Part shown: piece by piece, positions 1 through 64,000 of the stretch | Position numbering within the stretch: position 1 is the first letter of the stretch | Layout of the letters: each line of letters starts with the position of its first letter | Assembly (NCBI GenBank): GCA_016617855.1 | Contig: JAECUM010004416.1 | Coordinates: 1 to 64,000, forward strand | DNA length: 64,000 nucleotides | Reading direction: 5' to 3' | Source: Megalonaias nervosa | Taxonomy: Eukaryota; Mollusca; Bivalvia; Unionida; Unionidae | The notes under the pieces: model-generated | The model's database searches: none | What the model saw: the letters and a program-made list of their open reading frames with translations, nothing else | What the model was told of the DNA's origin: nothing | Made by a program: the position numbers and the translations under genes

Positions 1-482
1 TATATATATATATTTAAGGGATGATTTACTGAAACTTAAAGTTATTCCCTGCTTAAACTCCCTGTCTTAGAGGAGTCAAATAGTTGTATTTAATTCAGTT
101 GTGTGGATTTTATTTATTTCGATTAATCACTGTTATTACAATGTGTTCAGACTTTAGGATTTAGTAACTGTTTTGGAATTACTGTGAATTCATTTAAAGA
201 CATTTGAATTATATTATTGTTATACGTCAAAACTATTGACACATCAGCAGAATAGATTGAACTTCATTCGGAATACCACTGGAACTCATTGGGAACACTC
301 GATACTTTTGGACTTGTGATAAAACTTGTAGGACTATTTAGGATTTCATTCACAATACTGTAAGTTATTTTTAATTTGTTCAATTTGTATTTAAGGGAAA
401 TAAATTATTTATGCATTTAATAAAACATGTTTTTTTTCTCACTCTTTTCTGTTACTCAGTTTAAGACCATAGAGTCGGAACA
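1..482 (+). repeat. LTR-like repeat, 3' part
   Basis: The end of this segment (an AATAAA-containing stretch, then TTCTGTTACTCAGTTTAAGA and CATAGAGTCGGAACA) is related to the LTR end at 47255-47388 and to 27640-27890. It is probably the 3' part of an LTR of the same Ty3/gypsy family. The left edge lies outside the window, so element type and length cannot be settled. Confidence 0.45.
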
Positions 483-1749
483 ACACAGACAAATACGATA
501 AATACACGTACTTATTTCGATGGTCATTTCTTTGTTTTCTGTCTACCTTCGTATCTTCACACTCACACAAATACACAAATACAAATATGAAATGACATTT
601 TCACTGTACCACACAAGCAAAAAAGAGTACAGAAAAGCACGTATTTCTCAAAATAATTATTTCTTTTCTTTGGGCCTATTTGAGTTACAATCTCTGACTC
701 TCTACACACAAACGCACGCACCTGAAGATAAAATATCAATTTAGAGTTGTCTTTATTTCACTTTCAAAATATTTCCTATCCGCGCCTGTCACTCTTTGCA
801 CATACATAGAAACATGTATAGATCTGAAATGATTCCTTTCACGGAACGATTCTGTCGTACAGAAAGAAACATACATTTATTTATATTCCTCTCTCATCCT
901 CTCTTTCTTTATTTGTACATTTACACACACACACACAGACACACACAGACACAGACACACAGACACACACACACAGACACACAGAGGCATGCACTACATG
1001 TGAAATCACATACAAATTACATGTTAATATGTCATGTAGAAATGACAACTCGCCGGTGTGGCATCTCGCGAGACAAATAAATTTACGGATTGATAATAAT
1101 AATAATTATAATAACAACAGCAACTTACAACAGCAACAATAAACGTGTTCCAAAACTTTTATTATCCTATTGTTGCAAACTGGGTATGTTTTCCAGAGTG
1201 CTGACGTTATCATCAAAATGATTATTTAGTATATTAGTCTAATCTATTAGCCACGGGTTCTAGCTTTAAACTATAACCAAACTTTTACAAACAGTTACTG
1301 GGATGAAGCTTCAGTGTATACTTTTCTATTCTTGCACATAAATCAATATGTTTTGAAAGTGTCACCTATTTTAATACATTAGAATAGATTTCACTGTGCT
1401 AATCAGCATAAGTGCAGTAGCGTCATTATACGGATTTACCTTTTGGATCCTGACTAGTCGCCACAACCTATACCCCCAACCCCCTTTCCATGACTTGGCA
1501 AGCAAGCCACATACAATGTGCAACCCGTGGATGATTAGCATTAACAATCAACGCTGTGAAGTGGCCCAATCCAGAACCACTACTTGGAAAGAAAATTACG
1601 TTTTGCACCAACGTCCACTACGTATTACTGGAAATGTTATAAAAGTCACTGACATGCTATGTAAACTCATCTCTTACTGGATCTAAAAACTCGTTTGTCA
1701 TCTGTTTGTCCTTCTCTCCATAACGTTGTTGCAGATTATATTCTGTGAG
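483..1749. other. Intergenic, low complexity; no gene seen
   Basis: No convincing coding region. It contains a CA/CAGA-rich simple repeat at about 917-990 and A/T-rich short repeats around 1090-1140. Open frames here follow the simple repeat and show no domain or family motif. Confidence 0.5.
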
Positions 1750-2154
1750 TTACATTATAAAGTGTGCTGATACTGCTGAAATATCTGCAAGTTTTATGAG
1801 CTGAAGAAACTTTTCTGCTTTTTTAAAATTCATATTTACTAGTAACTTATATGTGTCACTAGATGTTGATTTTATGTCCCTGGATATTAATTTTATTTCA
1901 CGTATATCTTGACTTAGAGTCAGTAGAGTTTCTTGTTTGAGGGCCTTAATACTATTAATTATAAACTGTAGATCTTTTTGATTGACGTCAGATGTGTTAA
2001 CCTCGGGGCAATATTTGAGAGCATTCCTTTTCTGATATTATCTTATTGAGTCTATTCCATATCGTTCTTGGACTTCTTTTGCAGGAACAGAACCACGCAG
2101 GCGTTGTATTTCCTTAATGGTTTGTGGTGGAAGGTCTGCTTGTGTTTTAGGCGT
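1750..2154 (-). pseudogene. Decayed helical / HTH-like protein fragment of relic element
   Basis: Read on the minus strand from about 2154 down to a TAA at 1750-1752, one frame is open apart from one in-frame stop. It starts with a basic segment of helix-turn-helix character (QTIKEIQRLRGSVPAKEVQE, then RYGIDSIR), followed by a long amphipathic, leucine/isoleucine-rich helical region. I do not recognise a family. Composition and position suggest it is part of the same decayed minus-strand viral or Polinton-like relic as the ATPase and protease fragments at 4950-5284 and 3590-3880. No start codon could be assigned. Confidence 0.4.
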
Positions 2155-2189
2155 TTATGTATCTTTTTTGTTTTTTAAAAGCAAAATTA

Positions 2190-2620
2190 ATCGACTTTTA
2201 GAGTCTGGAATTAGCAACCGCGCAGTTCATTATTTGTGCTCGGAGTTGTAGATGCCAATACTGTCTCGAATTCGGCCATGTTAAATTTTCTTCAACGATA
2301 GCCACCGAATACAGTTTTCTAGTCGTGTCGACACTGCTTTGTGCCGCTGCAGGCAGCTCTGAATAGACACGTATGCGTGAATGTAATCGTATCGAAATTA
2401 ATTTGCTAGCACCACCATTGACACCGGTTACAAACGATATAGCCCCGACAATAATTCAGATTGGCTCACCTGTGATGGTTGTTATGGTTTTGACTCCAGC
2501 CACATCAAGACCAACTGTTGCTACTGCGACGAGACGGAAAATAACATTTACAATCAAACACGCGCGTTTGTATTTCACGATCAACGCGGTTCTGTTGGTG
2601 GTTTAATTTTGCAGCTGTTT
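2190..2620 (-). pseudogene. Decayed hydrophobic protein fragment of relic element
   Basis: One minus-strand frame contains two hydrophobic stretches (LVAVATVGLDVAGVKTITTI and IIVGAISFVTGVNGGASKLI) separated by one stop, then a polar C-terminal part. The pattern resembles small proteins with paired membrane helices that occur in some Polinton-like elements, but I cannot name a family. It is interrupted and has no clear start. It belongs by position and strand to the 1.7-5.3 kb relic. Confidence 0.3.
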
Positions 2621-2807
2621 CTCCGCTTAGACTATTTTGTCACGTAGGTAACACCGAGGATCCATCATAGTTCTTCTGTTGAAAATACAATCACATAGTA
2701 CAACTGCACAACATGAAGAACCTGCCTGACTCATTACGTCCAGGTGCAATATGCACATACACTTCTTGCCAATTACCCTTTTTTCTACTGGTACAACTGT
2801 CATGCAA

Positions 2808-3627
2808 TTATAGATAGTCTCTTCTTGGGGAATACTTAAATCTCCGGCGACTGTGCGTTCTTATTGGTAAGCGCCCCTTTCTTTTAAAAACAAACCGATT
2901 ACGCGTAATACCATTTACATCTAACAATCGTCTTTGTCCAATAACTGTTACACGGACATGGGCATCCTTGTTGAATAACAGTCGAGATCTATTTTTTTTT
3001 CTCATCTGAGTCAATGTTGGTGTAAAATATTCGTTTGTGAATGTAACCGGTGTAAACAGCGCTGAACACTACTTCACTATTGTAGAAACAATCCTGAGTG
3101 TTTTTGCACATGGTGGTGCAGTCAACGCCTGGTCGTTTTCACGTGATAATGGAATGAGTCAAAGATCTCTTCGAGTTGGAAGTGGTATATCGGGATAGTT
3201 CTAAAGATTGATTTCTATTTTACCCTTACTAAGATTATATTTCAGTGTATACCAGAGTCTGGTAACACTGTTTTGAAGCAGATATTCGTCGACAAGTGGG
3301 ACAAAATTGCCATCAATGTTAGCATCACTGGTCAGTTGATCCAACAACCTCTGAGCAAATTCCGCAACCTCATCACCGCGGTCAGAATCCATCATGTATA
3401 AATAATCATGAAATTTAATCTTAAACACAAACACCAAGAACGTTGAAGAACCCACCTAAATATATGGTGAGTCCTTCGAAATGAATTTGATCTCTGACGA
3501 CCAACGATAGCATCATCGCTTGTGTAAAACCTGTTATAGCCTTGCTGTCAGATGAGTCACGAATCATCAATTCTCCAGACTGGTGCACGCAACGCTTCAA
3601 CAATAAGATGACCGCATATTGGAACAT
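2808..3627 (-). pseudogene. Unrecognised decayed coding region of relic element
   Basis: Minus-strand frames at 3421-3627, 3201-3455 and 2808-3014 look like pieces of real protein. The first has a leucine-rich helix and an HQSGELMIRD segment, the second an acidic helix (DSDRGDEVAEFAQRLLDQL), and the last a basic C-terminus (RTHSRRRFKYSPRR). A further piece with cysteines (DCTTMCKNTQDC) lies between 3010 and 3125 in another frame. Frame changes occur, including one at an A-run near 2993-3002. I do not recognise the product. By context it could be a structural protein of the relic, which is inference. Confidence 0.35.
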
Positions 3628-3880
3628 CCAATCGAGTTTGTACTGGTATAGTCGAATAAAAACAGTGGTTGTTTACCGTACCTGGCTAAATAATTAAAGG
3701 ACGCCACCTGGTCCATCCGAATGAAAATACAAACGATGTCCAGGTGTCACCAAATGCCACCCAGTGAGTTCCAGGTCCTGTTGTCAAATCCAGGTTGACA
3801 ATGCCTGTTGTCAAATCCAGGTTGACAATACCGCTTTCACGTGTGCATGGCATCATCGATGCAAGTTCATTTCGCATCAA
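3590..3880 (-). pseudogene. Adenain-like cysteine protease relic
   Basis: This appears to be a broken adenovirus/Polinton-type maturation protease. The histidine motif GTHWVAF is at 3752-3772 (minus strand), followed by a serine/phenylalanine-glycine segment like the family's post-histidine strand. The sequence CGHL, the usual context of the catalytic cysteine, is at 3605-3616 in a different frame, so the gene is frameshifted between them. A 27-bp tandem duplication lies at about 3777-3830. The family is otherwise typical of Polintons, adintoviruses and adenoviruses, which supports a second viral-type relic here. The call rests on two short motifs in the right order. Confidence 0.5.
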
Positions 3881-4377
3881 TTGGTCAACGCCGCGATTTT
3901 ATACGTGTTGTACCGAGTAATCGAAGACCTCTGCCCGATCGTATTCGTCAACTTGTTCCTGGTAATTGAAGGCCTTTTCCTTTTTTATACGACCATCCAC
4001 CACCTTTCTGTGGCACCATTCCTGATGTATTTCTGATAACCCTAACGCCGCAGCGTATGCAACGCTGGAACCGCTGCTGCTTACAACCCTGGAATGGCTG
4101 CAAGGAATACAAATATTTCACCTGTCTTTTGCATCTGTGTCACTTCAGATTTGGATAATTTTAATGTCATAGAGGTATTATTTTATTTAGCAGTATGAAG
4201 CTGAGCGATTTGTGTTTGGGTCAACCACACGGATACATATCCGGTTAATTTCGTCGAAGAAAGTTTCAATGTAACTCAACACTCATTTCAACAGCTTTTT
4301 TTATTTTCGCAGTTGGTTTTCACTAATGCTGACCATGTCATTGTTATTAAATATTGTAACACATTCAGTTGTGCATT

Positions 4378-4760
4378 TTACACAGGTGTATCTAGGACCC
4401 ACATTCGGCCACCAGCACCCTCCAGAAAAAGAGTCTTGTCAGAAAGTATCACAGCATAATATGTGTAATCAGCACCGGCAGGAGCTACACGTGCGTAAAA
4501 ATACATATCAACAATGGATGGCCTGTACAACATCGTGTGTTCCAAAAGAAAGTAATAAGTCGGATACAACATACAAAAGTCTTCCTAGGAAATCTGCAAA
4601 CCAGTGTCCGCTGTGAAGTTTCTCGTCCAGTTTGTCGCACATGTAAACTATCTTTGACACTCTTTCGACCTGCAAAAGCATTCAGAATCAATTCCTGGTA
4701 CTCATTAGCAGCTTTACCGCGTCGCTTCTCATGATCGTCTATGACATCACTAGCAGACAT
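4378..4760 (-). pseudogene. Unrecognised decayed coding region of relic element
   Basis: From an ATG at 4760 (minus strand) one frame gives a charged, helical N-terminal part (MSASDVIDDHEKRRGKAANE). A second frame at 4378-4572 gives a more structured piece (DMYFYARVAPAGADYTYYAV). The two are joined only through a frame change, so the gene is broken. No family is recognised. It sits between the ATPase and protease fragments of the relic. Confidence 0.35.
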
Positions 4761-4949
4761 TATATATAATTGTTATGATTGTTTAATTGACGTGTGAGAC
4801 GCGTACGCGTGAGATACGTTCGTGTACAGACCTGCACGATGTTTACCATTGCAAGTTCCATTCAAATTAACGGTGAAAATACTGTAGGGATCCTTAGTGA
4901 TCCGCGCAACATGTCTATGAATTCATCCCATATGTGGTCGGCGGCAAAC

Positions 4950-5284
4950 CAAGTTCAATGAGTATTTCCAAGATCATGCATTTTACAGTTGTCACGAATC
5001 ACTTTAGGCACAGTTGCGTATCGTAGAGTCAAATAGATTGCATCAATGTTTTTATGCTGACCTCGTGAAAATATTTGTGCGGGACTGACTTGGTTCTCAA
5101 AGTATAACATCGTCGTACACGAAAAAATTGTTCTCGTTTGCATCCAAACAATCAATGGTAGGGGCTTCATCGATAGTGGAAAAGAAATCAACAGTAGATG
5201 TTTTACTTCTCAATGATCTTTTGACACACAACCAGTCTTGCTTGTTTTTACAGTCCGCAGGAGCATAGTAAGCAGCAACCTCAA
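4950..5284 (-). pseudogene. Packaging ATPase (FtsK/HerA, A32-like) relic, C-terminal half
   Basis: This is a fragment of the A32-like genome-packaging ATPase found in Polintons, adintoviruses and other DJR-capsid viruses. The Walker B strand FFVYDDVIL lies near 5110 on the minus strand. After a frame change the typical following block is seen: SRGQHKNIDAIYLT, then RY, then VPKVIRDNC. The Walker A half is missing; recognisable coding stops at about 5284. Homology is to the same family as the ATPase at 16192-16910, but the residues differ strongly, so this is another lineage and not a duplicate of that copy. Confidence 0.65.
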
Positions 5285-7440
5285 ATCATTAGAATGGAGT
5301 TAGCGACGGAAATGATCATTGCTTTCGCCTTAAGCACTTTGAAAGGTCTAGGCCTGACAATTGCTTTGGGTTCGAGTTTAAGAGCCCAGGAGAAGAGGAC
5401 AACTTTTCTTTTGAGCTGGGAAAATAAGACAAGAAAAGAAACTAGAAGACCTGAACAGGAAGGAGGAGGAAAACCGAGTCGACGAAAGGAACAATATCAT
5501 ATGCAAACTTAACAGACATCGAACCTCTCCACCAAAGAACCCCAGGTTGTAAGACCTTCGGAGGAAATGCTATTTACAGCGCCTCTAGCAGAAACACATC
5601 CAACAAAAACCACCCAGCAAGTTACCAAAACAAAGAGGAGAGAAAATGGTAAAGAAACAACAGGGGAAGACCAAAGAGACAATAGAAAAGAAGAAAAAAC
5701 AAACAAACAAACAAACAAACAAACAAAGAAAAAACAGCGCTCATTCTCAACCCCAAACAGAAAACTTGTAAAGCATTCTGCTCGCCAATAAATATAAAAA
5801 AATAATGCCAAACAAGTCTGGGCAAAAATCAAATTTAAATCAGGGGAAAATCATCACCCTCTACCCCTAAAAGCCCAGGTGCATTCACCAATATACATAG
5901 GCCGATAAATCAGCTCCTCCCCCGTGATGATATTGATTTTCGGATTAGGGCTGATATCGCCTATTCATTAAAAGCAAATTTTGGCTGCATACATCGGTGT
6001 ACATTTTATACACTTACCGGTATTTCTCGCGGCTGTGGAGCTACCGTCGGCTAAAAGGTTCTTTTGGTGTTATGTACATTATATTTTCGGAGCAAATCCT
6101 ATGATTGGTGACTTGTAAATCCATGTGGAATAGCACAACCATCTGTCCAAGCATTGCAAAAGAAACTCTTTGACCACCTATATACCCAGAATTTACTGAG
6201 CCGGGAAATACTAATATCGACTCGATATTTGGTAATGTCCTGAGCTACATTTCTGATATAAACTATTATTATCAATACAAGTTCCATAACTACAGAGTAT
6301 AGGGACTACATAAAAGCCTAAGCGAGGGGTAAGGGAGACCTATCGGCTGAGGAAGGGTACGAAGGTTAGGACATTCGGGCTTGGTGTCGCCGTGCTGTGT
6401 CGTACTTAACCTCGGTTCAGAAAGAATCACTTGTTCACCTTAAAGTAGGCATAGTGGTAATATACTAAACAAATTTAATACACCTAAATTTCCACAAACT
6501 AATACGTAGGGAATAAATTACATCTTTTAATAATTAAAACGATTCAATCAATATTAGATTGTAAAGAAACTAATTAATGAAATATTACAGACATCAAAAT
6601 TACAGTTACATCATTTAAGTCTAACTCCTTTCATCTATCACTAATCTCTTTCCAAACATAAATAAAATGGTACAAGTTAAAACCTTAATCTTAACAAGGA
6701 TAACTAATCTTCTGTCATTTTTAAGGTGGTTATTGATGGTTAAACCATCAGGCCCTGCCACACAATATGGCAACGATTGACTTGATAATACCAAATACCC
6801 TCCAGAGATATATTAAAAGACCCATCAACTTAGATCCATCAGTTGGTGCAAACCCCAAGACCATCAGTACAAATAGGCAAAGATTATCAATAATAAATTA
6901 GCCAAGCCTGTTTAGCACCATAAAAAAGGAATTAAAATAAAGTAGTAAAAACCCTATACCATCAGTCCCCCCCCCGCACAAGACGGAACAAATTTAGATA
7001 AGCTATAGAAATCGTTGCACCGAAATGATCATAGCCAAAAATGACTCACTCAAATTAGTATGTTAAAACCCCAAACCATCAGGTCCAGCCTCACAATGTG
7101 GCAAATTTTAGAACCAACTCAAAACTAAAAAACCAAACCAGGGTAACGATTCCAAAAACAATTCCCAATTAGACTTACTCATTTTTTATTTAAAAAATTG
7201 TTTCTCTCTCACTAACATAAGCACAGAGATTATATTATTTTCAAAAATTGCGGAAAGACGGCATATTTAAATTTCGGACCATTAGGGAATCAAAATTATG
7301 CCAATAGGTTAACACGTGTCTTGCGGTGATCTCTTGCCCCTCCCCCTTCCCTCCTTGCCTTGGCCGGACATGACAACTGAATAGTGTGCGAAGCACACAT
7401 AAACGCGAGTCGGAGTGTGGATCTAATTTCCTCCCGTACA
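5285..7440. other. Intergenic/relic spacer; no gene seen
   Basis: I see no convincing gene. A CAAA simple repeat lies at about 5695-5735. Between 6740 and 7110 the octamer-like word ACCATCAG recurs (about 6743, 6862, 6958, 7075), twice followed by a CC-then-CACAAT(A/G)TGGCAA segment (6748-6772 and 7080-7104), which suggests a decayed interspersed repeat. A poly-C tract is at 6968-6976. Confidence 0.5.
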
Positions 7441-7452
7441 ATAAATTAAGAA

Positions 7453-7467
7453 CCCAGCTGTGCTGGG
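7453..7467. other. Perfect 6-bp hairpin at candidate Maverick left end
   Basis: CCCAGC-TGT-GCTGGG forms a 6-bp stem with a 3-nt loop. It overlaps the start of the 15-nt word CTGGGAATAACACTT (7463-7477), which occurs inverted at 28796-28810. This could mark the left terminus of the Maverick; see the findings. Confidence 0.35.
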
Positions 7468-7594
7468 AATAACACTTCGTTCATGCCCGAATAGGCGAAC
7501 ACGAACTAAATTCAAGATCAATCAGTCATTCGTGCTACCCATCGTTGACCAAACAAGAAGAACGAATATATCACAGACACTCGTGGAGCCTCAG

Positions 7595-8021
7595 GTGCAT
7601 CTGGAATATGCTAGTAGCCTCCTGGACCAACTGGCCATGGAATACCTAAAGGAAGAAGCAGTTCTACAGGCCTATAACAAAACGGAAAAGAGGAAAAGAA
7701 GAAACAGGTACTGCCTCATCTGATGATGCGACAGATCCGTGAGGTAAAGCCCGTGGTGAGGACACCGCCAGAGAGACAGCTACCACAACAGACAGCCGTT
7801 GTACCCGAGACAGAGGAATGGGATCTGGAACTGCCATTACCACCACAACAGCTTCCGCAGGCACAGCGTCGAGGAGCGAGAAATATGACCTTCAGAATCC
7901 CTCAAACGGAGAATTGGGTTCTGAAGCCACAAAGGCCCCGTCAGCACTCCCATCTCCGCCAATCCTTGGGGTGGTGATCGATGGAGAGGATGGTGTTGTG
8001 TGGAGCTCGGCCATGGAGGTA
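7595..8021 (+). pseudogene. Cassette gene 1: broken paralogue of the 25609 coiled-coil gene
   Basis: The start (HLEYASSLLDQLAMEYLKEE) is clearly related to the protein at 25609-26139 (HLEYARRLLDELAMEAVAEE). The later parts, found in other frames (EVKPVVRT, TEEWDLE, RIPQTENW, EATKAPSAL), also match that gene in order. At least two frame changes break it, and the residue aligned with the 25609 ATG is GTG here. The upstream frame stays open from 7460, so the original start may have been further upstream. Function is unknown; the N-terminus looks coiled-coil and the middle is Pro/Gln-rich. Its 3' end is separated from its histone-type stem-loop by the insertion at 8022-8728. Confidence 0.6.
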
Positions 8022-8728
8022 TGACCAAAGGGATTCTTAGTACGTATGTAAAATATATAGCAGTACCAATATCAGATTTCTAACTAGTAATATGTAGGGT
8101 GTGTGAATAATGTTAATTTCAGAGATAGATGTGAGGGAAGCAGTGATAAATCTGGGTAACTAGGTTAGCATCATAGAAACTAATGTAAGTTGGGTGTGAG
8201 AACATATCAAGTTCCTGTTGTTTCAACACCATTTGGTTATGGTATAATCTGGGGGAAGGGAGCAGTCATTCATCTAGTAATGGTTAGCCAATCCTATTCT
8301 GTATTTGGGGAAGGGGTGTGGAATTACGATTTGTGTATATAGAAGAGATACAAGATATAGTGGGCAGAACAGAAGAGTAGAGAAGGCACAAGGGCACAAA
8401 GCAGAAAGAAAGGAAAGCTGAAACCGAGGGCAGAGAAAGAAAAAGGGACTGTAGAGATAAGATGTAGTTGGAAATAAGAATCAGACAGAGATATACAAGA
8501 TGGGAAGTTAAGAGAAAGGATACCTAATAGACATAATGGAGTGATAGATATTCTGAGTGGACAAATATAGTGAGTAGCAATGTAGATAAACATTAGTGTA
8601 GCATTTGGAGAGGTGGACAGAACTTAGTGTGTATATTGGATATAAATAGTAGATTACAATATGACTCAGTGTTTTAATTAGTATTCCACTGGTCGCCGCC
8701 TCACCCCGAAGACCGACCACACCTAACA
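8022..8728 (-). repeat. About 0.7-kb insertion in cassette 1, LTR-like
   Basis: Homology between cassette 1 and cassette 3 runs to about 8030 and resumes at about 8745, so this stretch is an insertion. On the minus strand it begins TGTTAGGTGTGGTCGG and ends GGTCA, i.e. TG...CA termini as in an LTR. I found no clear target-site duplication and no coding potential; the ORFs here are purine/pyrimidine-biased noise. A solo LTR of unknown family is the best guess. Confidence 0.4.
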
Positions 8729-8770
8729 GAGAGGTGAGGGTATTAGTTAGGTACACTGGCCAAAAGAAAA

Positions 8771-8808
8771 GGTCCTTTTCAGAACCAACCAGATCTCAAG
8801 AAAAGAGA
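8771..8808 (+). promoter_or_regulatory. Histone-type 3' stem-loop 1 with downstream element
   Basis: GGTCCTTTTCAGAACC (8771-8786) has the 6-bp stem / TTTC loop layout of replication-dependent histone mRNAs, with one stem mismatch. It is followed by AACC and then CTCAAGAAAAGAGA, close to the U7-pairing histone downstream element CAAGAAAGA. It is placed after cassette 1. Confidence 0.7.
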
Positions 8809-8931
8809 TTAATCATTTTGTCTAAAGTGTTTGTGTTTGTATGTGTCTGTTTGTGTATGTCTTGGTCATTCCCCCAACCCCACCCCAAAAACATTTCACT
8901 TCTCGAATGTGTGTTTGTGTTTGAGGATTTA

Positions 8932-8953
8932 GTGGTGTGTCTATAAACACTTA
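8932..8953 (+). promoter_or_regulatory. Recurrent GTGTGTCTATAAACACTT element, copy 1
   Basis: GTGTGTCTATAAACACTT lies about 150 bp after stem-loop 1. Close copies occur at similar distances after stem-loops 2 (25319-25340) and 3 (26241-26260). It holds a TATAA core within a short imperfect inverted repeat. The role is unknown; a promoter element of the next unit is possible. Confidence 0.45.
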
Positions 8954-9145
8954 CTATCCTTGCTTGTCTGATAGTGTATGTTTGTGATTTGTAGATTTGG
9001 TGTATGGGTTTGTCTCTACTATTAAGTCTTTTCCTTTTCAAAAATGCGTGTTTTGTGTGTTTGATGTATGTATGTCTTTGGCATTGCTAAAAAATAAAAT
9101 TTTCAGAATATGTGTTTGCATGTAAAAGTATTGTGTGGTTGTATC

Positions 9146-9146
<1 letters not shown>

Positions 9147-9184
<38 letters not shown>
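9147..9184. repeat. (GA)n microsatellite
   Basis: About 19 uninterrupted GA dinucleotides lie between stem-loop 1 and the polymerase-side promoter. The surrounding 8810-9190 region is GT-rich and noncoding. Confidence 0.9.
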
Positions 9185-9187
<3 letters not shown>

Positions 9188-9189
9188 TT

Positions 9190-9340
9190 CTTTCAGGTTT
9201 GCGCGAGATCTCTTTTTCAATTTAACGCCTTGTATGTGACATGTATTTTTGTGTGAGGAATATTTTCCTTCAAGTCAGAACTTCAGGTATATGAAACGGC
9301 GTATCCGTTAATCCTACTAATAGAGTAGCGATCAACATCA
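9190..9340 (+). promoter_or_regulatory. TATA promoter module upstream of polymerase region
   Basis: The order is TTCTTTCAGGTTTGCGCG, then TTTTCCTTCAAGTCAGAACTTC, then the TATA-like TATATGAAA at 9288-9296. The same order is seen at 25441-25522 (TTTTAGGTCCGCGCG, CCTTCACGTCCGTGCTTC, TATATAAAA) and, shorter, at 24738-24767. It lies in front of a short ORF (9353) and PolB, so it may drive the replication gene. Confidence 0.5.
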
Positions 9341-9352
9341 ATAAGCATAGCT

Positions 9353-9451
9353 ATGGAGCCTACAAAACCTTCACAGGCCCGACTAGCCCCAAATGTCGCC
9401 ACTATAATCATCCAGACTCAACGGAGGCTTGACCTATTTCACCGCTGCTAG
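9353..9451 (+). other. Short ORF downstream of the promoter module, function unknown
   Basis: The first ATG after the TATA-like box gives a 32-residue peptide beginning MEPTKPSQARLAPNV. It then runs into frames rich in Gln, His and Lys up to 9.85 kb without recognisable domains. It could be the broken N-terminus of a longer protein preceding PolB, a cassette-type gene (position after the same promoter module), or a leader ORF. No homologue is recognised. Confidence 0.25.
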
Positions 9452-9901
9452 CAATATCAACCTCTGCAGTAACACTTGCACTGAGACCGATCAAAGTGGA
9501 GAGGAAAAGAGAATAAAACATCAGGAGGAAACGGGGACTGAGGCAATAGAGGCTACCAAGATAAGAGAAAGAACAAGGAGACAACACCAGTAAAAGAATC
9601 ATCACCAACAACAGCAGCAAGATCAATAGCAACGGCATCATCATCATCAATAATCAAGGAGAAAGAACCCCAAAAAGAAAAACCTTCAGATAGTACAGCA
9701 GTAACATCAGCTCCAACAACAACAATAACATCAACAAAGGAAATGAACCAGCAAAATACAGAAGAGTAATAACAACAGCAGGTTCCACATTAACAGAATC
9801 TAGACCCAGAGAGTTTACACCCAATCAGAGTCTACCATCACCACCAGTAAACCCTGAAAAGTATTACCACATTCGAGAGACGGGAAAAACGCTCCTCTAG
9901 A

Positions 9902-12900
9902 AAACTGAGAACCACAGCCTACACGTACGCGGTGAAGTTTAAAGATTTTAAGTCCGAAGTACCGCTGGAGTAAGCAGAAGGGTTCATCACCGATGTGTGG
10001 GATTCTTTGTTAACCACACTGAAACAGCAATGTGAAAACAAAGAAGACGATCGCTTGAGACTTTCCATTCATCACGACAGTTTGAAGTCCCCCGTTTGGA
10101 TCGAGTTTAGCAGTCCAGCAGAATTGACGCCTTCCAAAGTCATCGACAAGATTCAACACGTGCAGCAATCCAACGACAAGTTTCACATCACCGATGGAAA
10201 AGCGACACTGTTCATGACCCACGTGTCTCTTCCCCAAGGGATAGGACGCAAAAAGGTGTTCTTGGTGGACGACCTTTGCAGCACCAAAAAGAGCCTCGTC
10301 CGAATTAACAACCCTCAAGACAAGATGTGTTTAGCCCGTGCCATCGTGGTGGGACGAACGTATGTCGACAAGAACGATACGGCAGAATGGAAAAGAGCCT
10401 GGCAAACTATTCAAAAATCTAGTCGAGCCAAACAACGAAGAGAAGCAGAACTCCTGTTACAGCAAGCTGGCCTTTCCAAAGACACACCCTGTGGCATTCC
10501 TGAAATGAAAAAGTTGCTAGACGTCTTGGCTCCACACTACACCTTGAAAGTGCACCATCAAAAAGTGCGCGGACCTATGTTTCCAAGTCCACGATTTGGT
10601 GACAATTTCAAAGACGGAAAATACATTCACGTCTATCATCACGATCAACATTTTGATGCCATTACCAGTATCACCGGTTTCCTGGGATACGGTTATTACT
10701 GTGAGAAATGTGACTATGGCTATAACAATCGAGAGCAACACAAACATTGCGGATCGAAATGTGAGGGATGTTTAGCCTCTAAGTCCTGTCTGGACCAAGG
10801 ACAAGAACGAGTGCATTGCTCTGCTTGTCAGCGCACGTTTGTCAGTTTAACCTGTTACCAACAACATCTAAAGACGCAAAGTTCACAGTAGAAAAGTGCC
10901 TGTCAACTCCTGAGATTGTGCCCTACTTGTGGACAAGGCATACGTACCAACAGTGCCAAGACACACGTATGTTCAGGAAAGAAATAATGTCACATTTGTC
11001 ACCAAATCGTGGACTTGGAACACCAATGCTATATTTTAAAAAAAAAACCATTCCTAACACGAAGAAGATGAAGATAAGCAGAAGAAAGGCCATTTCATCT
11101 TTTTCGATTTCGAATGCATGCAAGAGACTGGCATTCACATTCCTAATCTCTGTGTGGCTCACCGAGCGTGCGAGAAGTGCATCCAAGAGCCAATATGTAG
11201 TCATTGCTCTCACTGCAGCAAGATTCCTGGAGGACGTGAAAAAATCTTTCGTGGACCGAACACGCTGGCCGATTTTGCCCAGTGGATCTTAAACCCTATC
11301 GACGAGACGTGGAGCCAAGAAGACATCGAACGTTACGGAGATTGTTATTGCTATGCTACGGTGATGGCTCACAATTTCTCGGGATACGACGGGCAATTTC
11401 TCCTCAGATACTATACGGAACAAAGTTCTGAACGTCCTAAAGTGACTTTGAACGGAGCCAAAATCATTTCCATGCAAGTGGGTCAAGTGCAGTTTAAAGA
11501 TTCGATGAGTTACTTGGCCATGCCTTTGAGTCGCATGCCTAAAATGTTTGGAATGACAGAAATGGCCAAAGGCTATTTTCCACACTTTTTTAATACCGAA
11601 ACCAATCAACACGCCGTTCTACCCCATTTCCTTGAGGCTCACTACTACGACCCCGACAACATGCGCACCGAACAACGAGAAGCTTTCTACGCTTGGTACC
11701 AGACTCACGCCTCGGTCCCCTTCGACTTTCAGGAAGAAATGTTAAAATATTGTCGTTCCGACGTGGACATTTTACGGCGTTGCTGTGGAAAATTTCGAGA
11801 ACTGTTCATGGAGCACGGAGGGATCGATGCTTTGAAAGAAGCCTGTACCATTGCCAAAGCGTGTTCCTTAGTGTACCGTCAACGATTCATGCCCGAAAAC
11901 ACCCTGGCTGCCATCAGTACTCAAACCACTAATTTTGTCAAACGTCAATACTCGGTCAAAGCCCGACGCTGGTTACATTACTTGTGCGACAAGGAAGACA
12001 AATGGATCCAACATGATCGCAACGGAGGAGGCGAAAAAGCCATCGGAAGGTATTCGGTGGATTGCTGGGACTAAGAAAGCCCCAAGATCGTGTACGAGTT
12101 TAACGGTTGCTTATTTCACAGATGTCTCATCTGCTGCCCTGAATGTAAGACGACAAATCAGTTTTTACAACGGACCATGGAAGACTTGTACCAGACCACA
12201 TATCAGCGACGCTTGAAGTTAGAAGAGCAAGGATACCAAGTGGTAGAAATGTGGGAACACGAGTACGATCACCGTTTGAAAACTGTTCCCGAGTTTAAGC
12301 TCATCGTGGAAAGTTACAAGCTGGTGGACCCACTGAACCCAAGGGACAGTTTGTACGGAGGACGGACGAATTACACCTGTTTGCTGTACCACACCGACGA
12401 AGAGAAAGGAGAGGAAATCAAATACCTGGACGCGTGTTCGCTGTATCCATACGTGTGCAAATATTGTCACTTACCCGCAGGGCACCCGCAGTTGCTGACG
12501 GAACATATTGACCTGGACAACATTCGCCAATACGAAGGATTGATCAAGTGCAAAGTTTTGCTTCCCATGTACTTGTACCATCCCGTTTTACCTCACCATT
12601 GCCAAGGAAAACTTATGTTTGCCTTGTGCCGTACTTGTGCCGAAACGTGCAACCAAGACCGTCCTTGTCTGCACACCCAGGAAGAACGCGCCTTGACGGG
12701 AACTTTGGTCAGCGTGGAATTGTTTAAAGCTCTGAACCTGAGATACCAACTGTTAGAAGTGTACGAAATTTACCACTTTCCCAAGACAGAAGAATATCAC
12801 AAGGGCGACGAGACTCAAAAAGGCATTTTCGCAGACTACGTGGATGCCTTTTTGAAAATGAAACAAGAAGCCAGTGGCTATCCTTCCTGGTGCGACTCTC

Positions 12901-13756
12901 CAGAAGACCAAAAGAAATTCAAAGACAAATACTGGGAGCACGAAGGCATCCCTTTAGACCACATCGAGAAAAACGAAGGAAGGCGATCGTTTGCCAAAGT
13001 AATGTTAAATTGCTTGTGGGGTAAAATGGCACAACGACCGTGCTCACCCAAGACGGAGTATTTGACAGAAACTTCTCGCTACTTCCAGATGATTCACGAC
13101 AAAACCAAATACATGAAACATGTGGACGTCGATCGTGAGGACTTGATCTTAGTCAATTACGAAGAAAAACTGGACTTTGTAGAAGCCGACGAATTTGGAA
13201 GTGTCATCGTTGCGGCTTACGTGACAGCCCATGCTCGCTTAAAACTGTACGAAGCTCTAGAACTGTTAGGAGATCGTGTGCTGTATTTTGACACGGAGAG
13301 TTGCATCTACATCGATCGCCTAGGTCAACCTCACCCTGTCATCGAAGGAGACCGTTTAGGAGCCTGGACGGATGAGCATCCCTACGACAAGATTCTAAGT
13401 TTTGCAAGTGCCGGTCCCAAAAATTACGGCTACGGTTACCGTGACCCTCAAGGAGAAGTACACACGGAGCGTAAAGTGAAGGATTGACTCTCAATTATCG
13501 TACCAGTCGACTGGTGAACTTTGGCGTCTTGAAAGAAGCCTTGCAGTCTGGACAGGATGGAAATTTTAAAGTGACCACCCACGAACCGCACAAGATTGTA
13601 CGTTTACCCACACATCAAATCGTTAGCCGTCCCTTGGAAAAAGTCTATCAAATTGTGTACCAGAAGCGAGTTCGGCTTCCCAACCACTTCACTTTACCGT
13701 ACGGTCACGACGATATTGGCCAGCATATAAAAAAGGACAACGTTCAAGACCGATAG
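9902..13756 (+). pseudogene. polB: Protein-primed family B DNA polymerase (Polinton PolB), interrupted
   Basis: This is the replicative polymerase of Polintons/adintoviruses, thought to copy the linear element by protein priming. Visible in order: a zinc-binding segment (CEKCDYGYNNREQHKHC, near 10700-10750); further Cys pairs to 11030; ExoI FDFE at 11103-11114; ExoII NFSGYDGQF near 11372; ExoIII YCRSDVDIL near 11750; motif A DACSLYP at 12429-12449; motif B KVMLNCLWG near 13000; motif C YFDTES at 13284-13301, where the usual DTDS has Glu for the second Asp. Breaks: TAA at 9971-9973, TAG at 10889-10891, a frame change in the A-run at about 11038-11047, TAA at 12072-12074 and a frame change near 13480-13490. 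Start unclear; readable from about 9902. About 1,280 codons overall, a normal size for the family. Confidence 0.9.
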
Positions 13757-13788
13757 TTCATTGTGACTACCATTGCCAAGCGAGAAAG

Positions 13789-14415
13789 ATGAATCCTTTC
13801 AAACATCAAGTATCAAGCAAGAGCAAACTCGAGTGCGATGCTGTGCCTTGCGATGGCAGGGAAGCCGTACACTATGACCGTAGCGATTCAGTACCACATC
13901 ATCGGAACTTTGCTATAACTACTACTACCATACTTACCATGGAAAGTGATGCTGTGCGTGTCAAACCTGACGGATGCGAAAGCGATGCCACTCGTTATCG
14001 TACTCCTTTTCACTTTACTGGTTTTCATGGTGGATGTCATCATTACGAAACCATGCGGCTACCACCCTACGGATGTCATGCAAAACTGAGCACACTCCTG
14101 CATATTTCACCGTACCCTCATCGAAATGAACCTGTGAAAGATGAATATTCCTTCCCTGTGAGTTTGCCTGAATACTGCGACTTTGAAAGTCGATTCCAAA
14201 CCTTCCGGGGAAAATGGCCAAAATATCTAGGAGGACCTACCCCCGAAGAATTAGCTAGAGCTGGATTTATCTAGATGGGCGAAGGGGATAAAGTCAAGTG
14301 CTTCAGTTGCGGTGTGTCACTTCACGAGTGGGAGAACAAAGATTGCGCTTACCTGGAACATGCTCGATGGTCTCCAGATTGTCACTACCTACCTTTAGTG
14401 GGACCTCGTCATTGA
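13789..14415 (+). pseudogene. BIR-domain (IAP-like) protein, one in-frame stop
   Basis: The ATG at 13789 begins a 208-codon frame with a TAG at 14272-14274. The N-terminal 120 residues are unrecognised and rich in Asp, His and Arg. The C-terminal part is a BIR repeat: FESRFQTFRGKW, then GGPTPEELARAGF, then (after the stop) GEGDKVKCFSCG and the zinc ligands in the exact pattern C-x2-C-x16-H-x6-C, ending HARWSPDC. BIR proteins of IAP type bind caspases or related partners and block cell death, and large DNA viruses of invertebrates often carry them. Here it lies directly after PolB in the same orientation. No RING finger is seen. The stop falls inside the BIR fold, so the gene is probably inactive. 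Confidence 0.8.
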
Positions 14416-14427
14416 AGTGGGCATACC

Positions 14428-14817
14428 ATGTCGTTTAAGAAACCAGCTCCTTGGCTAGGAGTCAAACGTTGGACAACCCCTAGACAAGTATTTAAACCCT
14501 ACTGGAAAAATAATCTTCAAACATTACCAAACGAATTGCAAGAGAAGATCTACAAGGACATTTGGCAGGGACTTGCCAGAGCCAAATCTCAAATAGTGAC
14601 TGTAGAACTTTTGTGTCGAGAAATTCACAAGAGGAAATTGACAAAAGTCAACAAACAAGTCCGATTTCTCTGGATCAAGGGTGCGTTCTTCCTAATATTC
14701 TGCTTTATACCATTTACATTACAGGATTTTAATGACATTCTTGACCGTTTCCTGGAATGGCAGTCTCCAGAAATAACTCACTTTGTCCGTTACTTCCGCT
14801 CTTGGAGAAGTCTTTGA
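14428..14817 (+). CDS. F-box-like protein 1, function unknown
   Basis: A 129-residue ORF starts 13 bases after the BIR frame ends. Residues about 30-45 (LQTLPNELQEKIYKDIW) look like the start of an F-box: the LP-x-EL-x-x-I-Y pattern in a helical context. The rest is helical and unrecognised, with a hydrophobic stretch (GAFFLIFCFIPFTL) near residue 90. A related segment recurs in the next ORF, so the two are probably tandem paralogues. F-box proteins link targets to SCF ubiquitin ligases; that role here is only inferred from the short motif. Confidence 0.5.
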   Translation: MSFKKPAPWLGVKRWTTPRQVFKPYWKNNLQTLPNELQEKIYKDIWQGLARAKSQIVTVELLCREIHKRKLTKVNKQVRFLWIKGAFFLIFCFIPFTLQDFNDILDRFLEWQSPEITHFVRYFRSWRSL

Positions 14818-14822
14818 CAGAC

Positions 14823-15212
14823 ATGGTCATGGATACTTTACAAGAGAACATTCGTGGTTTGCCTGTGGAGTTGAGAGAACGCATTTACCGCGAGTTCGTC
14901 AAAATACAAGTGAAACGCAAAGAACCATTGCATCCGTTACGTCACCGAAGTTTGAACGACTGGTACCTAAATGCTATAAGAGGACTGATTCTGATGAGAG
15001 TGTTCCAGTGGTCAGACATTGATGAATCGCGTGAAATTCATAAATTTTTGGATGCCACTCATTCAACTTACAAGGTGATTCTAATACACCGGATTCCAAC
15101 GGACGAGTTAGAGGATTACAACAAATCTTTACAAGAACAATTCTTTCTAGTTCAAGAGGAAACTTCTGTGCGACGTGTGGTGTGTGAGTTAGTGACTAAA
15201 CCTTTTTGGTAG
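14823..15212 (+). CDS. F-box-like protein 2, function unknown
   Basis: From the ATG at 14823 the ORF encodes 129 residues with NIRGLPVELRERIYREF near the start, matching the first F-box-like ORF in pattern. The remainder is helical, with a C-terminal RRVVCELVTKPFW segment that echoes GRRVVCVLVTC in the next ORF. The frame is open further upstream to 14757, but the ATG at 14823 places the motif as in the first copy. An AATAAA lies at 15222-15227, just after the stop, and may serve as a poly(A) signal. Confidence 0.5.
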   Translation: MVMDTLQENIRGLPVELRERIYREFVKIQVKRKEPLHPLRHRSLNDWYLNAIRGLILMRVFQWSDIDESREIHKFLDATHSTYKVILIHRIPTDELEDYNKSLQEQFFLVQEETSVRRVVCELVTKPFW

Positions 15213-15271
15213 GGTACTAAAATAAAACTGAGGCTGTTCAAAAAGTACGCTTATTACCTTACACCAAAGAG

Positions 15272-15280
15272 GGTATAAAA
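15272..15280 (+). promoter_or_regulatory. TATA-like box before 15291 ORF
   Basis: GGTATAAAAACGG lies about 15 bp before the ATG at 15291. Similar TATAAAA boxes occur in other gaps of the element (16135, 16941). The spacing to this ATG is very short, so it may be chance or give a nearly leaderless transcript. Confidence 0.3.
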
Positions 15281-15290
15281 ACGGACTACC

Positions 15291-15578
15291 ATGGCACGAC
15301 CTTTATCATTCGTGATACAACAGATTCCGTGGAAGGAAATCAATGACACTATTCAAACGGTGGAGGATTACCAACACCTATTACGAGAACTGTGTCCATT
15401 GCATTGGGGCCGCCGTGTAGTGTGTGTCTTAGTGACTTGCATTCTGGGATTTCGTTTACCAGCCGATTCCTTGTGGACTCTTTACGAACAGTACATACCA
15501 CCCAAAAAGCATGAAAGTGGTCCCTTTAAATGTACTCGAGAGACTCATTCTGCTCAAAGCTTTGCGCTTTCATCATGA
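15291..15578 (+). CDS. Small ORF, 95 aa, unknown
   Basis: The ATG at 15291 gives a helical protein with a Trp-rich start (QQIPWKEINDTIQTVED) and GRRVVCVLVTCILGF, similar to the C-terminal segment of the 14823 ORF. It may be a diverged or truncated third member of that group. Its C-terminal part overlaps the ORF at 15511 in another frame, so a frame change may have split one original gene. No family recognised. Confidence 0.35.
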   Translation: MARPLSFVIQQIPWKEINDTIQTVEDYQHLLRELCPLHWGRRVVCVLVTCILGFRLPADSLWTLYEQYIPPKKHESGPFKCTRETHSAQSFALSS

Positions 15579-15756
15579 TACTTCTCAACCTCTACGGGAA
15601 AACAAGATTCGTCAACTTTTAGGCACTGAAGATGTGTACGACGACGTGTGTGTAGCTTGTGACTTGCACCCTCACTGGAAAGATGTACGTGACTGGACAA
15701 GTTGGGGTTTTGAGGCTTGGACAAAAGAAGTGGCATACTATGCCCAAGATTTGTAA
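15511..15756 (+). CDS. Small ORF, 81 aa, unknown
   Basis: It starts within the previous ORF (ATG at 15511) and runs in a different frame. The N-terminus is leucine-rich (VPLNVLERLILLKALRF), and the C-terminus has two Cys, several Trp and acidic residues (DDVCVACDLHPHWKDV). It may be the C-terminal continuation of the 15291 gene after a frame change, or a separate overlapping gene. Function unknown. Confidence 0.35.
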   Translation: MKVVPLNVLERLILLKALRFHHDTSQPLRENKIRQLLGTEDVYDDVCVACDLHPHWKDVRDWTSWGFEAWTKEVAYYAQDL

Positions 15757-15847
15757 TCCTAAAAAATTAAAACGTTCAGTGAAAAAAGTAACTTTTAAAC
15801 CAGTGTTATTGACAGTGCCAGAAGAAGAAGATGTCGTGGACCGATGA
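15740..15847 (+). CDS. Short basic ORF, 35 aa, unknown
   Basis: The ATG at 15740 overlaps the end of the previous ORF and the start of the next. The product is basic at first (NPKKLKRSVKKVTFKP) and acidic at the end. It is too short for a family call. The chain of overlapping ends resembles compact viral gene packing. Confidence 0.3.
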   Translation: MPKICNPKKLKRSVKKVTFKPVLLTVPEEEDVVDR

Positions 15848-16139
15848 AAACCACTCTCTTCAGGACAGGACCGTTATCGACATCCCCGAAAGGCCATTCC
15901 GGGAGGACTCTTGTGTGACTGTTCCAAGGAGTGTAGAGACTCTAAGAACATTACACACTCCCCCTACTATTTCACCTCTTGACCACCACAAATGTTGTAC
16001 AGAGACTTGTTTATATTCCACTATGATCGTTTTGATGTCTTTTATTCAAGTACTTAACCATTTGGCTTTTATCTATTTTTGTCTTTCGTGTTGTTCAAAA
16101 TTAAGGATGACAATAAACGTGTCCTGTAAAAAAGTATAA
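15831..16139 (+). CDS. Putative single-pass membrane protein, 102 aa
   Basis: The ATG at 15831 overlaps the previous ORF by 17 bases. The N-terminal 60 residues are polar and proline-rich, then comes a hydrophobic segment (MIVLMSFIQVLNHLAFIYFC) followed by Cys and basic residues, suggesting one transmembrane helix with a short cytosolic tail. An AATAAA lies at 16112-16117. Function unknown; small membrane ORFs near the ATPase are common in Polinton-type elements. Confidence 0.4.
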   Translation: MSWTDENHSLQDRTVIDIPERPFREDSCVTVPRSVETLRTLHTPPTISPLDHHKCCTETCLYSTMIVLMSFIQVLNHLAFIYFCLSCCSKLRMTINVSCKKV

Positions 16140-16191
16140 AATTATTGTCTTGTCTGTTTTCTTGTCAAAAGTGACATTTCTTACACTACTA

Positions 16192-16910
16192 TGGCTACCT
16201 CTACTATCTCTGCTCCCTCTTCCTCCACTGTCAAAGTCAGTGACGAACACCGGACTAGTTGGGAGACCTTGTATCATCGCCATCCCTTTAACATGCTCAT
16301 TGCCGGATCTAGCGGTTTCGCAAAACCGAATTTGTCAAACGTTTGATCGAACATAAACATCATTTGATCGATCGTCCACATCAACGAATCGTGTGGTGTT
16401 ACAAAGAGTGGCAATCGGCGTACAGCCTTCTGCGAGAAAATCAAGGCGATTCCATCGTCTTTGTGGAAGGCATTCCTGGCGAAGACGACGGGATCGTGTC
16501 TGACCCTAATCAAACTCATTTGGTTATCTTTGACGACATGTTAGGAGAAGACGAGAAGAAATTAAACTCTGGTTTACGCGCAAAGGGCATCATCGTAATG
16601 CCAGTGTCATTTACATCGCTGAAATTTGTTTCAACTAAGTAAAGCCCATCGCATCATCAGCCTCAATGCTCATTACGTGGTGTTGTTTAAAAGTCCTAGA
16701 GATAAATCGCAAGTGCAAGTGTTAGCCAAACAGTTAGGAACGCGTTGGCTGACAAATGCGTACGACGATGCCACTCAAATCCCCCACGCTTATTTACTCA
16801 TGGATTTAAAACCCACTACCCCCGATTATTTGCGATTTCGTACCCATCTGTTTCACCACTGGTGCCAAGACGGAGGGCCTGTCGTGTACACGTCCCCTTC
16901 GTCGACTTAA
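16192..16910 (+). pseudogene. Packaging ATPase (FtsK/HerA, A32-like), frameshifted
   Basis: This is the motor that would load DNA into the capsid. The ATG at 16192 leads to a P-loop region (FNMLIAGSSGF near 16290). The frame then changes immediately after it, and the protein continues in the 16343-16642 frame: a conserved IVWCYKEW segment, then Walker B HLVIFDDMLGE near 16520-16550. A second frame change near 16590-16630 leads to the C-terminal block (RIISLNAHYVVLFKSPRDKS) and ends at 16910. Total about 240 codons, usual for the family. TATA-like AAAGTATAAAA lies upstream at about 16131. Family and order are clear; the copy is broken. Confidence 0.85.
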
Positions 16911-16939
16911 CCACAACCACAATCACCAAAAAAAAAAAA

Positions 16940-16948
16940 TCTATAAAA
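16940..16948 (+). promoter_or_regulatory. TATA box upstream of 16987 gene
   Basis: TCTATAAAAACC lies about 40 bp before the ATG at 16987 and is followed by a pyrimidine-rich stretch with a possible initiator (TCTCTCTCACACAGC). The spacing fits a normal RNA polymerase II core promoter, perhaps of the virion-gene block. Confidence 0.45.
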
Positions 16949-16986
16949 ACCTCGGTCACTTGGGGTCTCTCTCACACAGCGTCAAC

Positions 16987-17717
16987 ATGACATCCCTTCA
17001 GGCTCATCTTCCCGTCAAATTGATTCGTGCCTCCTACGGTATCAGTCGCGAAAAAAATCCACAAATACGTGCTCGTGTCTTATAAGCTAGTCTCAAAGAA
17101 GTCTTACGATGGTTTAAGGTGACAGCACGTCAATTACTGCAAGGCATCATTCAGATTCCACATCAAACCAAACGTTTTTTTGAGAGAGAAACAAAGTCGC
17201 CTTGACGCAACTAGCCGATCCTCGCATCGACACTCAAACCAAAAAGCAAATCATTTTCAAACCTGGAGGTAGCGGTTCTCTAGGAGGTGTCATCATTCGT
17301 TCCCTCTTAAAATGGGATCCTAATGCTCCCAAATTCGTCCCCAAGAAAAAAGACACGCCCAAACGTACCCAGAAGAAAAAGAAAAAGAGCAACGGTGTCA
17401 AGACCAGGTCACAGCCTCAGAAAAAGAAAAAGAAAAGTCCACAGAAAACAGCTTCTACCCGCAAGAGAGCGTCTCCAAAAACGTCTCTTCTAGCGGTGAC
17501 ACCCTCTTCCTCTTTAGCGGCAGTGGCTGCAGCTCACAAAGTACCTGCCCCCAAAATCAAAGTCCAAGAGAGAACGGGTGTGTTACAGAGTTTACTGGAT
17601 TTTTCCAAGCAAGAACTGTCCCGATTTAGTCCATTGCGAACTCCTCCAGGACGTGTTTTGCCTGTCATCAAGTTGATAAGAGGTAAAGACACTCAGTGGC
17701 GACGCATTCCAGTATAA
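16987..17717 (+). pseudogene. Lysine-rich core-like protein, interrupted
   Basis: The ATG at 16987 gives 32 residues up to TAA at 17083-17085. After a frame change near 17190-17200 a long open frame (17202-17717) follows. That part has a glycine-rich patch (KPGGSGSLGGVIIRSLLKWD), then long Lys/Arg/Ser/Pro runs, then a folded-looking C-terminus. The strongly basic middle suggests a DNA-condensing virion core protein, comparable in role to adenovirus core proteins; that is inference from composition and from its place between the ATPase and the pX-like genes. Confidence 0.5.
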
Positions 17718-17785
17718 AAAAGACCTGTGGCAAAAAATACGGATTAGTGTTTTTGTGCTGCTGAACGCGGAAAGATTTCCCCTCC

Positions 17786-17945
17786 ATGAAGTGCACACGG
17801 TTACCATCTTGTTCCTTCTTCGGTCCAAAGAGGAAAAGGAAAACGAAAAAGACAGTCACGGCATCCTAAAAAGCGCTTAGCCAAACATCGACGTCACCCC
17901 AAGAAAAGATACACTCGTCGAAAGAAAAAGAGGAGCCACCAATGA
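17786..17945 (+). pseudogene. Small Arg/Lys-rich virion peptide, frameshifted
   Basis: The ATG at 17786 starts a short peptide that becomes basic (GPKRKRKTKK). In another frame the basic run continues (HPKKRLAKHRRHPKKRYTRR) and ends at TGA 17943-17945. The tiny, almost purely basic C-terminal part resembles the small DNA-binding mu/pX-type peptides of adenovirus-like virions in composition. Family membership cannot be proven at this length. Confidence 0.4.
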
Positions 17946-18094
17946 GGAGGATTCTTTTACGATTTGGGAAAACACATCGTCAACTTTATGACGAGGCGAT
18001 AGTCCCCAAAAAAGGATAAAAGACCGTGTGACAAGTCATCGATGTTAGTGTATTTTTGCTGTGTGCCACGGAACCAACGAACTAACCGAGAAAG

Positions 18095-18514
18095 ATGTCA
18101 CCCCAAAAGAGGTATTCCTCTTCTGCCCCCAAGGGAAAGAAAAGGAAAGGACTACCACCTCGTTTAGCCAAACATTGGGACATGTTGTCCGTCCTGTCCA
18201 AAGCTCCTCCACCCATGCGAAAAAAACTCATTCAAATTACCTCCAAAGATGTCATCGATACCGTGTGCGAATGTTGTCCGAATGTCTTGAAAGGCACAAT
18301 ACCTTTGTCTAAACACCATAAAGAATGCTTAGCCAAATATCGATACGTTTTTCGCCAAATGGTCCAAAAGAAAATACCCATTGGTCAAAAGGAAAAGATG
18401 TTGGTGCATCGCGGAGAAATTTTACCCTTTTTGCCCATGTTGCTGAAAGGAGTAATGGGAACAATAAGAGGACCCTTGCTGAAAGGAGTAATGGGAGACA
18501 TCATGGGAGGATGA
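18095..18514 (+). CDS. Polinton pX-like conserved small protein, 139 aa, intact
   Basis: An intact frame from the ATG at 18095. It begins with a basic, Ser-rich tail (SPQKRYSSSAPKGKKRKG). The conserved core has KKLIQITSKDVIDTVCECC, then NVLKGTIPLS, then a helical Lys-rich segment with EKMLVHRGE. It ends in a hydrophobic, glycine-rich tail with a duplicated LLKGVMG unit. Small proteins with this NVLKG-x-x-PLS core and hydrophobic Gly-rich end recur in Polintons/adintoviruses of invertebrates and are placed among virion proteins. Exact function unknown; a core or membrane-acting role is inference. One of the few large-block genes without a break. Confidence 0.65.
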   Translation: MSPQKRYSSSAPKGKKRKGLPPRLAKHWDMLSVLSKAPPPMRKKLIQITSKDVIDTVCECCPNVLKGTIPLSKHHKECLAKYRYVFRQMVQKKIPIGQKEKMLVHRGEILPFLPMLLKGVMGTIRGPLLKGVMGDIMGG

Positions 18515-18586
18515 AGAGAAAAAGGTCCAAGAGGATAAAAGGGACCTTTGGAGTGAAAAGATCTCAGACGTGATCCTTGAAATCCG

Positions 18587-19456
18587 ATGGAAGGAGGAAA
18601 ACTGGCTTTAGTGCCTTACAAACGATGGATGGAATACCATCGTTGGCAAGAACAACGAACTCCGCATTTACCTCCCAATCCTCATTTGACCGAAATGTCC
18701 CAGTTACAACACGAATTGCAATCGTTGATGGATCGCAGCGAATTGTCAGAAACGGAAAAATCGCAACGGTACGGTCAATTGTTGCAACGACTGGAACTCT
18801 TTCGCCAGAAATCTTTAGACGAAACAGCTCAACCCACTCTGAAAGATTTTAAGACTCTGATGAAAAGTCCATCACCACCATCCCCAGCGGTCAAGACAGA
18901 GGTAGCCCCACGGATGCCTGAGGGAGATGAGGCATGAGAAGTCTTTGAAACACCGTCAGCAGCTCCCATCCCTAGTAAGATTTCAGCGTCCTTTTTGACC
19001 CCTTCCCCTACACCCCAACGAGGAGAACTTAACGCTTGGGTTAAAAAGATGATGTCCACTCCTCCTTCGACAGAAGTGAAAAAGAGAGAAGGGATACCAG
19101 AAGTGAAAAAAGAAAAGAAGACCAAAGCTATCCCATTACCACCACCACCAGCACTACCTTCAACTTCTACACCCGTGGCACATCGGACACGTAAAACCGT
19201 TTCTAAACCACACCCTCGTCCCATTCAGAGTAGCATCAGTGAAGAGTGGATCACTTATTTAAAAAATGTAGAAGGTGTTAGCCAGCATTTACTACGATCC
19301 ATTCCATCCTGCAGGTTACGGAGGAGTTCAGAAATTGCATCGTGCTGCCAAAACTCGACTGAAAAGTGTTCGTTTACCTCAAGTGCAACGCTGGTTCCAA
19401 GAACAAGCCACGTACACCTTACACAAACCCGTTCGACGAAAATTTTCCAGAAGTAG
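18587..19456 (+). pseudogene. Proline-rich / coiled-coil structural-type protein, one in-frame stop
   Basis: The ATG at 18587 begins MEGGKLALVPYKRWMEYHR, an LVPYKRW-type start that resembles small Polinton proteins located before the integrase. A coiled-coil region follows (LQHELQSLMDR...), then a TGA at 18935-18937. The same frame continues with Pro/Ser/Lys-rich linkers and a conserved-looking end (RTRKTVSKPHPRPIQ, EEWITYLKN). The last part overlaps the start of the integrase frame at 19275, so the natural end is probably near 19275. Function unknown. Confidence 0.5.
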
Positions 19457-20360
19457 CACCCAAGTGGAGGGTATCGATCATCAATGGCAAGCTGATTTAG
19501 CCGATGTCTCTCATTTGGCCACCTACAGTCGTGGTTACAAATATTTGTTTTGTGTCATCGACGTCTTTTCCAAATTTGCTTGTGTCGTACCATTGACTTC
19601 CAAATCGAGCAGTGAGTTAGTGCGAGCCCTCAAACTGGTGTTGAAACAAAGTGGGCGTCACCCTCTTCGATGGCAAACTGACAAAGGCACCGAATTTCTG
19701 AACCAAGCTTTCCAAAAAGAACTGAAGAAACGTGACTTTCATTTTTTCACCACCGAGAATCCCGAAACCAAAGCCAGAATCGTGGATCGTTTTCAACGCA
19801 CCTTGAAAGAAAGCATTTGGAAATATTTTACGCATCAACACATTCTCAAGTACATCGACGTCTTACCACACCTCGTTCAATCGTGCAACCAATCTTACCA
19901 TCGGAGCATCGGACGTGCCCCACAAGAAGTGACTCCTGACAACGAAGTGACCGTCTTCGAGCGCCTCTTTGGTACGTCCCCATCAGTGACTGTCCCCAAG
20001 AAAGGTGGAGTGTTGGCATCATGATATTGGGTTCTTATCGGCAAAACCAAACGCACTTTCGACAAAGGTTACTTACCCATTTGGACCACCGAATTGTTTT
20101 GTGTCTCTGAACGTGTGCGTGGCCGTCATCCTCGCGGCTATAAATTCGAAGACATGAACGGAGAAGTGTTAAAAGGAACGTTTTACTTGCCCGAATTACA
20201 ACGTGTGACCAAAAAAGAAGACGACGTGTACGAGATCGAAAGCATTCTCGATCAAAGACCTCGACGTGTCAAATAAGTCAAAGTACGTTGGAAAGGATAT
20301 CCTCCCAGTTTTGACTCTTGGATCGACGCTTTGCAAATCATCGACTGCAAAAAGAAGTGA
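19275..20360 (+). pseudogene. int: Retroviral-type integrase with chromodomain, two in-frame stops
   Basis: This enzyme would join the element's ends to host DNA. The Polinton-typical N-terminus is visible (YYDPFHPAGYGGVQKLHRAA). The rve core has Asp in WQADLADVS and in WQTDKGTEF, but the third acidic position reads IVDRFQRTLK, with Asp in place of the catalytic Glu. After a TGA at 20022-20024 the frame continues through an SH3-like region and a chromodomain (YEIESILDQRPRRVK, then VKVRWKGYP, then FDSWIDALQII), which has a TAA at 20274-20276; the final TGA is at 20358-20360. About 360 codons in total. Chromodomains on integrases can direct insertion to modified chromatin. The E-to-D change plus two stops suggest inactivity. 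Confidence 0.9.
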
Positions 20361-20365
20361 CGATC

Positions 20366-20770
20366 ATGCCCTTCAACACAACCTCAGGTACTGCAGTGAT
20401 CACTCTTTCCCCCAGTTCTTCTCTGCAAGATCTACAAAAGCAACCCTTGTGGGTGTGGTGTGGAGAACGTGTGCCTAAAATACAAATCGTCTTTTTCTGC
20501 CAAATCTTTGTGGTGTATTGTGTCATCGGTGCTGCCATTGCCAATTTGAGTTTGCGACAAGGAGGCAAACAATTGTGGACCATTTTACTTAGCAGTTGCA
20601 TTGGTTACCTTCTTCCCAATCCGTCTCTGAAATATTCCTCTAACGGAAACAACAGCGGGAGTTTTGTGTCCAACGTCAGTCCCCCTTCCAACAGTTACCC
20701 TAACCGTCCTCTTTTAGACACTCCTCTGACTTCCAGTGACTCCTCGGACACTAGAACTGTGGAATTATGA
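20366..20770 (+). CDS. Two-TM Polinton membrane protein, 134 aa, intact
   Basis: The ATG at 20366 follows the integrase by 5 bases. After a polar N-terminus there are two hydrophobic segments: KIQIVFFCQIFVVYCVIGAA and, after LSLRQGGKQ, LWTILLSSCIGYLLP followed by NPSLK. The tail is Ser/Asn/Pro-rich. A protein with this two-helix plus GYLLPNPSLK pattern sits before the penton gene in many Polintons/adintoviruses; its role is not known. The stop overlaps the ATG of the penton gene (20767), a tight viral-style junction. Confidence 0.65.
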   Translation: MPFNTTSGTAVITLSPSSSLQDLQKQPLWVWCGERVPKIQIVFFCQIFVVYCVIGAAIANLSLRQGGKQLWTILLSSCIGYLLPNPSLKYSSNGNNSGSFVSNVSPPSNSYPNRPLLDTPLTSSDSSDTRTVEL

Positions 20771-21663
20771 ACAACCAATTTTACTTAACGTTATCCAGTG
20801 ACAGTTCCATGGAGGTGTTTCCCAATAACACTTTGTGCTGTTTCTCGGCCAGATTACCTCAAGCCATCCAATTGGATCACGAAGCCCATTGGGATGTGGC
20901 TTTGGTGGAAATGATTCACCCTACACAAATCAAAAACATCATCGAAAATCAAAACACTTTTACGGTGGAAGTTCATGACCCGCAAGTGCAACAAGCCATG
21001 GATGAACGCAGCAGTGTAGCTGACTTTATGAAAACACAAGACCCCAAAACTAAACGAACCACTTATCTGTTGAAAATTCCTGCGGGCTATTATTTTAGTG
21101 GTCAACATTTGGTGAACGCCATTGTTAACAGGTTCAATTTCATGTTTGGTAAAGGCTTGGAGAAAGCCAGAAGAAGTGTCACGATCGAATACCACAAAAT
21201 AGCTCGTCGCCTAATGATGAAATTTTCAGAGGACAAAGTATAGACCATTACATTTTGTCCTGAATTTAATGACATTTTGGGTGGAGACCCCAAGATGATC
21301 AAGATTAGAAACGAAATACCAGCCGTGACCGGTAACTTGGATTTTGCGAAATATTTTCGATTCCCTGTAGAAATGAACCAAGGACTGAATTTGATGTTTG
21401 TGTACTCCGGTGTGGTGGAGTACAACGTGGTGGTACACACCTCCGTACCGTTACTGCGTGTCATTCCTTTCAAAGTGGATTCTGCCACGGCTGCTGACGA
21501 GGAAGGTGGAAACACCTATTATGTTCACCGCGAATTTGTACATCCTCACTATTTACCTGTCAGTAAGTCGTATTTCGACACTGTCAACATTACTATAAAA
21601 GGAGATCTGGGACAAAATATTCCATTCACCAAAGGGAAAGTCACAGTGAAACTCCATTTTTGA
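20767..21663 (+). pseudogene. Penton-like minor capsid protein, one in-frame stop
   Basis: A 298-codon frame from the ATG at 20767 with a single TAG at 21241-21243. The N-terminus (NNQFYLTLSSDSSMEVFPNN) and the following WDVALVEMIHP are typical of the Polinton/adintovirus minor capsid, a single jelly-roll that forms the capsid vertices. The C-terminal half (21277-21663) includes FVYSGVVEYNVVV and VPLLRVIP strands. Size and place before the pVI-like and major capsid genes agree with the family. Confidence 0.8.
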
Positions 21664-21691
21664 AAACGATTACTCTAACCTTTTGTCAGTC

Positions 21692-22120
21692 ATGTATCCT
21701 GTGTACCAAGGAGTCGCCCGACAGCGAGGACATGGTTTAGGAGATATCCTAAAATCAGCCTTTCCTTCGGTGGCTCCCGTGGTGACACGGGGATTGCACG
21801 CCTTGAAAGATTCCGCGTTGACGCAAGGCAAAGAATTTCTCCAAAATGTCATCATTGACAAACAAAACCCCAAAGAAGCTTTCATGAGAGCAGGCAAAAA
21901 TGTCTTGCTTCAAACGGGTAAAGACATTTTGGGCCGGCGAGAAACTCCTATAAATGCCCTGGGCAATGCCAAGTCAGACATTCCTGCTTCCCTGACGCCA
22001 CAGCAAGGACAAGGCAGAAAAAGACGACGAAAACACTCCTTCAGAGGACTTCACGTCCATAGAGCTAGAAAGACTAAGAAAAGAGAAACCGTCCCAGAGT
22101 TAGACTTTTTTGATTATTAA
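21692..22120 (+). CDS. pVI-like minor virion protein, 142 aa
   Basis: Intact frame from the ATG at 21692. The N-terminus (MYPVYQGVARQRGHGLGDIL) with a glycine-rich, amphipathic start and following helices resembles the adenovirus pVI/Polinton minor virion proteins that lie between penton and major capsid. The C-terminus carries a basic, nuclear-localisation-like run (GRKRRRKHSFRG) and ends in aromatic/acidic residues. Function in membrane disruption or capsid assembly is inferred from family and gene order. Confidence 0.6.
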   Translation: MYPVYQGVARQRGHGLGDILKSAFPSVAPVVTRGLHALKDSALTQGKEFLQNVIIDKQNPKEAFMRAGKNVLLQTGKDILGRRETPINALGNAKSDIPASLTPQQGQGRKRRRKHSFRGLHVHRARKTKKRETVPELDFFDY

Positions 22121-22183
22121 AAAAAGAAAATGATGCACCGAGAGTCTTGTGCTTGTTCCTAGTCGGAACTGGATCTGTTTGCC

Positions 22184-23441
22184 ATGCCACCCACCATGAT
22201 GACGATGCAAGAATCCCAATGGGTCCAATTTCATCCCGTCTCCTCTTTGACGGATTCAGCTCCCATCGAGTTTGAAATCAAAGGACAACCCGAAGATTAC
22301 ATCGATCTGAATAGCACTTACTTGTACCTGAAACTGAAAGTGATCAAAACCGACAACACCAATCCAAAAGCCGATGCCAGAGTAGCTCCCGTCAACAATT
22401 TCATGTATTCCTTGTTCAGCGAAGTTTGTACTTGAGTAACAAACCGGTTAGCAGCAGCATGGAATCTTACCCTTACCGAGCGTACCTAGAAAATCTCTTG
22501 ACGTACGGAAAAAAGGCCAAGAACACTCATCTGGATGCTTGCGTGGTATGGAAACCTGACACCGTGGGTGAAGACATGTTTAACGACACAGCCCTGACAG
22601 CCGATGACAATCCTCACAATGTGGGTTTTAACAACCGTCGAAGGAAAATCCTGCAAGCTCGTAGTTTAGAACTGATGGATCGCTTGCATTTGGACATGTG
22701 GTTGCAAGACAAGTATTTGCTCAACGGAGTGGATATTCGCATGAGACTCAATTGCAGCAGTGTCGCTTTCCATTTGATGGCTCATGCCAACGAGTACAAA
22801 ACCATCATCCAAGAAGCCAGACTTTACGTGCGTCGCATAGAAGTGTTAACTAAAGCTGGAAACGACATCAGTCAATGAGCAGATCGACCGCCAAGTATCC
22901 GATACGACGTGTAGAAGTGAAAACGTTGACCATTGCTGCTGGGCTCCGATCCAAGATCGAAGATCATCTGTTCCAAGGACAGTTACCCAAATATTTAATC
23001 GATGGCATCGTCAGTAATGCAGCCCTCAACGAAGCCCACGATCAAAATCCTTTCCAGTTTAAGCACTACAGAGTGTCCAAGATCGAAGTCAGTCGCGATG
23101 GCAAGACCTTGTGTACCAGACCCTTCGAACCTAACTTTGCCCAGAAGAATTACTTGAGATCGTACTTGTCCTTGTACGAAGCTACCGGACAACTAGGAAC
23201 CAACACCAGTCACGGTATTTCGTACGAAGATTATGTAGGAGGTTACACTTTGTGAGCCTTTGATTTCACTCCAGACCAAGGCAGCGACGAGGGTCATTTC
23301 CACACTATAAAATTTGGTCAGCTGCGTGTGGAACATCAGTTTGCGGAAGCTCTCGCCGAGACGGTCAACGTCATCTTGTATGCCGAATTCGATAATACCA
23401 TAGAAATCAACAGTTTGAGAGAGATCATTCTAGACTATTAG
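22184..23441 (+). pseudogene. Double jelly-roll major capsid protein, broken
   Basis: The ATG at 22184 starts SQWVQFHPVSSLTDSAPIEF, the usual beginning of Polinton/adintovirus DJR major capsid proteins, followed by EDYIDLNSTYLYLKLKV. The frame changes near 22425-22440, continues at 22426-22878 (including DRLHLDMWLQDKYLLNGVDI and a Tyr/Arg-rich IQEARLYVRRIEV), changes again near 22865-22880, and then runs to 23441 with a TGA at 23253-23255 in the conserved GGYTL...AFDFTPD segment. About 418 codons in total, normal for the family. Three breaks mean no full-length product. Confidence 0.85.
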
Positions 23442-23446
23442 AAACA

Positions 23447-23548
23447 ATGGAAGATACTTATCGCTCATTGAACGGTAGAGTATCTTTGGAAATGGAATGG
23501 GAGGATAGCGTGAAAACAGAACCCAAGACAAAGACGAGGACGACGTAG
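23447..23548 (+). CDS. Very short ORF, 33 aa, unknown
   Basis: The ATG five bases after the capsid stop encodes an acidic then Thr/Lys-rich peptide (EDTYRSLNGRVSLEMEWEDS). It may be the broken N-terminus of the following conserved gene, which has no ATG of its own near the expected start. Not recognised. Confidence 0.3.
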   Translation: MEDTYRSLNGRVSLEMEWEDSVKTEPKTKTRTT

Positions 23549-23580
23549 TGGTCAGATCCAGAGGGCAAGAACAAGAATAA

Positions 23581-23949
23581 CATTTAGTGTCCTGTTTTGC
23601 CAAACACCTGGCGAATACAATTACGGAATTGAGTAAGAAATATTGTTATGGATGTCAAAACGATCATCCCAGTCAAATTCAACATGAGAAATGTTTGATG
23701 ATGAGTCAAGAACAAAAATTGGACGAGTATCTGGACGACGCTTGGAGTCTCTTCTCGGAAGAAGCAGTGTTGCATGAGTGGTATAAAGGCTTGCGTGATC
23801 ATTCCTGCCCACCATTGTCTACTCTAGAGATCTATCGCATCGAAGCTCTCTTAGCCCAGAGTGCGGAGAGAAGGCGAAGAAACGGCTACTTGACAGAGCG
23901 TTTCAAACAAAAAGTCAGAACTGAATTGATGACTTATCATTACCTGTGA
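23581..23949 (+). pseudogene. Conserved Polinton small protein, start lost
   Basis: The frame is open from after a TAA at 23578 but has no ATG before 23692. It contains a Cys-rich helical motif (KKYCYGCQNDHPSQIQHEKC, then LMMSQEQKLDEYLDDAW) followed by a basic C-terminus ending in HYL. Small proteins with this YCYGC...HPSQ...H..C pattern occur between capsid and protease genes in many Polinton/adintovirus elements; the role is unknown and zinc binding is possible. The missing start suggests decay or that the ORF at 23447 was its N-terminus. Confidence 0.55.
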
Positions 23950-23972
23950 AAAAAAAAGAACAAAACAAAAAA

Positions 23973-24530
23973 ATGGATACCTGGGAACTTTATTACCTTT
24001 TGAACAATAGTTCGTATACTGCTTCTTGGAATCCTGTCGTGTGCGCTAAAGATGAACTACCTCATCGAAAAGCTAAAGACCATCAAGCTTATGTCATCAA
24101 CACGGACGACAGTCATCTCCCATGAACTCACTGGGTTGCCGTCTACTTCCCTCAAGAGGATTGTATGGAATAGTTTGATTCGTATGGATTACCCCCTTTG
24201 GAAGACGATATCATCGACTTTATGAGAAGAAATGCCCAGACGACACGATACAATAATGTGAAATTACAAGGTACAGATTCCATGGTGTGTGGACAATATT
24301 GTGTGTATTTTCTTCATCAACGCAATCTTGGATATATTTTAGAACATTTAGTGACTTATTTTGATAGTCACTCATCTAGAAACGACAAGAAAGTAGATCG
24401 ATGGTTTTGTGACCATTATGGATATCCTTTGTCTTTAGCTAGGAAACGTAGTGTACATCAATGTTCTCATGACTTCCATCAGTGGAAATCTCACATGATT
24501 TCACAACGTTGTCAACCTTGTCAAAAATAA
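23973..24530 (+). pseudogene. Adenain-like cysteine protease (maturation protease), two stops
   Basis: The ATG at 23973 begins a 185-codon frame with TGA at 24123-24125 and TAG at 24171-24173. The catalytic histidine context (THWVAVYFP) lies directly after the first stop; the FDSYGLPPL strand follows the second; QGTDSMVCGQYCVYFL carries the active-site Gln and Cys. The C-terminal helical part is complete. In adenoviruses and Polintons this enzyme cleaves capsid and core precursors during virion maturation. An AATAAA at 24582 follows. Both stops precede the catalytic Cys, so the copy should be inactive. Confidence 0.85.
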
Positions 24531-24574
24531 TTTGTTTGATGTTATTGTTAATTGTTAATTGTTAGTATTTGATT

Positions 24575-24600
24575 GTTGATTGAATAAAAAATGTTGTGTT
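24575..24600 (+). terminator. Poly(A) signal after protease gene
   Basis: GATTGAATAAAAAATGTTG follows the protease stop by about 50 bp in an AT-rich stretch. It is a plausible cleavage/polyadenylation signal for the virion-gene block, in contrast to the stem-loop ends of the cassettes. Confidence 0.45.
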
Positions 24601-24737
24601 TTGAAAAAATGTGTCTGTCGCTTGTTTTCCAAAAAAAACTGTGAATATATGCTCATTGACTTTCTCTCTATCCCTCACCATGACATTCGCTATCATAACG
24701 TTCTGACCCAAACAAAAAATCCCTAGTAGGGATGTTT

Positions 24738-24805
24738 TCTATCGCGTCCGCGTTTGAACCATATAAAGCGGGTTGGTCTCCAGTCTGGCCATCCACTGTT
24801 GACTC
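24738..24805 (+). promoter_or_regulatory. Promoter module before cassette 2
   Basis: TCGCGTCCGCGTTTGA is followed by the TATA box ATATAAAGC (24761-24769) and, about 30 bp on, CACTGTTGACTCGT near the expected start site. The CG-rich box, TATA and GTTGACTCGT are shared with 25441-25560. Confidence 0.6.
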
Positions 24806-24813
24806 GTCAACCT

Positions 24814-25017
24814 ATGAAGATGCCTTCCAGACTATCCAAGCTGAACATAGCTAACGTCAATTTACATCGTGTCAGGCTAAGCCTGATACCGAGGCCTGAA
24901 GAGATAGAGAATGTCAGGATGTTAGCAATAGCCCAAGACCTGATAGAGGAAGTCTTCAGAGAGGAAATCAAAAAAGAAGAAGAAGAATGGACAGAAAAGT
25001 ACAGACTTCAGAAATAG
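24814..25017 (+). CDS. Cassette gene 2: small helical protein, 67 aa
   Basis: The ATG at 24814 lies about 20 bp after the conserved GTTGACTCGT word. The start (MKMPSRLSKLNIANVNLH) resembles the first codons of cassette 3 (MSSRIAKLLEL). The C-terminal half is a charged coiled-coil-like helix (AIAQDLIEEVFREEIKKEEE). Downstream frames up to 25195 are Gln-rich and may be a lost C-terminal part. The transcript would end at the histone-type stem-loop at 25227. Not a histone: no histone fold is seen. Function unknown. Confidence 0.5.
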   Translation: MKMPSRLSKLNIANVNLHRVRLSLIPRPEEIENVRMLAIAQDLIEEVFREEIKKEEEEWTEKYRLQK

Positions 25018-25226
25018 AGAGAACAGCAACAATAACAGCAGCAACAGCAGCAGCAGAGCAGCAAGAACCAGACAGAGGTTTTGTGGACTGCCGTGTGGAC
25101 ACCAAAGAGTTTTCCTTCTCTTTCCGCAGAAGCAGACCGTATCGTATAGGAAAGCCTGCTGCCAGACGGGGACGCAATCTTAGACAGTAAAAAAAAGACT
25201 GCCATCACTCCCCGTCAGCAAAAAAC

Positions 25227-25265
25227 AGCCCTTTTCAGGGCTACCCCAATACTCTAGAAAAGACA
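25227..25265 (+). promoter_or_regulatory. Histone-type 3' stem-loop 2 with downstream element
   Basis: AGCCCTTTTCAGGGCT (25227-25242) is a perfect 6-bp stem with TTTC loop, preceded by AAAAAC and followed by ACCCCA, as in metazoan histone mRNAs. CTCTAGAAAAGACA (25252-25265) fits the purine-rich downstream element at the usual distance. Confidence 0.85.
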
Positions 25266-25318
25266 TACTAATTCAATTGCCAAAACAAATTTGTGTGTTC
25301 GTATGTTTAAAAAAATAG

Positions 25319-25340
25319 AAGTGTGTCTATAAGCACTTCG
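25319..25340 (+). promoter_or_regulatory. Recurrent GTGTGTCTATAA element, copy 2
   Basis: AAGTGTGTCTATAAGCACTT is an inverted repeat (AAGTG...CACTT) around CTATAA, nearly the same word as at 8932 and 26241, again downstream of a stem-loop. Confidence 0.45.
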
Positions 25341-25440
25341 TTTCGTTTATCAGTAAAAAAAAAATTCACCCTTCGTTTTCTGTCTTGTCGAATAGTGCAT
25401 GTCTGTGTTTGTAAGTTAAAAGGTCAACGTGAGTTTTTCT

Positions 25441-25560
25441 TTTAGGTCCGCGCGTTTGATGTGATGGTAAGTATTGGTGTTAGAGATGTTTACCTTCACG
25501 TCCGTGCTTCAAGTATATAAAATGACGCGATCGTCAGTCTGGCTACCGATCGTTGACTCG
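25441..25560 (+). promoter_or_regulatory. Promoter module before cassette 3
   Basis: TTTTAGGTCCGCGCGTTTGA, then CCTTCACGTCCGTGCTTC, then TATATAAAA at 25514-25522, then GCTACCGATCGTTGACTCGT about 25 bp later. This is the clearest copy of the module shared with 24738-24805 and 9190-9340; the GCTACC-ATCGTTGAC part also occurs at 7538-7556 before cassette 1. Confidence 0.6.
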
Positions 25561-25572
25561 TGAACACTGAAA

Positions 25573-26139
25573 ATGAGCAGCAGAATTGCTAAGCTTTTAG
25601 AACTTTAAATGCACCTGGAGTATGCCAGACGTCTCCTGGACGAGCTGGCTATGGAGGCTGTTGCAGAAGAAGCAAGGTTGAAAGAAGACCAGGAAAAAAA
25701 GAAGAAAGAAGAGGAGAAAGAAAAGAAAAGAGGAATTCTGCCTCACCTCAGCATGAGACCTGTGTGTGAGGTGAAAGGTGAGGTGAGGACACCTGCACAA
25801 CCAGTGTCGCCTCCTCAACCACAGCCACAGCCACAACCACAACGTCAGCCACAACCTCTACCAAGAGTCGCTGTCCTCCAGACAGAAAACTGGGAGCAGG
25901 AAGCATGGGAGGAATTGGAGAGACAGCAGCAAGAGTGGGAGCCACAGAGACCTCATCATAACCGGGTCTGGCATAGGAGAAGACAGAGGGAACAAGTCTT
26001 CACTATCCCTCAAAGTGAAAACTGGGATGATGAGGCCACTCAAGCCCCGTCTGCGCTCGGAACCATACGCATTAATTGGGAACAGGAATGGAGCCGGCGA
26101 TGTGTGTGTGGTGCCCGCCCTGGGAGATGTCATCATTAA
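25573..26139 (+). CDS. Cassette gene 3: coiled-coil, Pro/Gln-rich protein
   Basis: An ATG at 25573 reads 11 codons (MSSRIAKLLEL) and hits TAA at 25606-25608, directly followed in the same frame by ATG 25609 and a 176-residue ORF. Because cassette 1 is open at the aligned position (CAG), the TAA is probably a mutation of a once longer protein; translation could restart at 25609. The product has a coiled-coil start (HLEYARRLLDELAMEAVAEE), a Lys/Glu run, a PQPQ tract, two repeated TENW/SENW motifs (LQTENWEQEAW, IPQSENWDDEA) and a basic, Cys-containing end. Not recognised and not histone-like. It ends 26 bp before stem-loop 3. Confidence 0.6.
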
Positions 26140-26165
26140 CCAGGTGCATCTGAAGTTCAAAATAC

Positions 26166-26204
26166 AGCCCTTCTCAGGGCTAACCAGATCTCTAGAGAAG
26201 AGAC
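26166..26204 (+). promoter_or_regulatory. Histone-type 3' stem-loop 3 with downstream element
   Basis: AGCCCTTCTCAGGGCT (26166-26181) is a perfect 6-bp stem with loop TCTC, followed by AACCA and then CTCTAGAGAAGAGA (26190-26203). It is only 26 bp after the cassette 3 stop codon, the short distance typical of histone mRNAs. Confidence 0.85.
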
Positions 26205-26240
26205 AGTATTCAATTTGCCAATTTGTGTTAATGTGAAGTA

Positions 26241-26260
26241 GTGCGACTATAAACACTCAC
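26241..26260 (+). promoter_or_regulatory. Recurrent CTATAAACACT element, copy 3
   Basis: GTGCGACTATAAACACTCAC, matching the words at 8932 and 25319, lies about 75 bp after stem-loop 3. Confidence 0.45.
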
Positions 26261-26299
26261 TTCTTTACTGATGTGTTTGTGTGTGTGTTTGTGTGTTTG

Positions 26300-26570
26300 C
26301 GTTCGCATTCGTTTGTGAGGATAGTATAGTGTGTATGTTTTATGCATTCGCGTTCATTTGTGTGGATAGTAAATATGGTTTGTTTTATGCTTTCTCGTTC
26401 GTTGGTGTGGATAGTATAGTGCGTATGTTTCATGCAATCTCGTTCTTTGGTGTGGATAGTAAATATGGAGTGTTTTATGCTTTCGCGTTCGTTGGTGTGG
26501 ATAGTATCATGTGTATGTTTTATGCATTCTCGTGCGTTTGTGTGGATAGTATAAATGTGTGTGTTTTGGC
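26300..26570 (+). repeat. 48-bp tandem repeat, about 5-6 units
   Basis: Units contain GTGTGGATAGTA(T/A)A...TGTTTTATGC(A/T)TTC(G/T)CGTTCGTT. The length is a multiple of three, so one frame stays open through all units with a repeated 16-residue peptide, but composition is GT-rich and the array lies between stem-loop 3 and cassette 4. More likely a promoter-proximal minisatellite than a coding region. Confidence 0.75.
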
Positions 26571-26577
26571 GAGCAAC

Positions 26578-26688
26578 ATGGAAAGAATGATTAGATTGCA
26601 GGAGGTAGAAGACACGTTAGGAATGGTGGAGAAGATGCTAGTCAGAATGCAGTTTGGGGCTTATAGTCCCCATAGACTAAGCATGTAA
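26578..26688 (+). pseudogene. Cassette gene 4: short helical protein, probably truncated
   Basis: The ATG at 26578 gives a 36-residue product (MERMIRLQEVEDTLGMVEKM...) ending at TAA 26686-26688. The same frame continues in another helical, charged stretch (SKDILNEMIRIEKEDLEDKR) and then a long Lys/Glu/Arg tract to about 26910, so the TAA has likely truncated a longer coiled-coil protein. The histone-type stem-loop 4 follows at 26982. No homologue recognised; grouping with the other cassettes is by layout, not clear residue identity. Confidence 0.45.
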
Positions 26689-26981
26689 ATTAATTATTTA
26701 AAGAGAAGTAAGGACATATTAAATGAAATGATTAGGATTGAAAAGGAAGATTTAGAAGACAAAAGGAGAATGAGGGAGTGGAACGAAAAGATAGAAAAGG
26801 AAGAAGAAAATTAAAAAAGGAAGAAGGAGGAGAAAGAGAAGGAGAAGGAAAAAAGGAGGAGAAGGAAAAGAATGAGAAGAAGACAAAAAGTGGAGGTCAA
26901 AAAAGTGTAGGAGAGAAAATAAGAAGTTGGTGGAGGAAAAGAAGAACGTAGAAGAAGACAAAGAAGAAGAAGAAATCCAAA

Positions 26982-27022
26982 GGCCCTTTTGAGGGCCACT
27001 TTCGTATGCCTCGAAAAGATAG
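26982..27022 (+). promoter_or_regulatory. Histone-type 3' stem-loop 4 with downstream element
   Basis: GGCCCTTTTGAGGGCC (26982-26997) is a perfect 6-bp stem with loop TTTG, preceded by ATCCAAA and followed by ACTTTC. CCTCGAAAAGATAG follows about 12 bp later as the downstream-element candidate. The upstream CCAAA matches the vertebrate histone flank. Confidence 0.8.
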
Positions 27023-27167
27023 TTATTCTCACTTTGCCTATCGATATGTGTTATCTATATGTTTATCTATGTCTCTGTCTCTCTATTGTATTTGTCCCTC
27101 CCTAGAGTGGTAGCTACGCGTATTCAGGTCAGCCCCTTGCTACATTGTTGCATGTGTCCAGTACCGT

Positions 27168-27330
27168 GTCATCATGCCACCTGTTCCATTCCTATTGTCC
27201 CTATACAAAATTCCCATTGTCCGTAGAGTGTCCCAGGGTCATTTTTTGTCCGTTAAAATCTTGTCCGTATAGTACAAAACAGGGTCCCATAACGTTAATT
27301 CCCATTGTCCGTAAAGTATCCCATATACTA
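27168..27330. repeat. Degenerate CCCATTGTCC(G/C)-type repeats
   Basis: TCCCATTGTCCGTA(G/A)AGT(G/A)TCCC and related words recur at about 27185-27330. They belong to the same word family as the array at 28745-29000, possibly subterminal repeats of the Maverick. Confidence 0.45.
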
Positions 27331-27479
27331 CTTACGTATTTTGAAATATTAGTTTGAGTGGTAAGATCTGACACATGGGACATATAGTCTAACAGATTCT
27401 TGAAGTGTGTGACAGGAGGGAACTGAACAGTCAGATTCATTCCTATTTCAGTCATTTTTATTTCTTGTGTTCCTGTTGT

Positions 27480-27890
27480 AACATCAAGTTTGCTGACGTA
27501 TTTTATGTTTAGATATTATTTGAGAGGAAAAACATTTGTTTTGGATTGTTCAGAGGAAATATAAAGTGCTCATCGAACTATAATATTATTTTAGAACGAT
27601 TGTGAATTATTTAAAAGAAGTTCTCTAAAACGCCATTTTGACAACGTCACGATTCTTGGCTGACCAGTACATTTCCGGATCTGAAATTGATACGGAACTT
27701 TTCATCCTTTTGGACTTAACTAGAACTTTTTCAGGATTTTTGGGGAGGATTCACTTCATAATACTGTATGTTCCTCTCACATTTTCATTTATGACTTTGA
27801 TAATTGTATTATTTGTTAAATTTTACAAAACTTCTTGGTCTTGCTTCTTTCTGTTACTTAGTTTATGACTACAGAGTCGTAATATCACCA
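27480..27890 (+). repeat. LTR-like fragment (Ty3/gypsy family LTR end)
   Basis: The segment 27745-27890 aligns with the LTR end at 47255-47388: ATTTTCATTTATGACTTTGA, then TTGTTAAATTTTACAAAACT, then TTCTGTTACTTAGTTTATGA and ACAGAGTCGTAA. It also matches 300-482. The left boundary is unclear. It lies inside the proposed Maverick, so it inserted later. Confidence 0.5.
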
Positions 27891-28259
27891 AGAACTCATC
27901 CTTCACCATTAACTTCCACTCAAATCACAAGACCTCGACCTGCTTATCTCACACCACCAAAAGTTAAATCTCCAACATCTCATATTTCACCTGTATGACA
28001 TTCTATGGAAAGAACCAATTTCGGCAAGAAAGTACACAGAGGACTTGTCTTATTGAAGATAAAAGGATTAAGAATAGGAGTAAGGTGTGTGGCTTCTTTC
28101 CCACCTGACGATTAATTGAGTAGTACGCACCACACGACGAGAAATTAAGTAGTTGGCTTTGCCACCGGTAAACAGTCGTACATGTAAAAAATAACGTACA
28201 CGACTTGAGTTCTAACAAACAAATGAATAGTCGTACCATTCGTCTTCAGTCAGCCATAA

Positions 28260-28620
28260 ATGACAACAAGTGAACATAGTAAGATTGAAAAGTTACAGGA
28301 AACAGCAGATGCTGTGGTGGACTTAAAGCAACTGTTAGGGCAAGTAGACGCCTAGTGGAAGTAAGTCGTGTTCGCACGCACGTGGCTGCAGTACAAAGAA
28401 CCAAGATCTTCGCGAAAGAAGTAACAGAGGAAGAGGAATAAGAAAAGATTAAGACTACCTGGACTAAGGAAAGAAAAGAAAAAGAGAACAAGAAAAATAA
28501 ACAGGAAGACTTCGAACGCTTAATTGCCAACTGGATGAAGGTCCAGGCGAAATTCAGAAAGAAGGGACATCCAGTTTGGATACCTGAAGAGAAAAAAAAG
28601 AGATAAACTTCCTAAGTTCA
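28260..28620 (+). pseudogene. Cassette gene 5: broken helical protein
   Basis: The ATG at 28260 gives MTTSEHSKIEKLQETADAVV and stops at TAG 28353-28355. Basic, helical stretches continue in changing frames to about 28620. The stem-loop 5 at 28673 follows. By layout it is a fifth, decayed member of the cassette series; residues are too diverged for a firm link. Upstream, 27900-28259 holds no gene and no clear TATA module. Confidence 0.4.
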
Positions 28621-28672
28621 ATAAAGAGATAGTCGAAGACCTGGAGGTCGGGAGGGAATAAGAAACCCTAAT

Positions 28673-28711
28673 AGCCCTTTTCGGGGCTACTTATCTCTCT
28701 AGAAAAGAGAT
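28673..28711 (+). promoter_or_regulatory. Histone-type 3' stem-loop 5 with downstream element
   Basis: AGCCCTTTTCGGGGCT (28673-28688) pairs over 6 bp with one G-T wobble and loop TTTC, followed by ACTTAT and then CTCTAGAAAAGAGA at 28698-28711, nearly identical to the motif after stem-loops 2 and 3. Confidence 0.8.
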
Positions 28712-28744
28712 ACTGTTTCACTGTTGCCTTGGTGTTTTGTCTGT

Positions 28745-29000
28745 GTATGTTTGTCCCCATAAAACCATTTTGTCCCTATGAACTCTTCTGTCCCTAAGTG
28801 TTATTCCCAGGTTAAATTCTCCTAGTCCCTCAACTGTCCTTCACATGGTAAATTCCCTTGTCCCCCAAGTGATATCCCATTGTTAAACACCCCATGTCTC
28901 CAAAATGTCATTCCCACGTTAAATTTCCAATGTCCCGCAAGTGCCCTTCCCATGTTATATCCCGTTTGTCCCTCAAGTGACATTTCTGTTCCTCAAGTGA
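28745..29000. repeat. Degenerate about 30-bp GTCCCTCAAGTG repeats
   Basis: Seven or more imperfect units of the form TGTCCC(T/C)(C/A)AAGTG(A/T)..TTCCCA.GTTAAAT lie in tandem. They sit at the right edge of the Maverick and include the 15-nt word that is inverted at 7463-7477. Confidence 0.6.
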
Positions 29001-29564
29001 TACGTATTACTTACGACAACTGAGCATATACAGAAATTTATCATTTCTAATGCTTGCAGTAACACACAGTAACCAACGAAATAATTATTGCTCTGAGTCA
29101 TTTTGTGATCCAGGAGAGTTATTATTGGACTGGTTAACTAAATGTTTTGTTTACAGGTTGGGTAAAATTTAAAAACAAATCAAATTTCTCTATTGAAATG
29201 TAACCGCGTTTCGGTTAATTGCTACTAATCAAGCTGCTGTGTTAAGCTTATTCTGGCAATCGGAACACTTCAGAGCTTTTCCCGTTTTCAGATTGCTTCT
29301 GGGAGACGCTCGCAAGACCTGGTTCTTATCAAGGACAGTAGCAGAGGATACAAAACAGGGAACCAGACTACGAAAAACACGGGTCGTTTTAGACTTAAAA
29401 TTAAACAATACTATATTTTGCACAGTAATCAGTAATAAAGTCAACAAAATTTTGAGGAACAAAATTATCTTTTAGTAAATAATTGCACGTTTGACAGATG
29501 TAAACAATGAAAAGTTTTTGGAGTGGTACATTTTCTCGGATTCGTTTCCTAGATTATATTTAAC
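29001..29564. other. Region upstream of PGLS; no gene seen
   Basis: No domain-bearing frame. This is the presumed promoter and 5' UTR of PGLS. No TATA box stands out near 29500; a TATA-less housekeeping promoter is likely. Confidence 0.4.
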
Positions 29565-29691
29565 ATGGCCGCGCCCATAGTAGTCGTTGCTGAGAGCGAA
29601 AAGGAGGTTGCTGAGAAGCTTTGCGCATTTGTCATCGAAAAGGCCAATACTGCACTATCAGAAAAGGGTACCTTCTACGTAGGGGTATCAG
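29565..29691 (+). CDS. PGLS: PGLS exon 1
   Basis: ATG in AACATGG context. Encodes [20 protein letters not shown] and on to YVGVSG; donor CAG|GTAAAA at 29692. Ends in phase 1. No signal peptide, consistent with a cytosolic enzyme. Confidence 0.9.
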
Positions 29692-32665
29692 GTAAAAGAT
29701 GCCACGCATATATTTGCGAGAAAATACATCATATAGCCTAAAAGCAAGTGTTATGTGTAAGTCGTGTACTCCAACGCTGTATTATCGCGGGCACTATATT
29801 ATCGCGGCAAACGGAATTTTCCAATTAATTTTGATTTCTGATGTTTGATGATTATAAGTCATATACTGATAGTGACACACGTCCTTACATGGTTACACTT
29901 GGAATTTCATTCCATGGTAGCCAATATGGACCAAAATTGACAAAACGTTGCTTATGATCCTACTTATCCTACATAAATAGGAAAGCAATAATAGTTAAAC
30001 TATTTTTAAAATTGGTAATATTTCAGTTTTAATAATAATATTAATAATAGATTCATTTGTATATATAGATTTCTCAGCCCACATTGCACTTAAAATTTAG
30101 ACTAATTGATATATATTTTTTCATTTTAATTTCTGTTTTTATCGTGGATTTCAACTTAACTGACATTAGTGTATTCAACTGAGTCATTGCATCCTTTATT
30201 TTGGTGGAAATATTCAGCCAGTGCAATCATGGACATTTCTTCTTATCACTAAGTTGAAATTTATGTTTATTATAATATGTGTATGCTACCATATGTAAGT
30301 TAGGTAAATACAGCGATAATAATCATGGTACGGTAATCTGGGTCAGCTGCCATATGTGGTTTAATTTACATTTACATGATTGGATTGACAGAGATTTTTT
30401 ATAGGAATAGATAGAGGAAAAGTCAAAGAAACTTTACAATTTGTAACAATACAGCAATAATGGATCAGTTTTAACATGCACCGATAACAACATTAAGTGC
30501 TGCGATAATACAGCGTTCCAGACCACTTGCAACTGGTGATGATTCGGTTTTCTTGTATTCTGCATAATTTGAGTGTTCATAATTCAAGCAAGAACTTATT
30601 TTTTATGATATCTCTTAAAATAAACGTATAGGAAGCATTAAAACTCATACACCGTCCACCGTTTTTAATACTGGTCTTTAGTAACTTTTTGCAAATTTAA
30701 TAAATTGTATCTTCAGATCAATGCAGATCAGTGTACGTATGTCAAAAAATACTGCAATGTATATGTAGCTGTTCATTTTAAGAGCAGCTTATAATTTGAA
30801 ATTGTGTATGACTCAATAATATAGTGTATCATATGGTTTAAGAAGAAAACTAGGACAGGTAGTTATATGATTAATCGGGATTATTAGTTGTTTTGCCTAT
30901 TGGGGATCATTAAACATTTTATCATCAGAAATAATAAAGAGGACGAATATCATCATCACTGAAACATGGATAAACAGCATAAAATAATCAAGGTGAAAAT
31001 TAAGAGGAAGATGAACATAATCGGAGACCAACATTGGTAACTGTAATATGTCTCGGAAATCATGGCAGCCCAAAAATATGTGTGGAACATAATTGTTTAC
31101 TGTAATAGCCATGGGGAATGCATTAAGTGTGTAATTAGAAGTATTCCTTTTTTTTATTTTAAATCATTGTAATTTTTATTTTATTTTCAAACTTTGTACC
31201 TAATGTATTAGCTACAGATAATTATTAAAATATTTGTCTTAAGTAAACTATACTCAGTCAGTACTGTTGTATAATGTTTCGCTTGTTTTAAATCTCATTT
31301 CACTGTCAATTGTAGTTAAACAATATGTTGGACACAACTTTATTAACTCACCAAAGCATTTTCCCAAAACATAAAAATGCTTTAAAGATTTACATAAAAG
31401 TAAAATAGTTTGCACAAACAGATACATTTTTTAATGATTTTTTAAAATATAAAACAAATATAGAAAATATAGAAAGTAATATAATACGTTTCTATGGATG
31501 TGCATGGACATAAATATATGAGAATCCTAGCAACCAAAGCATTTTAATACCATCAAATATCTTTACGGATAATAGTGAATGCCATTTTATCAGAACATTT
31601 ACTTATGATAGTATTATCATGAAAGTATTATTGGTACAGTGCTAAAATTCCAATAGCCAAATGCCAGTATTCTAAATGAGAAGCCCCTTGGGTTTGTTGG
31701 AGAAAAAAAACCCACAATTTGCCTGAGAGAACTTTGATTGCACTGATGAAATGTGTAAATTTATATTTATGAAATTAAAAGACTAGTGGGCCTAATGATT
31801 AATATTTATAACTGTATATGCCCATTACCCATATGAAGATCATTTCCTTATCATGCTTACATTGAAAGCTATAAACTTTGTGTACAAAGCGAACCATGTG
31901 ACCTATTAATGGAGGACAGATTGACAGGGTTATCCATAATTAGTGCTCACTTGCTTTTAACATGCGTGATTTTACTGGATGTCGAACAAAATACCATTTT
32001 GGATATTTATGTGCTGCACAGAAACCACTAGATAAGCAGTTCCTTCTAGTTTTAGTTGTCACTTTCATTGTCCAAGAATTGCATGGCTTTGTAGTGGTAT
32101 TTACTTGCTAATTAAATATCCAAGCAAACACCCATTTGAGGTTGAGATTTGGCAGACCAGATTAGATTAGTGAGGCTGCCAATAGGGAAACGAGGCTACC
32201 CATGGGTATTATGAATACTGTACCATATAATGAAAGGAAATGCCAGGTGGTTACTTGTGTAAATTTCTCAACCAGTGACATCTTTTTAAATAGCCAATGG
32301 AACCGACAGCAATTGAAAGTAACATCTAGCATGAGCAAAGATAAAAAAACTATTGCACCTAAGTACAGGAAGAGTACATGCACTTTAAAAAATTAGTTTA
32401 TTTGTTGGGAATGGAGAGATCATTATACTTGCAAAAAAGATTAGGCAGCATGCAAAATGGTCATTTTTGTGATTTAACAGAAATGGAGTCTATATGGAAA
32501 TAACTATTGTGAATATTTGAATCCTGAAGGAGTATGGTATGTATTTTCATAGTTTACATTTACTATTTAAATTATTAATGTTTTCTCTCTATAACAAAAG
32601 CTTGAGCTAAACAAGGGCAATAAGGCAAACCCCCAACCAACCAACCAACCCATGAAGAGCTGAAA

Positions 32666-32711
<46 letters not shown>

Positions 32712-35700
32712 GCCATATTTTATTTTGATCATGAGGTGCAAGAAGAAAGATGCGATGGAATACTTATCCATCTCTCTCTCTCTATCTCTCTTCCAAAAGA
32801 AAAAGCTGGAAAAAGCATTTGAACATTGATGATACAATTTCCCTATTGTTGGTAATCTGAACTAGCATACAGTGATACTTTAATAGCGTACAGTGATACT
32901 TTTAATAGCATAGAGTGATACTTTTAATAGCATACAGTGATACTTTTAATAGCATACAGTGATACTTTTAATAGCATACAGTGATACTTTGAATAGCATA
33001 CAGTGATACTTTGAATAGCATACAGTGATACTTTGAATAGCATACAGTGATACTTTGAATAGTTATGAAACCGGAAGTTATTATAGTTTAATTCCACACA
33101 GCATTGTGAATTTATCCTATCTGTAACTCAATAAATTTTCAGGTCAGCATCATTATATATAGCTAAATGTACATTTCAAATACTTTGTGTGAAACAATTT
33201 AGGTACTTTCAGTTAGATTTAATGATCCTGACCAGAAAGGTTACTGAGTTACAGAAAGGATAAAATGCACAAAGCTGTGAGGAATGAAATGAAAAAGATG
33301 AAGCTGAGGTATTGATCTTGCCTCATCTTGTACTCAGCATCGACTTATATATGTATGAAGGATGGAAAATTTACCAAATTTGCTCACTCAGCTTATACTC
33401 CGTATCAACGTTTAGGCTGGCAAATACAGTACACTGTTAATTGATTAGCTTATTGATATAGTGGAGAGTTTAGGCCAAATGCAGAATGTTTTTTGATATT
33501 GTAAGTAATGCTGTCACTTTTTTACACCATGACAGAAAAGGGTTTAGTGTCCAAATAAAAACTTAGTAATAATAAGAAAAAGCAAATTCTTTAGCACCCT
33601 ATTAAAATAGCATATTTCGGCTGTACATGTGATGATGATTGAAACAGTTTATAAATTGAATCAAAAACTTTTAATCTACAACTCCTACCACTGCTAATAC
33701 TACAGATAATTCTCTCATAATTAGATGTTCTTATATAATGGGATTCATTATTATCTGCATAGATATTTAAAGGGAACACTACAAATTATCATGCATTTGT
33801 ATGTTTTGGGAAAATACTTTGATGAGTTAGTAGTGTCCAACCCCATATTGTTTAACTAAAAGTGATGGTGAAATGAGATTAAAACAAGCAAAAACAATGT
33901 GACAGTATAGATGTAGTAAACTTAAGTAGTCAAATATATACAACAAATATATTAACTGTCTGTACCTTATATATGAGGCACCTAGTTTCAAATTTAAAAA
34001 AAATGCTATGATTAATATCTCTTAACAGCAGATTAATATTTTAGCATGGATAACATGCCTAATACTTACCTGTTCCACAAGTTGTATTGATCCAGCATTA
34101 ACAAAGATCACATTCAGTGGCTCTCATCTTTTAAAACCAAGAAGATTGCACAATGCACAAAGTCAGATATGACAATATTTGAAAAAGCCCCTGATGAAAT
34201 GTGAAAAACAGTAATCCAGTATGGACATTCACTGCATACTGGTATCCACTTTGAAGCATCAATGAGTTCTCTTGTACAAAATGTTGGAATGAAAGCTTCC
34301 ACAAAGTCAGGATTTTATATTCTGATAAAGAACAGCAATATCTGCTTTTATTTCTAAAAGAGCTTATGGGATGACTTGTTGTTCGTCATTCGACATACAT
34401 CCATGCATTAGCACAAGTTTATTATCATTACTAATCCTAAACTACTCAGACGATTACCATGAAATTTTGTACACACATTCATCCCAAGGTCATGCTGGTT
34501 CTAAATGCATATGGTCAGACATCCAATATGGCCACCACAGTGGTTGTCTTGAAAATCTTGTTGCTATTGCTGATGAGTGGATGGTCATGTTAATGTGGAC
34601 CTAAAGACTATTTACAATGTCTAGTTGGTCCTAAATAAAGATGGGGCCGCTCTGACATCAAATATGGTGCATGGCAGCTGTCTTAAAAATCTTGTTTTTG
34701 TTACATCTTCAGAAAGGAAAGTCATATTGGTATAGAATTGTTCCATCTTGTTGGTCCAAAATGAAAATTATTCCACTTGGACATCCAATAGGGGGCGCTC
34801 AGCAGTTATTATGTACTTTTGAGAGAGTGACGTATGTAAGGTGAAGTTGTTTGCATTTAAAACATGCACAGTAGAGAGAATGTTGGCATACCTCTATGCT
34901 ACTTTGATGTAATGTGGCTGACATTTCTTTGGATATTGTACTTTTGGAAATTGTAAATGATCTTACCACACTGCTAACTAAAATGACTGCTCCCTTTTGC
35001 TCCAAAAATCAGCCTGAGTTTGTCTAAAGTACACTCTCCTTAGCAGCTATTAAAATAGGGAAAATGAATTTTGCCAGACTAGACAATACCAGTTTCTGAA
35101 AGTGCAATGAATGAATTAAAAAATATATAAAATGTTAAAAAAACAGTTAGGGGCTTTTTTTTTTACAATTTACCTCTGAAGTTCAGGAAGTGAAAATGAC
35201 CAAGTGGAGCTAGCACTTTTTTGAAAGGTGCACATCTGGAGTAAGGCCATGCTATATACTCTATAACCCATATTACACCCAACAATCATACACCAAAATA
35301 AAGGGAATTAAAGGCTCTTTGAACATTATCTAATATATACAAGGTCGTTTTTAAATAGCCAGTATAACCAGTGAGGAAACCCTGGGAAATTCGTTTTCTT
35401 TAAAATTCTAACCCTATGCAAAATATGAAACTGTAGAGTGCCACCTTAAAACAAATATAAAAATTTATGCAATTATTTTTCTTATTTTCATATAATTATT
35501 TATGATGTTCTGAATAAATGGTACATTGACATTGATTTTATACATGAAAATAAGCTAATTATGCTTATTTTGCTCTTGCTTACATAATTTGCCGTGAGGC
35601 ATATTTGTGTGAGTAGTAACCTTAATTATGGGGAAATTAGAAGTCTTAGAATATAGGAATAAAGTCAACTTAAATTTAAAACTGTTGCATTAAGTAAAAG

Positions 35701-38700
35701 AAATATATAGTGAAAATGTTTCTTTTCATTTATTTGCAATGAAATTAAGAAATAAATGATGACAAAGCAAATTTGCTTTCTTCCGTATTAAACAATAAAA
35801 AATATTTTACCCTTTGACCTTTATGAACCTCATTTGTTCCATCCCTTTTCAATCTATAAAATTTATTGTTGACATCTCAGAAATAATTATGGCTAGTTTC
35901 ATGTTCCTGTCTTTCAGCCTAACACTGGTTGCTATGTTGACAAAATGTAATGCGCATTTTTAAAATAACTCACTTTTTATCATGGGGGGGGTTTGTACTT
36001 GTTTGAGACTCTGACACTAATAAATACTGTTCTTTGGGGGGAAAGACAGGAGAATTACTCAGAAGGACTGTTTTGATGCTTGTGACTTAAATATTTCAGC
36101 CATACAATCAAAATTAAATCACACAATAATAATACCTATGTGCTCACCAGTTATTATGTACTTTTAAGAGAGTGACTTATGTAAGGTAAAGTTGTTTGCA
36201 TTTAAAACATGCACATTGGAGAGAACGTTTACATACCTGTATGCTACTTTGATGTAATGTGGCTGACATTTCTTTGGATATTGTACTTTTGGAAATTGTA
36301 AACGATCTTAGCACACTGCTAACTAAAATGACTGCTCCCTTGTGTTCCAAAAATCAGCCTGAAATTGTCTAAAGTACACTATCCTTAGCAGCTATTAAAA
36401 TAGGGAAGATGAATTTTGCCAGACTAGACAATACCAGTTTCTGAAAGTGCAATGAATGAATTAAAAAATATATAAAATGTAAAAAAAAGTTATTGGCTCT
36501 TTTTTTTTTTTACAATTTACTGGTACCTCTGAAGTTCAGGAAGTGAAAATGACCAAGTGAGCTAGCACTTTTTTGAAAGGTGCACATCTGGAGTAAGGCC
36601 AAGCTGTATACTCTATAACCCATGTTACACCCATCAATCACACCAAAATAAAGGGAATTAAAGGTTCTTTGAACAATACCTAAGATGTACAAGGTCTTTT
36701 TTAAATAGCCAGTATTACCAGTGAGGAAACCCAGGGAAATTCTTTTTCTTTAAAATTCTAACCCTATGCAAAATATGAAACGGTAGAGCGCCACCATATA
36801 GTCACCACCATGGGCATCTTGAAAACCATGTTCTTGTTACTCCATCTGAATGGATGGTCATATCAGCATGGAGTTTTCACTAAAGACTTTTAATGAATCT
36901 CTGGTTGGCCCTAAATAAAAATGGTACTAGTCTGACTTTCAATATGGCCATCACAGCAGCCATCTTGAAAGTCATTTTAGTGCTACTACTCCAGTACAGA
37001 AAGCCATATTGGGGGCACTCTGTAGATCTTCAGCAGTTATTAAAACAGGGAAAATTAATTTTGCCAGACTAGACAGTACCAGTTTCTAAAGTACAATGAA
37101 TGAATTGTCAAATATTTAAGATGTAACAAAGTTATCGGCTCTTTTTTTTATAAACAATTTACCTCTGAAGTCCAGGAAATGAGTATAACCATGTGGTAGG
37201 TTCACAGCTAAAGCAAGGCCAAGATGTATACACTATAACCCAAACTACACCCATCAATCATACACAGAAATAAAGGAAATTAAGTGTTCTTTGACAAGAC
37301 CTAAAATAACCAGTTAGGAAAACCTGGGAAATTCTTTTTCTTTAAAAATTTAACCCAATATTAATATGACTTTTCATCTAGAAGGAGCAGCAAAAAGATA
37401 TTCAAGATGGCCACTTAATTTCAAAATCCTTGTCTGTTCCTATGTGTACCTATTGTAAGAAGAAAGGACACTTTATTTCTGATTGCTTCAAATTGAAATA
37501 TAAGCATCAGAATCAAGATAGACCTATCCCAAATGCTCTTATTTCTAAGAGGTCAAGGTCACGGTCATGTATTGAATGCAATACATTTGTTGGGTCTAAT
37601 AAACCCCAGTCTGATTTTATTATGGAGAATTATGAACCATTCATGTCGAAGGGTTCTATATTACTCTTGGGTGATTCGGCCAATCCTATCCATATTAAAA
37701 TTTTAAGGGATACAGAGCTTCTCAGAGTCTTTTATTATCAGGTACTTTGCCTTTTTCTGAGAAGTCTTCTTCTAATGAGAGTGTTCTTATTCAGGGAGTA
37801 GAGTGCGGCTTTGTTACTGTTCCTCTCCATTCTGTAAATTTGTCATCAGACTTAGTTTCAGGACCTGTGACAGTCGGTATATTGCCTTCTTTACCCGTTG
37901 AAGGCATTCATTTATTACTAGGCAACGACCTAACTGGAGACAAGGTTGTGGTTAATCCACTTGTAACTGACAAGCCTTGTTTGGATCAAAAAGTTGATCC
38001 CATTGAAAAAGAATTCCCTGATTTATACCCAGCTTGTGCAGTTACCAGAGCTATGGCAAAGAAAGCTCTTGAGAATGATTTTGATAAGGAAACTATTCCT
38101 TTAGCTGACACATGTATTGGTCAGGCTTTTGATGTGGTCACTTTTACTCCTTGTTTGGATCAGTTAAAAGGTATTGATCACAGTGATCCTCTTTTAAATA
38201 CTCATTCTGTTTTTTCTAATCAGGGTGACAAACGACAATCACTTGCTTATTTGTTTTAAAGGGCCATTAGTGAAACTGAAGCCACTGAAGTACCTGTCTG
38301 TTATTTCATTAAAAATGGAATTCTTATGAGAAAATGGAGACCCCCTGAGGTACCTGCTGGTGACGAGTGGTCAGTGAACTATGTAGTTCCAGAATCTTAC
38401 AGACAGGAAATACTTAAGTCTGGCCCATGAAACTCCTCTGGCTGGTCATTTAGGGATAAAATAAAACTTATCACAAGATCTTTACTCACTTCTATTGGCC
38501 AAAAATCAAAACTGATGTTTGTAAATACTGCAGATCTTGTCATACTTGTCAAATGGTAGGAAAACCCAATCAGAAGATACCTAAGGCTCATCTGCAACCT
38601 ATTCTTGCATTTGACAAACCATTTAGCAGAATTATGGTAGACTGTGTTGGTCCCTTACCTAAGACCAAGTCAGGCAACCGATATTTGTTGACCATTATGT

Positions 38701-41700
38701 GTGCATCAACAAGATTCCCAGAGGCAATTCCTTTGAGGAATATTAAAACCAAAACTATAGTAAAATCTTTGATAAAGTTTTTTTTACTCAATTTGGCCTT
38801 CCCAAATCTGTCCAATCGGATCAAGGGTCAAATTTTATGTCTGGAATTTTCCAGCTAATTATGCTTGAATTTTTCACTCAGCAATTCAAGTCAAAAGTGA
38901 AATTATGGTTTCACAGAACTTTAATTGAGAGAAATTTTGAGTCTTGTAATAGAGTTCTTTTTTTCTTGCTCATTCTTCAAAATTTTCTTCAAATTAGATT
39001 TTACGGCCCTTACAAAGTTAAGAAGAAAATGAATTAGTTAAATTATAATATTAGTACTCTGATCTAAATAAATTAATGGAGTAGCAGTATATTAAGAGAG
39101 ACAGTGAGGTAACTCATGCAGTTAATTTATTTGTACCTGTCCCACTCACTGAAGATTTAAGTGAAGGAATTCAATTGGACTGTACTGATTTTGGAGTGAC
39201 AAATCTTTGGAATTGGGAAATTATAAATAATCTGGACCAGAAACTTTCACATTTGCAACAACAAGAAAGGAATGAACTTAAACAGTTATTATTTGAATGT
39301 GAGCACTTATTTCCAGATGTTCCTACGAGGACAAACAAAATTTTTCATGACGTTGAAATTGTGAATTCTAAACCTGTGAAACAACACCCATACAGGATGA
39401 ACCCTCTCAAACAGGAATACTTGAAAAAGGAAATTCAGTATTTGTTGGAGAATGATTTCATAGAGCCCAGTAAAAGTGGTTGGAGTTCACCATGTATACT
39501 CGTTCCGAAACCAGCTAAAATTTTCCGTATGTGCACTGAGTATAGGAAGGTGAACAGTGTGATAAAAACAGATTCATTTCCATTACCAAGAATTGATGAT
39601 TGCATTGATAAAATTGGAAATTTCAAGTATACCACCAAATTTGACCTTCTGAAAGGATTTTGGCAAATTCCACTGATGGAAAGGAGAAAGGAAATTTTGG
39701 CATTTGTGACTCAAGATGGACTCTATCAAAATAAAGTAATGCCATTTGGGATGAAGGGTTCTCCAAGTTCCTTTCAGCGTTTGATGAATATGATTAATTC
39801 TGGTCTAGATAATTGTGATGCTTACATTGATGATGTCATCATCTACAACGACACCTGGAAAGAACATCTAGCAACAGTTCGGAAATTCTTTGACAGACTC
39901 ACTGATGCAAGTTTGACAATCAATTTATCCAAAAGTGAGTTCTGCCATGCTTGTGTAACATTTGTAGGACATATAATGGAACATGGTAAAGTTAAACCTA
40001 TAGATGCTAAGGTCAAGGCTATCTCTGAATTCCCTGTGCCTGTCAGTAAAATGCAGCTGATGCAATTTTTGGGTATGGCTGGATAGTATCAGAAATTTTG
40101 TTCCAATTTTTCTAATATTGCTGAACCCCAGACAAATTTATTGAGCAAGAAAAACAAGTTTCTTTGGACTGAAAAATGTCAGGAGGCTTTTGCCAAGTTA
40201 AAAGCCATACTTAAAAGTGCACCAGTTCTTACAGCTCCAAATTTCAATCAATCTTTTAAACTGTCTGTTGATGCAAGTGATGATGGGGTTGGAGCAGTAT
40301 TGATTCAAGAAGATAAAAATGGTGTTGATCATCCAGTGTGCTATTTCTCTAAGAAATTAAATAAGCACCAAAGAAATTACTCAACAATTGAGAAGGAATG
40401 TTTGGCTTTAATTTTGGTATTATAACATTTTGAAGTTTACCTAAGTTCAGCTCCTTCTCAGGTTGTTGTTTTTAGTGATCACAACCCCCTTACTTTCATC
40501 GACAGGATGAAAAATAAAAATCAGAGATTATTAAGGTGGAGTTTGTTGTTGCAGGTATATAATCTTGACATCAGGCACATCAAGGGAAAAGACAATTTAA
40601 TAGCAGATGCACTTTCCCGTGTATAGAAATATTATTTCATGTACACTTTGTATAATTCATAAGAGTTCTTCTTATATAATTTTTTACCTCATGTACAATT
40701 AACATGGTAAAAAGAAAACTTTATTACATAAATCTTTCTTTTTCTTTATGGGGGGAAGTGTTATGTATATATAATTTAATTACTTGTGTGTTAGTTTCAA
40801 ATTCTCTTTTATTTTATTTGCATTTCATTACCTGTTATTGTAATAACTTTATTCACTGGATTTGACATTTTTCTAGAAAAATTCAGTTCAGTTCTAGTAA
40901 ATAACAGTGTTGCTACATTGTATTTTTAGCTGACCTAGTTCTGACCTTGGTTCAGAATTTGTAAACACAGAGTGAAAATCATTGGTTGTAATCAAGTTCA
41001 TTCTTGGCTTGTGTCAGGTCTGTTGTAAACAACTTTTTTTAAAATTCATTTCCTTTTTATGGAATCACTGATTCTTAGCTAGGGCTATACTAGTCTATGT
41101 GCTAATTGACTTATTATTTTACTGCGCTGTTCGGGCTGGGTGGCCACGTGACCCATCACATGGGTCTGAAATTGTGTTTTTAGTTGGGTTTAATACTCAT
41201 ATCTCAGTGATTTTAATTCAGTCATAGTTTACACCTTTAGAGCTCAAGGTGTTTTTATTGTTGATGCCAGTTTGATTCATCTATTTTTTGGATTTAATAA
41301 TTTATATTCCCTGGAAAATACTCTTGATCTCAAATATGTGGTAATGACATTAAACAAGCAAAGCCGGAGTTCATTTCTCATGACCATAATTGCATGACTC
41401 CATGGGGTTTTCGTGCACTGCACATCATGGCCAAGACTGCATGGCACCATGGGATTTCTTCTTTAAATATGTTACCTGATCATAATACCTTAGGACAACT
41501 ACTACTACCTCGAAAATCCAGCCCTCCCAGATACATGTACTACTTTTTGCTAAAGAGAGCAAGAAGTTGTCAGCCGATCTAAATGGAGATGGGGCAGAGT
41601 GATCCCCCCTTAGGTTTAAAATTGGCAGCAAAATGCATGAACCTCTTAGTTACTACTTTTGCTCCTGCTAAGAAGCACTTTCATCATGAGAGACCTTGCA

Positions 41701-44700
41701 AAAGCCAGAATCTATGTGGGAGATATACCATTACAAGCTGGAGTTTGTTTCTTTTTACTTCTAAGGAAAGTGTACTCATTCTATGTTTCCAGCATTTTGT
41801 TTTCCTATGCCAACAAAGCTCTGCCTTTGCAGTTGCTAACACTTTGTCATCATCACACATTTAGGTATTTGCATGGGGAGCCTGAGTGGCTTCAAATTAA
41901 ATTTGAGCTACAATTATTTTGTACATGCAACTCTCAAGTGCTTATAAAAATTCCTAATATATGTGTAATTCCATTAGAAATGGGTAAATATCGCTGAGTG
42001 TCTATTCCAAGGTATTTGTGGTGTCCGGGCTCCAACTTAAACGATTTTCCTTGAACAAAAAAGAAAATGTGGTCTGTTGGCCTCACAATGGCTGTTGTCA
42101 TACCTAATTTGCAAAATCTATAACGTGCCTCAGTTCCCTTTTAGGTGAAAGTTTTTGTGTATAATATAGACACTTGTGTTCATTTCTGTCTTGCTTAGGT
42201 TCTGGTCAGATAAGTACAGGCAAGCTTTCTATACATGGTGTACTCAGTCACATCTTGTTCAAGCATGTTTCTATAGGCAAAGTTGGAGTGATGTTTATCT
42301 GCGCAAGCTTTTCATTAAAGAGCACTTGCCATAGTCACTTGCAGAAGTAGATTATGTGACTTAACATGATAGGTTCAGGCTACAACATTTATGTGTGCAT
42401 GTCATTATTCCCTTAAGAAACTACATGTAATTTTATATATGTATAATTCCATCATTGCTGGTAAATACAGGTGAGTTTCCTTCATCCTTAGTCTTGGAAC
42501 CCTTCAAAGATTCTAACTGTACCTATTGTCCTTGACTTTCTAAAGTGGTGTTATCATCAACAAATCCTTGTACAAGTTCACCCGGAATGCCTGACATACT
42601 AGCTGAATCTATATCCTGGAATAATCTACTAATAAATACAGAATGGTCTCTTTATCTCAGTTTTCACTCATATATGTAACTGATGGGCTTCCACTTGGGT
42701 GGACCTGTTTGCCACAAGGTGGAATACCATATTTCCAACCTTTGTATCTCCTGTCCTGGACTCAAAATGCCTGGGCAGTCAGTGCTCTATCGATAGATTG
42801 GAAAGGCCTGGATGCATATGCCTACCTGCCAACACCTCTGATTCCAAAGTGATACAGAAAGCAAGAGAATCAGAGTGTCGCCTTATCCTCATTGCACCAC
42901 TCAGTTTGGCAAAGTCATGGATCAGTGACCGCATAATCTTGCTATGGATTTTCCATCATCTACTTAAACAACCACAACGGCACTTGTTTCATTCCTACTC
43001 AGAGAATCCGGATCATATTTAAAAGGCCCTCAGATAAACAATGCACACAACCAGTTGTGGAGAGAATCGCTTTCAGAAGAAGGCCCTCCACTATGACAGC
43101 ATATGAAGGCAAATGGCACATTTTCACCCAGCAGTGCACAAATGAATACATCATACCTCTCCAGGCATCTAATACTGCTAATAGCTAACTTTCTCTGGCT
43201 CTTTGAAGAGAGAAAGTTCACACTGAGTTTGATCAAAGGTTACTGCTCCATGATCATTGACACCTTTAGTCACCATGGAAGAAAGGATATCAGACAAAAC
43301 AAGGACTTATCCAACCTTCTCTACATCTTTGAGTATGCATGGCTAAAAACATTATCCCTATGTCCAAAGTGGAACCCATCTTGGGTCTTAACATGGCCAA
43401 ACAACACACTTTTTGAACCGTTCTCAAGGGCATCTGTGGTACACCTTTCATGCAAGACCTGCTTCCTCATGGCATTAGTGATGGCGGGCAGAATTAGTGA
43501 ATATATGTCCTATTATTAGACTCAAATTACATGCAGTTCCAACAAGACGGGTCAGTCTTACTCATGACAGTGTTATGTATATCTATATTTGTTGTAACTC
43601 CTGGTACATAATTTTATATAATTTTTATAATTTATATTCATGGTTGTAATGTGTACAAAACATCTTTAGTTAAGTTTGGCCTAAATGACCTGAATCTATT
43701 AAGAGTATGATATTGAATAGGATCTATAAATAGATGTTTATATACATGTTGATAATTATTCCTTTATGGAATATTAAGACTAAAACTATAATCAAAGCCT
43801 TAATAAAGTTCTTTACACTTTTGGGCCTTTCTAAGTCCGTCCAACCTGATCAAGGTTCTAATTTCATCTCAAGGATTGTCTAGCAATTTACTCGTGAATT
43901 AGGTATCCAACAATTCAGATCCTCTCTATATCACCCTGAAAGCCAGGGGGCCTTGGAAAGATTTCATCAGACTTTGAAGAATATGATAAGGTCTTATTGC
44001 TTGGATACCAGACAAGATTGGGATGAAGGTGTTCACTTATTGTTGTTTGCTGTTAGGGAGTCAGTTCAAGAGTCCCTTGGATTTAGTCCTTTTGAACTTG
44101 TTTTCGGACACACTGTTAGTGGACACACTGTTAGTGGACCACTGAAGTTGTTGAAAGAAAATCTTCTTTTAACAGAAGAATCAGAGATCAGTTTACTTGA
44201 TTATTTCTCTGATTTAAAATACAAACTATTGAAAGCTTGTGAAATTCAAGAAATAATCTTCAGTCTACCCAATCACAAATGAAATTGAGGTATGACAGAA
44301 CTACAAAGAAAAGAACTTTTCATCCAGGTGATAAAGTTCTAGCACTCTTGCCCATACCTCAGAGTCTTCTTCAGGCTAGGTATTATTATCCTATAGTTAG
44401 AAAGAAAGTGATTTAAAATTATATCATTGATACTCCTGGGAGGCAAAAAGGGAAACAACTCTGCCATATCAATAAGCTAAAAGAGCATGTTGATTGAGGT
44501 AGCTCTGTAAATCAGTCAGTAAATTTAGTTGTTCCTGTCCCACACAGTGACGATATAAATAATGACGTAGAACCAGAATGTAATGACTTTCGTTCACCAG
44601 TCTTCAAAATTCTGAAATATTAAAATATCTGGACAGTAAACTTTCACATCTACAGCAACAGGAAAAGAATTAGTTAAAGCAGCTCATATGTGAATATGAG

Positions 44701-47700
44701 CTCTTGTTCCCAGATGTTCCAACTTGAACAAACAAAATCTACCAAGATGTTGAAATTGTAGACTCTAAACCTGTAAAACAAGACCCTTGCAGGATGAATC
44801 CTCTTTAGCAGGAATGTTTGAAGAAGGAAGTTGAATATTTGTTGGAGAATGACTTTATTGAACCAAGTGTTACGTATATGTAATTAAATTGCTTTTGTGT
44901 TAGTTTTAAAATTATTTTTTATTTTATTTTTGTTTCATTACATTTTATTGTAATGATTATTTTCACGGGATTCAAAATTCTTTTTCAGTAATTCTGTTTA
45001 TCAAAGACGTAAAACGTGTTACCTTTACAATATTTTTAGTTTACCTTGGTCCGCGGTAGTGTAAGCGCTACGTGAAAACGATTGGCTATTGCCAAGGTCA
45101 TTTCATCTAGTCTGGATAAACAATGTTTTATTTTTAAATTTGTTTCAGAGTGATAGTAGATAGGGGTTCTTCCTACGTGACAAATTGCATTTTTCTTATT
45201 GCGTTATTCGAGTGTTAAGAGACCAAGTAATCTATCTCGCGAGAACAGGATGATAGTTAGGGGGAATATATAACCCTTTCTGAGCGCTCATCAGTCAGTT
45301 GTATTCTGAAACCTTGAAGGCGGGATAGGTATTTTATTATTGAAACCAGATTGTGTTTTTGAAGTTCATTTGTTTGACCAGATTGTGTATTTGAAGTTCA
45401 TTTGTTTTTGGAATTTAATAATTTATTCTCTAGAAAACCAAATGAGTGTGCTGTTTTATAAATTCTGGGAGACAGAAATTTAGTGGAAATTTATTCTGGA
45501 ATTATTCAGAAACATAAACTGTGATTCATTTGAGGAATTGTTGCTATTCGTACATAGACCACATCTGATGTCATTGCCTTCCATATTTGTATGTCGTCGA
45601 GATTCGAACCTGGATTCTAATAGAACTATTTAGTGATAGGACTTTTTTACATTGTTTTCTAGGGAAATAAATTATTTTGTTAAAATATACAAAGCTTGTT
45701 GTCTTCACTCTTTTCTCTTGTTATTATTGTACGAGCCTACTCATAACACAAGCAAAAGTAACTATAGTTCGCCATGTTATTTTGTACTGAAATGTGTACA
45801 GACTACAGAAAAGTTAACAGTGTTCCAGTACCAAGAATTGATGACTGTTGACAGGATTGGAAATGCAAAATATGTCACCAAGTTTGACCTGCTTAAAGGT
45901 TCTTTCAGACTCCACTTATGGATAGAGCAAAAGAAATTTCAGCTTTGGAACTCCACATGGACTCTATCAATACAGAGTGATGCCATTTGGTATGAAAAAT
46001 TCTCCCTCTACATTCCAGTACTTAATGAATATGGTAACATCTGCTATAGATGGCTGTGATGCATACATTGATAACATCTTGATTTACAGCGATTCCTGGA
46101 ATGATCGTCGGGAAACTATCTGGAAATTCTTTGTTTGCTTGATTGAAGGCAAATCTTAAATTAGTCTAAGTAAAAGTGAATTTTGCTGAGCTTGTGTCAG
46201 ATATTTAGGACATATTGTGGGACATGGTCAAGTTAATCTGCAGAAGCTAAGGTTTAAGCTACCTCTGAATTCCTGTGCCTATCAATAAAAAGCATCCGAT
46301 GAGTTTTTGGCTGAATATTATAGTAAATTTTACTCAAATTCTTCCACAATTGCTGAGCCCCTGACCTATTTATTAAATAAGAAGGCCAGGTTTTGTTGGT
46401 CTGACTAATGTCATGAGGCGTTCAGTAAGTTAAAGGCCATACTGAAGAGTGCACCAGTTCTTTCAGCTCCAGATTTCAATCAACCATTTAAAGAGTCTGT
46501 TGATGCAAGTGATTTTGTGGCTGGTGGCATATTAATTCAGGAAGATAAAGATGCTGTGGATCATCCAGTGTGCTGTTTCTCAAAAAAGTTAAATAAGCAC
46601 CAGATAAATTATTCCACTATTAAGGAGGAGTGTTTGGCAAGTTTGGCATTACAACACTTTGAAGTGTATATTAATGCTGCTTCTTCGCCAGTTATTGTAT
46701 TCAGTGATCACAACCCTCATACTTTTATCAACAGAATGAAAAATAAAAACCAGAGGTTGTTAAGATGGAGTTTTATGTTGCAAGAATACAACATGGATAT
46801 TTGGCACATTATGGAAAAAGATTTAATCACAGATGCACTATCACATGTATAAGAGTTTTATATTGCTTTATTTTGTATGCATTTTGTACATTCATTATAA
46901 ATCTTCCTTTGAAATTTTTACATTTGTGTATTTGATTAATATGGAGAAAGAAAGCTTTATTGCATAAATCTTTCTTTTCCTTTTGAGGGTACATAATTTT
47001 ATCTAACTTTTATAATTGTTATTCACAGATGTAATGTGTACAAAATATCTTTGGTTAAGTTTGGCTTACACAACTTGAATCTGTTAAGAGTGTAACATTG
47101 CAGAGAATCTGTAAAAAGATGTTTACATATGTGTTGACAGTTATTAATAATAATCTTAAAACTTAAATGGTGCCTATGGTGTAGGTTCTAAGTGACTGAT
47201 GTGATGTTGATGTTTTGAGAATAATTCTGTAACTTCCCATTGGTTGTATGAGGTCACGTGAATATGCTTAATTCATCTCACAATTTTCATTTATAATTTT
47301 GATAATTAAATTGTTTGTTAAGTTTTATCAAACTTGTTGGGTTTTCTTCTTTTCTGTTACTTAAGTTTGTGACCATAGAATCATAACAATGGTATCCTCT
47401 TCCATCGCCAAGAACAGACTGCTTTCCACCGGTTACCAGACTTTTGTCATGAAACCTCTGTATAGTCAGCTCAAGACTACACCCAGTTTGGACTTTGAAG
47501 TGGACCCAAAAAATCACACAGAGCAGGTGTGTCAAGGGAGATAATGCCAATTTTTACCTCTCAAGAAGAAAAGGTGGCTATATCAACACAGACTATTTTG
47601 TCCTGGATTAAGTAGGGTCTTTGCTCTGCACATCGAGAAATAACCCCAGCTAATGAGATTTTGTATCCCCCCTATTTTTTTTAAGGAAAAGATGACAAAT

Positions 47701-49531
47701 GGAAAAGTTTAAATTCATCAGAGTTGTTTCCTTTCATGAAGTGATAAAAAAATACATGATTTTCACTGGGTTTTTTTTCAGGTGGAAGTTTACCCAAATT
47801 TCTCTGTGATGGTTTACCCCATCTGAAGACCAACTGGAACAAATGGAAGATCTTCTTTTGTGACGAGCGACATGTTCCATATAATGACCCAGAATGTACC
47901 TACAGTATTTACAAAACAAATCTTGTGGACAAAGTCAGCATGTTACCAGACCATATATTTCCAATTGATCCTAATGTTTCAGGTATTTGTTGTGTACATG
48001 TGACTTTCTGATGTGGGTGGGAAACTATCTATTTTTAGGTCCAACTATTTTCCACTTTATTCATATCTTCATTTATCAATTAGTGTCGTACCTATTCAAC
48101 AAACTAATCAAAGAGTGGTTAGAAAAGTAAAATGGCATTATTCAGTTACGATTTTCAGAAAGAGTGGTTGGAAAAGTCAGTATTCATTTATGTATGGTTT
48201 TCCGTAAGTGGTTGTGAAAGTCAAATGACAGCATTCATTTATGTATGGTTTTCTGTAAGTGGTTGTGAAAGTCAAATGACAGCATTCATTTATGATTTTC
48301 TGTAAGAGTGGTTGGAAAAGTCAGTATTCATTTATGTATGGTTTTCCGTAAGTGGTTGTGAAAGTCAAATGACAGCATTCATTTATGTATGGTTTTCTGT
48401 AAGTGGTTGTGAAAGTCAAATGACAGCATTCATTTATGTATGGTTTTCTGTAAGTGGTTGTGAAAGTCAAATGACAGCATTCATTTATGATTTTCTGTAA
48501 GAGTGGTTGGAAAAGTCAGTATTCATTTATGTATGGTTTTCTGTAAGTGGTTGTGAAAGTCAAATGACAGCATTCATTTATGTATGGTTTTCTGTAAGTG
48601 GTTGTGAAAGTCAAATGACAGCATTCATTTATGATTTTCTGTAAGAGTGGTTGGAAAAGTCAGTATTCATTTATGTATGGTTTTCCGTAAGTGGTTGTGA
48701 AAGTCAAATGACATTATTTAGTTATGATTTTCTGTAAGAGTGGTTGGAGAAGTCAGCATTTATGTATGGTTTTCCATAAGAGTGGTTGTGAAAGTCAAAT
48801 GACAGCATTCATTTATGATTTTCTGTAAGAGTGGTTGTTAAAGTCAAATGACAGCATTCATTTATGATTTTCCGTAGAAGAATATGACTGATCAAAGTTT
48901 TCTTTTTTTAAATTGTTTGACCATATAGGACAGAATCTTCTTGAAAAATATAAGTATGTGAATAAAAGCTTTCAGTCAGTATAGTCCTTTTTTTTTAGCA
49001 CATAACAGTTAATATATTCTTTCATTTTTTTGTGCAGTACAAGTGCCAGCCACATCTCAGATGACAAGTGTGCCATTAAACCATTTTGAATTTTTGATGT
49101 TATAGGAAGCTTACTTAAGTGTGCATAAATGGTATTAGTTATGAAAGTATATATACTATTTTCCACCAATTAAAATCAGTGGTTGCTCAGTACTGCTGAC
49201 CCAATCATCTGTAAATTTCGGCTGATTATTATTTATCTGTCTTTTCATCATTGATTTGGTAAAAACAATCTAAATATTTTAGTTATTACTTTAAATTAGT
49301 CAAAGCACTGACCTTTTAGATGCTACTTAATTATGAATTTAATTTTCTTTTTTTTATAAACCATTTTTATTCACACTGTATTAATTTGAAATATGTGGCA
49401 TATAATTAAGAAATAAAATGATAAAGTCAGTATTCTACTTATATTACTTTTTATGATTCAGAGAACTTTTTACTCTAGTTTCATTTTAATGTTACCAGTT
49501 AAAGCAGTTGGTATCTAGCTCATTGTATACA

Positions 49532-49609
<78 letters not shown>

Positions 49610-52600
49610 TGACATTTTTTTACCAGCATGATCTTTTGCTTGACAGTATATTAGGCTGCTCTATCTACTAAAATTAGCATTCTTAACATTGCACTCAAAA
49701 TTGACAACTTTGTGTTTTTCAAATTTAAAAAGTTTGCACTAATGGAACAACACATGGTATGAATTGAAGGGATTAAATAATCCTCAGCTAGATTGTAACT
49801 GTGCAAGGTAAATGCTTCCAAAGACAAATGTTGGGGTATGATTCATTATGGACTGAAGGCAGACTATAGTGGACTCCACTCTTTGTTGGCTTGGCTGTTA
49901 GATACTCCAGTTACAATATGTCTACTTCAGGAACTTTGTCGTGTTTTATGTTCATTGTGGTTGCTAATCAGTGTCCTATTAACATGAAGACATCATACCT
50001 AATTCATTCTGTGTAATTTGAATCCAATTTTGTGATTGACCTTTTGTATTTCATAAACTTGACAGTGTTAGATGGTGACTTAGTACTGTGCACCTTTTGG
50101 AAGTGAAGAACTGAAAATTACAGTATTATTTAGCAGTTTCACAGGAAACAGAATTCATGACAGCATCACAGAATAACCGTGTAAAACATGCAAAACAATT
50201 TAACTTCATGATTTAGTGCTCTTGTGAGAAGAAAACTATTTAAGAAATTACTTGTAATTTAGTGGACAAGAGTGAAGTCCAGTCCCCAATCCCCTCTGAC
50301 TGCCATCATTAATGTGAATATCTAGACCCTTAAATTTTCTTGACAACATATTTCGAACATTTGCAATAATTTTCAACAGTACTTAAAATTCCCACACATA
50401 AGTATGTTGTTTTCTAAAAGCAGAGAAAAAATAACATAGTGTAATTAGAGGATTAACAAAGAAATTTTTGACCACTTCTCAAAAACAGGCAATTTAACAA
50501 TGATCTGACTTTAAAACTCCCTGTAATTACCATAATTATTGTGTTGATTAACTGCAGGTGTTGTTAATGCACAGCAATTAAAACAGATGACTGGCTCCAC
50601 AATACTTAAGTTCCCTAAAAAGGATGTTATGATCTTTAACACATTAGTTTCAAATGTTCATGTCATCTAAGTTTTATTCATTGGCATATTTTGGATGTAG
50701 ATTAGTCTTCTGACTTTTACTGGCAGTAATAATAGCTATATTCCATGATTAAATTCCTGAACTAGTTAAAGTCACTTGTCATTTTTGCTTATAGGGAGAA
50801 AAATGCACCATATTTGGAGTTGACATATTATTAAATGTTGAGACATGGACAGTTTGAATAGACATATATTGTTTTGACAATATATTCTATAATCACAGAC
50901 AATTTTTGTGATATGATACAATCTTTGTATTTGAACTTACTCAAATTAATAGTTACATAGTTACATATTTTAGTATAATCTGGGTTGCTGTCTTGGCCAG
51001 AAATCAAATTCTATTAATGATTGAAACTTGCTGGACTTCAGTAGATTTTCTTAAAACACGTACTTTATGCCCATTAAAAGAGTGCGTCTATGTGTGTGAT
51101 TTGGATTTTTAACATAGCTTTAAAAAATATTAAGTCATATCGCTCCAGTGTCTGCAGTTTGCCAGTTTATAGTGATGTCTAGCACTGGGGCATCATGCTG
51201 CAGACATATAGCATGATGTCTCACCCAATCACGTTATCCTGACACCAGGCCGACCAGTCCAAACACTAACCTCTAAATGCTGAGTGTCTAGCGAGGCAGC
51301 TGTTAATACCATTTTCATAAGTCTTTGGATTTGAACCCATGACCTCCTGCATCCAAGGCAGATGCTCTAACCACTAGGCCACTGGAGCGGTCCCACCATT
51401 AAGACAGATTATGCAATATGATGTCTGATGTGGTTAGTGAACATGCCAAATATTTACAGAAATTAAAGTATCGTTTATGACTGGTCACTGGGATATTTAC
51501 ATACTGTGCACATTTTTCACCAGCTATTATATTGTTTTGGAAACAAAAAAAAAAAACAACAGACAGCAAAGAACACCAGAACTGTGGTCTGAATTCATTA
51601 TTTATTGAAACAGCCAATCAAAAACCAAAAGAATATTTTTTTGTAAAAAGCTGAATATAATGCAATGTGGTGAGGGTCTGTTCAAGGACACTTGATTGTG
51701 AGATTAATGCAGTTTTCTTAAACAAAAATAAATTAAGTAAAAAATCAACCAAATGTGTGAAAATCGTTCATTTGGTTATAAGCCGTATCTCTGTTTCTTC
51801 ATTTAATCTTTTCTGTGTTCAGAAATCTCCTCCCTAATTTTCAAATGGAAGGAGGAATTTCCCTTCTTAAATTTAAGTTTTTGAACAAGTTTACTGGTCA
51901 CACTTCTGACTAGCTCTGAACATACCATGAAAAATAATACACAGTCCGGTGATAGATATTACAAGATATTCAGAAATATCTTACATTCATTTGAATATAA
52001 ATTAACTGGATAGAAAGAGATAAGTAATTATTTTTAAAATTCTCCCAAATTGTATGGTGAATATCATCAGCAAGATAAAATGAGCCAAATACTTTACAAT
52101 GAAAAGAAAATCAGTCATTAAAATTTGAGAAGCAGTTATTTTCAAAAGTATTTTCATAAAAAGGAGAATTTATTATGCAGACATTATAAAAAAAATTCTC
52201 TGTTCAGTAGTTTTTAATATTCATTGTAAAGATTTCATATCTGTATAAGAGAGACTGCAATCATGAAGGAAAATGTAAATCCCCATAATTTATGTCATTA
52301 TTTACAAGATTTAGGTGAATAGAAACAAACTCAAACTATTAATTTTTAAATTTTAATTACATACAAGGTTATATTTAACTTAACATGTGCTTGAACAATG
52401 ACTGTGAGAATGCACTTAATGTAAATGCCATTGAGTCCACTTGGGGCACCAACTGTCCTATGAAACTTTTTTTGGAGATCACTGATAAAAATTCATGTCT
52501 TCCTGATAGAATAATTGAAGTATTGCCTTCAAGAAGTGAAAATAGAATGGTCTCTGATACCTTATCTCTAACTACGGACATGCCTATCCATCTATCCATC

Positions 52601-55600
52601 ACCATTTCTGCATGTGAATCCTAGAAAGTCTCTGATGTTTTATTTCTAATTATAGACTTACCTATCACCATTTTACCATATCAAGCCTGAGGATAACAAA
52701 TTCCCTGTTGGAATAGTTGTTTTCAGGAACTCAGTAGTCCAGTGGCAAGTAAATTTCCTGTTGTACTAGTAATTTAGTTTTCATAAATTCTGTGTTGGAT
52801 TAGTAGTTTAGTGAAGTTCAGTTGTTGCGAGTCAGCATTTATTAGGTAAGAAAATCTGAATGATGAGATGCTGTTCAGATTCTCCTGGAGCTTATTGTGT
52901 ACATACCCCCCCCCCCTTGAATAAAACAATTGGGATTTCACTTCTCATATTTCTGAGGGAGGCTCAAATTTTGCCACTTTTCAAAATGAGGCTCTAATTT
53001 GAATGAGAATTACATCATACAGAGAAATAATGCTTATGATGTTGAAAAGCAAAAATTAACTTTTCAGCAAACATGGGCAAAAGATGGTGAATGGCAGATT
53101 TGTGATAAAATTTTGCAGTGTAACATATATAGTTCATGAAATGGACACAGAGAACAAATCCAGTTATGTTGAAGGACTAGTAAAAATTCAGCAGGACTAG
53201 TAATGTTTTCAATCTACTAGTCCTTTTGGTTACAAAGAAATTTATACTTAATTCTCTACCTGGACTTATTTTAGCTTTGAAAAGTATTGGCATAAAAAAA
53301 AACCCAGAAGATTTTCAGATTGTTAGAAGTTTGTTGTCTCAGCATAAACTAAGTTGAAGGTTTGTTGTATTTACAGTTGAAGAAGCAGCCATTAAGTATG
53401 ATGATGTGATACGAAAGCATTTTCCTGGAGTTGATATCCCTAGGTTTGATTTGCTGCTGCTTGGTATGGGACCAGATGGACACACCTGTTCTCTCTTTCC
53501 AGGTCACAAGTTACTAGAGGTATGACATTCTAAATGACAGTCAATTGTTTAATTCATTCAGCCCAAATAATACCTCCACTCATGGTCTGTTTATATCATT
53601 CAGTTGTCAATCCCCACTGTACTTGTGGTTTGTTTACTTCATTCAGTGGTCAGTCCTTCTTTCAGTTGTTTTGAATGGGTTGGTAGTAAAAACATCTTCA
53701 GTTGGTCAGAGTGGTTCATTTCTCAGGAATTTGACAATATGGAATCAATCAGGAATGACTCTATTTTTCATTGTTTAAATATTAAATATTCATAAGTTAA
53801 GGTTGACAGCGGTTTTACTACATGTTTCATTCAGGAAAAATAGTAAACAGTGGTGGATTTCAGGGCATTATTTGGTGATTATGAGTTTGAACTTGAAAAT
53901 AATGAGGAAGCAGAGGAAAGATATATTCAGCAGTTGCAAATTGATTGAATCATCATCAGAAGAGGATAATGACAGTGATGATGATAGTTATCAAGGATCT
54001 AGCAGTCTGGAATAATAATCTTTGGCTTGTCAAATTTGATGAGTTTAGTGGACCAAAATAACATATAAAATATATTACTGTGTAAATAAATTTACTTGAA
54101 ACAGTTGGCAAAAATTTTATGCATTTGTATTGTATATAAGCAGAGAAATAAAGGTTGAAATGATGTTTAGAAAATTTTCTAATTACACCACTCCCTTGAT
54201 GACTTGCATCAAGCTAATTCACAAACCTGCTTATATTATGGGGGCAGGTGTTGATCCCATTATTTAGTCAGAAAATACTTTCAGAATTGACACCTATTTG
54301 TTGAACATATAGAAAATTTTGATCAAAATTGGTAAATAAAATCTTTTTATGTCATTAGTTTTATTGTAGTTGCAGAAATTGTAATTAACATCATGAAATT
54401 CTCTAGTTGTAATATGAAGTAAAATATTATTTTGAATTTTCTTTTCGGAATATTCAACAAAATCTGGCTCAATGAGAATACTTTTAGCAACGCTTTAATA
54501 AATAAATACCAGTTAAACAGGTTTTGTCAAGTGAAATTCGTGTTTTTGTTCCATTTTTAATTCAGTTTCAATGTAATCATCATAAATGCAATATACTCTG
54601 TTGTATCTAAACATAAAAATGTCATTCTACCATTGCAGATATGTCCATGAATGTTTCTGTGAGAACCTTATTAAGTGATGTCTTTTGATCCTTGACTTGT
54701 GAAAAGTATTTGTTGTATTATTACAGCAAATTAAAAGAAGTCATTCCTTGTATTAATCATCATTTCGATTGATCAGCAATATAATTAAGCAATGTTAAAT
54801 TAGTCTAGTTATTCACAAAAATAGCAAGGCAACCAAGCAAAATGAGTACATGATGAATATAAGGATTCATTTCGCAGATGCAGTTTATTATGGAGCAGAA
54901 GAGGTCAAGAGTTTGTAGTGAACTTAAAATTCCTGAATTGATACTCTGTAATGAGAAAAAGTTTCAATTTTACTTGCAATGAAATCCTGGCTTCAGTATT
55001 TTATTGATAGAACATAAAAAACAAGTGTACACAGTTTTTGAAAAAAAGGAATCTTGTTTTATTGTGAATCAACAACAACTAAAAGCAGTGATATAACAGA
55101 CAATGTTTTCACATGTGATGGTTGATGAAACTTCTTGGAGTAATGTTGCTAACAATCTTTCAGACGTTGGTTATCTTGAAAATAAATGTAATTTATACAA
55201 ATAATCGAACAACTTTATTAGAACAAGCTTTTCATGGGCAATCATTCCAAATGCAATTATAAAACATGTATTAAAACATTAAACAGGCATGATAACATCC
55301 CGTCTCCCTATTTTCTTGATGTCCAGTGGGGATGCCATCCCATTCTTAATTTTATTTAGGTCTCTCCCTCCCCTGAAGACAGGTATGTTTTACACAGACA
55401 TGGATACAGTGCCTAAAGGGGATGACCCCTACAGTGATTGTGGGGATAACCTTGACAAGTTTTAATACTCAGGTATGTTTTACACAGACATGGATACAGT
55501 GCCTAAAGGGGATCACCCCTACAGTGATTGTGGGGATAACCTTGACAAGTTTTAATACTCAGATTCTACAGTGAAACGGACAAAATTTAGTTTTTAAGTG

Positions 55601-58600
55601 GCCATGGGGGAAATTTCTGAGTACACACTTTCACCTTCTACAAACTAAGCCTACATGGTGAAGGCTTTGGTTGACTTGGAAATGAGGATGATCACCCCTT
55701 CTTCCATCCAGGGAGATTACAGTCTATCTGTCTGAATATATGTAGGACTTTGGTAACTCCAAGGCTTTACTCCATGAAAGCCACTTACCAGCATCTTTCT
55801 TGTCACACTGTTATCAGTGCACTCATGGAAGGTATATGCTGAACTTTCTGCTTTGGACAAAAACAATGCAGCAGTCAACATGACAATCTTGTTGTTTAAA
55901 AAGGTGGATATAAATGTTTTCCATGCAGCCTCCAAGCTCATGTAAAATAAGGTCACACTTCTGTACTAGTCTGGGGATCACTAGCAATTTTTTGGATGTG
56001 CAGGAAAATATGGGAGTGACCCGATTCACCTTCTGGGTAATTTAAATCTAGTACAACATAATACCTGTTTCTGCTTGTCTGTACTGGAGTAATCTCAATT
56101 TTTCTCAATGTTTGGCTCGCTGCTCTACTTTATTTGGTATGCTGTTACTATTCAGTGGTAGAATAAGTAATGTGCAGATTGAAACAGGCAGCACAAGAAG
56201 TGCCTCTCCAGCTGGTCTTGCTGTTTGCACCTGTATTCAGGTTGATTTAATCTCAGTTGCAAAGGAGACATACTTGTTGGTGAAAAGATGAAATGCTGAA
56301 CACTGCACAACAGTTCGACATCAGTTAAGCTTCAACAGACAAATAAGAGGTTAAGCAGTATTTCTCTTCCCGCAAACCTCCCAACAGCCATCAATGATTT
56401 GGCACCATGCCTGCTAACAGACAGTCTTCCAGTTGGTCGCAGATGTCAGTGATTTGGCATCCTGCCTGGTAGCACACAGTCCTCCAGTTGGTCACAGATG
56501 CTGCCTGATCCACAGAAGATGGGAATTTTGTAAAAGGAGATCTGTTCATTACTCGACAGGTGGGTGGAAGTTCACAAACTGAACTCTCCAGGGTTTTACT
56601 TAAGGCTGTTGCTAGTGCCCAAAGATGGTATCAAGCTTCAAGCAGCTCAGCAAGTACATAGCCACACTGAGGTTCAAAATAGAGACAGGGACAAATTTGC
56701 AGTCAGTTTACACTGAACTGATGCTTCTTTTCATGTCCCAATTGACCTGAGTTCTGTAAAGTTCCTTGGGTTTGTGTAACAAGAAACAATAAAGCAACAT
56801 CAGTTCCACGGTGTTCATGAAAGTGATCAGCTTTGTTGTTTATTTTACCTGGTTAACATCATCAATGCAGTGGAACTATACAACATCCTCACAGAACTTA
56901 TGGGATGACTGTTAGATACCATCAGTCCATGCATTTGGACAATTTTATTACTCTTCAACTACTTGCAAGATTACTTTAAATCTTTGTATGCACATTCATC
57001 CCTAAGTTTGTCCTGATGAATGGAATGGCTGCTCAGTATGGTCACCATGGTGACAGTTTGACATCCATCTTGAATATTTTGTTATTGCTGTTCATATTGC
57101 ACATGGGGTTTGCACTGAAAGATTTCTGAAGATGTTAAGTTGGTCCTAAATGAAACTGATGATCTGTCATCTAAAATGCATGCCATGGCAGCTATATTGA
57201 AAATGTTATCTCTCTTTTATGAATATCATAATTGGGTTTGCACTGAGAGACTTTATATGATAACCTTGTTGACCCTGAATGAAAATGGTGTTTATCTAAA
57301 CTTCATAATGGCTCCAGTGACAGGCATCATGAAAAATAATACTCCTTCTGGATGGATGGCCATCTTGACATGGTAAGCAATCTGACATCCACTATGGATA
57401 CCATGACAGCCATCTTGAAAATCTTCTTATCATTATTATTATTACTCCTGAATGTAAAGTTGCAATTTTCACAGGGTTTTCACCAGAAGACTTCCTTTGA
57501 TATCTAGTTGGACCTAAATGAAAATGGTTCCAGTCTGCCCTCCAGTATTGACATCATGGTAGACCTCGTGAAAATATTAATAATATTGCCACTCCTTCTG
57601 GATGGATGGTTATATCAGTATTTGGTTTTTGCCAATGGATTTTTTCTGAGAAGAAATAGTCTTATCTTGGATTCCAGTAAATTTGTTTTGCCCAGTCGTA
57701 AATGAAAATGGTGTTGATTGACATCCAGTATGGCCACCATAACAGACATCTTGAAAACCTCGTTATTGGTCTTATCCTAAATGTAAAGACATATGGACAT
57801 GGGGTTTTCACTGGAAGACCTTTTATGGTGTCTAGTTGGTGCTAAATGAAAATGGTGGCAATTTGGCACAATAACTCCCTTAAAAAAGTTAAGATTTTAA
57901 TCAAATTTAGTATGAAGTTTGATTTTCATGACCCCTTGGCTGAATTTAGTTGCCGTCATTTTATGTCTGTCTGTGTTTAGCTAGTTATAACCCCTGAATG
58001 TCAGATCTGTGCATATTTTCTGCACAATAACTCCCTTAATTATTTTTTAGATTTCAACCATATTTGGTTTACAGTTAGATTTGATTCCTTGGTTAGGCTG
58101 GATCATCAGCATTCTTTATTTTTGTTTAACAGGGTGATAGCCCTTGGTTTTCAAACCCACCAACTTTTGTTTCAGTACAGCAACTGCTTTAATTATTATT
58201 GGATTTTATAGATGACTTGTTAACTGAGTGTGATTGTCAGCACTCTACATCATCATTTAGCACTGAGAGATACATCCAGTTCATTTCCTTGTGAGAACTT
58301 TATTGTGGATTTGATTTCAGTGCTTTGGTATTGCTTGATTGGACTGTGACCAAGTATCAACATACTACATTATTGTTTAGAAAAAATATAACTGCAGTTC
58401 ATTAGACTCATTCCAGAGTCTGAAAATCATGTTCTTACTGTTTCAAAATGAATTTATGCTGGATCTAGTCCTGCAACATGAGTCCCAGCATTTCAGCGGA
58501 GTCACACCAAGCATGTAATAGTTAAATAATGAGTCCCTGCATTTCAGCGGAGTCACACCAAGCATGTAATAGTTAAATACATTGCATAATATTCTGTACA

Positions 58601-61231
58601 CTACAATGATAAAACATTTTCCTTTTAAATACCCCCTTCCCCAGCCCCATTTCATTTCTCATTTCTGCCAACATCTTCATCTGTGTGGATGTGTGTGTTT
58701 GTGTGTGTGTGTGTGGTTTAACATCATTTTTCAGCACATGACAGGCTGCACATGGCAGTCAGTATCTTTGGTGTAGAAAGTACCAGGCATGTCTCCAGGA
58801 AGAACGGTGACCACCTACACACAGGAAGCTACTGGAAAGTTTTCTCATGTACCCTTGCTGGTTGAACAATGACTTAAACTCACAAGGACAGAGGTGAGAT
58901 GTGCGAGTGATTTGTTAAGACAAGTGCCTTAGACCACTCAACCACCCAGAGGCCCCATCTTCAGCTACATTGTTTAAATTACCAGTTAAGATTCAATTGA
59001 GACTAATCCACCAGACATTTGTAGGGTAAAATTAGTGGGTTCCAGAGGTCAAAAGCATGTGTCGGGACCTTGGACATTAGTAGTTTTCAGCTTGTCATTC
59101 TTTTTCTTCCGCACAATATTCTAATTTTAATTGGTGTGCAGCTTGATACTGATGAGACCTCAGCTGAGTTATCACAATTATGCATCATTTGGCAGAGTTA
59201 TGGCCCATGATTGGCCAACTACCCAGGTTTCATCTCTGCACATTGACTGCCATGTTGGATGTTGAGTAGAGCAATTTGATGTTAATGAGGATCTAGATGT
59301 GCTAATGTTCAGTAGCTTGCAGCATCATCTTTGGATTGTCAAATTTCCAGTCTGTTGGTTCTTAATTCTTACCTGATTTCAAGCCAGTTATGGTCTTAGT
59401 TTTAATTGTTTGGTCTGAATCATCATTTAGTGGAGTTGTGGCCCTTGATTGCTGGACTGTCCTACTTATTATTGCCTCAGTTTTGAAATATGAAACATTC
59501 TGTTGAATTCATTTTGACACAAATTCATATTCTTAAAACAATAGTTTCTATTCCACAAAATAAAATGTGGTCTTAAAATGCCATTTGGACTTTTTGTTGT
59601 TGAAATTATCTTAAGTTCATGGATTAGGTAGATTCATCTTGTTCATTATGTTAAAGCTAACCTTTTCTCCGACTCAATTGTGTACAAATAAAGACACTGT
59701 AAGTGCGCCAGAAGTGGAATTTGATTAGATCACATATCCAGTGAGTAACAAATTGGATTCATGAGTAAATAAATTAGTTTGTATTTCCTATGATATACAT
59801 GGAAGATACATAGTTTATATTAAAAAAATTGTATTATTAGGAGACAGAGAAGATTATAGCCCCAATATCTGACTCTCCAAAACCTCCACCAGCTCGAGTG
59901 ACCATGACACTTCCAATGATCAATAACTGCAAGTGTGCCGTCTTCACATCCTGTGGGGCTGGCAAGAGGGAAATTATTCAGGTTAGTACATTGTAGTGTT
60001 GATAACAAGTGTGCCATCTTCACATCCAGTGGGGCTAGAAGGAAGGAAATTGATCAGGTTAGTACATTGTACTGAATTGTTGATAACAAGTGTGCAATCT
60101 TCACATCCTTTGGTGCTAGCACATTGTATTGTAGTTAGTACATTGTATTAAATTGTTGATTATAAGTGTGTTGTCTTCACATCCTTTGGGGCTAGAAGGA
60201 AGGAAATTGTTAGGTTAATACCTTGTATTGTTGGTAACAAGGTTATTTGAGCTTAAGCATTTTTTAGAATACAATAACTTCTGTTGGATCAGATGTTGGT
60301 AAATTCTCCAGTAATCACCCTTCTGTGTTGTGAATTTTCAACCTGAGAATGATATGTTGAAATAAATCACGTCAACAAAGTTGACAATTTTGCATGTTTA
60401 CCTCACAAAAAAAATAAGAAGTCATTTTGTCATCTTTAATCACTTCTTGTATAATATTTGAGATATTGTTTAGTAGTTGTGTTGTGCCTGTTTGAGAGTA
60501 ATGTTAAGCTGTATGGAGTCTTACAGAATAAGACTACAGTATTTTCAAGGTGTGCATTTAATTTAGCAACTAACAGTGTGTCATTTGGATGACATCAGCT
60601 CACAGACAGCGGATATAAGTAGGACAGTATATTGGAATTGCCGTTTTCATGAACAATGGTAGTCACAACTAAAAGATATTTATGCATGATTACAATGCAG
60701 CCTGGTCCAGTGATATGAAATATGTTTAATGTTCCAAATATAAAAACTTGTTAATTTGCAATATACAGTCTAACAATTCTTTATGTATATACTGCAAATA
60801 TATGGAATGAAAAAGTAGAAGTGATGTCAAAATTGAAAATATACATCAGTTTATAAAGGAGAGTCGTAAGTGCAAGGTGATTTTTATGAGTGGATAATTT
60901 TTGTATGTATTGGTTTTGTTGAATTGATTTGTTCAGTAATCTCTGCTGTTAAACTGATCTGCATACACAGATGGTCTATACATGGTCGCTGTAGCAGATT
61001 TTTATTTGAAAACAGGCTTATTATAAGAAATGTTCAAAACAACAATCCTCTGGCTCAGAGGAACCATACAGAATATGTACAAGTTTTATATGTTGTATGT
61101 TGTGTATTTTGCAGCGAGTCCTGGAGGGAAATGAGCCAGACTCTCTGCCAGCAGCTCGTGTTCGACCAACCAATGGAGAGCTAGTTTGGTTCCTGGATAA
61201 AGCTGCAGCACAACTCCTGCGCAAAGAATAA
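29565..61231 (+). CDS. PGLS: 6-phosphogluconolactonase gene, five coding exons
   Basis: Exons 29565-29691, 47782-47982, 53377-53519, 59841-59981 and 61115-61231 join in frame to 729 nt (242 residues plus stop), near the usual 240-260 for animal PGLS. All introns are GT-AG with phases 1, 1, 0 and 0. The enzyme hydrolyses 6-phosphogluconolactone to 6-phosphogluconate, the second step of the oxidative pentose phosphate pathway, in the cytosol. Family signatures: SGGSLPKFL at the exon 1/2 junction, [18 protein letters not shown] in exon 2, the hallmark [15 protein letters not shown] in exon 3, and [14 protein letters not shown] near the end. Intron 1 is about 18 kb and full of retroelements. No breaks are seen, so this is the live host gene of the window. 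Confidence 0.93.
29692..32669. other. PGLS intron 1, first part; no gene seen
   Basis: AT-rich intron sequence with short direct words (for example TATTATCGCGG at about 29781 and 29799) but no recognisable element, RNA gene or coding domain. Confidence 0.5.
32670..32708. repeat. (AT)n microsatellite
   Basis: About 19 AT dinucleotides, followed at about 32770-32792 by a (TC)n-rich tract. Confidence 0.9.
32864..33062. repeat. About 22-bp satellite, roughly nine units
   Basis: Units AGCATACAGTGATACTTTTAAT / ...TTTGAAT repeat with few changes; the first half carries TTTTAAT, the second TTTGAAT, showing block-wise expansion. Confidence 0.9.
33063..34790. other. PGLS intron 1 continued; interspersed repeat at right edge
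   Basis: No gene. From about 34436 to 34790 lie units of an interspersed repeat with phrases such as ATCCAATATGGCCACCACAG, GTCTTGAAAATCTTGTT and CTAGTTGGTCCTAAAT, shared with 36795-37020 and 56930-57860. Confidence 0.5.
34791..35445 (+). mobile_element. MITE-like element, copy A (about 655 bp)
   Basis: Begins GGGGGCGCTCAGCAG and ends CTGTAGAGTGCCACC; the ends are imperfect inverted repeats (GG.GGCGCTCTA). Closely matched by copy B. No coding capacity, so non-autonomous; superfamily uncertain as no clear target duplication is visible. Confidence 0.6.
36148..36795 (+). mobile_element. MITE-like element, copy B (about 650 bp)
   Basis: Nearly collinear with copy A from CAGTTATTATGTACTTTTAA to CGGTAGAGCGCCACC, with small indels. 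The left terminal GGGGGCGCTC is altered. Confidence 0.6.
37008..37360 (+). mobile_element. MITE-like element, copy C, internally deleted
   Basis: Starts GGGGGCACTCTGTAG, jumps to the TTAAAACAGGGAAAATTAAT segment of copies A/B and follows them to TTCTTTTTCTTTAAAAATTT; the right end is missing where the gypsy element begins. Confidence 0.5.
37430..38259 (+). pseudogene. Gag zinc knuckle and aspartic protease, frameshifted
   Basis: [14 protein letters not shown] is a CCHC knuckle (C-x2-C-x4-H-x4-C). The protease begins [20 protein letters not shown]; the frame changes within the active-site DT segment near 37710-37745. The 37747-38259 frame then carries the rest, including [15 protein letters not shown], a typical C-terminal flap/alpha motif of retrotransposon proteases, and a linker toward integrase. 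Start unclear because the element is 5'-truncated. Confidence 0.65.
38280..39040 (+). pseudogene. Retrotransposon integrase, broken
   Basis: The zinc-binding region ([17 protein letters not shown], later [18 protein letters not shown]) is frameshifted near 38420-38460. The rve core starts [20 protein letters not shown], giving the first catalytic Asp, and decays after 38770 with frame changes and a deletion. The C-terminal part to 39040 is poorly preserved. It lies upstream of RT. Confidence 0.65.
39175..40626 (+). pseudogene. Reverse transcriptase and RNase H, two in-frame stops
   Basis: A long frame with RT motifs: [42 protein letters not shown] and catalytic YIDDVIIY, then FVGHIM. TAG at 40084-40086 follows FLGMAG, after which the frame goes on into RNase H ([39 protein letters not shown]). 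TAA at 40423-40425 precedes [17 protein letters not shown] and [15 protein letters not shown], ending at 40626. Only two stops over about 480 codons show a rather young copy. Confidence 0.85.
40759..41330 (+). repeat. 3' LTR of element 1, partial
   Basis: Starts TGTTATGTATATATAATTTA right after the polypurine tract and aligns with the solo LTR at 44868-45748 through AGTTTCAAATTCTCTTTTAT and near the end TGGATTTAATAATTTATATT. The expected terminal CATAACA is absent; LTR similarity is lost by about 41330. Confidence 0.65.
41331..42619. other. Intron 1 spacer; no gene recognised
   Basis: Short open frames (41394-41997) show no domain I can name. The region may contain decayed flanks of the DIRS-like relic that follows. 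Confidence 0.4.
42620..43519 (+). pseudogene. DIRS-like retrotransposon relic: RNase H end and tyrosine recombinase
   Basis: In shifting frames: [52 protein letters not shown] and CRLILIAPL, the typical RNase H/post-RT block of DIRS/Ngaro-type elements. This is followed by a tyrosine-recombinase-like region ([51 protein letters not shown]). The frame at 43103-43519 ends in GRISEYM, which may correspond to the first catalytic Arg block. RT and the rest of the recombinase are missing. Confidence 0.65.
43571..43765 (+). repeat. 5' LTR fragment of element 2
   Basis: TGTTATGTATATCTATATTT start; from CTGGTACATAATTTTATATA on it matches the 3' LTR-like segment at 46988-47145 (TACATAATTTTATCTAACTT, TGTGTACAAAA, TTAAGTTTGGC). 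Joined abruptly to integrase sequence at about 43766. Confidence 0.55.
43766..44490 (+). pseudogene. Integrase of element 2, N-terminally deleted
   Basis: Starts in the rve core ([14 protein letters not shown] region matching 38757-38790), with VQPDQGSNF giving the second catalytic Asp and [16 protein letters not shown] the catalytic Glu. The frame 43953-44282 continues through [21 protein letters not shown] 15-bp tandem duplication (CACACTGTTAGTGGA, about 44109-44138) repeats GHTVS. The C-terminal GPY-type region up to 44490 is frameshifted. Confidence 0.65.
44600..44867 (+). pseudogene. RT of element 2, 5' piece
   Basis: Aligns with 39215-39470 of element 1 (SHLQQQEKN, then [12 protein letters not shown], then LLENDFIEP). 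It contains stops, and is cut at AACCAAG by the solo LTR. Confidence 0.65.
44868..45748 (+). mobile_element. Solo LTR, 881 bp, with CAAG target duplication
   Basis: Starts TGTTACG and ends CATAACA. The 4 bp before (44864-44867) and after (45749-45752) are both CAAG, and the RT reading resumes right after. Related to the element 1 LTR at 40759. A 30-bp-class tandem duplication (GACCAGATTGTGTATTTGAA type) lies at about 45345-45412. AATAAA occurs at 45666. Confidence 0.85.
45753..46852 (+). pseudogene. RT (3' piece) and RNase H of element 2, decayed
   Basis: Resumes at the residue following the interruption ([18 protein letters not shown], [10 protein letters not shown]), then [19 protein letters not shown] and [10 protein letters not shown], where the catalytic YIDD reads YIDN. 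After several frame changes RNase H appears at 46517-46852 ([36 protein letters not shown]). Clearly older than element 1. Confidence 0.7.
46985..47388 (+). repeat. 3' LTR-like segment of element 2
   Basis: Follows CTTTCTTTTCCTTTTGAGGG, a decayed polypurine region, and ends TTTGTGACCATAGAATCATAACA at 47388. It matches 43600-43700 at its start and 300-482 and 27745-27890 at its end. Confidence 0.6.
47389..47781. other. End of intron 1; no gene seen
   Basis: A short frame reads [20 protein letters not shown], which may be a retroelement scrap, then ordinary intron sequence up to the exon 2 acceptor. Confidence 0.35.
47782..47982 (+). CDS. PGLS: PGLS exon 2
   Basis: Acceptor TTTTTTTTCAG at 47771-47781; donor CAG|GTATTT at 47983. 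Encodes [11 protein letters not shown] and the conserved [12 protein letters not shown] segment, ending [10 protein letters not shown]. Confidence 0.92.
48100..48880. repeat. About 51-bp minisatellite in PGLS intron 2
   Basis: Units TATGTATGGTTTTC(T/C)GTAAG(T/AG)TGGTTGTGAAAGTCAAATGAC AGCATTCATT and shorter variants recur about 15 times, in a higher-order pattern that alternates GGTTGGAAAAGTCAGTATTC with GGTTGTGAAAGTCAAATGAC. Confidence 0.9.
48881..51140. other. PGLS intron 2; (TA)n but no gene
   Basis: Contains an approximately 75-bp (TA)n tract at 49532-49608. No coding region, RNA gene or element is otherwise recognised. Confidence 0.5.
51141..51390 (-). mobile_element. tRNA-derived SINE-like element with inverted terminal words
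   Basis: On the minus strand it starts CCGCTCCAGTGGCCTAGTGG and TTAGAGC (RNA pol III A-box-like), with B-box-like GGTTCAAATCC about 35 nt on, as in a tRNA. The 3' part ends CACTGGAGCG, the inverse of its own start (10 bp), and holds a 9-bp hairpin CATCATGCT/AGCATGATG. About 250 bp. Confidence 0.75.
51391..53376. other. PGLS intron 2 remainder; no gene seen
   Basis: Ordinary AT-rich intron. A poly-C tract lies at 52906-52916. The short frames at 52375-52624 show no domain. Confidence 0.5.
53377..53519 (+). CDS. PGLS: PGLS exon 3
   Basis: Acceptor TTGTATTTACAG; donor GAG|GTATGA. Encodes [18 protein letters not shown] and the substrate-binding hallmark [19 protein letters not shown]. Ends in phase 0. 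Confidence 0.92.
53520..55380. other. PGLS intron 3, first part; no gene seen
   Basis: The frame at 53803-54015 ends in an acidic serine/aspartate run ([19 protein letters not shown]) reminiscent of the N-terminus of piggyBac-type transposase-derived proteins, but nothing else supports it. Otherwise unrecognised. Confidence 0.35.
55381..55560. repeat. 90-bp perfect tandem duplication
   Basis: Units 55381-55470 and 55471-55560 start AGGTATGTTTTACACAGACA and differ by a single base (GATGACCCC versus GATCACCCC), so the duplication is recent. Confidence 0.95.
55561..58478. other. PGLS intron 3, middle; interspersed repeats, no gene
   Basis: From about 56930 to 57860 units of the same interspersed repeat as at 34436-34790 occur in tandem (words CATCTTGAAAAT, CTAGTTGG(T/A)CCTAAATGAA, GGGTTTTCAC). 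55561-56900 shows no recognised element, although 56390-56510 has an internal near-duplication (AGTGATTTGGCA…CCTGC…ACAGTC(T/C)TCCAGTTGG). Confidence 0.5.
58479..58580. repeat. 52-bp tandem duplication
   Basis: GAGTCCC(A/T)GCATTTCAGCG and the following GAGTCACACCAAGCATGTAA appear twice in direct tandem with one or two differences. Confidence 0.9.
58725..58957 (-). mobile_element. tRNA-derived SINE-like element 2
   Basis: Minus strand: GGGGCCTCTGGGTGGTTGAG, TGGTCTAAGGCACTTGTCTT (A-box-like, tRNA-Leu-like), then GTGAGTTTAAGTCATTGTTC (B-box-like). The body continues to about 58725. No clear target duplication. Confidence 0.6.
59841..59981 (+). CDS. PGLS: PGLS exon 4
   Basis: Acceptor TTGTATTATTAG; donor CAG|GTTAGT. 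Encodes [20 protein letters not shown] and then [11 protein letters not shown]...GAGKREIIQ, the conserved beta-strand region of the family. Its last roughly 55 bp and donor are copied three times downstream (60000-60235). Confidence 0.92.
60000..60235 (+). repeat. Three tandem copies of the exon 4 3' edge and donor
   Basis: GTGTTGATAACAAGTGTGCC...CTTCACATCC...GGGGCTAGAAGGAAGGAAATTG.TCAGGTTAGTACATTGTA follows exon 4 at 60000-60070 and is repeated, more decayed, at about 60075-60140 and 60150-60235. Copy 1 keeps the CAG|GTTAGTA donor. Confidence 0.85.
60236..61114. other. PGLS intron 4 remainder; no gene seen
   Basis: No recognised element. The intron ends in TGTATTTTGCAG before exon 5. Confidence 0.5.
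61115..61231 (+). CDS. PGLS: PGLS exon 5 with stop
   Basis: Acceptor TGTATTTTGCAG. Encodes [18 protein letters not shown] and then [19 protein letters not shown], ending at TAA 61229-61231. Confidence 0.92.
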   Translation, partial: RVLEGNEPDSLPAARVRPTNGELVWFLDKAAAQLLRKE

Positions 61232-62730
61232 TTTCAAAGATGTCTAGTGATATACACCTTATTCTATTGACCTTGAATCCAAGTTGGCTAGTGTTGCATG
61301 GTGTGAGCCATTTCATCTGTTGCCAGTTATAGCGAAACCTAGGAATAATGTAATGGACCAGTTTTATCCTCAGTAAATTTCTCAGTAAAGTTAAGAAAAG
61401 GCTCCATCAAATATAAAGTTAAGAATGTTGCATTGTATGAACATGTCTTGTGTGTGTGTGTGTGTGTGTGTGTGTTTAGATAGGTTTCACTGCTTTACCA
61501 CAAGAAATGTCAGACAAACTAGACCATTTGATATGCAGTCATCTAAGTCAGGATTAGGTTTGAATGAACTAAAGAGAAGAAGATTGAAATAAGCAAGACC
61601 ATTTCTTTAAAGTGTTTATGTTGTTCACAATGTAAAATCTTACACAGAAAAGTTGCAAATATACCATAAAGTTCGACATGCCTTTGGGAATGTAATGTAC
61701 CATAAAGTCCAGCATGCCTTTGGGAGTGTAACAGCATTTGAAATGATAGATATACTCTGCTGCATTTCTAGATCTATTGAGCTACTAGGAGAAACACTTC
61801 TTATGCAAATGATCTTCTAATAAGTGACAAAACTGGAACAAAAATTTGAGTGTATTTACACATCAAAATAAATATTACATAAATTCTCACTGTTATGTGT
61901 TTATCTGTTTACAGGATTCAATAATTGTTACATGTCTGTGCATAATACTTGTTCAAAATGAAGTGAATGAAAAGTCTGTATATGAGATATCCTACACTTC
62001 TAACGGTTTTTTCCAGACATTCCCCCCCCCCCCCGAGGTGGCCACCAGATATTTGCCAAATTTTTACAGTAACATTCAAAGGAGATAAGACAAGTTTGAC
62101 AAAAAATAACACTTTAATGTGCCTAATTATTAAATGCAGTTTTGATTTTGGATTTGCAACTGCTTTAATATTAGTATTATCCTTCCATGATTAACTGGTT
62201 TAGTCTCGAACAGTTATTTATATAAAAAAAAATCTGTCAAAACACTATATTTTACCAACAACAACAGTTTACTCCATTCTGTTGTTTTAAAAATTTTTGA
62301 CAACTTCCCCCCAAAATGTGTAAAAAAAACAGATGGACATTTCCAGTAAAGTCTGATGGTGAAATTTTGAGTGTATGAATTCTTGTTGAGGCGACTGCTA
62401 CATAGTTATTTATAGAACGGGGGATTCTCCATCGGCAACATAATAGCTATGTCAGTATCAAACAAAAATTTCTACCAATGGTAGGCGATCAAAAGTTTTG
62501 AACATTCCACAGCATGGTCTTAATCTTTTATCTAAATTGGCATATGTGATCCGAGTAGAAGTTCAATATCCAAAGCAAAGGATGTGTTGTTTTGCTTGAC
62601 ATACGAATGACTCTTGGATATGATGCTATCATGAGTTCATTGTGACTTGTGAACTGTTATTGTCCAGACACGTAACTAATTTTCGTGTCTTTAAATCTAT
62701 TTAGTGTTGATTACAGTTTAGGTTACCAAC
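61232..62730. other. PGLS 3' UTR and intergenic
   Basis: A (GT)n tract lies at about 61448-61475 and a near-duplicate pair around 61650-61730 (TACCATAAAGT.CA.CATGCCTTTGGGA). An AATAAA at about 61866 could be the poly(A) signal of PGLS, but others cannot be excluded. A poly-C tract is at 62022-62034. Confidence 0.4.
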
Positions 62731-62878
62731 ATGGGCTACTTACAAATGAAATCAAGACTATTGGTAAATGATTGTAGTGATGGGGGTCCAGTAGTCAAAC
62801 AGAGCAATACATCAACACCAACAGTTACGATGGAGGGTGTAGCGGATCTCCCACCCACCGCACATCATAACTATCAAG
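62731..62878 (+). CDS. Possible first coding exon of another gene
   Basis: ATG in AACATGG context, open frame for 49 codons (MGYLQMKSRLLVNDCSDGGP...) with balanced composition unlike the flanks, ending at a possible donor CAAG|GTCGGT. No homology recognised; the remaining exons would lie beyond 64000. Could be chance. Confidence 0.3.
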
Positions 62879-64000
62879 GTCGGTGTCTTACATTGTAGGA
62901 CTGTGAATCCAATTGTTATAATGTTAGTCTTTGAACCCCCCTCCTACCAATACCTATATACATTTACCTATAGTTTTAAATTCATTTGTAACGAGCTGCA
63001 GTGAAAGTGCTGTAGCCCCAACTTTCTTGGCAGATTTTGAGTTTCCAGCTTTTCTTTTTCAAATCTAGTCAAATAAAGAATTATTTATATTCAGAAAACT
63101 GCAAAAAGGTGTTATTCGACTCTGTCAAATCAGTTTATTCATTTTTCTAAATAAAATATAAACCCACATTTTTAATTTCGTTTTAAAGGCGTGCAGTGTG
63201 TAAGCCTTCCAGTTCAGTGTTTACATTAATTACTTTGCATGTGACTCTATTTATAAAAGCTAGTATAAAGTAGTTCTCTGTACAGTTCATACAGAAATAA
63301 ATGCAATTTGGTCTGATCACGTGATTATGTTCTGACCAATGGAAATCTTCCCTTCATATATCAACTTATGCAACTGCAATTATAATAAAACCAAACATTT
63401 ATTAGTCCAGGAGGTCAACTCGGACACTCCTTTTGGCTTATGCTTTATGGATATAGTTTAAGCAATTGAGAAAACATGATAACCAAACAAGCTTAGTTGG
63501 CAGTGCCTCTTTTGATTTTCCAGCAAAGAAGCTATGTACATTAGACCTAGTAACCTTTGAATTAAGTTCAACTTCTTTATTGATTTTCCAACAGAGAAAC
63601 AACAACTATACATTGCTAACCTCTGGATTTTATTTTAAGGCTTTTATTTGACAGTTTGATTGATAAATCTAAAGACAGTTTGATATGATATTTGAGATGT
63701 CCTATGCACAGAGTATGTTCTGGTCAAAAACTGATCTGATATCCAGGAAATAGAGTATATATATATAAATAGAGAGAAATAGATAATGAACTCCAATAAC
63801 TCTTGCAGTGAATGATTTTTCAGTAGACATAACCAAATAATGTTGTATAGAAGGGATGGTCAGGTAAACCAGACCAAACTGTATTTGAAAAAATATTTTC
63901 TGTGCACCTATTAAACAAAGTCTGGCCAGGGGAACTCCCAGATGCTAATTACTTGCTTATCAGTACATCTAAAAAAACAAACCATTGAGCTGGTGTGATT
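62879..64000. other. Right end of window; no gene seen
   Basis: AT-rich sequence without a recognised element. It could be the first intron of the gene proposed at 62731. A partial internal repetition lies at 63505-63600 (TTGATTTTCCA.CA.AGAA). Confidence 0.4.

Follow-up and report, generated by a model that had tools for sequence, protein, structure and literature searches.

Five hairpins of the type that ends replication-dependent histone mRNAs lie on the forward strand of a decayed Polinton/Maverick in the window (the whole analysed stretch of 64,000 nucleotides), and judging from their sequence they are probably working SLBP/U7-type 3' ends on genes of the element that do not encode histones. 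In histone mRNAs, SLBP binds the hairpin, the U7 snRNP pairs with a downstream element (HDE) and the RNA is cut between the two; the mRNAs are non-polyadenylated, and are made and stable mainly during DNA replication. The initial annotation of this DNA had noticed the hairpins and proposed such a role. The observation is confirmed and the interpretation supported, its functional half (SLBP-bound, non-polyadenylated and S-phase-restricted mRNAs) being putative.

Hairpins and downstream elements in the window

All five 16-nt hairpins were recovered where the initial annotation had placed them, on the plus strand (Table 1), and they are the only matches to RF00032 (Histone3) in the window up to E = 10. 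Their scores range from 20.7 to 30.8 bits and are all under the gathering score of 34 bits, at which the window yields 0 sites. The proposed covariance-model check thus held in part: it failed at that score for the window, but 15 of 20 other genome loci reach it (14/17 of the pattern-selected, 1/3 of the coding-selected loci; top score 39.5 bits). As had been described, three stems are fully Watson-Crick, one has a wobble pair and one a mismatch, and each site is followed by a purine-rich motif; AAAAGA or AGAAGA begins 15-17 nt past the stem at 5/5 sites, the chance per site of such a motif being 0.044 when estimated over the whole element and 0.080 over 24.6-28.8 kb. Neither AATAAA nor ATTAAA occurs within 200 nt 3' of the hairpin at any of the five sites.

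With up to three mismatches, the consensus RGCCCTTTTCAGGGCY finds exactly the five window sites, against a mean of 0.93 and a maximum of 4 in 100 shuffles. A cruder rule, a hairpin plus an element, found four of the five and one unrelated site (40489), with a mean of 0.26 and a maximum of 4 in 200 shuffles of positions 7001-29000, so the case owes its strength to the relatives and the exact consensus, not to this rule. A chance origin of the hairpins is ruled out by the RF00032 matches, the shuffles, the downstream elements and the genome-wide counts given below. Among six sequences, stem pair 1 is A-U or G-C (3:3) and pair 3 is C-G or U-A (5:1); 97.2% of stem cells are paired, which 2 of 500 shuffles reach, and the number of pairs altered on both sides is matched by 34 of 500. 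For so few sequences, this suggests modest covariation support for a 6-bp stem with a 4-nt loop.

Table 1. Features of the Polinton and of its hairpin-bearing cassettes in the window
Feature	Position	Strand	Basis and remarks
Decayed relative of the 25609-26139 gene, 5' of stem-loop 1	7590..8030 (limits approximate)	+	by eye
Stem-loop 1	8771..8786	+	GGTCCTTTTCAGAACC, one C-A mismatch; left-end, inward-facing; RF00032 22.7 bits
Downstream element 1	8801..8806	+	AAAAGA
Polinton PolB, two open pieces	11058..13487	+	PF03175 6.4e-18 and 2.1e-24
Retroviral-type integrase of Polinton	19272..20024	+	PF00665 1.3e-12
AATAAA	24583..24588	+	53 nt past stop of last core ORF (24174-24530)
Cassette A	24762..25189	+	TATA box, CAGTCTGGC block, ORF from ATG 24820 (stop-broken), basic C-terminus; read from sequence
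Stem-loop 2	25227..25242	+	AGCCCTTTTCAGGGCT, perfect; RF00032 28.7 bits
Downstream element 2	25258..25263	+	AAAAGA
Cassette B	25514..26139	+	TATA box, CAGTCTGGC block, open frame 25609-26139 ending RRCVCGARPGRCHH
Stem-loop 3	26166..26181	+	AGCCCTTCTCAGGGCT, perfect; RF00032 20.7 bits
Downstream element 3	26196..26201	+	AGAAGA
Cassette C, decayed right-end gene	26570..26981 (limits approximate)	+	3' end 26939-27040 aligns (blastn) with right-end cassettes of L043, L044, L046, L049
Stem-loop 4	26982..26997	+	GGCCCTTTTGAGGGCC, perfect; RF00032 30.8 bits
Downstream element 4	27014..27019	+	AAAAGA
Terminal-repeat part, main element	27135..27341	+	blastn to L043-L047, L049, L050; at both ends of other copies
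Cassette D, apparently decayed right-end gene of second, diverged Polinton remnant	28429..28672	+	blastn; 28429-28603 at 71-72% to right-end ORFs of L044 and L046
Stem-loop 5	28673..28688	+	AGCCCTTTTCGGGGCT, one U-G wobble; RF00032 21.7 bits
Downstream element 5	28703..28708	+	AAAAGA
Candidate U7-pairing sequences			GAAAAGAT, AGAAAAGAGA

The element, its genes and its copies in the genome

The element is a Polinton/Maverick with PolB and an rve integrase, and its PolB piece 12075-13487 has 521 relatives, with 39-89% identity among the 120 matches listed. An inverted repeat of at least 80 nt was not found in the decayed copy of the window; in other copies, outward hairpin pairs 19-21 kb apart together with shared end segments amount to terminal inverted repeats of an element of about 20 kb. 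The ORFs 16313-16642, 24174-24530, 22315-23255 and 20755-21663 are candidates for the ATPase, protease, major and minor capsid genes, and the pieces of these ORFs that were scanned gave no match above a Pfam cut-off. Because RF00032 matches nothing in the core region of the window copy, where some genes have AATAAA-type signals, the element probably runs two 3'-end programmes, of which the histone-like one would serve accessory proteins needed when the element's DNA is replicated.

The five hairpins had been assigned to cassettes of one Maverick. The assignment to a Polinton stands, but the hairpin at 28673 appears to come from another right-end remnant, which is more diverged and lies outside the terminal repeat of the main element (~27.34 kb). 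The gene before 8771 appears to be a decayed relative of the 25609-26139 gene; it ends about 750 nt upstream of the hairpin, positions 7891-7952 align (78.8%) with the L043 copy of that gene, and stem-loop 1 itself aligns (blastn) with the inward-facing hairpin of genome copy L047. The cassette B frame is coiled-coil/Pro-Gln-rich, and its predicted structure (mean pLDDT 67.0, pTM 0.28) has firm helices only at about 2-40 and 87-110. It has eight relatives in metagenomes, with a conserved C-terminus; another metagenome search with cassette proteins gave seven relatives, and many genome copies have an intact right-end ORF. IMG/VR gave no relatives of PolB, the cassette B relatives or the integrase, and GTDB contigs none of cassette B. 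That the hairpins follow non-histone genes was borne out in the products scanned: no histone Pfam match was found in cassette B, P0002, the right-end L046 product, the 64-aa tail of left-end L050 or the L014 zinc finger. The cassettes would therefore work like histone genes, without being histone genes.

In the 2.19-Gb host genome the exact motif GGCYCTTTTCAGRGCC occurs at 6649 sites, compared with 1 for the reversed pattern, and all 28 loci (8 + 20) retrieved from the top of that list of sites align with the Polinton family. The first 100 listed places contain 24 neighbour pairs that share a contig; 18 of these face outward (-,+), 13 of the 18 being spaced 19.3-21.3 kb, and two are same-facing, 18.9 and 19.8 kb apart. 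All 13 inner pieces between such outward pairs are Polinton DNA: seven carry PolB, and the other six match window positions 20.1-25.5 kb at 89.6-92.0%, reversed, with PolB in 3/3 of the mirrored pieces tested among them. In 50 coding-selected copies the stem is fully paired in 42 (39 with the exact 16-mer and 3 with a G-U pair); one pair is lost in five (L074, L085, L088, L100, L120), two pairs are lost in L084, the hairpin is deleted in L081 and the loop is inverted in L090. The HDE core is intact in 40 of the 50 by script and in five by reading, and changed in five (L074, L080, L087, L092, L102); the hairpins of L079, L081, L084, L090 and L096 were scored apart from the script on account of damage or misplaced flanks.

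One of three Polinton contigs from outside also carries the signal. In this distant Polinton, L014, a hairpin of 35.8 bits (RF00032) lies 28 nt past the stop of a C2H2 zinc-finger ORF, with AAAAGA 15 nt past the stem; of the other two, L015 breaks off within an ORF at either end, and L016 measures 3.6 kb and consists mostly of PolB. Hairpin-like patterns also occur in stretches of IMG/VR (13, 21 and 6, with L003 in two) and were put down to chance by eye, from their flanks.

An intact host H2A gene ends in CCAAC-GGCCCTTTTCAGGGCC-ACCAAATAGCCAGAAAAGATG (RF00032 37.8 bits); the 16 bases of its stem-loop are identical to those of the Polinton hairpins, and its purine-rich downstream element is of the same kind. 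The possibility that the signals are remnants of an inserted histone cluster is thus set aside, as they recur in copies of the element, follow non-histone ORFs, equal the stem-loop of an intact host H2A gene base for base and are present in a distant Polinton. An SLBP domain is found in the host (PF15247, 67.6 bits, at C954, and a further 39.5-bit match nearby). U7 snRNA had no Rfam match in the genome (of 657865 candidates, 65 were scored), nor in any of 14 controls, and a U7 pattern search gave 17 matches compared with 23 for its control; by reading, none of the 17 has a U7-like 3' hairpin, and Rfam calls none of them U7. Pairing of the HDE with the 5' end of mammalian U7, a proxy for that of the host, is mostly no better than that of random 30-mers of the element.

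What the hairpins may do

If these are histone-type 3' ends, SLBP would bind the cassette hairpin, the U7 snRNP would pair with the cassette HDE, and the RNA would be cut between them, by analogy with histone mRNAs; the cassette mRNA would then be non-polyadenylated, and made and stable mainly during DNA replication. That the purpose of these ends lies in S phase is a further step, towards which I lean with some reserve. Evenly poised between acceptance and doubt is the broader proposal that animal Polintons across distant lineages have a second expression programme copied from replication-dependent histone genes, in which the accessory genes at their ends are transcribed and the RNAs cleaved with the help of SLBP and U7, possibly inside histone locus bodies. 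The resulting mRNAs would lack a tail, belong to S phase and bring the timing of the element's proteins into line with DNA replication in the host.

Alternatively, the hairpins may be the vestige of one captured histone 3' end, spread by duplication within the element and unused, with the mRNAs polyadenylated downstream. Some points fit this: all window sites are under the Rfam cut-off, young copies are alike by descent, and AATAAA or ATTAAA lies within 200 nt downstream in 4 of 21 right-end copies with the exact hairpin, so polyadenylation after read-through is possible there. The likeness of the outermost hairpins is indeed partly shared descent, since these border the terminal repeats on the inside and the majority of copies are young. 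However, two stem pairs differ between cassettes in both of their bases, the hairpin with its HDE has been kept behind unrelated genes and, at matching spacing, in the distant Polinton, and all six pairs are kept in the 42 of 50 coding-selected copies, which makes an unused vestige unlikely.

I consider it quite unlikely that the hairpins are DNA-level elements of Polinton ends, such as integrase sites or replication or packaging signals, with only the looks of a histone hairpin. Two hairpins do border the terminal repeats on the inside, and they mostly face outward at both ends; but further ones are internal (the inward-facing one at the left and those of cassettes A and B) and have other sequences, the hairpins lie just past ORFs, 29 of 33 hairpins from 28 genome loci have an HDE 14-17 nt past the stem (the other four being without the HDE core as searched), and host H2A has the identical 16-mer. 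This use of the host's own 16-mer, at very many sites in the genome, would also suit a decoy, in which bulk hairpin RNA is the main product and titrates SLBP or U7, perturbing the host histone supply, with the ORFs being secondary; the metagenomic relatives of the cassette proteins and the many intact right-end ORFs speak against it, and it is highly improbable.

Histone 3' ends are regarded as exclusive to histone mRNAs. If the Polinton does use its histone-type 3' ends, a mobile element with very many copies would give the SLBP/U7 pathway a natural client outside the histones; if the broader proposal is true, non-histone use of that pathway is widespread. Such use would account for the means by which these elements could match gene expression to host replication, would leave the cassette genes hard to detect by RNA-seq after poly(A) selection, and might strain the host histone supply.

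Comparison with known systems

The initial annotation knew of no description of such ends in Polintons, and apart from one bare count none was found for accessory cassettes in the Polinton literature searched. The count is six RF00032 matches in 8300 polinton-like virus and virophage genomes, mentioned without further remark in the section concerned of PMC12220804. It is given there as one figure among the RNA classes listed, the likeness being to the histone 3'UTR stem-loop at the Rfam gathering score, and the section gives no gene, HDE, host comparison or function and reports none in the cryptophyte elements that are the paper's subject. Six in 8300 is rare, in a collection of polinton-like viruses and virophages from a paper on protist elements. 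The available text of PMC2781718 (2009) calls the stem-loop unique to histone mRNAs and reports no evidence of Drosophila Slbp binding non-histone RNAs.

With the 3' end of animal replication-dependent histone mRNAs (RF00032), the Polinton ends share the hairpin of 6 bp and 4 nt, whose 16 bases are those of host H2A, the A/C-rich flanks and the purine-rich element 14-17 nt past the stem, and with histone genes a short TATA-driven gene and, at the window sites, no nearby poly(A) signal. Unlike histone 3' ends, they follow non-histone ORFs of a mobile element, at both of its ends and in very many copies, and are known here from sequence. PolB, rve integrase, terminal repeats and a length of about 20 kb are as in known Polinton/Maverick (adintovirus-like) elements of animals, from which this one differs in its accessory cassettes with histone-type 3' ends. 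The 'Histoid' genes of adomaviruses and tailtomaviruses, as far as the available text of PMC11071296 describes them, likewise belong to animal DNA viruses that touch the histone system; in these the protein is histone-like, whereas in the Polinton only the mRNA end is.

Histone-type hairpins of the window Polinton

A decayed Polinton/Maverick occupies about 7.5-27.34 kb of the window, which is one contig of the 2.19 Gb host assembly, and besides PolB and integrase it carries core ORFs that I take to be ATPase, capsid and protease. Its PolB has 521 relatives, with 39-89% identity among the 120 matches listed; where the source is named, many of those listed come from bivalves (Ostrea, Saccostrea, Crassostrea, Mercenaria, Pinctada), while echinoderms, ribbon worms, cnidarians or arthropods are named for others, and a few are filed within bacterial MAGs. 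From this a bivalve-like host may be inferred.

Features of the window
Feature	Position	Remark
PolB (PF03175)	11058-13487	Pfam match
rve integrase	19272-20024	Pfam match
Histone-type hairpins	8771, 25227, 26166, 26982, 28673	all on + strand
Second short inverted repeat	8935, 25318, 26240	AGTG...CTATAAA/CTATAAG...CACT type, by eye; follows three of the five hairpins
45-nt tandem repeats	26253-26598	immediately upstream of right-end cassette; host loci L043 and L044 align with them many times over
CCCATTGTCC-type repeats	27213, 27301	after end cassette
Possible exon 1, 6-phosphogluconolactonase gene	from 29565	beyond Polinton; PF01182 16.6 bits, below cut-off 27
Gypsy-type pol fragments	37382-46852	reverse transcriptase, integrase; by eye
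tRNA-like match, probably a tRNA-derived SINE	51095-51381 (-)	RF00005 29.1 bits; adjoins stretch repeated in L043 at 87.6%

All five hairpins of the initial annotation are present where it had placed them, and the Rfam histone stem-loop model (RF00032) matches these and no other site in the window, though at 20.7-30.8 bits, below the gathering score of 34. A purine-rich downstream element (HDE; AAAAGA or AGAAGA) starts 15-17 nt past the stem in each of the five, the chance at random places being 0.044-0.080. Neither AATAAA nor ATTAAA occurs within 200 nt downstream of any of them; of ten core ORF stops examined, four have such a signal overlapping the stop or within 53 nt.

The genes concerned had been described as non-histone, and no product scanned has a histone match. 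Cassettes A and B have a promoter block in common, in which a TATA box is followed 18-20 nt on by CAGTCTGGC, then by GTTGACTCGT and the ATG; among the host copies fetched (L043-L120), CAGTCTGGC was found five more times, always upstream of right-end genes (L044, L049) or B-type genes (L089, L093, L096). BLASTP detected no similarity among the right-end protein (L046), P0002 as a relative of cassette B, and the left-end tail (L050); the sole further match, of 23 residues, is between P0002 and the zinc finger of L014, a distant Polinton (E 0.17-0.25). Cassette B has eight metagenome relatives, with RCVCGARPGRC invariant near the C-terminus, and the right-end protein (195 aa, pI 9.5) has seven.

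Occurrence and conservation in the host genome

The motif GGCYCTTTTCAGRGCC has 3293 + 3356 exact matches in the host genome, against 0 + 1 for the reversed-pattern control. The first eight sites listed can be aligned with one another as well as with the window Polinton, each having an HDE, and 20 more fetched sites all align with the Polinton family; over 28 loci, 29 of 33 hairpins have the HDE at 14-17 nt. Of 20 loci scanned, 15 pass the RF00032 gathering score, at up to 39.5 bits (14/17 selected by pattern, 1/3 by coding sequence).

Among the first 100 listed places, there are 24 neighbour pairs, each with both members on one contig, and 18 of these face outward (-,+), with three (-,-), two (+,+) and one (+,-). 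Spacing is 19.3-21.3 kb in 13 of the 18 outward pairs, and 18.9 and 19.8 kb in two (-,-) pairs. From each of 13 outward pairs I fetched one inner piece: seven contain PolB, and the remaining six align in minus orientation with 20.1-25.5 kb of the window (89.6-92.0%), which makes them reversed Polintons, with PolB at the mirrored place in all three tested. As these inner pieces hold Polinton DNA, the 13 outward hairpin pairs represent the two ends of Polintons. Two hairpins are seen at the left end. In L045 and L047 they occupy opposite strands at a distance of about 1.17 kb, one facing outward and one inward; in L050 they share a strand, 1.33 kb from each other, and there is an inverted segment.

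With the right-end protein as query, 7624 first-look candidates came up in the host genome, and all 150 scored were matches. Many of the ORFs are intact, with a large group of identical scores, and dozens of intact ORFs in one subfamily score identically or nearly so, which suggests very recent Polinton amplification. In 50 copies selected by coding sequence (the 30 best and 20 fetched, hence biased to close relatives), the exact 16-mer is kept in 39 and all six stem pairs in 42; one pair is lost in five and two in one, the hairpin is gone in one and the loop inverted in one. In this last copy, L090 / L057 (G000:C99:3881-3896), the hairpin core reads GGCCCTGAAAAGGGCC, inverted as though by a flip of the palindrome.

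Host histone genes and a distant Polinton

A search of the host genome gave 11 core-histone matches, and canonical histone arrays thus seem to be missing, either in the assembly itself or in what the search recovered. RF00032 matches at E up to 1 in three of the 11 loci: an intact H2A gene (L124), ending in GGCCCTTTTCAGGGCC with flanks CCAAC/ACCAAATAGCCAGAAAAGATG (37.8 bits), and two H2B-like loci (30.7 and 24.5 bits), the one at 24.5 bits having CTCTAGATAAGATG, near to the window's CTCTAGAAAAGAGA. The Polinton family thus carries the signal in the host's own form. The RNA-binding domain of SLBP, the stem-loop binding protein, is encoded on host contig C954. A host U7 snRNA was found neither by the Rfam search, which scored 65 of 657865 candidates and was silent on 14 of 14 controls, nor by a pattern search (17 hits vs. 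23 in the control). Pairing of the HDEs with the 5' end of mammalian U7 is mostly no better than that of random 30-mers from the element.

PolB alignment also led to three contigs filed under bacterial MAGs (L014, L015, L016), taken here as contaminants. The PolB of L014 is 40% identical to the query P0011, a relative itself 54% identical to the window's PolB piece; L014 encodes an integrase and, presumably, capsid and protease in further ORFs. Its hairpin (8340-8355, 35.8 bits with RF00032) follows the stop codon of a C2H2 zinc-finger ORF by 28 nt, with AAAAGA 15 nt past the stem. No hairpin is present in L015, cut inside ORFs at both ends, or in L016, 3.6 kb and mostly PolB. This virus-type element L014 also has a TATA-binding protein of its own (7189-7695, minus strand; PF00352, E 1.2e-27). 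Repeats of the CCCATTGTCC type follow its end cassette too (L014:8663-8850), and are possibly a subterminal repeat common to both Polintons.

Probable use of the histone pathway and relation to known elements

Use of the SLBP/U7 pathway best explains why small, unrelated genes of two distant Polintons have in common a full histone 3' end that is identical to the host's and in which stem pairs have changed on both sides. According to PMC9756948, stem-loop and HDE lead to cleaved, non-polyadenylated mRNAs, and histone locus bodies contain the active U7 machinery in S phase only. By analogy, cassette RNAs would be bound by SLBP, paired with U7 and cleaved, with corresponding cell-cycle timing. 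In the accessible text of PMC5799277, histone and polinton appear in the references only. The initial annotation knew of no description in Polintons; this has to be narrowed, as PMC12220804 already records the motif in such elements as a number, namely six RF00032 hits among 8300 polinton-like virus and virophage genomes, on which it does not comment. For its placement on end cassettes, HDE, host match and mass occurrence no description was found in the literature covered, with subscription papers and bioRxiv preprints largely outside its scope.
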